Of a stretch of DNA of 37,917 nt, positions 1 to 37,917 are shown one piece after another; the first letter of the stretch is position 1; each line of letters starts with the position of its first letter. Under the pieces are notes generated by a model that was given only the letters and a program-made list of their open reading frames with translations, was not told where the DNA came from and searched no databases. The stretch is from a virus. Where the stretch lies: the IMG/VR virus record IMGVR_UViG_3300042309_000556, positions 1-37,917 of that record. One strand, 5' to 3'. A program made the position numbers and the translations under genes.

Positions 1-281
1 CTAAGCGCGATAGGTGGCGATGAGAAGTCGTATGAATCACCAGAGGTTGCCGCGACGCCCAAGGTTGCATTTTGAACCGTGACGCCAGATGCATTGATCG
101 CGCTAAAGGTTAGGCGCACCTTCGAGCCCGGAACCAATACAGATGAGTCGAAACGCTGCCGCATTGTGTAGCCGCCCCAACCCGCTTCGTTACCCGAGCC
201 GGAAAAGGAAAAGGCAGTTACCCATGCGCCTACCGCCGCGCCGAGTGACATCAGCTCGCCCAGCGCCGCAATGACACTCAC
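1..281 (-). CDS. tail-associated protein, partial (C-terminal end cut off by window)
   Basis: An open frame runs from a GTG at 281 to the left edge without a stop; about 93 codons are visible. The GTG overlaps the TGA of the preceding gene as GTGA, the coupling used throughout this operon, which is why I chose it over the in-frame ATG at 251. The visible part starts with a hydrophobic, Ala/Gly-rich stretch and then a segment rich in Ser, Thr, Gly and aromatic residues typical of beta-sheet tail or carbohydrate-binding domains. No specific family is recognised. It follows the tail-fibre genes and is probably part of the same adhesin set, by position. Confidence 0.6.
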   Translation of the reverse strand, partial: MSVIAALGELMSLGAAVGAWVTAFSFSGSGNEAGWGGYTMRQRFDSSVLVPGSKVRLTFSAINASGVTVQNATLGVAATSGDSYDFSSPPIAL

Positions 282-748
282 GCTGCCACCAGCTTCATCG
301 AATAGGCCCAGGTCGTGCCGCCGTCAGTGGTGCTGATGATGAGTTTGGTCTTGGCGTTCGCAGCCGCCTGGACTGCAGTATCACTGCCGGAAATGGCCTT
401 GAACGACGCTGGCAAAGTCACGGCCCTGGCGCCTGTCGCGTCCTGCTTGATGTCGATCATCAGGGAATACCCCTTGCCTGCCGTCAGGCCCGAGAACGTG
501 ATGCTCGTGACATTTGCCGTCAGGCTCAGGGAGAAGTAATCGCCCAGCGCTGCATTGATCGCGACGACCCCGGAGGCGATTGCCAGTGCGGTGACGGTGG
601 ATCGATCAGAGCCTCCGATCGATAGGCTGGAGATGAGGACGGAGCTCGTTGATCCATCGGCTCTGCGAATCAGGATCGCATCCGTACCGACCGGCGTGAC
701 CGGAGGGTAATGAGCCGGGTCGGCATACTGGAATTTGACGTCTGCCAT
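278..748 (-). CDS. tail fibre-associated protein (156 aa), hypothetical
   Basis: 156 residues, starting at an ATG with a good AGGT ribosome-binding site four bases after the stop of the gene upstream. The N-terminus has a short motif (PVTPVGTDAILIRRADGSTSS) of the type seen at the start of phage tail or base proteins that anchor a beta-rich domain. The rest is Ser/Thr/Ala/Gly-rich and ends with a segment (TTDGGTTWAYSM) resembling the last strand of tail-fibre tip domains. It lies in a block of four tail genes distal to the lysis cassette. Role as a minor fibre or tip subunit is inference from place and composition. Confidence 0.7.
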   Translation of the reverse strand: MADVKFQYADPAHYPPVTPVGTDAILIRRADGSTSSVLISSLSIGGSDRSTVTALAIASGVVAINAALGDYFSLSLTANVTSITFSGLTAGKGYSLMIDIKQDATGARAVTLPASFKAISGSDTAVQAAANAKTKLIISTTDGGTTWAYSMKLVAA

Positions 749-752
749 GGGG

Positions 753-1493
753 TTACCTATCGAATTCGTAGCCGACCAGGTTCAGCGTGACCGAACCCGT
801 CAGGATGGCGACTATGTTGCCGAGGATGTCCGTCGAGCTGAGGACACAAGTGAATTGCCGGGTTGAATCAAGCGTCACGTCTAGCACCGGGCATGATCCA
901 GGGACCGCGGCGTACTGATAGTTGGTTGTACTGACCACTCCAGCTTCTGAGCGCCCGACGTACAGCGTGCGGCTGGAAGGATTCAACACCTGCACGATGG
1001 CGCGTGTCGCCGTGACGGGGACCACGCTCGACAGATCGATCGTCTGCACGGTGGTGGCGGTCAGGGCTGACAGCAGCGTCGTCGGCAGCGATCCGCTTGC
1101 CGTAGCCGCATCCAGCATCACCCTATTGCCGATGTCAGTCGGCCTGGTGTGCTTGGCCGGCCTGAATTTGGCACTTGCGTTGGTGCGACCGGAGGCAAGG
1201 TATCGCCGCGACACGTCTCCAGTCTTGCAGCGTGCCGTGCCGAGATAAGGAGCTGCAGGCGCTGTTGTACTGATTTCCAGCGCGATCGTTCCGCTTGGAC
1301 CCTGGTACGCGTACAGGTGGTAGAACGTGTTAGCAGCAGGGCTGGACAGGGTTGCCGTCATCGTGCCATCGCTGATGATGCGACCGGTCCCCGGCACATA
1401 GCAGACTCCGGGGCTCACGGAGACGGTCAGGCCGTCCAGTGCAACGGAGGTCTGCAGGCCGCGGATAGACGAAGTGGAAGGATCGAGGGCCAT
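753..1493 (-). CDS. putative tail fibre / receptor-binding subunit (246 aa)
   Basis: 246 residues, coupled to the upstream fibre gene by a TGATG overlap. It begins with a segment (VALDGLTVSVSPGVCYVPGTGRII) of the kind found in phage adhesin subunits where a short beta-structured head follows the virion-attachment part, and continues with repeated beta-strand-like blocks. There are no recognisable catalytic motifs. Position between a clear tail-fibre gene and another fibre-like gene supports a receptor-binding role; the exact function is unproven. Confidence 0.7.
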   Translation of the reverse strand: MALDPSTSSIRGLQTSVALDGLTVSVSPGVCYVPGTGRIISDGTMTATLSSPAANTFYHLYAYQGPSGTIALEISTTAPAAPYLGTARCKTGDVSRRYLASGRTNASAKFRPAKHTRPTDIGNRVMLDAATASGSLPTTLLSALTATTVQTIDLSSVVPVTATRAIVQVLNPSSRTLYVGRSEAGVVSTTNYQYAAVPGSCPVLDVTLDSTRQFTCVLSSTDILGNIVAILTGSVTLNLVGYEFDR

Positions 1494-2056
1494 CAGTTCG
1501 CGATACTCCGATCCGAGTAGCGCCGCCAGTTGGTGCCGTCAGACCAGCATGGCTCCATGCCGCCGGTCAGGTTGGTCACCATGATGTCAGGTGCGCCCGA
1601 GGACGCTACGGGTAGCGTCGTCAGGGTGTACGCCTGGCGCTGCTTGGCGGCATCCGTGATGCCGTAACCGGCGAGCGTGGTCGGGCGTTCAACAAGCCAA
1701 GCAAACGGAATTGCAGGCAGGCTTCCAATCAAAGTGTTCCCCGCCTGATCCGTGAGGACATTGCCGACCTGGTCGGTGAGGATCGGATACGGAAGCCCGT
1801 CTGCATCGCCCGCGACAAACCTGCCAGACGCTGCGTCCCACCTGAGGAACTGGCCGTCAGCAAAATCATCGATCACTGTCTTTGCCAGAGTCAGTATTGC
1901 TCCTGGGATCTCACGGATCTTCAGCCACAGCGGTGATACAACGTTGTTGCTAGGCGGTGTCGCTCCTGGCGACGGCGCAACCGGAGTGGACGGCTTCGTT
2001 TCTGTCGGAAGTCGGATGACTCTGCCAAGCTGATCTTTGAGCTTGACCTTCTGCAT
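1493..2056 (-). CDS. tail fibre protein (187 aa)
   Basis: 187 residues from the ATG at 2056, which overlaps the TGA of Rz as TGATG; an alternative start 15 bases upstream is less likely. A Pro-rich linker occupies residues 25-45. Near residue 133 it carries ERPTTLAGYGITDA, the signature of the collar or tail-fibre repeat seen in many phage fibres (KPTTLAGYGITDA type). The C-terminus (WSDGTNWRRYSD) matches the usual ending of small fibre domains. A short internal repeat (ILTDQVGNV, VLTDQAGNT) lies near residues 92-107. It sits directly after the lysis genes, so fibre genes are transcribed last. Confidence 0.82.
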   Translation of the reverse strand: MQKVKLKDQLGRVIRLPTETKPSTPVAPSPGATPPSNNVVSPLWLKIREIPGAILTLAKTVIDDFADGQFLRWDAASGRFVAGDADGLPYPILTDQVGNVLTDQAGNTLIGSLPAIPFAWLVERPTTLAGYGITDAAKQRQAYTLTTLPVASSGAPDIMVTNLTGGMEPCWSDGTNWRRYSDRSIAN

Positions 2057-2577
2057 CAGTGTGCCCCGCAAGTCTCAGCAAGATTGCGTGTGGCAATCAA
2101 TTCCGACTGGAGCCAGATGATCCAGTCGTCGGCGTCGTAGCCGGCTCGAATAATTCGCCCTCCAGCTTCGGCCCGAAGGTCGGCTTGACCATCCTCTCCG
2201 CCGGCAGCGCGGGCAACTTCGCCACTGAGGGCGGAGGTGGATACACAGCCTTGCCACAACTGCCGAAACCGCAGCTCACCAGAACGAGCAGCAGCCACAA
2301 CGGAATCCTGCTTGTCTTGCGCATCTTGCTGCCCCTTTTGATAGGCGCGTTCGTTGTCGAGCGAGGCGCGCATGAAAGTGTCTCGCGCCTGCTGCGCCTT
2401 TTTCTTGGCCGCTGCAGTCAGTGAGATCATCTTGTCCTGGTAACCACGGAAGTCGGCCGCTACCGTCTTGGCCTCATGCCCTTTCCATAAGAACAGGCCG
2501 GCGAATACGAGCATCAGGCCCGCGAAGATGGCCGCGCGAACGCCTCCAATCAGCGCCAGGAAGGCGGATCCTGTCAT
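2056..2577 (-). CDS. Rz: Rz-like i-spanin (173 aa)
   Basis: 173 residues with one N-terminal transmembrane segment (about residues 8-30) and a long charged, helical, Ala/Lys/Gln-rich periplasmic region (35-100), the layout of inner-membrane spanins. In the last step of lysis, i-spanins span the periplasm with an outer-membrane lipoprotein partner and fuse the membranes. The partner Rz1 is encoded entirely inside this gene in another frame, which strongly supports the call. The ATG overlaps the holin stop by four bases. Sequence alone does not place it in a named Rz subfamily. Confidence 0.88.
   Translation of the reverse strand: MTGSAFLALIGGVRAAIFAGLMLVFAGLFLWKGHEAKTVAADFRGYQDKMISLTAAAKKKAQQARDTFMRASLDNERAYQKGQQDAQDKQDSVVAAARSGELRFRQLWQGCVSTSALSGEVARAAGGEDGQADLRAEAGGRIIRAGYDADDWIIWLQSELIATRNLAETCGAH
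2097..2324 (-). CDS. Rz1: Rz1-like o-spanin lipoprotein (75 aa), nested in Rz
   Basis: 75 residues in a different frame inside Rz. It has a basic N-terminus (MRKTSR), a hydrophobic stretch and a lipobox LVSC with the acylated Cys at residue 18, so the mature protein is about 58 residues. A proline run (PPPPS) follows shortly after, typical of Rz1. The ATG is preceded by AAGGGGCAGCAAG, a good ribosome-binding site. Role: outer-membrane lipoprotein that pairs with the i-spanin to disrupt the outer membrane. Full nesting resembles lambda Rz/Rz1. Confidence 0.9.
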   Translation of the reverse strand: MRKTSRIPLWLLLVLVSCGFGSCGKAVYPPPPSVAKLPALPAERMVKPTFGPKLEGELFEPATTPTTGSSGSSRN

Positions 2578-2789
2578 GCGCCTGGCCCCCTTCTTGCTGT
2601 CGTGAAAAAGTAGCCGACGACACCGCCCACTGCCGTATTCAGACCGCCCGCCAGCATCCCGAATGCATCTCGGTTTTGGTCAGGGATCGCTACGGCTGCT
2701 AAAACCGCCATCGCCATGCCGTAGAGGAATAGGACAAGGATTGCGATGCCGATTCTTGCCGACCCCGCATTACGGGTAGCCCAAGTCAC
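2574..2789 (-). CDS. putative holin (71 aa)
   Basis: A 71-residue membrane protein with two hydrophobic segments (about 13-35 and 47-66), a short polar loop (PDQNRDA) between them and a basic C-terminus (TTARRGPG). Two membrane spans, small size and place between endolysin and spanin genes fit a holin, which forms the membrane lesion that releases the endolysin. It overlaps the neighbouring genes by four bases on both sides. No family signature is certain; a role as antiholin or accessory membrane protein cannot be excluded. Confidence 0.75.
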   Translation of the reverse strand: MTWATRNAGSARIGIAILVLFLYGMAMAVLAAVAIPDQNRDAFGMLAGGLNTAVGGVVGYFFTTARRGPGA

Positions 2790-3094
2790 GAGGTGATCGC
2801 CAGCGTGTGGAGCTGGCCCATGCCCCAGTGATATAGGTCCTGGTCTATGACATGGACCCGAGTGACTTCCTTCCGATTCCGAATGTGCTTGCGAACTTCC
2901 GTGCTCTGCTGAATTGCCAGGAGGATGAAGCCGATGCGCTGCTTGTCCTTGTCAGGCTCTTTCAGCAGATCGACCGCACTCCTGACGCGATCACCGATCG
3001 CCTCCAAAAGCTTGGGCGTGGCCCGTGCGTTGGCGGTCTCGGCCATTTGAATGACCATTTCGAGACCGGCGATTGCTTCCCGTCGGCGAGCCAT
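2786..3094 (-). CDS. lysis-cassette hypothetical protein (102 aa)
   Basis: 102 residues, mostly helical and highly charged, with no membrane segment or signal peptide. It lies two bases downstream of the endolysin stop and overlaps the holin start by four bases, so it is translated with the lysis genes. I recognise no family. A cytoplasmic accessory or timing role is possible from position only. Confidence 0.7.
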   Translation of the reverse strand: MARRREAIAGLEMVIQMAETANARATPKLLEAIGDRVRSAVDLLKEPDKDKQRIGFILLAIQQSTEVRKHIRNRKEVTRVHVIDQDLYHWGMGQLHTLAITS

Positions 3095-3096
3095 AC

Positions 3097-3615
3097 TTAA
3101 GCGGATCTTGCCAATAGCCCGCCCGCCTTTACGTAGGCGGCGCGCAGCTTGTCGATGCCGTGCTCAGGCTGACCGTAACCCGCGCCTGGCAGACTGGCCC
3201 ATAGGTTGCGGACCTTGGTGACCGCGGCGTCAAAGCGCCCCGCCTTGATGTCGGGCAGCGCTCGGCGCTCGTTGATGAGCTGCAGCGCCCAGCGGTCTTG
3301 AGACAACGGACCGAAGTCCGGCAGCCTCAGCTGATCGCGGTAGTGCGCGTAGTCCTTGAGCATGAACTGGTAGCGCCCAGAGGCGTTCGAGGTCAGGCCT
3401 TTGGAGTTGATCGTTTTCGACTGCCGGCCAGTTGAGAACGGGTGCGCCGAATAGTCGGTGAACACCTCCGGCTTGCGGTCGATGCCGGTCACGATCACGT
3501 CGTAGCCGTCGTTCTTGGTAGCCGGGCTCGTGCTCGTCCCCTCGGACACCGCCAACATGTCCAGGAACGCCGTGACGTTCCTGCCTCCTGCCTGTTCCGG
3601 TGTGATCTTGGCCAT
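3097..3615 (-). CDS. R: endolysin, lambda R-type lytic transglycosylase (172 aa)
   Basis: 172 residues (lambda R has 158). It closely follows the lambda R pattern: AFLDMLAVSEGT with the catalytic Glu at about residue 25, then NDGYDVIVTG, FTDYSAHPF, ASGRYQFM, and near the end LWASLPGAGYGQPEHGID. These enzymes (GH104 type) cleave glycan strands of peptidoglycan, leaving 1,6-anhydro ends. No signal peptide, so it needs the holin. I chose the ATG at 3615; a TTG at 3636 would add seven residues but falls inside the proposed promoter. The ATG has almost no Shine-Dalgarno, and the -10 of the promoter box upstream places transcription start at or next to it. Confidence 0.92.
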   Translation of the reverse strand: MAKITPEQAGGRNVTAFLDMLAVSEGTSTSPATKNDGYDVIVTGIDRKPEVFTDYSAHPFSTGRQSKTINSKGLTSNASGRYQFMLKDYAHYRDQLRLPDFGPLSQDRWALQLINERRALPDIKAGRFDAAVTKVRNLWASLPGAGYGQPEHGIDKLRAAYVKAGGLLARSA

Positions 3616-3621
3616 GCCCAA

Positions 3622-3653
3622 ATGCTGACCGGGCAAGGCGCTGTTTCAACGGA
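3622..3653 (-). promoter_or_regulatory. putative late promoter, copy 1 (lysis)
   Basis: On the minus strand the box TCCGTTGA (3653-3646) contains a -35-like TTGAAA (3649-3644), followed after 16 bases by CAGCAT (3627-3622), a weak -10. The endolysin ATG begins six bases later, predicting a leaderless mRNA. It lies just behind a terminator. 17 of 18 bases (3636-3653) match the copy before the capsid gene. Three more copies occur before other late modules. Confidence 0.6.
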
Positions 3654-3654
3654 C

Positions 3655-3680
3655 AAAAAAGAACCCCGCCGAAGCGGGGT
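3655..3680 (-). terminator. rho-independent terminator after the moron genes
   Basis: The stem ACCCCGC / GCGGGGT with loop CGAA occupies 3663-3680. On the minus strand it is followed by a run of T (TTCTTTTTT), giving a strong intrinsic terminator seven bases past the stop of the gene ending at 3687. It closes the 4709-3687 unit and separates it from the lysis genes. Confidence 0.85.
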
Positions 3681-3686
3681 CTTTGT

Positions 3687-4349
3687 TCATTTCGCCGGAG
3701 CAGCCGGTGGCTGTGATGCACTCGGCGCTGGTGCTGGGCTTATTTGTATTGATGCTGCCGCGGGGCGGTCAGCGATTGCCTTCTGCACGGTGAAGTAAAG
3801 ACCGGAGAGCGCGATAACGGCGCCAAAGATCCAGGCCGCGAACTTGTACCCCATTGCCATCACATTTGTTCTGTTTTGCTCACCGGCAAGCTTGATCTCT
3901 GTCAGGACCGTACGTGATTCAGCCATCATCTTGTGCGCGTCGGCGTAAAACTTATCCGCGTTCGCTTGTGATATTTGACCAAGGACTTTGATTTGGGAAA
4001 GTCCTTCACGCAACTCGAAACGCAAACCCTCTGAATCGGCACGCATCGACTCAACGACAGTCGCGACCCGTGCCTCAGAAGCCTCAAGCCGCGCTTTGAC
4101 TTCTTCCCGATTCATTTCGCTCATGGCTTCAACTTGGGGCTTTGTCTCTGGCATTTCAACTGACTCTGCCAGAGTCTGGGTGACTGCGAAGGGGACTCGC
4201 TTCTGAACTTCCTCGCCGAATTCTTCACTAAACGCCAGAGACATAACGAGCGAACTGACGGGCGGCTCAGACATCTTTTGAATCCACACCTCTGTCTCTG
4301 GAGTCGCCGAGATCGCGCGAATCCGAGAAGTCCAATCTGCAGTAGCCAT
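3687..4349 (-). CDS. moron-like membrane protein with coiled coil (220 aa), unknown function
   Basis: 220 residues: an N-terminal soluble part (1-75), a long charged coiled-coil-like region (about 78-160), one transmembrane segment (about 169-188) and a Pro/Ala/Ser-rich tail (AAASIQISPAPAPS). No signal peptide is seen, so it is likely anchored with the N-terminal domain in the cytoplasm. It follows the gene at 4353 by three bases, with an AGGAATAA ribosome-binding site, and ends just before a terminator. The two genes form an independent unit within the late operon. I do not recognise a family. A lysogen-expressed role such as exclusion or host modification is inference. Confidence 0.72.
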   Translation of the reverse strand: MATADWTSRIRAISATPETEVWIQKMSEPPVSSLVMSLAFSEEFGEEVQKRVPFAVTQTLAESVEMPETKPQVEAMSEMNREEVKARLEASEARVATVVESMRADSEGLRFELREGLSQIKVLGQISQANADKFYADAHKMMAESRTVLTEIKLAGEQNRTNVMAMGYKFAAWIFGAVIALSGLYFTVQKAIADRPAAASIQISPAPAPSASQPPAAPAK

Positions 4350-4352
4350 CGG

Positions 4353-4709
4353 TTATTCCTGGCTGACAGGTTGAGCCTTTACCTCGGCCTTGGGAGAGAT
4401 CAGGCGGGCAAGATCCTTCAGTGCCGATTGCGTAAGGACCAAGGTGACAAAATCTTCCTTGACGATCGGAGAAGAAGTCTTCTCCACACCCTTCATAGCA
4501 AACCTTATCGACTCACCATCAGCACTATGTTCTTTGACCTCCATGAGTTCCACAGCCGGCGACATCAAGTCACGGTGCAGAGTCAAACGGAAAGTGCCGT
4601 CGGGCATCGGCCCCGCAAGGCTCGCTCCGCTTACGAACTCCACCCTGTAATCGTTGGCAATCTTGTGCTCGACGCGAAGCGTCGTTCCTACCTCTGGCAA
4701 ACCTGGCAT
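4353..4709 (-). CDS. moron-like soluble protein (118 aa), unknown function
   Basis: 118 residues from the ATG at 4709, chosen because it follows a very strong Shine-Dalgarno (GAAGGGGGAAGA); an open frame continues upstream to 4769 but lies over the promoter. The sequence looks like a small beta-rich domain followed by a C-terminal helix (VTLVLTQSALKDLARLI). The ending loosely recalls DUF3467-like proteins, but this is not a firm assignment. It is first gene of a two-gene unit with its own promoter and terminator. Confidence 0.7.
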   Translation of the reverse strand: MPGLPEVGTTLRVEHKIANDYRVEFVSGASLAGPMPDGTFRLTLHRDLMSPAVELMEVKEHSADGESIRFAMKGVEKTSSPIVKEDFVTLVLTQSALKDLARLISPKAEVKAQPVSQE

Positions 4710-4745
4710 TCTTCCCCCTTCTCGCTTCCTAGCGATCGAGCGCGG

Positions 4746-4791
4746 ATCATCCACCACCATAAATCTCACGTCAATGTGAGACTCATATAAG
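4746..4791. promoter_or_regulatory. divergent promoter region with an operator-like palindrome
   Basis: On the minus strand TTGACG (4774-4769) and GATGAT (4751-4746), spaced 17, make a good sigma-70 promoter for the 4709-3687 genes. On the plus strand TATAAG (4786-4791) is a possible -10 for the small gene at 4816, with no clear -35. A palindrome with arms TCTCAC and GTGAGA (4764-4781, six-base spacer) covers the minus-strand -35 and the area of the plus-strand promoter, so a dimeric regulator could control both. It differs from the CI/Cro operators of this phage. Confidence 0.6.
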
Positions 4792-4815
4792 CGAAACCGC
4801 TGCTAGGATTCGGCT

Positions 4816-4992
4816 ATGACCGACTGGCAGAAAACCGAGTACCCGCCGACCAAGTCCTTCAAGGAGATGGAGGCGGAGCGACTGACGAAGGGGGCCAAGA
4901 GCCCGATTCCGATGCTGGCTTTGATTGCCCTCATTTTCTGCGGTGCGATCGCCGCCTTTATTTGGGGCTTCTCTGGCTTTTTTGTTCGCTAA
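4816..4992 (+). CDS. small membrane protein (58 aa), divergent from the moron genes
   Basis: A 58-residue frame: ATG at 4816, TAA at 4992. A polar, charged N-terminus (MTDWQKTEYPPTKSF) is followed by one hydrophobic segment (about 33-53: MLALIALIFCGAIAAFIWGF) and a short basic end. A TAGGATT ribosome-binding site precedes the ATG. It is on the opposite strand from all neighbours; its last 35 bases overlap the 3' end of the ejection-protein gene. The plausible composition and single clean membrane span favour a real gene. Function is unknown; small phage membrane proteins of this type often act in exclusion. Confidence 0.55.
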   Translation: MTDWQKTEYPPTKSFKEMEAERLTKGAKSPIPMLALIALIFCGAIAAFIWGFSGFFVR

Positions 4993-7060
4993 TCTGCTGT
5001 TCGGCGAAGTCGCGGATCTCTCCGTCGCCCTCGTCATTCGCAATGTTGCGGAGTGCCTGCCAGGAAGCCATTACTGAGCCAACTGGCTTTGTCGTGGTAG
5101 AGGAAAGCCACTTCACCAGCCGAGGATTCGTCAAGAATCTCGCGGCCAGGTTTGCGCTACCGGCCCCACCCAACGACCCAAGAACGATTGCAGCAGCATG
5201 AGCGGGGTTGCCCATTGCAGCTGCTCCAACCGCACCGGCCACCGTGCCTGCTGTCTGGCCGATGAGAAACTCCTTCCTGGCCGTGCCTGACGGGTTGGCA
5301 AAGACCTTGGATCCAGACTTCACCGCATCTGCAGCGTCCGCGATCTTCTGCATGTCGGCACTGAAGCCTTTGCCATAGCGCCCGAACAAGGTGCTTTTGG
5401 CTTCCGGCGACACCGAGTTCCAGTTCGTCAGGAAGCGATCCATCGAGAAGACCGCGCCTTCCGCGTCCTGCTGGCCAGGCGTGGCGCGCCCCATACGGCG
5501 CAGGAAGGCGGAGGACAGTTCACGCTGCGAGTCTTCGGGGAGGCTGCGCATGACCTGGCGCAGCGTGGTGGCGCCGTCCTTGACGCCCGAGGTCGCGGCG
5601 GCAAAGACCTTTTCAGGCCCGCCGTTCTTCTCGATCACGTGGCTGATGTCGTCAAGGCGTTTGTTGCCGGCGGCGTAGTAAGCATTGGCCCTGTCGAAGG
5701 CTGAGCGTGCCTGGGGACCCGCCGTGTCGGCCGCAGTCTTGAGGTCGTCAGTCAGCGTGCCGTAGAGCCCCTTGAGCTGACGGGTGGGCTGGTCGCTCAT
5801 CAAGCCCGCATCCGAGATGGCCTCACCCACCTGAGACCGCAGGCGCGCCAAAGCCTCGTAAGGGATGTTGCCGTTGCCGGCCTGCACGTCAGCCTGAAGC
5901 GCTTCGGCGATCTTCGCGAGACGAGGATTGGACAGCAGCTCGGACGTTGCCGTGGCGCCTGCGATGGGCGTCGACTCCTTTTCCAGATAGGCCAAGGCGT
6001 TCGCGACCGGCACCGGCAGCTCGGCCGGGATCGAGTCGTCCAGTCGCTTGTAGAGCTGCCCGGAGCGATTGCGGAACTGCTCAATGAAGCCGCCAGGCCC
6101 TTCAATGCCCTGCACCACCGCCCGGCCCGCCTGCTCGGGCGTGACCGCCCTGCCGCGTGGCGACAGATCGCGGGCAACCTGATCGATCTGACCGCCGAAC
6201 TGACCGGCCTGCTGCTGGGCAAACTTGTCGATGCGACCGGCACCACCGGGCACACTGCCGAGGGTGCTTTCCAGAGCCTGCAGACCGCGGTTGCCAGTGA
6301 CTTGTCCCATAGACGGCGAGACGCCGGCCGCGTCGAATTGGCCCACTCGCTCAAGCATCTTCTCTGGACTGGCGCCACGGGCCGCACCACGGAGGGCCAT
6401 CTGCGGAAGCGACGCCAGAGCGCCTGGCGCCAGCCCACCGGCCAACGCAGCTGCGAGCTGTCCGCCCGCTCCTGCGCCACCCTCGCGAGCGAGTGACCCA
6501 GCTCCAGCGCCGGTCGCCGTGCTGACGGTCTGCAGCACAGGCTGCGCGGTCAGGAACTCGCCAAGGCTGGCCAGTGCGCCCGGAGCTTTTGCAGCAGCGG
6601 ACGCAAGACCGCCTGCACCCATCGTCAGGCCCGTCCCTGCCAGCGCCTCGCCGATGTCACCGATGATCCTCTCGCCGCTGGTCTGCGGCTTGGACAGGCC
6701 CAGTGTGTCGGCTAGGGAGGATGCCGCATCGCGATAGCTGGGCTGCTCACCTGGCACGAGATAGCGGTTCACCGCATCGCCGCCGAGTGCTCCGACCAGC
6801 CCGCCGGCACCCTGCAGAACAGAACGGAGGCCAGCGCCAAGACCCTGCAAGGCGGTGAGCGGCTGTTCTGGCGCCGGTGAGCCGGTAATCATCCGGGCGA
6901 AGTCGGAGTTGTTGGCTGCAGGTGCGGGCTCATCGTCCCATTTGACCTGGCTCAGATCGATAGGAGTTGCTACCTGACTTTCACGTTTTCCGCCAGGGAT
7001 CGTGATTTCAAGTGGCGTCTGCTCGTCATCCCAGACAACCTGAGAGGGATCAATCGGCAT
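4958..7060 (-). CDS. large ejection / internal virion protein (700 aa)
   Basis: 700 residues, Ala/Gly-rich with long amphipathic helices and hydrophobic glycine-rich patches (about 75-95, 140-210 and 610-650), as in podovirus proteins that leave the head with DNA and form a channel across the envelope. The N-terminus holds a duplicated motif: PIDPSQVVWDDE (2-13) and PIDLSQVKWDDE (33-44). It ends a run of four or five virion-protein genes after the tail-hub genes, the place of ejection genes in P22- and T7-like phages. Its start overlaps the previous gene by 11 bases. The ejection role is strong by position and composition; enzymatic activity is not evident. Confidence 0.78.
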   Translation of the reverse strand: MPIDPSQVVWDDEQTPLEITIPGGKRESQVATPIDLSQVKWDDEPAPAANNSDFARMITGSPAPEQPLTALQGLGAGLRSVLQGAGGLVGALGGDAVNRYLVPGEQPSYRDAASSLADTLGLSKPQTSGERIIGDIGEALAGTGLTMGAGGLASAAAKAPGALASLGEFLTAQPVLQTVSTATGAGAGSLAREGGAGAGGQLAAALAGGLAPGALASLPQMALRGAARGASPEKMLERVGQFDAAGVSPSMGQVTGNRGLQALESTLGSVPGGAGRIDKFAQQQAGQFGGQIDQVARDLSPRGRAVTPEQAGRAVVQGIEGPGGFIEQFRNRSGQLYKRLDDSIPAELPVPVANALAYLEKESTPIAGATATSELLSNPRLAKIAEALQADVQAGNGNIPYEALARLRSQVGEAISDAGLMSDQPTRQLKGLYGTLTDDLKTAADTAGPQARSAFDRANAYYAAGNKRLDDISHVIEKNGGPEKVFAAATSGVKDGATTLRQVMRSLPEDSQRELSSAFLRRMGRATPGQQDAEGAVFSMDRFLTNWNSVSPEAKSTLFGRYGKGFSADMQKIADAADAVKSGSKVFANPSGTARKEFLIGQTAGTVAGAVGAAAMGNPAHAAAIVLGSLGGAGSANLAARFLTNPRLVKWLSSTTTKPVGSVMASWQALRNIANDEGDGEIRDFAEQQISEQKSQRSPK

Positions 7061-8282
7061 ATTCGGTCGACCCGTCGGAATATTGAACGACCCGCCGGCC
7101 GTTCGCGGTGCCAGTTCTTACTTGCGCGCGCGGCGCCTGTCCGGCTACAGCAGCAGGCGTCGGCCGCGAAGGAACGCCGCCCTTCAGCGCGTCACTGAGG
7201 CTGCCACTGCCGAAGTCCTGCAAGCCCGTAGCCTCGCGCAACGCGTTGGCGTTGTAGCCCTGCGCCTGCCATGTACGTGCCTGCCGCTGGAGCGCCTGCT
7301 GAATCGTCTGAGCCTGGACGCCGAGGTTGGTGCGAATCGTCTCCGCCGACATGTTGGGGTTGATATCGGCCTTGTCGAAGGCGGCTTCTTCCCCCGGAGT
7401 CAGCGCGGCGCCGAACAGCTCGTTGCGCACGACATTCTTCTGGCGGTCGTAACGCTGCCACCAGTCTGCTTGTCCGGGAGTAGCGCCAGTCATCCCACCC
7501 TGCCAACCCATGCGGCCCAAGAGATTCTCAAGATCACCGCCGGTCCCGTTGCCAGCGAAGTCGCCTTGGAATGCGCTGATCAATGCATTGGTGTTTGCAA
7601 GCTTGTCAGCGTCGCTCGCTAGCTTGTTGATCGTTGGGGCGCTTAGCGGCTTTCCGTCGGAGGTTGTGGATGGCTTCCCGCCAGGATTCCACTGACCTGT
7701 CCGCTCAAGCGCGAATTGCAGCGCATCATTTCCGGTGCTCTGACGGGTACGAGCCGCAGACGCGTAGGAGTTCGCCGCGCTAGCCCGCGAGGCCGCTGCT
7801 TGCGCCGCATCGGTGGCGATCGCGGAACGGCCCTGCTCGGTCGTTGAAATACCCCCGCCACCCGGCAGCAGCCGGTTGTTGATCAGGTTCTGACCCTGTA
7901 CCGAAGCGAGCTCAACGGGGCCGTTGGCAACGCCCATCAGGTTCGCGTTGGCACCGCCCCAGTTACCAGCCAATGCATCGGCCACCGACGCGCCGCGGAA
8001 GCCCTGCTCCTGCACGTCGCCGGCATAGCCGCTGATCTTGGTCGGGTCAAAGCCGCCGCGCAGCGCAGTCGCCAGCAGATTCGCCTGCTCGGGCGCATAC
8101 CCAGCACCGGAGATTGAGGTCTGCAGCTGATCGCGCGCAACGCGCTCATCGGTCTCCTTCTGAGCCTGAGCCAGCAACAAGCCAAGGCGGGCCGCGTTTT
8201 CCTTGCCCTTCTGGTATGCCTGCGTACTGCCCTGGCCGCCACCCGCAAGCGCCGCGCCGAGATCACCCCATCCGCTTGCCAT
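7050..8282 (-). CDS. internal virion / ejection protein (410 aa)
   Basis: 410 residues from the ATG at 8282, which shares bases with the TAA of the previous gene (TAATG); an upstream extension to 8330 would overlap that gene and is rejected. The protein is rich in Ala, Gln, Gly and Asn, begins with an amphipathic, Gly-rich section and has helical middle and C-terminal parts without cysteines. There is no tape-measure, sheath or baseplate gene nearby, so an ejected core protein of a podovirus is the best reading. No specific homologue is named. Confidence 0.75.
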   Translation of the reverse strand: MASGWGDLGAALAGGGQGSTQAYQKGKENAARLGLLLAQAQKETDERVARDQLQTSISGAGYAPEQANLLATALRGGFDPTKISGYAGDVQEQGFRGASVADALAGNWGGANANLMGVANGPVELASVQGQNLINNRLLPGGGGISTTEQGRSAIATDAAQAAASRASAANSYASAARTRQSTGNDALQFALERTGQWNPGGKPSTTSDGKPLSAPTINKLASDADKLANTNALISAFQGDFAGNGTGGDLENLLGRMGWQGGMTGATPGQADWWQRYDRQKNVVRNELFGAALTPGEEAAFDKADINPNMSAETIRTNLGVQAQTIQQALQRQARTWQAQGYNANALREATGLQDFGSGSLSDALKGGVPSRPTPAAVAGQAPRAQVRTGTANGRRVVQYSDGSTEYAD

Positions 8283-8938
8283 TACGCTGCTCCCACCCAG
8301 TAAGGGCTGCTGGACCCGAATGCGCCCCATCCAGAGGCGCCTGTTGCCGCCGTTGTCCCAGCACTGCTAGCCAGGCCACCCGCGACACCTCCGAGCAGCT
8401 GTGAGCCAGCATCGATCCACGGGTTGCGCGTGATGCCGCGGAGCTTGAGCTGGGCCAGGAAATCGTCCCCCTGCGCCTGCCGACCGAGCAAGCCGAGATT
8501 GGAACCGAGTTGCGCACTCTCCAGCGCCTCGCGCTGACGCTGTTGGTTCGGCGCGTCGATGCGACTCATCAGATTGGCGATCTTGGAGCCGTAGTCGGCG
8601 ATACCCAGTGATGCGTCCGCGCCGGAGGTCTTGTAGGCGTTCGACGTGGCGCCGGCCTGCTGCAGACCAGCGGTTGCCGCACCTTGATTGGCACGCGTGG
8701 CCGTCAGGTACTGATCCAGCGTTGTCTGGCGTTCTCCATCGTCGTTCGATGCGGCGCGCTGTGCGATCGTCTGGTTGACCTGAGCATTGGCCTTGTCCTG
8801 ATTTGCCTGCTGCTGCCGGAGCTGAGCCGCAAGCTGGTTATCCTGGTGCTTGGCCGTCTGCTGGGTGTTGTAGTACTGGCCGCCGGCAGCAGCGGCGGCA
8901 GCGGCAAGCGCCAAGTAGGTTGAGGTCGCGTAGGCCAT
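8282..8938 (-). CDS. internal virion protein with hydrophobic N-terminus (218 aa)
   Basis: 218 residues. An N-terminal hydrophobic alanine run (about 7-18) is followed by a Gln/Asn/Ala-rich helical region (25-100) and a glycine-rich end. The layout (short membrane-active N-terminus plus long Gln-rich helix) recalls T7 gp14-type internal core proteins, an inference from architecture. It is joined to the GNAT-like gene before it by TAATG and to the next ejection gene by TAATG. Confidence 0.72.
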   Translation of the reverse strand: MAYATSTYLALAAAAAAAGGQYYNTQQTAKHQDNQLAAQLRQQQANQDKANAQVNQTIAQRAASNDDGERQTTLDQYLTATRANQGAATAGLQQAGATSNAYKTSGADASLGIADYGSKIANLMSRIDAPNQQRQREALESAQLGSNLGLLGRQAQGDDFLAQLKLRGITRNPWIDAGSQLLGGVAGGLASSAGTTAATGASGWGAFGSSSPYWVGAA

Positions 8939-9390
8939 TAGCTGAGGACCTTCATGAAGTGGCTGTCCGTGTGGACATAGCCCATGCGCTCGTAGAGGAT
9001 TCTTGCCTTGTCGGGGCTATTGGCCATCAGCGCCATGCGGATGACGTTGATGCCCTTGGCGCGGCACGCCTCTTCCATCTCGTGCAGCAACTCAGTAGCC
9101 AGGCCCAGGCCGCGAACCTCAGGATCCATCCACCACGCGATCTCGTTGGCGACCGTCACGTTGACGTTGAAGGTGAACGGCTCAAAGGAAAGGCTGACCA
9201 TGCCGCACACGCGACCTTCCACTTCCACCACTAGCAGCAGGAAATGATCCATCGTGACGATCGCCAAACCTGCCGCCGACTCTTTTGCCAGTGGCGCAAA
9301 GCCGGGATAGCTGGTTGTCGCGTAGAACTGCTCGGCCATTTCGACGATGCGCGGCACGTCCTCTCGGGTGGCGGGTCGGATCTTGGTCAC
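8938..9390 (-). CDS. GNAT-fold acetyltransferase-like protein in the ejection region (150 aa)
   Basis: 150 residues with a clear GNAT fold: N-terminal IRPATREDVPRIVEMAE, a strand block LLLVVEVEGRVCGMVSL, the acetyl-CoA motif RGLGLA (93-98, pattern R-x-x-G-x-A) followed by helix TELLHEMEEACR, and the final KARILYERMGY. A GTG start overlaps the upstream stop as GTGA. GNAT-like proteins in this position occur in podoviruses (T7 gp13-like internal proteins are related to the fold). It may be a true acetyltransferase, since the cofactor motif is intact, or a structural or assembly protein. Confidence 0.85.
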   Translation of the reverse strand: MTKIRPATREDVPRIVEMAEQFYATTSYPGFAPLAKESAAGLAIVTMDHFLLLVVEVEGRVCGMVSLSFEPFTFNVNVTVANEIAWWMDPEVRGLGLATELLHEMEEACRAKGINVIRMALMANSPDKARILYERMGYVHTDSHFMKVLS

Positions 9391-9998
9391 TTGCTTCCCC
9401 CGTAGCCGAAGCCGGGCGTGTAAAGCAGGTTGTAGACGTCGCGATAGCCGCGGTTCTGCGCAGCGTTGTTCTGGCTGGTGGTCCAGATGTTGGACAGGCC
9501 GGAAAACACGTCGCCAAGCGCATCGGCCTTCACCCCGGCGTTGCCCGAAGCGAGGTTGTTCCTGAGCGCCGATGCCGATTGGCTGGCGCTGGTGGTCATG
9601 TCCGCGCCCTGCTGGGCTTGGGCAATCAGGTTCAGGCGCGACTGCTCATCGGCAGATCGCAGGTCAGCGGCTGCACCCTGAGCCAAGCGATCTGCGTTCA
9701 GCACACCCTGCTGGTAGTTCTCACCCAACAGGCGGTTGGCGTCGATTGCCGCGGACCCACCTGTAAGTCCATTGCGTGCCAGGGCGAATTTTGTACTCCG
9801 ATCGGCGATCGTCTTCTGGCGGCCCAGTTCATTGCCGTAGTACTCCCGAGAGGCGCCAAGGAAGTCCTGGATGTCGGCCTCGCGCCTCGGGTTCGAATAG
9901 GCAGAATTGATCGCGCCGACTGATCGGTCGATCTGGCTCTGACTCCACGCTTGGTTCTGGGCCGCTTGCGTCTGCGCCTTGTTGCTCGGAGAGCCCAT
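9387..9998 (-). CDS. virion-associated hypothetical protein (203 aa)
   Basis: 203 residues, hydrophilic, rich in Gln, Asn, Ser and Ala, mostly helical, and ending with an aromatic Gly/Tyr tail (TPGFGYGG). No catalytic motif is recognised. It lies between two GNAT-fold genes and overlaps both in TGATG/GTGA fashion. Composition and place suggest another ejection or internal core protein. Confidence 0.7.
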   Translation of the reverse strand: MGSPSNKAQTQAAQNQAWSQSQIDRSVGAINSAYSNPRREADIQDFLGASREYYGNELGRQKTIADRSTKFALARNGLTGGSAAIDANRLLGENYQQGVLNADRLAQGAAADLRSADEQSRLNLIAQAQQGADMTTSASQSASALRNNLASGNAGVKADALGDVFSGLSNIWTTSQNNAAQNRGYRDVYNLLYTPGFGYGGSK

Positions 9999-10507
9999 CA
10001 GTCACCCCTCAGGCGCGCATAAAGCGCCACGTCTTGGCCGGCAGGCCCGTATCCCCGCATCACGCCTTCGGGGCTGAATCCCAAGGCCTTGTCGAACCAC
10101 GTCAGCGCAGCGCGGCGACTGGTCAAGCATTGGATCTGCAAGCGATGAGCGCCGATATCGAAGGCACGATCGGCCACCCAGCGGGATGCCTTGGTGATCG
10201 AGCGCCAATGACCGGCCCAGCCTTGTGCTGTACCCAGCATCCAGCTCTGCCAGACGCCCGGAGACACGTATTCGTAGCCGCCTGCAACAGCCGGATAGCC
10301 ATCTGCACCGACGACCGTCACTGAGCAAAGCCGCGGCGCGTCTCCAGCAGCATTGATGAAACGGCGTGCTGCCTGCCCAGGGTGATAGATCTGACCAGTC
10401 ATCACGGTGTACTGCTCCCGTTCTTCCTCGCGCATCTGGTGACACAGGTACACCAGATGATCCGGCTCGACCGGGACACAATTTGAAGGGAGCCGGGCAT
10501 CGACCAT
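9998..10507 (-). CDS. second GNAT-like internal virion protein (169 aa)
   Basis: 169 residues. The second half follows the GNAT pattern without a good acetyl-CoA loop: AVAGGYEYV, HWRSITKASRWVADRAFDIG, then HRLQIQCLTSRRAALTWFDKALGFSPEGVMRGYG, which matches the end of GNAT folds. T7 gp13-type proteins have a similar degenerate fold. The N-terminal 35 residues are different. The ATG has almost no Shine-Dalgarno and follows the second copy of the late-promoter box by 35 bases. Likely a structural or assembly derivative of an acetyltransferase. Confidence 0.72.
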   Translation of the reverse strand: MVDARLPSNCVPVEPDHLVYLCHQMREEEREQYTVMTGQIYHPGQAARRFINAAGDAPRLCSVTVVGADGYPAVAGGYEYVSPGVWQSWMLGTAQGWAGHWRSITKASRWVADRAFDIGAHRLQIQCLTSRRAALTWFDKALGFSPEGVMRGYGPAGQDVALYARLRGD

Positions 10508-10514
10508 GGGTCAA

Positions 10515-10546
10515 AGCGTGACAGTGGGCCGCGTTGATTCAACGGA
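10515..10546 (-). promoter_or_regulatory. putative late promoter, copy 2 (ejection genes)
   Basis: The minus strand has TCCGTTGA (10546-10539) with -35 TTGAAT (10542-10537), then 16 bases to CACGCT (10520-10515), a poor -10. The ATG at 10507 begins seven bases later. The box lies directly past the stop of the gene ending at 10548. It also forms a small palindrome GTTGATTCAAC. Weaker match than copies 1 and 3. Confidence 0.45.
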
Positions 10547-10547
10547 C

Positions 10548-11042
10548 TCACGACATGCCCCGGTTGTCATTGAGGTAGACGGTCATGGCGTTGAACTGCC
10601 ACTGGACAGAGCCGTCGTATGTCAGCTTGACGGACATCGATGGCGCCGAAAGCGGCATAGGGATCACCGTCCCTGGAACGGTGTCAGCCGGGATGATGTA
10701 GGGGTCCGTAAAGGCGCCCGTATTTGTCTGGTCGTATCCAATCTGCAGGTTCACATCGCCCTGCCCGACCATATCGACGCCGTAGACCATCTTGGTGACC
10801 CCTGGCTGTCCAAAATCCAACCACGGCCACTGAATTACCCCATCGAAGAGCGTGATCTCGCTGGGCGCGGTTTCGTCGCCAACGGCTTCATCGTCAATCC
10901 GATAGATGTAATCACCGGATCGGATGTAGAGCACGTCGCCCGCGATGGCCCAGTCATCTATCGCGAACGGAAACACGTATCGCGACCACGCCCCTACCGA
11001 GCCGATCCGAGACATGCTGTAGACGAACACCTGGGAGGCCAT
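10548..11042 (-). CDS. gp10-like packaged-DNA stabilisation protein, C-terminal part (164 aa)
   Basis: 164 residues from the ATG at 11042, which overlaps the TGA of the 829-aa gene (TGATG). It begins VFVYSMSRIGSVGAWSRYVFPF, the kind of segment that, in unsplit podovirus tail-hub/stabilisation proteins (P22 gp10 type), follows the 'YWLAF' strand found at residue 438 of the upstream gene. It continues with IDDEAVGDETAPSEITLFDG and ends in beta-strands. I read it as the natural C-terminus of a gp10-like protein cut off by an inserted module. It may be translated by reinitiation after the upstream gene. Confidence 0.7.
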   Translation of the reverse strand: MASQVFVYSMSRIGSVGAWSRYVFPFAIDDWAIAGDVLYIRSGDYIYRIDDEAVGDETAPSEITLFDGVIQWPWLDFGQPGVTKMVYGVDMVGQGDVNLQIGYDQTNTGAFTDPYIIPADTVPGTVIPMPLSAPSMSVKLTYDGSVQWQFNAMTVYLNDNRGMS

Positions 11043-13531
11043 CAGCGAGACACCGTGATTGCGGAGATCGTGGAAGTGGATGGGTTTTCGAGCAGATTCC
11101 AGTCTCTGCCATTGGTCGTTTCGGCCATGCGGCCCACGGTGCCGCCGATCACGACGCGGCCGTACGCTCCACACGACGAGGAAACTTCGCTACCCAAATT
11201 GAAAGCCGCCACCGCCATATTTGATGGGGTCGGACCGTAGGCAAGCTGTCCGCTCGCGTTTCCCAGCACCCAAAGCGGAGTTCCATTAGGTTCTGAGTAA
11301 CTCACCACGGTGATCGGCGATGACCCTGCAAATGGCGACGCTACCTCTGACCAGTTCTCACCGTCTGGCGAAGTGGCCATCCTGTTGCCATCGCCAGCTG
11401 CGAGAGCCAGGACGCCACTGGAAGCGACTGCCCGCATCTGGATCCCGTTACCGATGATCCAGGTGGCGTTAGACATGGCTGACCATGACCGGCCGTGATC
11501 AGTGCTGATGGAGTAATGCGACTGGACAGCAACCAGTCGACTGCCGATCACCGCAACGCCGGCAAAATTTCGGGTTCCGTCATCGCCCGTCGCCGACACA
11601 GTCACCTGCGTGAAGCTGGTTCCATCATCGGACCAAATTACAGACCCTCCATTGCCCACGATAATGAAAGAAGTCCCGTCGTGGATGCCCGTTTTCAACG
11701 AGTCAGCTGACGATAGGTCTATCGGAGTCCACGTCGCTCCAGAGTCTGACGTAACACCTCCTTTACCCTGGAAATTCATTAGCACGATCTTCCCGTTGTG
11801 CGAGATCGCGATCCTGTATTCGGTTAGGGTCACCGGCGGAGTCGTAGCCTTTGGGTGATTCCAATCGGCCCCATTCTTAGAGCCCACCATGTACGAAATG
11901 TTTGTGCCATCCACCGCATACCAGGGCAGCGTGATATCAATTGAGTCAGACAGCACCGCCGCTAGACCGTTCTCATCTTCAACCCTAATTTTGAATGCGT
12001 ATGTGCCCGCGATCGTTGGCGACCCAGGCTCAATCACACCGTCTTCAAATGTCAGCCCATAGGGCAGTGCGCCGTAGCTTACAAACACACGCTTGATTGG
12101 CGAGCTGCCAGGTGTAACGGCGTAGGTGTAGCCGGGGTATACCTCGATCAAATCGCCATCAGGCGCCGAGCCGCTGATGGATGGCCCCGTTTCATCGTAC
12201 TTGGAGAACGCAAGCCAATACTGTCCTGCGCTGGGGTAATAAAGTCCGATGGGGGTGACGCCGTTCGCTGCAGCATTGGCCATGACGTCCTTAACCAATG
12301 GATCGATCGGCATGCCGACGTCACCCGCTTGGAAGTTGGTCGAACTAGCCGCAATGCCGACGGTGCGGACGCCCTGCGACGACAGGAAGAACAGGTCGTT
12401 GGAGACTGGCGCAATAGCATGATGCTGAGTGCTGCCCATCGGAAGCGCATCCAGAAACGCGATGCTTGCCGGATCCTCATCGACCTGCCAGAGCTGGAAG
12501 CCTTCCGCGTTGAACGGGATCAGGTTGCCGCGGTACAGGCCCATTGCCTGGAACGGGTTCGATCCGTAGTTTTGCAAGCCGATGGGGATATAGCCGGCGT
12601 CGTTCTCTGTGGTCCAGTCCAGCGGATTGACGGTTGCGCAGTAGCGCGCAATGTCGTCATCCAGCGCGTAGACCTTGGAGGCGGCAATCACCACGAACTT
12701 GGAGTTCGGGCAATTCTCATCTTCAACCCTGCGCGATACCGCCTTCCAGTTAATCGAGCCATCTACCACGTAGCCATCGATTGCAGTTGGCCATGTAGGC
12801 TCGGCAGCACCGCTCACGTAGAGGGGTGACGCCTCCCAAGTGACTCGCGTCGACGACTCGGCTTCCCAGATAACGTCATTGTCGATGACTGTCTGGCCCA
12901 GGATGGGCGGCCAGGCCGGCTCGGTTGATGCCGAGTAGCCCGAGGCTTCCTGCACCGCCTTGTAGACCAAGCCCTCAGGGAGTCCGGCGAAGGTTCCGCT
13001 AACTGTCAGGCTGTCGCCGAAGATTGGATGTGTGTGGTCGGCAACGGAAAAGAGGCCGATGCCGGCGCGTGCATATGCAGCCCCGGATGGGCGCGTGGCA
13101 GTAACGGTGGACTTCTTCCAGAACGCTCCACTGCTGTCAGCAATGATGTTGCCTTGGACGCTGCTAAGCAGTCCGTCGTCCTCGTCATACCAGCGAACTT
13201 CCACCCAGCCCTTGGTCGCGCCAGCAATGGCCGCGCCCTGGTTAATCATGGCGCTTGCTTCAAAAGAACTGCTTGAGGTCGGAATGACGAGTTTGGTTTG
13301 ATTGAGCGCCAAGCCATCGGCCACACTGCCGGGCATCTGCACGCAGGGCCCGTTGCCCGAATAGCCTCCCGTGGAGGCGTACGCGGCACCGCCGGTAAAA
13401 TCCCAACCCGTCGCGCCCGCGCTGAAATCTCCGTTCGCAGCTTGTGCTGACGTCGGAGCAGGCGCGGTGATGGGCTGGACGATGTCGCCAGGCGAGTAAA
13501 GGGTGCCTGGCTGCCAAACAGGAACGGCCAT
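11042..13531 (-). CDS. gp10-like tail-hub protein with CBM-, Ig- and Asp-box modules (829 aa)
   Basis: 829 residues, a mosaic. Residues 1-20 (WQPGTLYSPGDIV) resemble chitin-binding-like modules; 33-165 look like a CBM_4_9-type jelly roll (NGDFSAGATGWDF); 203-265 contain two copies of an EPxWP...W motif; 272-445 are the conserved gp10-like core (GLYRGNLIPFNAEGFQLWQ, SNDLFFLSSQGVRTVG, YYPSAGQYWLAF); 485-535 look like an Ig/He_PIG domain (LPYGLTFEDGVIEPGSPTIAG); 545-829 hold five Asp-box-like motifs (TSDSGATW, WSDDGTSF, STDHGRSW, TSPDGENW, TTNGRDW) of a sialidase-like propeller. The first base of its ATG is the last base of the upstream stop. Role: head-tail closure plus probable glycan binding. 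Confidence 0.75.
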   Translation of the reverse strand: MAVPVWQPGTLYSPGDIVQPITAPAPTSAQAANGDFSAGATGWDFTGGAAYASTGGYSGNGPCVQMPGSVADGLALNQTKLVIPTSSSSFEASAMINQGAAIAGATKGWVEVRWYDEDDGLLSSVQGNIIADSSGAFWKKSTVTATRPSGAAYARAGIGLFSVADHTHPIFGDSLTVSGTFAGLPEGLVYKAVQEASGYSASTEPAWPPILGQTVIDNDVIWEAESSTRVTWEASPLYVSGAAEPTWPTAIDGYVVDGSINWKAVSRRVEDENCPNSKFVVIAASKVYALDDDIARYCATVNPLDWTTENDAGYIPIGLQNYGSNPFQAMGLYRGNLIPFNAEGFQLWQVDEDPASIAFLDALPMGSTQHHAIAPVSNDLFFLSSQGVRTVGIAASSTNFQAGDVGMPIDPLVKDVMANAAANGVTPIGLYYPSAGQYWLAFSKYDETGPSISGSAPDGDLIEVYPGYTYAVTPGSSPIKRVFVSYGALPYGLTFEDGVIEPGSPTIAGTYAFKIRVEDENGLAAVLSDSIDITLPWYAVDGTNISYMVGSKNGADWNHPKATTPPVTLTEYRIAISHNGKIVLMNFQGKGGVTSDSGATWTPIDLSSADSLKTGIHDGTSFIIVGNGGSVIWSDDGTSFTQVTVSATGDDGTRNFAGVAVIGSRLVAVQSHYSISTDHGRSWSAMSNATWIIGNGIQMRAVASSGVLALAAGDGNRMATSPDGENWSEVASPFAGSSPITVVSYSEPNGTPLWVLGNASGQLAYGPTPSNMAVAAFNLGSEVSSSCGAYGRVVIGGTVGRMAETTNGRDWNLLENPSTSTISAITVSR

Positions 13532-14295
13532 CAGGTGGTCCCCGCCTGATTCCCTGTGCCGTAGCGATCGGAGACGGACGTCGGCACAGTCGGCGCGGCG
13601 GTCGTGGACTCGTTGCCGCCTAGCGGATTCTCGATGTTTGCGTCCTCATAAACCGTCTCGCCCGCCGTCGTAGGCCACGTCGGCTCAGTCGTCCCGGAGC
13701 GCGATCCGTCGCCCGTCGTTTCCGTAACGGTGTACTTGTAGCCATTGTCGGTCGTTGGCACCACGACATCGCCCATGTTTCGGGCAACATTGGCGGCCCA
13801 TGGGGTGTATGCACCCGTGCCGCTCTGCAGTCGGTAGGCAAGCCCGTTGGGCGTGGTCGGCGTAACCATAGCTCCGGGCAAGTAGGTCTTGCCTGCCTGC
13901 CATGGCTCGCCTTTCTCGAGCCAGAAATGGAAGACGTCCCCATTGGTGAACTCGGCGGCGACATAGAGGTAACCCAGGAACGGGGCCGCGAAGTGGATTT
14001 CCTGAAGCGTTGCGGCTGAATCACTGGGATGTTTCAGCACCTCAACCGAAAAGCCAAGATCTGTCGTCACCATGGGTTCGTTGGCAAAGACCACGAACTC
14101 GCCCCGGAAGTAGACCAGCCCCTTGGTGCCGGCCGGCAGTGTGCGATGTATGCGCGTGCCGGGCCGCGCTCTTATGGTGCGCGCAGCGGTGACGTATCCG
14201 TTCTTCAGGTCATAGAGGCTGTCAGGTGACGCGCCGCCTTTGTCGCGAAGCCTGGTGATGCCTGCCTTGACCGCGGATAGTGCCTGGGTACGCAT
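13531..14295 (-). CDS. gp10-like packaged-DNA stabilisation protein, N-terminal part (254 aa)
   Basis: 254 residues. The first 130 fit the N-terminus of a gp10-like hub protein: SLYDLKNGYVTAARTIRARPGT, GLVYFRGEFVVFANEP, AAPFLGYLYVAAEF. From about residue 130 there are surface modules: WQAGKTYLPGAMVTP and a TTEPTWPTTAGETVYED copy of the EPxWP repeat also present twice in the next gene. It ends with Ser/Thr-rich residues and a TGATG joint into that gene. Together the three genes probably build one ring protein that seals packaged DNA. Confidence 0.72.
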   Translation of the reverse strand: MRTQALSAVKAGITRLRDKGGASPDSLYDLKNGYVTAARTIRARPGTRIHRTLPAGTKGLVYFRGEFVVFANEPMVTTDLGFSVEVLKHPSDSAATLQEIHFAAPFLGYLYVAAEFTNGDVFHFWLEKGEPWQAGKTYLPGAMVTPTTPNGLAYRLQSGTGAYTPWAANVARNMGDVVVPTTDNGYKYTVTETTGDGSRSGTTEPTWPTTAGETVYEDANIENPLGGNESTTAAPTVPTSVSDRYGTGNQAGTT

Positions 14296-15029
14296 CAGGG
14301 CGACTCCGGCCAGCCGCCAACCGGCACCGGCCGCACCGCGTTACGGTAGTCGCCCTTGCCAGGCAGATACCGACTCGTCTGGTGAGAGCCGCGGACCAGA
14401 TCTCTGATGTAGGCGGCGAGCTGCTGGGCGTAGTTGCCTGCGTCTGGCTGTCCGTAGTGCGCTTTGGCGTTGGCCAGAGCCAGCAAGAAGATCGCCTCAG
14501 GTTCGACTGTCGTGTAGTCCGTGTCTGCCACCAGCGGCATCAGGCCGAACTGGCCCTTGATACGCAGTTGCCACGTGTCGTCAGCGGGCGGCGGCGATAC
14601 CTCGATGCACTGCCGCACCTCGTAGTGATCGGGGATTCCGGTGAGGTTTGACGTGTAGAACACCGGATCGATGCCGTTCACCAGAGGACGCCAGGTCTCG
14701 TCTCCCTGGGAAACGCCTACCCACGAGATCATCAGCGGATCAAGCTGCTTGGTGCACGCGTCAGCATTGGCGTCCAAGTCGTAGAACCTGACGCCAGCCT
14801 GCATGTTCCAGGTGAAATAACGCTCCCGGCGCAGCGAGGAATACCGCCGAAACAGCATCTCCTGTGCGTTCTGGATGAAGTCGTTGAGCAGGTCGGCCAT
14901 GCCAGGCGGCGGGTTGTTGGCCTGCACTGCGAAGCCCAGCCGGCGCATCAGACGCTTGCGCATGTCCAGCAGCGTGACGCGCGGATAGTCGTCGTCGCAC
15001 TCGCAGTTGTAATTGATGGGATCAGCCAT
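14295..15029 (-). CDS. P22 gp4-like head-completion / tail adaptor protein (244 aa)
   Basis: 244 residues. Its helical N-terminal pattern (LLDMRKRLMRRLGF, MADLLNDFIQNAQEMLFRRYSSLRRERYFTWNM) and middle strand-rich part (PDHYEVRQCIEVSPPP, WQLRIKGQFGLMPL) fit the gp4-like adaptor family that binds the portal and receives the gp10-like ring. An excellent AGGAGGCGAG site precedes the ATG. It follows a terminator-like hairpin and precedes the hub genes with a one-base stop/start overlap. Confidence 0.8.
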   Translation of the reverse strand: MADPINYNCECDDDYPRVTLLDMRKRLMRRLGFAVQANNPPPGMADLLNDFIQNAQEMLFRRYSSLRRERYFTWNMQAGVRFYDLDANADACTKQLDPLMISWVGVSQGDETWRPLVNGIDPVFYTSNLTGIPDHYEVRQCIEVSPPPADDTWQLRIKGQFGLMPLVADTDYTTVEPEAIFLLALANAKAHYGQPDAGNYAQQLAAYIRDLVRGSHQTSRYLPGKGDYRNAVRPVPVGGWPESP

Positions 15030-15041
15030 CTCGCCTCCTAG

Positions 15042-15074
15042 AAAAACGGCCGGGCGAGTTGCCCCGTCCGGCCG
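15042..15074 (-). terminator. terminator-like hairpin between capsid and tail-adaptor genes
   Basis: The arms CGGCCGG (15047-15053) and CCGGCCG (15068-15074) are followed on the minus strand by TTTTTC. It lies after the gene ending at 15099 and just before the ribosome-binding site of the gp4-like gene, so it may set the ratio of capsid to tail transcripts. A second, weaker GC hairpin lies at 15078-15099. Confidence 0.65.
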
Positions 15075-15098
15075 CCAGTCCCGCCGCCAAGCGGGGAC

Positions 15099-15587
15099 TT
15101 ACTCCGCCTCGCGGCTCGCGCGTTCGGCCTCGATCGCCGACAGGACGCCAGCACGCGGCGAGTCCTTGGCGTTCTCGTCCGATTCCAGCTGGTCGATCTC
15201 TTCGTCCGACAGATCCGGCAAGGCTTCCTTGATCTTGGCCACGGTCTTTTCGGACAGCGACGCGTCGTCGCTGCCCTCGTCGTCGTTGCCAGCGGCGCCC
15301 TTCTTGGCCACCGGGATCGCCTTCTTGAAGGCCGCCAGGTTCGGGTAGATCGTCTTAAGCGCAGTGGTGCCTTCCGAGCTGCGGTACTTGGTCTTGAGGC
15401 CGTCGTACGCCTTCTCGGCATCGAAGTCCTCGACCTTGACCGACTTGGTCTCGTTCGTCGTCAGCTGCTCTTCGTTGTAGATCTGCTCCAGCACAGGCAG
15501 TTCGTATTCGAAGATGGTGGCCGGGATGGTCGTGCTCGCGTCGCGATCGATCAGCACGGTGATCTGCTTCAGGGTCGTGGTGCTCAC
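15099..15587 (-). CDS. virion-region hypothetical protein (162 aa), acidic C-terminus
   Basis: 162 residues, GTG start overlapping the upstream stop. The first 100 residues are a compact mixed fold with VLEQIYNEEQL, and VKVEDFDAEKAYDGLKTKYR; the last 60 are acidic and helical (DDEGSDDAS, PDLSDEEIDQLESDENAKD). No family is recognised. It lies with the major capsid gene, suggesting a minor head or head-tail component. Confidence 0.7.
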   Translation of the reverse strand: MSTTTLKQITVLIDRDASTTIPATIFEYELPVLEQIYNEEQLTTNETKSVKVEDFDAEKAYDGLKTKYRSSEGTTALKTIYPNLAAFKKAIPVAKKGAAGNDDEGSDDASLSEKTVAKIKEALPDLSDEEIDQLESDENAKDSPRAGVLSAIEAERASREAE

Positions 15588-15916
15588 TGGACGCCCTCCA
15601 AAATCAGGCTGGTGGCTGCCGGCGGAGCGGTGGTCACGTTGGCGCGAATGAAATCCGGCAGGTCTGCGATTTCCACCATCGGCGCCGACGAACTATTGAG
15701 CGTGGTGATCGTGGTGTAGTCGCCATTGGCCGGAACGCCGCCAGCAACCGGACGCGGTGCGCCCTGGATCTGGACGACACCAGTACCGAGGCCGCCATTG
15801 GGCAGCGACAGTTTGCCTTCGCGGCCCTGGCCACCCAGGAGCGGCGTCTTGTTGAGGGCCACCGCAGCGCCGGCAGAGACGGTCGCCGGGACGGGGATAG
15901 TTGCGAGATTGGGCAT
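15584..15916 (-). CDS. putative head decoration or structural protein (110 aa)
   Basis: 110 residues from the ATG at 15916, chosen for the AGGAGAACTGCA site before it; the frame is open for 24 more bases. The protein is small, strand-rich and neutral (PNLATIPVPATVSAGAAVAL, GDYTTITTLNSSSAPMVEI), with no cysteines. Its size and place directly after the major capsid gene are those of head decoration proteins, but no fold signature proves it. Confidence 0.6.
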   Translation of the reverse strand: MPNLATIPVPATVSAGAAVALNKTPLLGGQGREGKLSLPNGGLGTGVVQIQGAPRPVAGGVPANGDYTTITTLNSSSAPMVEIADLPDFIRANVTTAPPAATSLILEGVQ

Positions 15917-15962
15917 TGCAGTTCTCCTAGCCGGGAGCACTCAGCTCCCGGCGTGTGGTGGA

Positions 15963-17024
15963 TCAGGCGATGGACATGACCGCGTTGGCGTTGCGCTTGT
16001 TGATCGTCAGACCGTAGTCCGAGGTCACAGCGAAGTAGTGCGTGTAGCGGTCGTACATGCGGGCCGGGGTGCGCTGCACCATCCAGCGGCCCTTGACCGG
16101 GCGCAGCTTGATGGTCTTGCTGTTGAGGAAGTAGGCGCGCTTCTTCCACGGGTAGGTAATCGCACCCAGCAGGTCGTCCAGCTTGTCGAAGGTCGGGTCC
16201 CACACGACCGGCACGCCCTTGAAGGACAGCTGTTTGGTCGACGGGTCAATGTTGACGCCGCCCATGCCGCCGCCGGCACCCATCTGGATCTGACGCTGTA
16301 CGACAGCCAGCGCGTCCTTCTGGAAGGCGTCATAGAAGGCCGAGCCCACCGGGATGAAGTCCGGGCGCATGCCGCCGTAGGTGGTGCACTGGCGCCACAG
16401 CACTTCCATGGCGGCAATCAGCGTGCCGGCGGTGCCGGTGTTGATCCCCATGTTGGCCCAGTTGCGCCAGTAGGTCGCCGCGGCCGCATCGATACCGCCG
16501 ATGGTGCCGATGGCCGGCGTGGTGCTGATCAGCGCATCCAGGCCCGGGACCGCCTTGGTGTTGGTCGAACCATCCAGATGGACTTCAACGTCCCAGTTTT
16601 CCTGGAAGCCGTCCTTCAGCGTGGCGCGATTCTCTTTGAGAATGTCCACGATCTGGATCTTCTCAGCGTCCGTCATGACGGCATTGCGGTCGTCGGTCAG
16701 GATGATGCCGTTATTGGAGAGCTCGGTTTCGTTGAGCGTGAAGCCGTCGTGCGCTTCGTAGTGCTGGAACGGCGCTTTGCGGACAGTGTCCTTGCGGTTG
16801 TAGGTGACCTGGTCGTCGCCGGTGTAGTTCTGGTAGTTCGAATCGTTGGTGTAGCGCACCTTCTCGTTGAAGATGCCGTTGCCGAACACCGATTCGGACT
16901 TGTTGGCAATAAGCCACGACGCCAGGGGGCGGTCGCTGGTGAACTGGTCGATGGGATCGCTGGTCGCGTAGGACTCCAGCTGGTAGCTGGCGCCACGCAG
17001 CAGCTGTGCAGTGGTCAAGGGCAT
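15963..17024 (-). CDS. major capsid protein (353 aa)
   Basis: 353 residues. It is preceded by a scaffold gene and has a length typical of HK97-fold capsid proteins of podoviruses related to Bordetella phage BPP-1. Segments such as YATSDPIDQF, VRYTNDSNYQNYTGDDQV, YGGMRPDFIPVGSAFYDAF, FKGVPVVWDPTFD and YFLNSKTIKLRPVKGRWM fit the E-loop, spine-helix and P-domain order. No protease motif is present, so cleavage is not predicted. Its leader is about 140-170 bases long, with a hairpin (17043-17073) and a weak ribosome-binding site. A late-promoter box lies at 17166-17197. Confidence 0.9.
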   Translation of the reverse strand: MPLTTAQLLRGASYQLESYATSDPIDQFTSDRPLASWLIANKSESVFGNGIFNEKVRYTNDSNYQNYTGDDQVTYNRKDTVRKAPFQHYEAHDGFTLNETELSNNGIILTDDRNAVMTDAEKIQIVDILKENRATLKDGFQENWDVEVHLDGSTNTKAVPGLDALISTTPAIGTIGGIDAAAATYWRNWANMGINTGTAGTLIAAMEVLWRQCTTYGGMRPDFIPVGSAFYDAFQKDALAVVQRQIQMGAGGGMGGVNIDPSTKQLSFKGVPVVWDPTFDKLDDLLGAITYPWKKRAYFLNSKTIKLRPVKGRWMVQRTPARMYDRYTHYFAVTSDYGLTINKRNANAVMSIA

Positions 17025-17042
17025 GGTCGTGTCTCGAATAGG

Positions 17043-17073
17043 GAAAGAGAGGCCGTGGGGCCTTGGGTCTTTC
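17043..17073 (-). promoter_or_regulatory. hairpin in the capsid mRNA leader
   Basis: An imperfect palindrome of 31 bases lies 19 bases before the capsid ATG: outer arms GAAAGA / TCTTTC and inner arms AGGCC / GGCCT. It has no T-run, so it is not a terminator. It could stabilise or control the capsid mRNA. Confidence 0.4.
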
Positions 17074-17165
17074 CGCGTTCGAGGGACGCGACATCCTCAT
17101 TTCAGCGCTACCGGTGGCGAACCCGGCTTACGTCACACGCGGTGTCGGCTGGTGCCGATGGGATG

Positions 17166-17197
17166 AGATTGCCTGCGCGAGGCGCTGTGTCAACGGA
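17166..17197 (-). promoter_or_regulatory. putative late promoter, copy 3 (capsid)
   Basis: TCCGTTGA (17197-17190) with a perfect -35 TTGACA (17193-17188), then 16 bases to CAATCT (17171-17166). Over 17180-17197 it matches the lysis copy in 17 of 18 bases. It directly follows a terminator and precedes the capsid gene with a leader of roughly 140 bases. Confidence 0.62.
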
Positions 17198-17208
17198 GAT
17201 TGCAGACA

Positions 17209-17233
17209 AGAAAAAGCCCGCGCGTGGCGGGCT
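17209..17233 (-). terminator. rho-independent terminator after the scaffold gene
   Basis: Stem AGCCCGC (17215-17221) and GCGGGCT (17227-17233) with a five-base loop; on the minus strand it is followed by TTTTTC. It ends the terminase-portal-scaffold transcript and is placed just ahead of the capsid promoter box. Confidence 0.85.
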
Positions 17234-17256
17234 CGTTCAACGTTGGAATCCAGCCG

Positions 17257-18294
17257 CTACACACCCCTGGCCCGGGCCAGGTCGACGCCCATGCTGAAAG
17301 CTTCAACGTCGTTCTTCGGCTTGGCCTGCATAGAGGGAGCGCCAGCGGCCCGGATCGGAGATGGCGTGGCAGGACGTGCCGGTGCAGGCGCGGCAATGGC
17401 TGGCAGGCGCGTGTAGGCATCTTGCACTGCCTGCGCCCATTGAGCTGGCGGGAGCGTCTTCTGGATCAGCTCCACGGCCGGCGCCAAGAACGGCATCTTC
17501 TGTGCAAACGCTGGATCTGACGTGCGCAGGCGGTTGCCCAGCAACACAACCTGCTGCATGCCAGTGTTGTAATCGGCCTCCTGCTGCTGGCGCTGCGTCT
17601 GTGTCTGGCTGTGCTCGGTGGCCAGGGCGCCACGCTGGCGGTGGGCAGCCAACTCTGAGGCAACCTCGCGCGTCAGGTCGCCCGAATCCACCTTGGCCTG
17701 CAAGTCGGCGTGCTTGGACAGTGGGTCAAAGCCTGGCGCCTCTTTTCCCAGCTTCTCGCCCAGCCACTGCAGCTCCTTCTGCATGATGCCGTAGGCCTGT
17801 TCCATCGCATCAGGGCTGCCGCTGTTCACGGCGCGCAGGTAGTTCAGGGCCGCGCCGAATTGCTCCGGGTTCGTGCCGGTGGACTGAATTGTCTGCTCCC
17901 ATTCCTCGGCCTTGGCCGCACGGGTGCGCAGCGGTTCGACCTCGGCGGCACGCTCGGTCAGCTCGCGAAAACGCTTCTGCGTCCGCTCGTTCGTGATGCC
18001 AAGCTCCTTGATCTCGGCCTCCACGTCCTTTGGCTTGTCGTCAGGCTTGGGATCCTCTACTGCGGGGCCTTCGGGCTTCGGGTCTACCTCTGGCGCCAGC
18101 TCGGCAGCCGGATCGCCCTCCGGAACAACGGGGGCTTCGGAATCGACAACAGCCTCCGCGGCAGTCGCTTCCTCCACGCCCTTGAGGAACGGGTCCTCGG
18201 GCGCGGCAAGCTCTGCTACAGGCGCATCAGCGGCCGGGGCCTCAACAGCCTCGACGGGCTGCTCAGTGGTGAGGTTTTCTTCAGTCGGGTCCAT
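17257..18294 (-). CDS. scaffolding protein (345 aa)
   Basis: 345 residues, highly acidic and Pro/Ala/Glu-rich in the first 95 (PVEAVEAPAADAPVAEL, DPKPEGPAVEDPKPDDKPKD), then helical, coiled-coil-rich (KRFRELTERAAEVEPL, QTQTQRQQQEADYNTG) with a basic/hydrophobic end. Such disordered acidic N-termini plus helical C-termini are typical of podovirus scaffolds that guide procapsid assembly. Place between portal and capsid confirms the role. Confidence 0.85.
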   Translation of the reverse strand: MDPTEENLTTEQPVEAVEAPAADAPVAELAAPEDPFLKGVEEATAAEAVVDSEAPVVPEGDPAAELAPEVDPKPEGPAVEDPKPDDKPKDVEAEIKELGITNERTQKRFRELTERAAEVEPLRTRAAKAEEWEQTIQSTGTNPEQFGAALNYLRAVNSGSPDAMEQAYGIMQKELQWLGEKLGKEAPGFDPLSKHADLQAKVDSGDLTREVASELAAHRQRGALATEHSQTQTQRQQQEADYNTGMQQVVLLGNRLRTSDPAFAQKMPFLAPAVELIQKTLPPAQWAQAVQDAYTRLPAIAAPAPARPATPSPIRAAGAPSMQAKPKNDVEAFSMGVDLARARGV

Positions 18295-18304
18295 ATGTGG
18301 TCTC

Positions 18305-20302
18305 TTAGGCGGCGGGCATGAGTTGAGGCGGTAGTTCTTGCGGAATCTGTTCGGGCATCACGCCCCGGGGCGGCAGCTGGGTTGGGTCGATCGGCGTCCC
18401 AGGCGCGACCTGCTGCACGGGAGGCGCGGCCGGAATGAATCGCTCCGGATCGATGCGCTCGCCTGTGCGTTCGAAGGTCTCCTTGACGAGCTCTGCCAGG
18501 GCGCGACCGACCTCCTGTGGCTGGGAGCCGAGGAACTGACCGATCGCCGGGATTGCTTCGCCGAGTTGCGGCAGCATCTGCACCCACTGCTGCATGCGTG
18601 CAGAGGTGTTCGGTTTGCCAGAGGACCCAGCGCGGATCTCGACGTTGACCAAGGATTGCAGGCTCTCAGGGCCAAGCTGCTGGGGCCAATAAGCCTCGGG
18701 TCCAGCCATGACCGCAGCCTCTTCTCCTGGAAGCTCCTGCAGCGACACCTCGGCCGTGTACTGCGCCAGGTCGCTCGACATGCCTTCCAGCCCATCACGG
18801 ATGTAGCCCAGGCGGCTTTCCGTGCCCTGGCTGGCGATCTCGGCCTCCGTCGCAGTCTTGGCGACGTTGATGCTAGAGGACAGCGCCTCTTGAATACCCC
18901 AGATCATCTCCAACTCGGCGCGGATCACGCCCGTGTCGTAGAGGGCTGCGTCGATCTGGTTGTACTGGATCGGGAACAGGACAGATTGCGATGCCTGCCC
19001 ATTGAGGTTCAGCCCAACCATCTCGCCCGTCGCGCCGGCTTCCATCTTCTTGGCCTCGTCCGGCTCCACTGCGCCGTTGTCGAAGCCCATCTTTGGAATG
19101 GCGCGCTTACGGTGCTCGCGATAGTTCGTGCGGATGCGGTTGTACTCGTCCAGCAGCGAACGCGACCGGCTGATGAGCGACTGAGGATGACGCTGACCGT
19201 CGACCCAGATCGGGGCGAACTGGAAGAACGGGTAGAACCGGGTTGTCGCCTCCCCCGGCGTGTAAGGAGCTCGCAGATACTTGTTGAGCCCCTCGGCCAC
19301 CGTGATGATGACATTGCTTTCCCGGTTCCAAAGCTCCCACACGCACAAGTGGGCAGCCGTTGAGTTCACCGCGCCAGTGCCGGAACGGAACGACTCGGCG
19401 TCATCGGCCGACGTACGCTCAAGCGGGTTGCTGCTCGGCGAGGTCATGTCCTCAGCCTTCACCGGGAAATACTGGCTTGCGCTGCCCAGGTCATCCGCAG
19501 CTTCCGGGAACTGCTCCTTGGCCTTCTCCAGCGTGATGAAAGACCGGTGCGCGATCCAGGGCGAGTTGAGGTAGTGCTTCAGGCTCGACACTTCAGTCGA
19601 CACCTGGATGTCCTCGGCCCGTACGAAGTCGATGAACATGCCACGGGACAGGACTGTCTCGACCTGGCTTTCGAGGCCAAGCAACTGCTGCTCGTACTCC
19701 GCACGCAGCGCATCCGGATCGACCGCGTCACCCTTGGCCATGTCCACTTCCATGCGCTGGATGCGCTGGATGTTGTCTTGCAGGTCCGAGATCTGCTGCT
19801 CGATCATCGGATCCCGCTCGGTGCGGTTGTGCCAGGCCGCCTTGATCCAGCCGATGCCGACCGAGAGGCCGGAGCGGACCATGTCATCCATCGCCAGCTT
19901 CAGCTTGCCCTTCTTCCACAGGCTGGCGATCACGATCTCCATCGTCTTGCCGAGCTGACGCGCCTGCTCCAATCGTGAGGGACCGCAGGAGGCTGCTGGC
20001 AGCACGTCCACGTCAGGGTCGCGGGCGTAGAGGAACCCGGTAAGAATGTCGACGTAGGTCCCGGCGATGTTCACGTAGACGTCGAACACGTCGGTGTTGG
20101 CCTGGCCGCGGCAGTAGGTCCGGTCCATCGCGTAGCCCTTGCGCGCCTCCTTGTCGAAGTCGCGGGCGTCCTTGATGGCCTTGAGCCACTTCCTACAGTC
20201 AGCTTCCTCGGCGAGCCGGGCCTGTTCTTCCACAGTCGCCTGCTGCTCGGCCAGTGCATCGGCGTCGATCGTCGACACCAGCACGTCGTCATTCGGGGTC
20301 AT
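18305..20302 (-). CDS. portal protein (665 aa)
   Basis: 665 residues, the size of P22-type portals (about 725). Typical parts are the helical start with acidic residues, ADCRKWLKAIKDARDFDKEARKGY, NTDVFDVYVNIAGTYVDIL, GIGWIKAAW, a helical insertion (about 165-215), YIRDGLEGMSSDLAQYTAEV and a Pro/Gln-rich C-terminal barrel-like tail. It overlaps the terminase stop by four bases. It forms the dodecameric ring for DNA entry and exit and docks the gp4-like adaptor. Confidence 0.9.
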   Translation of the reverse strand: MTPNDDVLVSTIDADALAEQQATVEEQARLAEEADCRKWLKAIKDARDFDKEARKGYAMDRTYCRGQANTDVFDVYVNIAGTYVDILTGFLYARDPDVDVLPAASCGPSRLEQARQLGKTMEIVIASLWKKGKLKLAMDDMVRSGLSVGIGWIKAAWHNRTERDPMIEQQISDLQDNIQRIQRMEVDMAKGDAVDPDALRAEYEQQLLGLESQVETVLSRGMFIDFVRAEDIQVSTEVSSLKHYLNSPWIAHRSFITLEKAKEQFPEAADDLGSASQYFPVKAEDMTSPSSNPLERTSADDAESFRSGTGAVNSTAAHLCVWELWNRESNVIITVAEGLNKYLRAPYTPGEATTRFYPFFQFAPIWVDGQRHPQSLISRSRSLLDEYNRIRTNYREHRKRAIPKMGFDNGAVEPDEAKKMEAGATGEMVGLNLNGQASQSVLFPIQYNQIDAALYDTGVIRAELEMIWGIQEALSSSINVAKTATEAEIASQGTESRLGYIRDGLEGMSSDLAQYTAEVSLQELPGEEAAVMAGPEAYWPQQLGPESLQSLVNVEIRAGSSGKPNTSARMQQWVQMLPQLGEAIPAIGQFLGSQPQEVGRALAELVKETFERTGERIDPERFIPAAPPVQQVAPGTPIDPTQLPPRGVMPEQIPQELPPQLMPAA

Positions 20303-21654
20303 AGCATCTCCCTACGCCGATTGGCGGGGTCGTTGTCTGGGTCGCGCGTCTCAAGCCAGTTCCTGGTGAACGGTTTGATGACTGCGGGGCGTTGATGGGC
20401 ACGCTCGCGGGCGCTGGCCACTGCGGGGAACATGGTGTGGATCCAGTAACCCAAGGCATCCGGCGGATGGTCGAACCCTGTGGTCTTGTCAGGCATTCCG
20501 TTGTCGTCGTACGCCTGCTTTTCCAACGCCTCGGCCAATTTGGGGCACTTGGCCACGTTGACCTTGAGACGGCGTTTGCCTCGGGCGTTGCACAGCATGG
20601 AGTTGACGCTGACCACTCGCGAGCGGATGGATGGGTTGGAAGGGTTCACACGGACGGTGATGTTCTTGGCCGCCCGCAGCAGCCCTAGGTCCGACACGCT
20701 GGCGTTGTTGGTATGGGTGTTCTTCCCGCTGGCATCGGGATGCACGATCAGGCGATGCTCGGGCCATTCCTCACGCAACGCATCAATCATGGCCGGGGTG
20801 TCACGGACGCCTGACAGCTCGGCCAGAACCATAGGCTCGCCATCGCGCACAACACCGACCTCGGCCGTCATGTTCAGGACGTTGAAGTCCATGCCCACAT
20901 ACAGATCCTCGCCCTCCTGGATCGTCGCAGCGGTGTTGTTGAGCTTGCGATTGAATGCGGGGTACACCGACCCAGAGGTCAGGTTGACGAACTCGCCGTC
21001 GATGTACGCCAGGACCAGCTGCTCGGGATACGTCTCGAACAGCGAGGAAATGTAATCCTCGGGCAGGTTGATCTCGTTATCGTAGGTGCTAGCCCGAACC
21101 ATTCCGTAAAGCGCAGCCTTCTCCGCACTTTGGCTCGGCACTTGGTGGAACTGCTCGTAGACGAAGTTGAACCCCTCTGGGGTGGTCGTTACATCGATGC
21201 CGTTCTGCAGGCCCAGCGACTTCACGCGCAAACGGGCAATGATCTTCCGCCACGCCTCGTGCGCCTTGCGCTTCTTCAGCGTGTCGATCTCATCGACCAG
21301 TGCCTTGCCGATCTTGAAGCCCACGATCGACGCGGGCTTCTCCATGGAACGGCAGATGATCGTGCTCCGGTAAGCCTTGCCGGAATACAGGTGGACTTCC
21401 TTGTTGGACTCGACGATCTGGGTCTTGAGGCCCCAGTCAAAGGCCACTTCCTCAATCGTCGGATAGAAAATGTCGCGGATCTGCGGATAGCTGGGCGCAA
21501 AGTAGCCCGCAGGAATACGCGGATGCTCCCAGGCGTGCTGGCACAGCGACCCGGATCCAACCCAGGTCTTGCCCGAGCCGAAGCCGCCCACGAACGCACG
21601 GAACTTGTGCGGCAGGGCCAAGAACGCTGCCTGTGGCTCGTTAAGCGTTGGCAT
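20299..21654 (-). CDS. terminase large subunit (451 aa)
   Basis: 451 residues with an ATPase and a nuclease domain. Walker A is GGFGSGKT (23-30), Walker B ALVDEID (118-124), coupling motif around TTTPEGFNF (156-164). The nuclease has acidic residues in VGMDFN (D255), HPDASG (D307) and GFDHPPDAL (D395, D399). It drives DNA packaging with the small subunit and portal. Its start overlaps the small-subunit gene by 14 bases. Confidence 0.95.
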   Translation of the reverse strand: MPTLNEPQAAFLALPHKFRAFVGGFGSGKTWVGSGSLCQHAWEHPRIPAGYFAPSYPQIRDIFYPTIEEVAFDWGLKTQIVESNKEVHLYSGKAYRSTIICRSMEKPASIVGFKIGKALVDEIDTLKKRKAHEAWRKIIARLRVKSLGLQNGIDVTTTPEGFNFVYEQFHQVPSQSAEKAALYGMVRASTYDNEINLPEDYISSLFETYPEQLVLAYIDGEFVNLTSGSVYPAFNRKLNNTAATIQEGEDLYVGMDFNVLNMTAEVGVVRDGEPMVLAELSGVRDTPAMIDALREEWPEHRLIVHPDASGKNTHTNNASVSDLGLLRAAKNITVRVNPSNPSIRSRVVSVNSMLCNARGKRRLKVNVAKCPKLAEALEKQAYDDNGMPDKTTGFDHPPDALGYWIHTMFPAVASARERAHQRPAVIKPFTRNWLETRDPDNDPANRRREML

Positions 21655-22096
21655 TCTTCCGCCCGCTCACGATGTTGACAGTGACTGCTGCCGGCGCCGG
21701 GCCGTCATCGTCCGAGCCTTCCGGCTTGTCTCGCCACAACTCGGGGCGGCGGTTCTTCAGCCAGAAGATGGCAGCGACGGCGCTCGGTTGCACCTTCTCT
21801 AGGTACTTGGCGTAAACCGGCTTGTCAGCGTTCGCGGGCATGAAGATCTTCACCGCGTCCTGGTCGTAACCCACCGCCATCTGATACAGGGACCGTTCCA
21901 CGCGATCATCGGCCGGAGCCTTGCCAGCCTTTAAGGCGTCGCAAAACCCTTCCTTCTCCCCCTGCCAGCGGTAAAGCGTGGCGATGTCCACCTCTAGGAA
22001 ATCGGCAATCTCCCGGTTGGTCAGGCCATGCTCGGCCAGCTTTCGCGCCTGTGACACGAACTCAGGCTTGAACTTTGAGGGGCGGCCGCCAGCCAT
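21641..22096 (-). CDS. terminase small subunit (151 aa)
   Basis: 151 residues. An N-terminal basic segment (GGRPSKFKPEFVSQARKLAE) leads into a helix-turn-helix (GLTNREIADFLEVDIATLYRWQ, about 24-46), then helices (VERSLYQMAVGYDQDAV) and AAIFWLKNRRPELWRDK, a pattern common to terminase small subunits of this type. It recognises the packaging site and recruits the large subunit. Joined by TGATG to the gene before it. Confidence 0.9.
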   Translation of the reverse strand: MAGGRPSKFKPEFVSQARKLAEHGLTNREIADFLEVDIATLYRWQGEKEGFCDALKAGKAPADDRVERSLYQMAVGYDQDAVKIFMPANADKPVYAKYLEKVQPSAVAAIFWLKNRRPELWRDKPEGSDDDGPAPAAVTVNIVSGRKNANA

Positions 22097-22428
22097 CAGG
22101 ATCCAGTCCCGAACTTGGCCTTCAGGCGCTTGTACTCAGACAACTCGCGTGCATTGGCCTTCTCCCACTTCTCCCGCGCCTCCACTTTCTCGCGGACGCC
22201 AAAGTTAGGCTCAACACACCTGATCCAGTCCAACTTGAGACAAGCAACCTTCCTAAATTCCACGTCAGTCCAACGGACGCTCTTCCCCTCAATTGGTGTT
22301 AGCACGACGTACGTCTGCGACGTATCCGTGCCCGTCTGCACATGCTCAACCTTGATCGCGCAAACCGAGTGCCTAACGATCCAGCGCTCATTCTCAGTAA
22401 CGGCTGCGGGGATCCTGTCGTCAGTCAC
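22096..22428 (-). CDS. hypothetical protein (110 aa)
   Basis: 110 residues, GTG start overlapping the upstream stop. A compact N-terminal part (VCAIKVEHVQTGTDTSQTYVV) of mixed strands is followed by a charged helix (REKVEAREKWEKANARELSEYKR). There is no motif I recognise. It precedes the terminase genes. Confidence 0.65.
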   Translation of the reverse strand: MTDDRIPAAVTENERWIVRHSVCAIKVEHVQTGTDTSQTYVVLTPIEGKSVRWTDVEFRKVACLKLDWIRCVEPNFGVREKVEAREKWEKANARELSEYKRLKAKFGTGS

Positions 22429-22913
22429 CGTCCACCCCCAATGAAGCGCCCGATCACACGGCCAAAGGTGTCGCCTAGCCTCACGGCTAGACCGCCACGA
22501 CGTGGCAAACCGCTCTCGGGCTGCCAGGGTTCTTCGACACTAGCCGGCTGGTCGTCCACGTATTGGCGCCCGGCGATGGCGCGCTCGATCTGAACATCAC
22601 TGAATCTGATAACGCGCTTCTTGCCTACGACCACCGGTTCGTCGGTGTGCCAAACCGGGGCGCATAACGGGATGCCAAACAGGAAGCACTCGCTGGACAA
22701 AATTCTCCTCTCGACTTCTTGAGGGTTTGGCACCCCGTCACGGAACCATCCCGTCATCACATGAGAGATGTTTCGCGCGTCGTCACGGTTGATGACAACC
22801 TCGGTGGCCGATTCGTTATAGGCGGCCATCAAATATCTGCGCTGCCGCTCGATCTGTCCCAACAGCCGATCACCCTCCTTCGCCTGCAGCGAACGCTGCA
22901 TGACCGCGCTCAC
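22425..22913 (-). CDS. hypothetical protein (162 aa)
   Basis: 162 residues, GTG start overlapping the upstream stop by four bases. Contains a helical N-terminus (QRRYLMAAYNESATEVVI), a central segment (HTDEPVVVGKKRVIRFSD) and a Gly/Arg-rich C-terminus (TFGRVIGRFIGGGR). No family is recognised. Lambdoid phages often keep a late antiterminator in this interval, but I see no zinc-finger or Q-like pattern here. Confidence 0.65.
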   Translation of the reverse strand: MSAVMQRSLQAKEGDRLLGQIERQRRYLMAAYNESATEVVINRDDARNISHVMTGWFRDGVPNPQEVERRILSSECFLFGIPLCAPVWHTDEPVVVGKKRVIRFSDVQIERAIAGRQYVDDQPASVEEPWQPESGLPRRGGLAVRLGDTFGRVIGRFIGGGR

Positions 22914-23350
22914 CCCTCCACCCCACGCACTGCCGCGTACAGGTGAGCATCGGTAACCAACCCGACGTCCACGAAGTGCTGCCGGAGGTCTTCGAAGATC
23001 TGCTCAGCGCTCGGGCACTTGGGGCGCTTGCCGTCTCGGGTCGACGCTGCGTACAGGCCGACGAACGAGCTGGGGCTGTCCTTGAGCATCGGACCGACGC
23101 AGATGCTTTGCTCGCTCAACACGAACACGCGGCCATCCCGATCGCCGAACAGGTAGCTGCCTACCTGGCGGTCGTATCGGTTGGCCTTGATCCTGTTGGC
23201 GGCGGCGGTGGCGATGGGCGTCAGGTCCTTCAAAGGGTCGGCTATCCCCAACGGCGCGGCCTCTCGCTCCGATTGCCGGGACGATGCGCGCCTCATGACC
23301 TGTATACCGACGCTGTCTGCTGTATCAACGGACTTCGCTAGATTGCCCAT
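22910..23350 (-). CDS. hypothetical protein (146 aa) with possible internal start at 23296
   Basis: 146 residues from the ATG at 23350, which has a GAGGAAT ribosome-binding site. A second in-frame ATG at 23296 would give 128 residues (MRRASSRQSER...) and lies just past the -10 of promoter copy 4, so a shorter leaderless product is possible. The C-terminal half (CPSAEQIFEDLRQHFVDVG) is helical. No family is recognised. It overlaps the neighbour upstream by 26 bases. Confidence 0.65.
   Translation of the reverse strand: MGNLAKSVDTADSVGIQVMRRASSRQSEREAAPLGIADPLKDLTPIATAAANRIKANRYDRQVGSYLFGDRDGRVFVLSEQSICVGPMLKDSPSSFVGLYAASTRDGKRPKCPSAEQIFEDLRQHFVDVGLVTDAHLYAAVRGVEG
23301..23332 (-). promoter_or_regulatory. 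putative late promoter, copy 4 (before terminase module)
   Basis: TCCGTTGA (23332-23325) with -35 TTGATA (23328-23323), 16 bases, and TATACA (23306-23301), the best -10 of the four copies. An ATG at 23296 follows four bases later. It lies in the overlap of two coding regions, so coding constraint also shapes it. It would head the packaging genes. Confidence 0.5.
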
Positions 23351-23525
23351 CGCCCATTCCTCGTTTGGTTGGTGCAGCTTTCGCTTTGCGTTCCGCCTTC
23401 GCGCACTCCAGGAGTGACGAGGCTTCGCGCACGGTTGGTTCCAGCTCGCGGATCAGGACGGTGAGGTCGCTGAGCGTCATGGCCTGACAGTGTTTACGGT
23501 GGCGGCGGGTCATGGCGGCGCTCAT
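23325..23525 (-). CDS. small hypothetical protein (66 aa)
   Basis: 66 residues, with an ATG overlapping the RusA stop as ATGA. It has a basic N-terminus (MTRRHRKHCQAM), an acidic helix (LSDLTVLIRELEPTVREAS) and a basic C-terminal end. No motif is recognised. Tight coupling and normal codon use support a real gene. Confidence 0.6.
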   Translation of the reverse strand: MSAAMTRRHRKHCQAMTLSDLTVLIRELEPTVREASSLLECAKAERKAKAAPTKRGMGDGQSSEVR

Positions 23526-23866
23526 GCAGCCACCACCGTGATTTCGATGCGCGGGTTCGCGCGATCGATCGCCGCCTTGCGCACGGTCAACATCTGGATC
23601 TGGCTGTCGTCGTCGTACAGCCCGGCGTGCGCCAGCGCATCGAGCGGCGCCTTGAGCAGGTTGTCCACGTCGCGGCGTCGTGCGTCAGGCATCCACGCCA
23701 CGATGCTGACGTTGCACGGCGCACGGCCAATGGCCAGGTGCTGCCCTGCACGCACCAGCGCCACCGCCGTCTCACGATAGACTCTGCCCTCGCGGCTGAT
23801 GATCTGGCGGCCACGGAAGCTGCGCCAGTAGCCGTTCACCGATGGCGGCCAGGGGAGCACGATCAC
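23522..23866 (-). CDS. rusA: RusA-family Holliday junction resolvase (114 aa)
   Basis: 114 residues from a GTG at 23866 that overlaps the upstream stop (GTGA). The N-terminal VLPWPPSVNGYWRS is the RusA start motif. RRDVDNLLKAPLDAL gives acidic residues D66 and D68 and the Lys, and YDDDSQ supplies D87, equal to the catalytic triad D70/D72/D91 of E. coli RusA. It cuts branched DNA before packaging. An extension upstream to 23920 lies inside the gene before it and was rejected. Confidence 0.93.
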   Translation of the reverse strand: MIVLPWPPSVNGYWRSFRGRQIISREGRVYRETAVALVRAGQHLAIGRAPCNVSIVAWMPDARRRDVDNLLKAPLDALAHAGLYDDDSQIQMLTVRKAAIDRANPRIEITVVAA

Positions 23867-24438
23867 GCGGCCTCCTGCTGCTGGTTGACGACGCAACGTC
23901 TGGCCAGTTCGACCAGCCACTCAGCCAGGGCTGGCGGGGTGTGCTCGCGTTCGGCCTTGGTCACACTCGGAAGGCGCGGATAGCTCTTGGTCGGCCGGAT
24001 GCAGTGCGTTGCCCTGCCCGGTCGGTGCGGGATTGCTGGGATGTCACTGGGGGCGCAACCGACGATGTAGAGCCACGTCGCTTTCTCGGCGCGATGACCC
24101 CAGTGGAACTGCTCGATCGCTAGCGTCCAGCCACCCCACGCATCGGGGAACTCGCCCGGATGAGGCATGTGGCAATGGTTGAACAGGGAGCTTTCAGCAG
24201 GGTGTTCCAACACGCCGCCCCAAGTCCTGACTTGATCGACCGCCCACGGCCCTAACGCCTTCTCGTCAGGCCGCCCCTTGGCAAACTGGCGCAGCCGGCC
24301 CCACGTGCGGCACGGCGGATGCGCTACCACCGGCATGCCACCGGCATAGTTGCGGGCATCGCGGTCAATGTCGAACACGTCGCAGCCAGGGATGGTTTTG
24401 TAGACGCTGTCCTGGCGGGCAAAGAGGACGGCGATCAC
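23863..24438 (-). CDS. phage protein with methyltransferase-like motifs (191 aa)
   Basis: 191 residues, GTG start. The order VLFARQDSVY, CDVFDIDRDARNY and MPVVAHPPCRTWGRLR recalls a Rossmann strand, an acidic loop and the PPC motif of cytosine-C5 methyltransferases; the end (ERTPP-like EREHTPPALAEWLVELA) also matches C5 methyltransferase C-termini. At 191 residues it is far shorter than complete enzymes and lacks an obvious target domain, so it may be inactive or a distinct family. It sits among nin-type genes. Confidence 0.65.
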   Translation of the reverse strand: MIAVLFARQDSVYKTIPGCDVFDIDRDARNYAGGMPVVAHPPCRTWGRLRQFAKGRPDEKALGPWAVDQVRTWGGVLEHPAESSLFNHCHMPHPGEFPDAWGGWTLAIEQFHWGHRAEKATWLYIVGCAPSDIPAIPHRPGRATHCIRPTKSYPRLPSVTKAEREHTPPALAEWLVELARRCVVNQQQEAA

Positions 24439-24593
24439 GGCACCAAATCCTCGTTGCCGCGCTGGATGGGGTCGGGCTCGACCTTGTCGTACTGCATCCG
24501 CATGTACGCCATCGCGCCAGGGCCGATGAAGCTCGTCAGGACGCGCAGCCAGTCGGACTCGATCAGCTCGTAGCCCTCGGGAATCTGGCTCAT
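24435..24593 (-). CDS. small hypothetical protein (52 aa)
   Basis: 52 residues, ATG at 24593 and stop at 24435, overlapping neighbours by four bases on both sides. Acidic and mixed composition (EGYELIESDWLRVLTSFIG). The perfect coupling supports it. No family is recognised. Confidence 0.6.
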   Translation of the reverse strand: MSQIPEGYELIESDWLRVLTSFIGPGAMAYMRMQYDKVEPDPIQRGNEDLVP

Positions 24594-24904
24594 ACCCCAG
24601 CCTCCTGCGTGCTGATCGGCCCGGCGTGCCTGTAGTCGCGCATGGGATCTTTCACGAACTTCCCGTTCTTCTTCGCTAGCACGGTGTACTCGCCGGACAC
24701 GTGCTGGGGGAATGTTTCATCCAGCTCATCAATCAGCGCCACGAATTTTTGCTGCCATTCGAGCGGCATGGACTGCAAGACGCGACGCGGGAATACGGCG
24801 TAGGCCGCGTATGTCAGACCAAAGGCATTCCAGACCGGCCCATCCCAGTACTCAGAAATGGGAAGCTCGTCAAACGCGCACGCGGGCGATGCGGGAAGGT
24901 TCAT
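24590..24904 (-). CDS. hypothetical protein (104 aa)
   Basis: 104 residues from the ATG at 24904, which overlaps the upstream stop and has an AAAGGAGTGAA site; the open frame upstream is only a shadow. It is aromatic-rich in the middle (PISEYWDGPVWNAFGLTYAAYA) and helical (LEWQQKFVALIDELDETF). No motif is recognised; it lies between small nin-type genes. Confidence 0.65.
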   Translation of the reverse strand: MNLPASPACAFDELPISEYWDGPVWNAFGLTYAAYAVFPRRVLQSMPLEWQQKFVALIDELDETFPQHVSGEYTVLAKKNGKFVKDPMRDYRHAGPISTQEAGV

Positions 24905-25239
24905 GGCTTCACTCCTTTTATCGAAAGGAACCCGTGGTCGTACCACCAGCGCAGGGTCCGGGTGACGCCGCGCAGGGCGTAGAACATCCAGTCGGCTTCG
25001 GTGAGGGTCTTGGTCGTGCCGTTGCTGTCGAACACCGTGTGGCAGGGCCCGCAGCCAAAGCACGCGCTGATGTCGTCCGGCTTCTGCCCACCGCCCACCT
25101 CGCCGATCAGTCGGACGTGGCACAGCATGTTGCCGGCCATCTTGGACTCGGTGTGGTCCGGGCAGACCCCCGCGATGTTCAGCATGCAGCGGGCGTCGTG
25201 GTGCCCGGCGCTCTTGCGTAGAGCGTTCGAGATGATCAC
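24901..25239 (-). CDS. YbcO-like (DUF1364) putative nuclease (112 aa)
   Basis: 112 residues from a GTG at 25239 (GTGA with the upstream stop). Cysteines and histidines are placed as in DUF1364/YbcO: ARCMLNIAGVC (C18, C26), NMLCHVRLIG (H41) and ACFGCGPCHTVFD (C60, C63, C66, H67), an HNH-like zinc-bound arrangement. In lambdoid phages it lies with ninB and rusA as here. DNA endonuclease activity is inferred from the family. Confidence 0.82.
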   Translation of the reverse strand: MIISNALRKSAGHHDARCMLNIAGVCPDHTESKMAGNMLCHVRLIGEVGGGQKPDDISACFGCGPCHTVFDSNGTTKTLTEADWMFYALRGVTRTLRWWYDHGFLSIKGVKP

Positions 25240-25427
25240 GCCGCCTCCTTGTACTTGCGAAGTTTCTCGCCGGCCTGCGGATCGCCGAAGTACTCCAGAA
25301 CGAGTCGATTGAGCGTCACATCGCACGGGTCGCACAGGTACTTGGATCGCTTCTTTCGGTCGTCGGCGCACGCCTGGACGTTCCAACGGTTGGCCGCCTT
25401 GGCGCAGCGGCAGTGAGCGCACTTCAT
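25236..25427 (-). CDS. small zinc-ribbon protein (63 aa)
   Basis: 63 residues, ATG at 25427 overlapping the NinB stop. Pairs CAHCRC near the start and LCDPCD near residue 32, plus C20, suggest one or two zinc sites. The C-terminus is charged and helical. Such small proteins occur among nin-region genes; its role is unknown. Confidence 0.7.
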   Translation of the reverse strand: MKCAHCRCAKAANRWNVQACADDRKKRSKYLCDPCDVTLNRLVLEYFGDPQAGEKLRKYKEAA

Positions 25428-25849
25428 GCAGCCCTCCGTAGCGGCTCGACCATCGACACGCCCCGCTCTGCCATGAATGCTTCGATCAGCGTCTGCAGGT
25501 CGATCATTTCCCCGACCTTCATCCGGCTGGTCCGGGAGCCAAGCATCACGAACCCGCCGTCGATGCCCTGGGCGACGCGCTGGTGCCGGGTCAAGGCCGC
25601 GGTGAACAGCTCCTTCCAATCCTCCGGCGACAGGCGCTGCATGCGACCATCGACCGGCCATTCGACCTGGCGTGACACCAGCGTCAGCAGCACCCATAGC
25701 CGGCTGTTCTGCTCCAGCGTCCGGGTCGGCTTGGCCTCGCTGATTTCCACCTTGGCCGACTGGCCCAGCTCCAGGAACTGGCAGGCGAACTTCCAGGCAG
25801 CGGCCATGCGGTCGCGGGCGTTGCCGGGGTTGAGGACGAAAGCGGTCAT
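25424..25849 (-). CDS. ninB: NinB/Orf-type recombination mediator (141 aa)
   Basis: 141 residues from the ATG at 25849 (ATGA overlap). It carries the Orf pattern: KPTRTLEQNSRLWVLLTLVSRQVEW, then RLSPEDWKELFTAALTRHQR and GFVMLGSRTSRMKVGEM. Lambda Orf (NinB) helps recombination in place of RecFOR by binding ssDNA and SSB. An upstream extension to 25912 is not needed. It adjoins NinI-like and zinc-protein genes, as in lambdoid nin regions. Confidence 0.9.
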   Translation of the reverse strand: MTAFVLNPGNARDRMAAAWKFACQFLELGQSAKVEISEAKPTRTLEQNSRLWVLLTLVSRQVEWPVDGRMQRLSPEDWKELFTAALTRHQRVAQGIDGGFVMLGSRTSRMKVGEMIDLQTLIEAFMAERGVSMVEPLRRAA

Positions 25850-26526
25850 GCGGCTTCCTGCAGCAGGTAGTGCTGGATGCACGCCAAGGTCAGAGGGCCG
25901 CCAAATACGCACCCGGTATCGATGTATCTGACGTTTCCTAGCGTAACGGGCTGCTTAATCGGCGTGTGGCCTACGTAGACCACGGCGACGCTAGAAACGA
26001 ACGAGTCTTCCTGTAGCGAGATTCGGTCGCGGCTCCACATGGCAACGTCGCGTACCCGTGTGTCGCCCGTCTCAAGGAGGCGGCAGAACTCGCGCCAGTC
26101 ATATGGCACTGGCTCTGCATGGACTACACCGACAAGTCCGGTATCGGTCCACACGTCTAACGCCAGCGGCATCTGCTCGAACGCTCTGGAGATTTCCTGC
26201 TGCTGAGATTCGGCCAGGTCGATGAACCAGCGCCCGCCGTTACGCTCATAATGGAATGCGTGGTTGTGGCCGTCGGCGAAGTTGATCGCCATCTGTTCGT
26301 GGTTGCCTCGCACGGCGTGGAACCACGGCTCGGCGAGCCATGCAATGGCTTCGATGGATGCCGGCCCACGGTCAACTAGATCTCCGACGGAGAACAGGCG
26401 ATCACAATGCTTGTCGAATCCTACCCGCTCCATCGCCGAGCGAAGCCGGTCGAAGCAGCCGTGGATATCGCCGACCACAAAGTCCCGACCGGCGTCGTTC
26501 TGCTGGAAATGCTGGACAGCGCTCAC
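25846..26526 (-). CDS. ninI: NinI-like metallophosphatase (226 aa)
   Basis: 226 residues, GTG start coupled to the helicase stop. Phosphatase motifs: GDIHG (19-23), GDLVDRG (48-54), GNHE (74-77), VHAE (135-138) and GHTP (186-189), which bind two metals. This is the lambda PP/PPP type serine/threonine phosphatase. Lambda NinI has the same fold (221 residues). Its role in infection is not clear in lambda. Confidence 0.93.
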   Translation of the reverse strand: MSAVQHFQQNDAGRDFVVGDIHGCFDRLRSAMERVGFDKHCDRLFSVGDLVDRGPASIEAIAWLAEPWFHAVRGNHEQMAINFADGHNHAFHYERNGGRWFIDLAESQQQEISRAFEQMPLALDVWTDTGLVGVVHAEPVPYDWREFCRLLETGDTRVRDVAMWSRDRISLQEDSFVSSVAVVYVGHTPIKQPVTLGNVRYIDTGCVFGGPLTLACIQHYLLQEAA

Positions 26527-27812
26527 GCCGCCAGCTCCTGCACATCCCGCTGACCGTTGCTCAGGTCCTCAAATGCCATCGTGTGAGGCACGAACCGGAA
26601 CTTCTTGTAGCCGGTCGGTCCGTGGCGGTTCTTCTCGATCAGCACCTCGGCGATGCCCGGATCCGGCGAGTCGCGGTTGTAAACATCGTCCCGGTACAGC
26701 ATCAGGATCTGGTCTGCCTCGCGGGTCAGCTCGTCGCTGTTGGCCAGATCGCCAGCCGTCGGGCGCTTGTCGGTGCGGGTGTCCACGCCCTTCACCACTT
26801 GGGCCAGGGACACAACCGGAATCTGGAGGTCACGCGCCAAGTTCTTCAGGCCACGGGCCACCAAGGACACTTCCGTGATGCGATCGGCGCGCGGCACGGT
26901 GATGCGCTGGGCGTAGTCCACGAACAGAATTTCGATGCCGTGGGCGTGCTTCCACTTGCGGCTGATGCCGACCAGCTCGTCCAGGGTCACCGCCGACCGG
27001 TCATAGATCCACATCAGGCGCGTGATTGCCGACGTGATACCGGCGGTGAGCTTCGACCAGTCCTCATCCTGCAGCGTGCCGGCGCGCATCGCGGTCGCCG
27101 AGACCTTGGACGCCAGGGCCGCACGACGCAGACCGATCTGCGCGGCTGGCTGTTCTGCGCTGATGATCCCCACTCGCCTACCCGATGCCGCGGCAGCCTC
27201 AGCCAGACCCAGCATGAAGGCCGTCTTGCCCATCGCCGGGCGGCCACCCACGATCGTCAGGTCCGAGTTGTGCCAGCCTCCCAGAATCGCGTCGAGCTCG
27301 CGCAGGCCAGTGGTGATGCCCGGCAGCCTTCCGCCGTTGCGAAACGCCTCGTCGGTGATCTTGTGGGCCATGTTCAGTATCTGCTTGCCGGTGAACTCGT
27401 GCTCGGTTACCTCGGCGTTGAGCGACAGCAGCGCGGCGATCGCCTCGTTCACTGACTCGGGCTCGCGGCCCTTGGCACCCATCAGTAGGCGCTGGCCGAT
27501 ACCGGCGGCCTCGCGCATCCGCCAGTTCTCGCGGACCAGCTCGGCGTAGACCAGCACTGACGACCCGGTGATGGCGTTGGTTGCCAAGTCCATGACGTCG
27601 ATCGCGTCACCCGGCAGCGCGTCCATCAGCGTCACCGCGTCGGCTGGCTCGCCGGCCAGGATGGCGTCACGGATCACCGACCACAGGCGCTGCCGCAACG
27701 GGCTGGTGAACTGCTCGGCGGTCAGGAAGGCACAGACGTCGTGGAACGCCTCGTTGCGCGCCATGACGCCGGCCAGCACAGCTTCCTCGGCATGTACGGG
27801 GTTCTGGCTCAC
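26523..27812 (-). CDS. replicative DNA helicase, DnaB family (429 aa)
   Basis: 429 residues. The N-terminal helical domain (1-150) starts with NPVHAEEAVLAGVMARN, the DnaB pattern. The RecA-like domain has Walker A GRPAMGKT (190-197), IISAEQP, and Walker B ILFVDY (295-300), then an arginine-finger region (AGDLANSDELTREADQIL). It opens replication forks. In P22 the helicase (gp12) is of DnaB type next to an O-like initiator (gp18), as here. GTG start coupled to the initiator gene. Confidence 0.95.
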   Translation of the reverse strand: MSQNPVHAEEAVLAGVMARNEAFHDVCAFLTAEQFTSPLRQRLWSVIRDAILAGEPADAVTLMDALPGDAIDVMDLATNAITGSSVLVYAELVRENWRMREAAGIGQRLLMGAKGREPESVNEAIAALLSLNAEVTEHEFTGKQILNMAHKITDEAFRNGGRLPGITTGLRELDAILGGWHNSDLTIVGGRPAMGKTAFMLGLAEAAAASGRRVGIISAEQPAAQIGLRRAALASKVSATAMRAGTLQDEDWSKLTAGITSAITRLMWIYDRSAVTLDELVGISRKWKHAHGIEILFVDYAQRITVPRADRITEVSLVARGLKNLARDLQIPVVSLAQVVKGVDTRTDKRPTAGDLANSDELTREADQILMLYRDDVYNRDSPDPGIAEVLIEKNRHGPTGYKKFRFVPHTMAFEDLSNGQRDVQELAA

Positions 27813-28480
27813 AGGGCGCGCCTACCGCCACCGGGGCGTTGTTCCATCGGGATCACGTTTTCCGCACCGGTGGGCAACTTCGCCCAGTTCTCGCGGATGG
27901 CCTCCATGAAGGCGGCGTCCCAGTCGGCGTAGGTGTAGCCCTTGGCCGTGGCCTTGGCCCGGAACGACTCCAGATGTTGCTCCAGCCGGTTGTGCCCCTT
28001 CTCGGCTGCCCATGCCCGGACGCGTTCGGTGATCCCGAAGTTTTCCGGCAGAGCGGTTTTCGAAGGAGCGCGCTTGCGCGGAATCTCTTTCTTTTCTTCT
28101 CTCTTCTGTTCTGTTCTGTTCTGTTCTAGGGCGTCACATACCTGTTCTTGTGACGTCACATGTGACAACTTCTTCCTGTCACGGTAGGCCTTGGTCCTTG
28201 CTGTGCTTGAGTCTGAGGCGAATTGGCGCTCCTCCCAGTGGACGATCTCCCAGCTGTTATTGATGAACCCCTTGGCCACAAACAGCGCCTTGGTTTCCGC
28301 CAATTCCTCGCTGCTGATGCGCAACTGAAACGCGATCTCCTCGTCACTCAACGTCACTGTGACGTCACTGCAACGCATGCAGAACAACATCACCAAGCGT
28401 CGCTGCATCGCTTCCGACATCATCTGGACCTTGGGGTCCGATGAGAACTCGGCATAGAGTCGGAACCACTGGTTTGCCAT
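27809..28480 (-). CDS. lambda O/P22 gp18-like replication initiator (223 aa)
   Basis: 223 residues. The N-terminal part (1-110) is a winged-helix-like domain (QWFRLYAEFSSDPKVQMM, LRISSEELAETKALF, INNSWEIVHWEERQF). A charged linker (EQNRTEQKREEKKEIPRKR, about 117-135) follows, then a C-terminal domain with LPENFGITERVRAWAAEKG. The layout and place before a DnaB-like gene match O-type initiators that bind an origin inside their own gene. Repeats in the DNA (separate entry) support that. Confidence 0.85.
   Translation of the reverse strand: MANQWFRLYAEFSSDPKVQMMSEAMQRRLVMLFCMRCSDVTVTLSDEEIAFQLRISSEELAETKALFVAKGFINNSWEIVHWEERQFASDSSTARTKAYRDRKKLSHVTSQEQVCDALEQNRTEQKREEKKEIPRKRAPSKTALPENFGITERVRAWAAEKGHNRLEQHLESFRAKATAKGYTYADWDAAFMEAIRENWAKLPTGAENVIPMEQRPGGGRRAL
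28085..28368. other. candidate replication origin inside the initiator gene
   Basis: Direct repeats of CGTCAC at 28132, 28154, 28342, 28352 and 28363, with inverted copies at 28150 and 28359. Three of them (ACGTCACT type) are spaced 10 and 11 bases, on one helix face. Two local palindromes (TGTGACGTCACA and GTCACATGTGAC) overlap at 28149-28166. A pyrimidine tract with four TTCTG repeats (28104-28126) lies beside. Lambda and P22 also carry origin iterons inside the O-type gene. Unproven. Confidence 0.5.
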
Positions 28481-28686
28481 TACGCCGCCTTCAGCTCCAG
28501 CTGAGGTGTCGGAAGCCGGCGGCGCTCATCCTCAGCGCGCACAGCTGCCAGTTGTGATTCGTAGGCCACGCGCTCTGCGTAGCTCATCGGTTCTGCTTCC
28601 AGGGCTGCAAGGCACTGGTCAAATGGGTTCGGCTTCATGGGGCTGACCTTGCTGCCAATGCCGCGACGTAATCTGGTCTTTCGCAT
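28480..28686 (-). CDS. small hypothetical protein (68 aa)
   Basis: 68 residues from the ATG at 28686, which overlaps the upstream TGA (TGATG). It starts basic (MRKTRLRRG), with an acidic helical middle (CLAALEAEPMSYAERVAYE), and ends KAA. An alternative start at 28638 (MKPNPFDQ) gives 52 residues. No family is recognised. Confidence 0.6.
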   Translation of the reverse strand: MRKTRLRRGIGSKVSPMKPNPFDQCLAALEAEPMSYAERVAYESQLAAVRAEDERRRLPTPQLELKAA

Positions 28687-28859
28687 CACGCCACCCTTGG
28701 CCCGGTCGGGTCCGGCATCGGGCGCGTCCACCGCCGGGACCATTCCTGTGCCTCACGCTTGGCCCGGTACTCGAACCCGCGCTGGATCGGGGTCGCGCCG
28801 GGCTGCTGGTTCGTCCAGTTGCGCAGGGATTCCTGGATGGCTTTCTGGGTCAGGTTCAT
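28686..28859 (-). CDS. small hypothetical protein (57 aa)
   Basis: 57 residues, ATG at 28859 overlapping the stop of the CII-like gene. Basic and Trp/Arg-rich (LRNWTNQQPGATPIQRG, REAQEWSRRWTRP). It ends with TGATG coupling to the next gene. Function unknown; the basic, aromatic composition could suit nucleic-acid binding. Confidence 0.6.
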   Translation of the reverse strand: MNLTQKAIQESLRNWTNQQPGATPIQRGFEYRAKREAQEWSRRWTRPMPDPTGPRVA

Positions 28860-29209
28860 GCGGCGAGCCTCATTTGTTCGGCCAGGCGCATGACTGCGCA
28901 GCTGCCTTCAAGAGCCGCTTGGAAGTCGATGTACTGGCGCAGGAGGTTGGATCCGGTCGCCGCACACAGGGGGCTGACCAGCTTCCGGGGAATCGGCCGG
29001 CGGCCGTTCTGAAGTCGCGATAGGTAGGACTTCGTCTTGCCTATCCGCATCGCGATGTAATCGAGCTTGTAGCCACTGGCAGCGATGGCAACTTCCAGCG
29101 CCTGAGCCTGCGATTCCAGCTGTCGCACGATCTTTGCCGGCGCGTCGGTCGGTCCGTGATGAACGCCGAATGCCAGCCTCAATTCCTTTTGGTTTCCGTC
29201 GGTTGCCAT
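28856..29209 (-). CDS. HTH regulator in the cII position (117 aa)
   Basis: 117 residues with one helix-turn-helix (about 48-70: YKLDYIAMRIGKTKSYLSRLQ). It stands where cII stands in lambda, between cro and the initiator, and the start codon lies within the TTGC boxes of the PRE-type promoter, as for lambda cII. Sequence similarity to CII itself is not obvious. I propose it as the activator of that promoter; it could instead be a Cro-like repressor. Confidence 0.7.
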   Translation of the reverse strand: MATDGNQKELRLAFGVHHGPTDAPAKIVRQLESQAQALEVAIAASGYKLDYIAMRIGKTKSYLSRLQNGRRPIPRKLVSPLCAATGSNLLRQYIDFQAALEGSCAVMRLAEQMRLAA

Positions 29210-29246
29210 GAGTTGCCTACTGTTGCCAAAGCCTTTCGGGCGAAAT
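29203..29246 (+). promoter_or_regulatory. PRE-type promoter with three CII boxes
   Basis: Three TTGC tetrads at 29203, 29213 and 29223 are separated by exactly six bases each, i.e. TTGC-N6-TTGC twice, the lambda CII site. CGAAAT (29241-29246) lies 14 bases after the last box, the distance of the -10 in lambda PRE. It points toward the repressor and antisense to cro. The first box overlaps the start of the CII-like gene. Confidence 0.65.
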
Positions 29247-29274
29247 AAAAGCCCGACCCCGGAGGACCGAGCCG

Positions 29275-29394
29275 ATGAATGCGTTACGAGAAGAAACCGC
29301 GCCGAACGTCGTTACGCTCGTGCGTATCTGCGACCGCTGGTTCGCGATCCGCTGGATTGATGGGCAGTGCCACTACCGACAGGTGGGCAAGTGA
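29275..29394 (+). CDS. 39-aa small protein on the PRE transcript
   Basis: 39 residues, ATG 29275, TGA 29394. A clear GGAGG ribosome-binding site ends nine bases before the ATG. Composition is mixed and Arg/Trp-containing (LVRICDRWFAIRWIDGQCHY). It lies on the opposite strand to cro and the CII-like gene, in the space between them, 30 bases after the PRE -10, so it would be made during lysogeny establishment. No family is recognised. Confidence 0.55.
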   Translation: MNALREETAPNVVTLVRICDRWFAIRWIDGQCHYRQVGK

Positions 29395-29402
29395 GGCGTG
29401 CA

Positions 29403-29612
29403 TCAGGCGGCCGCCTTCTTCTTGGCGGCGCGCGCCTCGAAGTACCGCGGCTTGAGCTTCGAGAGCTTGAGCGCGGCATCGGCGTTGGGGGACTTAGTGC
29501 GGCCAGCCATGATCTCGCGGACCGCGTTAGGGGAAACCCCCATCCGTTCGGCCAGGTCATTCACGGATGCACCGGCATCCAAGAGCGAACGAATGTGTGT
29601 TTTCCAGTCCAT
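29403..29612 (-). CDS. cro: Cro-like repressor (69 aa)
   Basis: 69 residues with a helix-turn-helix (about 17-38: VNDLAERMGVSPNAVREIM) and a basic C-terminus (YFEARAAKKKAAA). It is first gene of the rightward-type operon, divergent from the CI-like gene across operators, as cro is. The ATG lies eight bases after the -10 of PR, so the mRNA starts near it. It should bind the same operators as the CI-like protein. Confidence 0.85.
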   Translation of the reverse strand: MDWKTHIRSLLDAGASVNDLAERMGVSPNAVREIMAGRTKSPNADAALKLSKLKPRYFEARAAKKKAAA

Positions 29613-29620
29613 GGGCAGTG

Positions 29621-29675
29621 AATCTACAGAATCCTGTAGCGCCAGTCAACAGCATCCTGTTACAGCGTTCTGTGA
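29621..29675. promoter_or_regulatory. PR promoter and three CI/Cro operators
   Basis: PR on the minus strand is TTGACT (29649-29644), 17 bases, TAGATT (29626-29621). Operators, 16 bp each: 29624-29639 CTACAGAATCCTGTAG, 29647-29662 CAACAGCATCCTGTTA, 29660-29675 TTACAGCGTTCTGTGA. The first covers the -10 and spacer, the second the -35. The second and third overlap by three bases. The maintenance promoter toward the repressor is not clear in the sequence. Confidence 0.85.
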
Positions 29676-29685
29676 CCATCCCGCC

Positions 29686-30114
29686 ATGGAAACCGTCGGC
29701 GCCAGAGTCAAGAAAGAGCGGGAATCTCAAGGGATTTCCCGTACCGAACTGTCCAAGCTGAGTGGGGTTGGCTACAGCACCCTGGCCGAGCTGGAGCGCG
29801 GGGGCATGCAGACGACGACCAAAATCAACGTCATCGCTTCGGTGCTGGGCGTACACGCTCGGTGGCTGGAGACGGGACGGGGCGAGCGGCTTCCGGCTGA
29901 GTTCCGGTCTCAGACTGAGCGACTGGACGACGAAACAATGTCTCAGGGGGTCGAGCTGCTGTATCTCCTGGCGGATGCCAGGCCAGAGGACAAGCGCTTG
30001 CAACGGCCCTCTTGGGCCATGATCAAGATCGCCGCCAAGGCCGTAAAGAAGGCCGAAGGCTCTCCGCGTGAAGCTATGGCCGAGATTTTGTCGGAGCTTT
30101 CAAAGGAGATGTAG
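29686..30114 (+). CDS. CI-like prophage repressor without peptidase domain (142 aa)
   Basis: 142 residues from the ATG at 29686. An HTH_3-type domain occupies about 4-65: ARVKKERESQGISRTELSKL, GVGYSTLAELERGG, HARWLETGRGERLP, the layout of 434/P22 c2-type repressor heads. The C-terminal 75 residues are charged and helical, with no Ser-Lys S24 peptidase motifs, so RecA-driven self-cleavage is not expected. There is no Shine-Dalgarno before the ATG, suggesting a leaderless mRNA from the maintenance promoter. It heads an operon of five genes. Confidence 0.85.
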   Translation: METVGARVKKERESQGISRTELSKLSGVGYSTLAELERGGMQTTTKINVIASVLGVHARWLETGRGERLPAEFRSQTERLDDETMSQGVELLYLLADARPEDKRLQRPSWAMIKIAAKAVKKAEGSPREAMAEILSELSKEM

Positions 30115-30116
30115 GC

Positions 30117-30431
30117 ATGGCGTTAGACCCGGTTGCACTGAAGTCGTTGGCCCTGGAACTTGCGGCGTCGATGCCGCCAACTCCGGACTCAAGCATTGAT
30201 TACCCGGGTGTGGATGTCTCTCCACGGGGCCGCAAGATGACCGCCATCATCCACATTGCTGATCGACACAACTGGCATTCGGCGATCACCCACTTCCTGC
30301 AGACCAAGGGTGTGCCGTACCTGTCAGACCTCAGTACGCCCCAGCTAGATGACCTGCACAGCCGGATGCAAGGCTTCGTTGAAGCCGCCGAGTTCGGATG
30401 CAGCCTGGAAGACTGCTTACCTGCGATGTAA
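30117..30431 (+). CDS. hypothetical protein of the repressor operon (104 aa)
   Basis: 104 residues, two bases after the repressor stop, with a GGAGATG site. A mixed fold with RKMTAIIHIADRHNWHSAIT and QLDDLHSRMQGFVEAAEFG. It has no signal or membrane segment. Transcribed with the repressor, so likely expressed in the lysogen. No family is recognised. Confidence 0.72.
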   Translation: MALDPVALKSLALELAASMPPTPDSSIDYPGVDVSPRGRKMTAIIHIADRHNWHSAITHFLQTKGVPYLSDLSTPQLDDLHSRMQGFVEAAEFGCSLEDCLPAM

Positions 30432-30455
30432 AGCTCAATTACGAAAGGAATCCTG

Positions 30456-30776
30456 ATGCGTTTACTCACCATGGCAATTACGGGCTGCGCGCTGACACTT
30501 ACTGCCTGCGCCACCTCACAGCAGGGCCCCGATCTGAAACAGATGCAGGCACAGTACGAATCGTGGCTCTCCGGTGTACCGGTGCCTTCGACGGACGCTG
30601 AGCGAAGTGAGACCTGTCGAAACCTGAGGGTTGAAGCAGCCAGAATGCAGTCCCTTAATGACTCCACTGGCGCCATGGGGCTCAACCAGTTCCAGGCCGC
30701 TGAGATGAGGACTAGAGGCAACAGGAACATTGCCTTGATCCAGTCGAAGATGGCCGATTTCCGCTGCGGAGGTTGA
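30456..30776 (+). CDS. lipoprotein, candidate conversion / exclusion factor (106 aa)
   Basis: 106 residues with a signal peptide and lipobox: MRLLTMAITGCALTLTAC, with Cys at 18 (L-T-A-C). The mature part is polar and helical (LKQMQAQYESWLSG, RNLRVEAARMQSLN) with two further Cys. An AAAGGAATCC site precedes the ATG. It is in the repressor operon, so it is likely made in the lysogen. Outer-membrane lipoproteins of prophages often block superinfection; that is inference here. Confidence 0.75.
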   Translation: MRLLTMAITGCALTLTACATSQQGPDLKQMQAQYESWLSGVPVPSTDAERSETCRNLRVEAARMQSLNDSTGAMGLNQFQAAEMRTRGNRNIALIQSKMADFRCGG

Positions 30777-30778
30777 CC

Positions 30779-30961
30779 GTGACCGCTTGGTTTGCCTCGA
30801 TCTTCCCTGTGGTTGTTTGTGGCGCTTTCGGATATTGCATAGGGTCTCTGCGCGATGCTCAGACCAAGCTCGACAAGCTGCAAAAGCAGATCGAGCACCT
30901 GCACAACAAGCTCTATGAGAGTGGGGCTCTTGAACCTAGGAGGCGAGATGACAGCTTTTGA
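30779..30961 (+). CDS. small membrane protein (60 aa)
   Basis: 60 residues from the GTG at 30779, chosen because GGAGG ends six bases before it; a TTG at 30773 is too close. One transmembrane segment (about 4-22: FASIFPVVVCGAFGYCIG) is followed by a coiled-coil-like helix (AQTKLDKLQKQIEHLHNKL). It follows the lipoprotein gene directly. No family is recognised. Confidence 0.65.
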   Translation: MTAWFASIFPVVVCGAFGYCIGSLRDAQTKLDKLQKQIEHLHNKLYESGALEPRRRDDSF

Positions 30962-31196
30962 AATCTCAGTTCTGGTTCTGTTGGTACTTATCCTGTTCAA
31001 GCCGGACAAGGCGTCGGGCTCTAGCCGTGAGGCCACGACGCAGGAACTCATCAACCTCCTGAGTTCGATAGAACAGAACACTCGGCTCCATCGCCTTGAG
31101 CAACAAGAGTCGAGCGCCTGTCTTTCGAGTTTGGAGGACATGGCATCAAAGGCGTACAGGCATTCATTGCCACCTGAAGAGCCTGGACCGCCGTAA
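30948..31196 (+). CDS. small membrane protein (82 aa)
   Basis: 82 residues from the ATG at 30948 with a strong AGGAGG site, overlapping the previous gene by 14 bases. One N-terminal hydrophobic segment (ISVLVLLVLILF) leads into a polar, helical part (REATTQELINLLSSIEQN, RLEQQESSACL). With the two genes before it, this makes a probable envelope set in the repressor operon. Confidence 0.65.
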   Translation: MTAFEISVLVLLVLILFKPDKASGSSREATTQELINLLSSIEQNTRLHRLEQQESSACLSSLEDMASKAYRHSLPPEEPGPP

Positions 31197-31263
31197 CAAG
31201 CAAGCGTTCGAACGCTGAACCTATCGCAAGGGAATTTACGATAGGAAATACTGATCTACAAAT

Positions 31264-31306
31264 TTACAGGATTCTGTTGACTCGGACCTACAGGATTCTG
31301 TAGTCT
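31264..31306 (+). promoter_or_regulatory. PL-type promoter with two CI/Cro operators
   Basis: Operators TTACAGGATTCTGTTG (31264-31279) and CTACAGGATTCTGTAG (31288-31303); the second is the exact reverse complement match of the PR operator at 29624. The promoter has -35 TTGACT (31277-31282), 18 bases, -10 TAGTCT (31301-31306). A small hairpin GGCCC-ACCC-GGGCC (31316-31329) follows, perhaps part of an antitermination site. It drives the operon from 31349. Confidence 0.82.
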
Positions 31307-31348
31307 ATCCCCGTCGGCCCACCCGGGCCATCCGCAAGGAACGGGGTT

Positions 31349-31654
31349 ATGGATCACCACCGCTACGCCCGCCAGCTGTCATCGGCCGCGGCCCACTACG
31401 ACCACCAGTCAGAGCCCAACGCTGAGATCAGTGACGAGGCGTTCCAGGACGCGTGCCTGGACGTGGCCCTGGCCATGGACTCGGACGACATTGCCGAGCT
31501 GGTGAACATCATGGCCGAGCTGGCTCCTGCCCTGGCCTACATCGCCAGCACCAACGGTTTCGCCAACGCCTATAACTTCCCGCTGCGCGAAGCGCTGTGC
31601 AAGTGCGAGTCGCTGCGCCGTCAGGTAGTCGAGCAGGCGGGGGTGATGTCGTGA
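31349..31654 (+). CDS. first gene of the PL operon, hypothetical (101 aa)
   Basis: 101 residues, AAGGAACGGGGTT site before the ATG. Acidic and helical (SDEAFQDACLDVALAMDSDD, ALCKCESLRRQVVEQ). It holds the place of lambda N but is not arginine-rich, so it is not an N-type protein. No family is recognised. Confidence 0.7.
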   Translation: MDHHRYARQLSSAAAHYDHQSEPNAEISDEAFQDACLDVALAMDSDDIAELVNIMAELAPALAYIASTNGFANAYNFPLREALCKCESLRRQVVEQAGVMS

Positions 31655-31941
31655 GCGCCCCTGTCGATGTGCTGGCGATTGGAGTGGAGGCCGCAATCGC
31701 AAACTGCGCTTATTACCTGCGTGAAGAAGCAGGCCTTACTACGGCCGCCGAGCAGATGGAAGCAGTGAACGCCACCGTGGTCGAGCTGATCGAGGCATTG
31801 AGGCCATTGTCTGTGTTTCCGGCATTTCATGATCTGGAAGACGACGTGGTTGTTTTCGAAAGCAATGGGAAGACCCTGACAGCTGGCGATGTAAGGAACG
31901 CCAAGCGAGTAATCGCCAAAGCCACCGGCGGTGCCGCATGA
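31651..31941 (+). CDS. hypothetical protein (96 aa)
   Basis: 96 residues, GTG at 31651 overlapping the upstream TGA. Helical, Ala/Val/Glu-rich (EEAGLTTAAEQMEAVNATVV) with an end like GDVRNAKRVIAKATGG. No family is recognised; it is one of a run of small early genes. Confidence 0.65.
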   Translation: MSAPVDVLAIGVEAAIANCAYYLREEAGLTTAAEQMEAVNATVVELIEALRPLSVFPAFHDLEDDVVVFESNGKTLTAGDVRNAKRVIAKATGGAA

Positions 31942-32048
31942 GCACCCAGCCCACCGAATACACCCGCGCCGAGTACTGGGCGAACGGGGCCGTCTTCTTC
32001 TGCCTTGGGATCGTGGCCGGCGTTCTGCTTTGGAGCGCAGTGCTGTGA
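31938..32048 (+). CDS. tiny membrane protein (36 aa)
   Basis: 36 residues, ATG overlapping the upstream stop. A polar start (MSTQPTEYTRAEYW) is followed by one hydrophobic segment (GAVFFCLGIVAGVLLWSAV). Perfect coupling on both sides makes it likely real. Role unknown. Confidence 0.5.
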   Translation: MSTQPTEYTRAEYWANGAVFFCLGIVAGVLLWSAVL

Positions 32049-32374
32049 CGAGACACTTCCGCCGTTCCCGAGACTACTGCGACGAGACCTGCCCGGCTGT
32101 TGATGCCTTGGCCAATTCCTTCCTTGACAGGTGGATGGACCTCATGGAAACGAAGGCTGAGCGCGATCTGTTCGCCAGCGAATTCGCGGCGCTGATAGAG
32201 GCGATCAAAGAGAAGGGAACGATCAAGCTCCGCGACGCCTTATGCAGCTGCGTAGGCGATTTGGCTGATGCGGAGGATGAGCGTGATGAGTTCAAGCAGG
32301 AAGCGGAACGGCTCCGCGATCGAGTCGATGAACTGAAAGACGAGATCAAGGAACTGGAGGCGGAACACTCATGA
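32045..32374 (+). CDS. coiled-coil hypothetical protein (109 aa)
   Basis: 109 residues from a GTG (GTGA overlap). The first third holds a few Cys; the last half is a strong charged coiled coil (EDERDEFKQEAERLRDRVDE). Likely dimeric. No family is recognised. Confidence 0.62.
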   Translation: MTRHFRRSRDYCDETCPAVDALANSFLDRWMDLMETKAERDLFASEFAALIEAIKEKGTIKLRDALCSCVGDLADAEDERDEFKQEAERLRDRVDELKDEIKELEAEHS

Positions 32375-32517
32375 CCCTCCGCCGCCTCACCCAGGTCGCC
32401 TGGGTGCTGACCTTCGCCCTCGCCTGCTACGCCGTGCCGCATCGCCTGATCGAGATTCAGCGCGACGGGGTCACACACCAACAGCCGCAAAACTACATCG
32501 CAAAGGAAGGGAAATGA
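32371..32517 (+). CDS. small membrane or secreted protein (48 aa)
   Basis: 48 residues, ATGA overlap on both sides. A basic start (MTLRRLTQ) is followed by a hydrophobic stretch (VAWVLTFALACYAV), a signal-anchor or cleavable signal with a Cys, then a polar tail. Role unknown. Confidence 0.5.
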   Translation: MTLRRLTQVAWVLTFALACYAVPHRLIEIQRDGVTHQQPQNYIAKEGK

Positions 32518-32936
32518 GTGAGTGGACTCGCAAGGACATCTGGAATCGTCAGCACAAAGCGTTCTCAGTACAGGTGTCGCGACACCAAGTTGAAGCAATT
32601 CAGGAGGGTGGCTGTTACGACCAAGAAGGACTTCACCGCTGGGCGGTCTACGCCTTCGTCTACCCGTCTCATCCCCTGTTTGAGCGATTCGACACTAACA
32701 AGGGTATGTGGGATCAACCGAACTTGCCAGGCCATTCTTACGTCAGCTTCTTCAAGACTCACAGGAACGATAGCGGCGCGACCACCAGCTATCAGGTTGG
32801 CTGGGACTACAACCATGACGGAGATTGGCGCTTTACCGAGTTGGCCTCGGAGGCTGAAGCGTACGAGGTCTTTAGAGACGCAGAAGAATTGTTCCAATAC
32901 CTCGCCAATCGGGTGACCGAGGCGGAGCCCGCATGA
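32514..32936 (+). CDS. hypothetical protein (140 aa)
   Basis: 140 residues with a compact, aromatic-rich fold (WDQPNLPGHSYVSFFKTHRN, YQVGWDYNHDGDWRFTEL) and an acidic C-terminal helix. The NHDGDW segment is a possible calcium-loop-like site, but a single one is weak evidence. GGAAGGGAA precedes the ATG. No family is recognised. Confidence 0.65.
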   Translation: MSEWTRKDIWNRQHKAFSVQVSRHQVEAIQEGGCYDQEGLHRWAVYAFVYPSHPLFERFDTNKGMWDQPNLPGHSYVSFFKTHRNDSGATTSYQVGWDYNHDGDWRFTELASEAEAYEVFRDAEELFQYLANRVTEAEPA

Positions 32937-33070
32937 CCCACCCCGACCCCTTCATAGCCGCGATGCAGATTGGCATCCCGCCCCTTCCCCAGCCCGACCC
33001 GCTCGCCGACCACGAGGCCGTGGAGGGTATTGCGGTGATGGTAGGCGACGACAACGAGGACCAGCCATGA
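32933..33070 (+). CDS. small hypothetical protein (45 aa)
   Basis: 45 residues, ATGA overlaps on both sides, Pro/Asp-rich (PPLPQPDPLADHEAVEG). Acidic and probably unfolded. Coding is supported mainly by coupling. Confidence 0.42.
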   Translation: MTHPDPFIAAMQIGIPPLPQPDPLADHEAVEGIAVMVGDDNEDQP

Positions 33071-33201
33071 ACAGGTACGTCATTCGCTACACGGGCTACT
33101 ACTCAGGCAAGCGCCTGCGCCAGTACTTCCAGACGAAGAAAGCGGCCGAGGCTTGGAAGCGGGAGCGGCCCTACATCAAGGCCGGCATCCAGAAGTTGTA
33201 A
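33067..33201 (+). CDS. small basic protein (44 aa)
   Basis: 44 residues, ATGA overlap, basic and Tyr-rich (RYVIRYTGYYSGKRLRQYF) with a helix (KKAAEAWKRERPYIKAG). Such small basic folds can bind nucleic acid. Ends the first run of the PL operon. Confidence 0.5.
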   Translation: MNRYVIRYTGYYSGKRLRQYFQTKKAAEAWKRERPYIKAGIQKL

Positions 33202-33428
33202 CGAGCTACGGGAGGAATGCGCAGGCTGATGTGACACGCGAGATGCCCGCGTGCGGTAGGGCGAGATTGAGCAGAAGCGGTAGGTAGGCACTTACACAGT
33301 GACCGCAGAGCGATTGCCCGCACCCCAAGCCGGAGATCAGCACCGGCCCTCCCACCCATTCCACGCCAGCCGGCGGCGCCTGTGCCGGCACTCATTCACA
33401 CACGCCGGGATGCCGGCTTGGAGATTCA
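33202..33428 (+). other. 227-base non-coding gap before the recombination genes
   Basis: No convincing gene on either strand. It holds several GCCGGC elements near 33371-33415, including an inverted pair GCCGGC/GCCGGC with a GGCGCCTGT loop, and repeated GCGGTAGG at 33255 and 33279. No T-run terminator or clear sigma-70 promoter is seen. It may hold a regulatory RNA or promoter for the genes at 33429. Confidence 0.4.
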
Positions 33429-34256
33429 ATGAACGCAGTCGTCCAGTTTCAGCCCGCCGTCGATACATACGGCTCTCGCTCACTAACTGCAGCTGACATC
33501 CGCGCCCAGGTCAACCTGATCAAGGACGTGATGATGGAGGTCATGCAGGAGGGAACCCACTACGGCAAGATTCCCGGCACCAACGGAAAGAGCTTGTGGA
33601 AAGCGGGCGCGGAGAAGCTGATGGCGACCTTCCGCTTGGCTGCCAAACCGGAGGTCGAAGACCTATCGATCGGTGGCGAGATCGCGTATCGCGTGGTTGT
33701 TAACCTGCTGTCCGCGAACGGTGCTTTTGTGGGTGCTGGCGTAGGCGAATGCAGCAGCGCCGAAGAAAAGTACAGTTGGCGCGCAGCCGTGCACTCGAAG
33801 GAGTGGGATGCCACGCCTGACAATCGTCGCCGCGTGAAGTTCTATCGGGACGGCAAAGAGGTCCAGCAGGTCCGAACCAACCCCGCGGACGTGGCCAACA
33901 CCATCCTCAAGATGGCAAAGAAGCGTGCCCAGGTAGACGCAGTGATCACCGCCACGGCGGCGTCGGACATCTTCACTCAGGACATCGAGGACCTGCCGGA
34001 GGAGGTGGTCGCCGAGATCGTCGGCCGCACGCCTGCGCGCGCCACCGTCGTCTCCCGACAGGTTGCGCCGCCCGAGGATTCCCCGGAGCGTGACGCTCTC
34101 TACGCGAGCCTGCAGGACATCGCCACGGCCGGCACCGAGGCCTACGCACAGTCGTGGCAGGGGCTGACAGCCGACCAGCGAAAGATGATCGGCGGGGCTG
34201 CGCACGAGGGCCTGAAGCAGAAGGCAGCCCAGGCTGATGCCGAGGTGGCGGGATGA
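33429..34256 (+). CDS. putative single-strand annealing / recombination protein (275 aa)
   Basis: 275 residues. Conserved-looking blocks: RAQVNLIKDVMMEVMQEGTHYGKIPG, LWKAGAEKLMATFRLA, GAFVGAGVGECSSAEEKYSWR, TNPADVANTILKMAKKRAQVDA. It does not look like Red-beta, RecT or Erf, but sits four bases in front of a YqaJ exonuclease with ATGA overlap, the usual pairing of annealing protein and exonuclease. A GGAG site precedes the ATG. The annealing role is inferred from context. Confidence 0.7.
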   Translation: MNAVVQFQPAVDTYGSRSLTAADIRAQVNLIKDVMMEVMQEGTHYGKIPGTNGKSLWKAGAEKLMATFRLAAKPEVEDLSIGGEIAYRVVVNLLSANGAFVGAGVGECSSAEEKYSWRAAVHSKEWDATPDNRRRVKFYRDGKEVQQVRTNPADVANTILKMAKKRAQVDAVITATAASDIFTQDIEDLPEEVVAEIVGRTPARATVVSRQVAPPEDSPERDALYASLQDIATAGTEAYAQSWQGLTADQRKMIGGAAHEGLKQKAAQADAEVAG

Positions 34257-34900
34257 TCGTCATCCAATGCGAGCAGGGCAGCGAGGCGTGGCACCGCGCC
34301 AGGGCCGGCGTGATCACCGCCAGCATGTTTGCGACAGCCCGCCAGCGGCTCAAGAGTGGCCCGAACAAGGGCGAGCTGTCCGAGGCGGCGAAGAATTACG
34401 CCTTCCGTTTGGCCGTCGAACGCATCAACGGTGAGCCGCTGGACGAAGGATTCGAGACCTTCGCCATGCGCCGCGGTCACGAGTTGGAGCCGCTGGCGCG
34501 TGCTGAACACGAGGTGCAGTCGGGCCTTATCGTTCAGCGCGCCGGCTTCGTGACCACGGATGACGGTGTGTTCGGCGCCTCTGCCGACGGCCTGATCGGC
34601 GAGGACAGTGGGTCGGAATACAAGTGCTTCATCGCACCTGAGAAGCTGCGCGCGTTTCACATTGACAACGACGCAAGCGACGTGATCGAGCAGGTCCAAG
34701 GCTGTATGTGGATCACCGGCCGTAAGCACTGGCACGTCGGCCTGTACTGCCCTGCCCTCGTTCACTGCAACCGCCATCTTTGGTGGAAGGTTTTCGATCG
34801 CGACGACGCGTTCATCGAATCGATGGAGGTGGACCTACGCGAGTTCGCTGGGTTGGTCGATCAGTTTCGCCAGCAGCTTGCAGCACCACTGGCCGCCTAA
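34253..34900 (+). CDS. YqaJ / lambda exonuclease-family nuclease (215 aa)
   Basis: 215 residues. Motifs of the PD-(D/E)xK fold: RGHELEPLAR (E77), GASADGLIG (D112) and SEYKC (E122, K124). The spacing equals D119/E129/K131 of lambda exonuclease. It degrades 5' strands to leave 3' ssDNA for the annealing protein. Length (lambda exo has 226) and place support the call. Confidence 0.92.
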   Translation: MIVIQCEQGSEAWHRARAGVITASMFATARQRLKSGPNKGELSEAAKNYAFRLAVERINGEPLDEGFETFAMRRGHELEPLARAEHEVQSGLIVQRAGFVTTDDGVFGASADGLIGEDSGSEYKCFIAPEKLRAFHIDNDASDVIEQVQGCMWITGRKHWHVGLYCPALVHCNRHLWWKVFDRDDAFIESMEVDLREFAGLVDQFRQQLAAPLAA

Positions 34901-34912
34901 CGGACCCAGCCC

Positions 34913-35080
34913 ATGCGATCAGACACCACGCAATTGGATGTCTTCCGAGACGACCCAGCCCGCATGGCTCACCTGTGGCGCCAAGCGGCCGAGACATCCC
35001 GCAAGCAGTTCCCGAATGACGAAGCGCGATATGCGCACTACCTACAAGAAGCCGAGAGGCTTGAGGCGATAGCACGATGA
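34913..35080 (+). CDS. small hypothetical protein (55 aa)
   Basis: 55 residues, 12 bases after the exonuclease stop. Polar, helical, with many charged residues (RKQFPNDEARYAHYLQEAER). ATGA overlap with the next gene. No family is recognised. Confidence 0.58.
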   Translation: MRSDTTQLDVFRDDPARMAHLWRQAAETSRKQFPNDEARYAHYLQEAERLEAIAR

Positions 35081-35379
35081 TCCCCATTGCGACATTGCGC
35101 CAAGCAGCGCCCAAGCACATCACGGCACGCGAGCTGATCCGGCGGCACCTGCACGAGGCCGGCAAGCGCCTCAACGATCTGGCAACCACCTGGGACTGTC
35201 AGCCATTCAGTGTCTGGCGCGTGTTTCAACGCACCGAGCGCCCGCTCTGCCCACACCACATCGAGGGCGTCATCGCCTATTTGCAGTTGGACGAATTCGA
35301 CGCCAACGAGCTGCGCTTGCGTGGCGCGCGCGAGGCTGGTTGGGACATCGACCCACGAATGATTTTGGAGGGAGCATGA
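35077..35379 (+). CDS. HTH-like hypothetical protein (100 aa)
   Basis: 100 residues. ELIRRHLHEAGKRLNDLATT and DCQPFSVWRVFQRTERPL form a helix-turn-helix-like pattern (about 18-55), followed by a helical part (IEGVIAYLQLDEFDANE). It could be a DNA-binding regulator of this operon. ATGA coupling on both ends. Confidence 0.58.
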   Translation: MIPIATLRQAAPKHITARELIRRHLHEAGKRLNDLATTWDCQPFSVWRVFQRTERPLCPHHIEGVIAYLQLDEFDANELRLRGAREAGWDIDPRMILEGA

Positions 35380-35729
35380 CCAAGCGCTTTGAAATACCTG
35401 ACAGCGCGGTTGAGGCGGCACTAGAAGCGATCCTGAAAGAAACAGGCGCCCAGTACAACACGAGCTTGGCAATGCGCGCCGCTCTCGAAGCCGCCCTGCC
35501 GATCATTCTCGGTGAGCCGGTTGCGTGGCTTGTTCCGCACATCATCACCTTCAAAGGTGTAACTCGGACGTCCTGCCCCGAGCATCTACAGCCCGAGATT
35601 GAAGGGACTGTTGCATGGGGTGCCGAGCTCTATTCGGATGGCGATGGCGTCACGGACAAACACGGTGTTCGTCATGTAGCCAAGCCCCTCTACGACCTCA
35701 CTGCAAGCAAGGAGAAGGGTGATGTCTGA
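35376..35729 (+). CDS. hypothetical protein (117 aa)
   Basis: 117 residues from the ATG at 35376, with GGAGGGAGC before it and ATGA overlap. A helical N-terminus (PDSAVEAALEAILKETGA) leads into a loop-rich C-terminus with PLYDLTASKEK, typical of accessory phage proteins that end in a conserved LYDLTAS-like segment. No function is known. Confidence 0.62.
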   Translation: MTKRFEIPDSAVEAALEAILKETGAQYNTSLAMRAALEAALPIILGEPVAWLVPHIITFKGVTRTSCPEHLQPEIEGTVAWGAELYSDGDGVTDKHGVRHVAKPLYDLTASKEKGDV

Positions 35730-35976
35730 TTTACCCGGGCGTTTGCGAAACCAGGCCGAGGGCCTGCTCGATGAGTGGAATTCAGAAGAGCTAGCACTTC
35801 TGCTGACCGAAGCCGCCGACACCATCGGCCGCCAAGCCGCTGTGATTGGGCGTGTTGAGGCATTTGTTGAAAAGCTCGATGAGATGTCCGGTTCGGTGAT
35901 GTTCTCTGATGACGCTTGTTCTGCTTATGGCTGGGCACATAACGAACTCCGCGCCGCCCTGGGAGACGAGAAATGA
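35722..35976 (+). CDS. hypothetical protein (84 aa)
   Basis: 84 residues from the ATG at 35722, after GGAGAAGG; a GTG three bases earlier is less likely. Helical, acidic (LLDEWNSEELALLLTEAADT), ending NELRAALGDEK. Overlaps the upstream gene by eight bases. Confidence 0.6.
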   Translation: MSDLPGRLRNQAEGLLDEWNSEELALLLTEAADTIGRQAAVIGRVEAFVEKLDEMSGSVMFSDDACSAYGWAHNELRAALGDEK

Positions 35977-36250
35977 GCGACAAGGTTTTGCTGCCGGAAG
36001 CGCTCAGAACTCTTATAACCGTAACGAGCCTCATTTTGATGCGCGGCAGATGCGTGACTACGCCCGCCAAGCCATCGCCATGAACGTGCAGGTGCCGGAT
36101 GGGATGGTCCTGATCCAGGGGGCGGACGCGAGGCGATTGGCTAGTTTCACGCTGATCAATGCGCAAAAGACCGCGAACGTTCTGGCTGCGCGCCGAGTTA
36201 TGGACTTAGCCGCCGCCCCATCCCCGACCAGCGAGGACAGCCATGAATAA
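35973..36250 (+). pseudogene. probably frameshifted small gene (66-92 aa)
   Basis: The ATG at 35973 has normal ATGA coupling and encodes MSDKVLLPE, but the frame ends early (stop near 36082). The next frame encodes a plausible continuation: GSAQNSYNRNEPHFDARQMR through to 36250. One extra G at about 35996 (CCGGGAAGC for CCGGAAGC) would join MSDKVLLP to GSAQNSY. So either a one-base deletion broke the gene, or there is a sequence error; the second part might be made from an ATG at 36050 (66 residues). Confidence 0.55.
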
Positions 36251-36503
36251 GCAAGAAGTTATCTCAGTGATGGAAGACGACGCTGGGCGCGCCAAGGCCC
36301 GCCGGCACCAAACTGACGCCGAGTGGGCAGACGATTCGATGGACAAGTCTATCGCGGCTCGAAACGAAGTAGCCGCGCTGTATTCGGCGTTCAATTCAGC
36401 TTGTGAGCGCATTGCTGACGGGCCTCAGTCCTACAGCGAGGCCAAGACCTCGGACGACTGGGCAGAGTTCTATCTTCAGCAGGCTAGGGGAAACCAGCCA
36501 TGA
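36243..36503 (+). CDS. hypothetical protein (86 aa)
   Basis: 86 residues, overlapping the previous gene by eight bases. Acidic, helical (VMEDDAGRAKARRHQTDAEW, SDDWAEFYLQQARGN). No motif is known. ATGA coupling to the next gene. Confidence 0.6.
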   Translation: MNKQEVISVMEDDAGRAKARRHQTDAEWADDSMDKSIAARNEVAALYSAFNSACERIADGPQSYSEAKTSDDWAEFYLQQARGNQP

Positions 36504-36856
36504 CCACTGACACTGAGCGGACGGAGCTTGTTGAATCGCTAAAGCCTATTGCGGCGTGGCTTGCAAAGCATGGCGCGCCAAGCTTGGCGGAGCGTGTTGA
36601 AAGCGCCGCCGCCTACATCGAATCCACCCCGCCCGTAGAGGCTGCGGTGGAGCGGGATGCGGCGTTGGCCGAGATGAGCCGCCTATACACGTCCGCATAT
36701 TCCAAGGGCCACCACGACACTGTCGAGGGCGGCTACATAGACGTTCTCTATCAGGATGCGCCCTCATATTTCCTTGAAACTTTGCAAGAAATCTTTGAGG
36801 ACAGCGATTACCCGGTTCTCGCAGCCCTCACCGCCCAGCACAAGGAGGGGTCATGA
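36500..36856 (+). CDS. hypothetical protein (118 aa)
   Basis: 118 residues, helical, acidic (ESLKPIAAWLAKHGAPSLAE, PVEAAVERDAALAEMSRLY). Its last codons AQHKEGS* share an 18-base DNA block with the gene ending at 37250; the block also contains the ribosome-binding site for the next gene. Confidence 0.6.
   Translation: MTTDTERTELVESLKPIAAWLAKHGAPSLAERVESAAAYIESTPPVEAAVERDAALAEMSRLYTSAYSKGHHDTVEGGYIDVLYQDAPSYFLETLQEIFEDSDYPVLAALTAQHKEGS
36833..36850 (+). repeat. 18-base repeat, copy A (gene end plus ribosome-binding site)
   Basis: GCCCAGCACAAGGAGGGG, identical in all 18 bases to 37224-37241. It codes AQHKEG at the end of one gene and provides the AGGAGG for the next. A shorter relative (AGCACAAGG) lies at 37422-37430. 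Confidence 0.75.
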
Positions 36857-37125
36857 AGGCCGATATCTCTGCGGCGGCGCGATCGGCGATCACTCCCAAA
36901 GCCGTCAGGGAGCGACGCAGCCTGCGTGGCGTGCTGTTGGAGCTACGCACTATATCCGGGATGACACAAGCCCAGGCCGCGAAAGTGATCGGTGTTTCCC
37001 GCGCATCGCTGGCGAACATGGAAACCGGGCGTCAAGCCATCGCCATTGAATGTGTCGAGAGCTTGGCCAAATCCCTTGGCCTAGAAGTCATCGTCACAGT
37101 GGCAAAGAGCGAGGGATCGAAATGA
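36853..37125 (+). CDS. XRE-type HTH protein (90 aa)
   Basis: 90 residues. A helix-turn-helix around 32-60: LRTISGMTQAQAAKVIGVSR, SLANMETGRQAIAIE. The basic N-terminal 28 residues are extra. Resembles Cro/CI-family or antitoxin-like regulators; no toxin partner is next to it. It may regulate late in the PL operon. Confidence 0.78.
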   Translation: MKADISAAARSAITPKAVRERRSLRGVLLELRTISGMTQAQAAKVIGVSRASLANMETGRQAIAIECVESLAKSLGLEVIVTVAKSEGSK

Positions 37126-37250
37126 CTTACTGCGATCACTGGTGGGTACAAAAGACCACCACCGAGGGCCTGATTACCGTTTGCCGGCAGTGCGGCACGG
37201 TCAAACCCACACCCAAGCCAGAAGCCCAGCACAAGGAGGGGCAGTCGTGA
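37122..37250 (+). CDS. small zinc-binding-like protein (42 aa)
   Basis: 42 residues from the ATG at 37122 (ATGA overlap). It contains TYCDHWW and TVCRQCGTVKP, a CxxC pair plus Cys/His near the start, likely one zinc site. Pro-rich C-terminus ends AQHKEGQS. Confidence 0.6.
   Translation: MTYCDHWWVQKTTTEGLITVCRQCGTVKPTPKPEAQHKEGQS
37224..37241 (+). repeat. 18-base repeat, copy B
   Basis: Second copy of GCCCAGCACAAGGAGGGG, in the same reading frame relation (AQHKEG), again giving the ribosome-binding site for the next gene, which starts with GTG at 37247. Confidence 0.75.
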
Positions 37251-37450
37251 GCCTGATCTGCACACTGATTGGCCATAAGCCGATGCGCTACGGTAGTCAA
37301 GGGCGGATCAGTGATCCCTACCACGACGGCATTGGTCGTAGTCACAGACATGTTGACGCGAAGTGCGAACGATGCGGGGCAATGTTCAACGTCGGCTCCG
37401 TGATCGACCCGGTGACGTCCAAGCACAAGGAACCCAGCAATGAACAGTGA
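37247..37450 (+). CDS. DUF1660-like small zinc protein (67 aa)
   Basis: 67 residues from a GTG (GTGA overlap). LICTLIGHKPMRYG at the start and DAKCERCGAMFNVGSV later match the C...GHK...CxxC pattern of DUF1660-type prophage proteins. Zinc binding is probable; role unknown. Confidence 0.65.
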   Translation: MSLICTLIGHKPMRYGSQGRISDPYHDGIGRSHRHVDAKCERCGAMFNVGSVIDPVTSKHKEPSNEQ

Positions 37451-37917
37451 GCACAAGAATTTGATCGTCGAGCTTTTGCAAGCTGAATCTCAGACTCGAT
37501 CCACATCCAAAGGTGGGATGGAGTATGAAGCGAGACTATTCAAGCGAGCCGCCGACGCCATCCAAGCCCTGACCAGCAAGCCGGCCGGGGTGGGTGATGC
37601 GCCAATGGCGCCATGGCCCGACTTCCTGGGCCAGCCGATCAGGCATGGCGACGTGCTATTGCATCCCGATGCCACTGAATTCGTGGCGGTGAGGATTCCG
37701 GGATACCCCGACGAATTGGATGCGTGGCGCGCTATATACGGTGAGTCTGATGGGCACGTGTACGCACATAGGCTAAACCTGCAAATCGGCGAAAAAGGCC
37801 GCGCGGTGCTGGCATCCGCCCCCACCAAGCCGGACAGCGAGGCTGTTGCTGCCTTCCTGAAGCTTCGCGACGAGTCATTGGCGCCAGGCGAAGCTGATGA
37901 AGCCGAACGCAGCGAGT
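37440..37917 (+). CDS. hypothetical protein, partial (C-terminus beyond window)
   Basis: At least 159 residues from the ATG at 37440, open to the right edge. It overlaps the previous gene by 11 bases. Parts: EHKNLIVELLQAESQ, PWPDFLGQPIRHGDVLLHPD, IYGESDGHVYAHRLNLQ. A modular accessory protein of the type often found at the end of small-gene runs in phages. No function is recognised. Confidence 0.65.
   Translation, partial: MNSEHKNLIVELLQAESQTRSTSKGGMEYEARLFKRAADAIQALTSKPAGVGDAPMAPWPDFLGQPIRHGDVLLHPDATEFVAVRIPGYPDELDAWRAIYGESDGHVYAHRLNLQIGEKGRAVLASAPTKPDSEAVAAFLKLRDESLAPGEADEAERSE

Follow-up and report, generated by a model that had tools for sequence, protein, structure and literature searches.

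A putative coordinated set of late promoters with an extended -35 element, shared by Stenotrophomonas/Xanthomonadaceae phages of an undescribed group

The four boxes and the genes downstream of them

The stretch of viral DNA analysed here (IMG/VR record IMGVR_UViG_3300042309_000556, positions 1-37,917; hereafter the window, 37,917 nucleotides) encodes on its minus strand a 172-residue endolysin read from an ATG at 3615 (3097-3615; phrog_90 endolysin, 1.4e-59), a 169-residue virion protein with weak similarity to internal virion proteins (9998-10507; phrog_308, 5.7e-5, and phrog_4177, 2.6e-11), the major capsid protein (15963-17024; phrog_9953, 1.1e-34), and the terminase genes (20299-22096), the small subunit at 21641-22096 and the large at 20299-21654 (phrog_309 and phrog_2, respectively). 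The octamer TCCGTTGA occurs exactly four times in the window, always on the minus strand. Copy 1, the putative lysis promoter (3622-3653, box 3646-3653), reads TCCGTTGAAA-N16-CAGCAT. Copy 2, the putative virion-gene promoter (10515-10546, box 10539-10546), reads TCCGTTGAAT-N16-CACGCT and has the ATG of the virion gene, at 10507, at offset +39 from the box. Copy 3, the putative capsid promoter (17166-17197, box 17190-17197), reads TCCGTTGACA-N16-CAATCT, and its predicted +1 is 17159. Copy 4, the putative first late promoter (23301-23332, box 23325-23332), reads TCCGTTGATA-N16-TATACA, has an ATG at 23296 at offset +36, and leads into small genes and then into terS and terL, which lie downstream of it.

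The -35 and -10 hexamers of copies 1 to 4 are thus TTGAAA/CAGCAT, TTGAAT/CACGCT, TTGACA/CAATCT and TTGATA/TATACA, each pair being separated by a 16-base gap. Position 2 of the -10 hexamer is A in all four, and position 6 is T in all except copy 4; copy 2 deviates in having C at position 3 and its ATG at +39, where relatives have +38. The layout is that of a sigma70-type promoter (a TTGACA-like -35, a TATAAT-like -10 whose second base is A and sixth base T, and a spacing of 16-18), within which this class has a spacer of 16 and a -10 that usually starts with C. Copies 1 and 3 are identical at 17 of 18 bases, and a terminator scan placed an intrinsic terminator directly upstream of each, at 3681-3662 and 17234-17214 on the minus strand, with the longest stems among the minus-strand terminators of the scan. 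The first-pass annotation of this DNA had described four minus-strand boxes with TTGANN, a 16-base gap and a weak -10 with A at position 2, two of them nearly identical and lying behind terminators, and had assigned them to lysis, ejection, capsid and packaging modules; all of this was confirmed, the module labels holding as endolysin, virion protein, capsid, and genes before terS/terL. Copy 4 differs from the rest in its setting: it lies inside coding sequence, within the open reading frame 22910-23350, its TGA is the stop codon of the open reading frame 23325-23525, and its +1 is ambiguous.

The simplest alternative is that the boxes arise by chance or as coding coincidences. Four occurrences of the bare octamer are only mildly surprising, since at least four were found in 2 of 100 shuffles of the window, and the strand bias of the octamer by itself was set aside as uninformative because codon bias dominates it. 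The longer pattern TCCGTTGA-N19-A-N3-T is present three times in the sense direction of the window and never in antisense; among 300 first-order Markov sequences it was absent from 296 and present once in each of the other four. Boxes found inside terL of relatives, which have a poor -10, were rejected as probable coding coincidences. Chance is nevertheless scarcely credible as an account of the four boxes, and is already refuted by the conservation, strand, spacing and position of the element in related phages that are described below.

The element in related phages

Searches with the terminase and capsid proteins returned 156 loci in viral contigs. The same queries found 11 loci in bacteria, in Stenotrophomonas, Luteibacter and [Pseudomonas] boreopolis, which identifies Xanthomonadaceae and their relatives as the hosts and many members of the group as prophages. 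Among 50,697 named phage records the capsid protein matched three, none of them above 30% identity, and no named phage matched the late region at the nucleotide level. On these comparisons the phages form an undescribed Stenotrophomonas/Xanthomonadaceae group sharing one conserved class of putative late promoter, which would provide a readable late-gene switch for a group whose capsid is no more than 30% identical to that of any named phage.

In the window together with 21 fetched records of the 22 relatives, the full motif occurs 53 times in the sense direction and never in antisense. Among the 22 relative records themselves, TCCGTTGA-N19-A-N3-T has 51 matches, confined to one strand in each record, and the backwards-pattern control has none. 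When all 1680 rearrangements of the eight letters were ranked in the window and the 21 records, TCCGTTGA came first with 53 occurrences, against 9 for the next; it is also unique in that a majority of its copies (61%, compared with 18% for the next word) have a -10 at the fixed spacing.

The first-pass annotation had proposed that the boxes are promoters, and that related phages should carry them at the same module borders. The relatives do keep box and -10 there: of 22 records, 20 have them at the capsid border and 15 at the virion-gene border, compared with 0.5-0.8% of random windows. The capsid box precedes the ATG by about 160-175 nt, in most cases immediately after a terminator, and is retained down to 48% capsid identity. 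Further sites in relatives precede the lysis genes, with the same CAGCAT -10 as copy 1, and the first late gene; the virion-gene promoter is absent from a distant group. The box is best described as an extended -35 whose first bases vary by lineage: two relatives lack the TCCG part altogether, and their capsid promoter keeps TTGAC-N16-CAnnnT with C at -36. Comparison thus defines the element, its spacing, its strand and its position, and the full predicted element is TCCG-TTGA(C/A)N, 16 bp, YAnnnT, 6 nt, A(+1). Judged from this conservation there is little doubt that the four boxes are promoters; they would form a coordinated late set, one for each late block.

Two contigs found beyond this group deserve mention. 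Contig L253, whose portal homologue is 35-52% identical, carries a pair of CCGTTGA promoter-like sites at 1085 and 3068 on the minus strand with an ATG at +38, and is perhaps an outlying member of the promoter system. The unrelated contig L233 has near-identical promoter-like sequences of the TCCGTTGA type, TCCGTTGATTACTTAATGTATGGGTACATAAT, repeated at 816, 3298, 3459 and 6273 on both strands. The other IMG/VR contigs examined from broader motif scans, where not already-known relatives, proved to be unrelated or to hold single chance matches.

Predicted start sites, leaderless messages and the capsid leader

Among 56 non-redundant sense sites the commonest offset of an ATG or GTG is +38 (16 sites), which puts the start codon 7 nt past the -10; in 11 antisense sites no start codon occupies this offset. 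Among the 29 sites that have A and T at the two conserved -10 positions, the base at -1 is C in 22 and that at +1 is A in 17. In 36 of 40 distinct loci the ATG of the virion gene has the +38 offset. A Shine-Dalgarno-like sequence precedes the leadered capsid gene in 19 of 22 records and the virion gene in 1 of 18. In most relatives, then, the virion-gene ATG falls exactly at the predicted +1 and has no Shine-Dalgarno sequence, and such messages are probably leaderless. As a feature of this promoter class leaderless initiation is highly probable, and for the virion gene a leaderless late mRNA is a strong prediction. In the window the offsets are +38 for the endolysin, so that the predicted +1 at 3615 is the A of its ATG, +39 for the virion gene and +36 for the in-frame ATG of 22910-23350; at each of these three copies the predicted +1 coincides with an ATG or lies beside it. 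A leaderless endolysin mRNA is likely in the window and in one relative (record G011), and a leaderless start at copy 4 is uncertain. Leaderless lysis messages would not be general, since in most relatives the predicted start of the lysis promoter leaves a short leader that includes a Shine-Dalgarno sequence.

The cI mRNA of phage lambda is leaderless, and the likeness between such systems and the present one is that the start codon stands at +1; here the genes are late phage genes, and the predicted start is coupled to a conserved extended -35. In leaderless mRNAs of the Deinococcus-Thermus group the -10 adjoins the start codon (PMC12340547). Several relatives (G014:36945, G016:37346, G028:36703 and G030:35149) have a second putative promoter of the same class (-10 TAGGGT), which precedes the lysis promoter by about 450-530 nt; in two of them its placement before a small open reading frame of 60-78 residues is again leaderless.

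The capsid gene is organised differently. Between the predicted +1 and the capsid ATG lies a putative structured 5' leader of about 135 nt (17025-17159, minus strand), whose first hairpin, UCGGC-acca-GCCGA, begins at +2. Every lineage conserves the leader, and the records that lack TCCG are no exception. RNAalifold predicted 14 pairs on the leader alignment, six of them changed on both sides. In each of the 43 leaders a stem starts between +1 and +4, and 12 different sequences form these stems. The stem is at least 5 bp long in 34 leaders, a count for which shuffles gave a mean of 3.3 and a maximum of 8. A hairpin beginning at +1 lends independent support to the predicted start site. An Rfam search with the leader gave no family match, and it is put forward as a candidate new leader RNA that might serve as a protective 5' hairpin or in translational control. 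Both the leaderless initiation predicted for late structural genes and lysis genes and the predicted folding of the capsid leader are directly testable in Stenotrophomonas lysogens.

These features also bear on the idea that the box is not a promoter -35 at all, and is instead the site of a Q-like or nut-like antitermination factor. In favour of this, two copies lie directly behind terminators. The fixed spacing to the -10, the C/A at -1/+1, the fixed offset of the start codon and the leader hairpin from +1 all point to initiation, however, and antitermination appears very improbable.

Specificity of the element and a candidate regulator

The reading we prefer takes the boxes to be extended -35 elements of one late promoter before each late block. 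Host RNA polymerase with sigma70 would read the TTGA and YAnnnT hexamers, and a phage factor supplied by early expression would read positions -39 to -36 (TCCG here), restricting the promoters to the late phase. Initiation would take place at the A 7 nt after the -10: for the virion gene and the endolysin this is the ATG or within a base of it, giving a leaderless messenger, and for the capsid gene the equivalent start would open the folded leader of about 135 nt with a Shine-Dalgarno sequence at its end. Taken as a whole, this explanation is a likely one.

The evidence for a dedicated factor comes from the base at -36. In record G013 it is A in all four promoters (first late, capsid, virion and lysis), and one set of relatives has the box CCATTGA at every promoter examined. 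Capsid and virion-gene promoters agree at -36 in 37 of 40 loci (G in 26, A in 9 and C in 2), an agreement with p<=5e-5 against shuffles that treat the loci as unrelated, whereas their ancestry is shared. Region 4.2 of RpoD is identical in ten hosts that carry G-, A- and C-type prophages. Flanks and spacers differ among the promoters within one genome, which makes copying between promoters unlikely. Given a concerted switch at -36 with identical host sigma70 region 4, a phage-encoded specificity factor is the best explanation, and on these comparisons we consider its existence rather probable. With at least three specificity types set against a constant host region 4, these phages would offer a natural system for the study of activator-promoter co-evolution.

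The main competing view is that these are ordinary sigma70 promoters, constitutive or repressor-controlled, in which TCCG would do no more than extend the -35 favourably upstream, with late timing following from readthrough, DNA copy number or the prophage repressor. The sigma70-like TTGA/YAnnnT core with its 16-bp spacing, kept even where TCCG is missing, speaks for it, and so does the outcome of profile searches for known regulators in 12 records. No sigma70 region 4 exceeded the curated Pfam cut-off (four weak sub-threshold helix-turn-helix-like matches were seen), no Ogr/Delta protein (PF04606) was found in these records with a search that recovered its E. coli control, and none matched PF06530, the one Q antiterminator family that was covered. 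A search for a phage RNA polymerase (PF00940) gave no match, its control being equally silent. Ordinary promoters, however, would hardly switch at -36 concertedly by phage lineage while host region 4.2 stays the same, and weak, short-spaced promoters would fit activation. Nor is the extension a host feature: in ten host genomes the motif has 13 matches, seven of them within these prophages, and the other six equal the six control matches. A host sigma regulon was ruled out on this ground. In 198 host-family genomes the version with an ATG at +38 has two matches, one in such a prophage and the other with an ATG that opens only 29 codons. Comparison thus establishes phage specificity and concerted drift as properties of the element, and ordinary promoters are an unlikely explanation, if the most serious of the alternatives.

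What the factor assumed in the preferred reading might be is the least certain part of the proposal. The candidate is a 146-residue orphan protein encoded at 22910-23350 on the minus strand, just upstream of the terminase genes and present in every relative compared. In a clustering of open reading frames from 22 genomes its family was the only non-structural late-strand family found in all 17 box-bearing records; it also occurs in both records without TCCG, and box copies lie at the start or the end of its gene. Outside the phage group homologues were found only in prophages of 2 of 198 host-family genomes, and none was found in named phages. An AlphaFold model is alpha/beta and confident (pLDDT 85), with a low-confidence N-terminus that bears a conserved PHRQxxR-like motif. 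A fold search with the model gave no match (best E 0.38 in the PDB and 0.18 among viral models in BFVD), and PDB sequence matches to designed Pizza propellers were dismissed as repeat artefacts. Since the protein has no recognisable DNA-binding domain, its identification with the phage factor is a possibility that we rate as doubtful; its presence in the two records without TCCG also counts against it. More tentative still is the fuller proposal that the family, unlike any solved fold, redirects the host sigma70 polymerase to a lineage-specific -36 base and drives leaderless late mRNAs, promoters and factor having drifted together.

The first-pass annotation had regarded a module-by-module promoter set as without parallel in lambda- and P22-type phages. 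Relative to those phages, whose late operon has a single Q-dependent promoter, the claim stands: several late promoters are predicted here, and no PF06530 antiterminator was found, although ninB- and RusA-type genes before the late genes, and the position of the 22910-23350 gene just before the terminase genes, are points of likeness. The layout in itself is not new, because P2 and the Stenotrophomonas phage Smp131 have late promoters set module by module under one activator (PMC3931495), and the late promoters lys, I, P and mom of Mu are activated by C (PMC4461284). The P2-type phages are temperate and resemble the present group in that each late operon has its own late promoter, four in all, served by one small phage activator. 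P2 uses TGT-N12-ACA, however, which does not occur in the 80 nt preceding any of the four boxes; in the present phages the box is contiguous and adjoins the -35, and no Ogr/Delta protein was found in the 12 records. In Mu, too, one transactivator serves several late promoters from a site adjoining the -35, but the Mu -35 is non-consensus whereas TTGA is strictly kept here, and the scans made of window proteins brought up no C homologue. The middle promoters of T4, where AsiA and MotA appropriate sigma (PMC7403470), share with our proposal a phage factor that alters -35 recognition and a -10 that remains sigma70-like; compared by promoter layout, the MotA box replaces the -35, whereas the present promoters keep the -35 core and lengthen it. 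What is new is the contiguous -39 to -30 box, its coupling to predicted leaderless starts and the concerted switch at -36.

A second possible regulator, a 117-residue helix-turn-helix protein, is encoded upstream of the replication genes (window 28856-29209, minus strand). It has a strongly similar counterpart in the distant group (G028 9931-10491), was not found in every relative, and is possibly a CII-like regulator.
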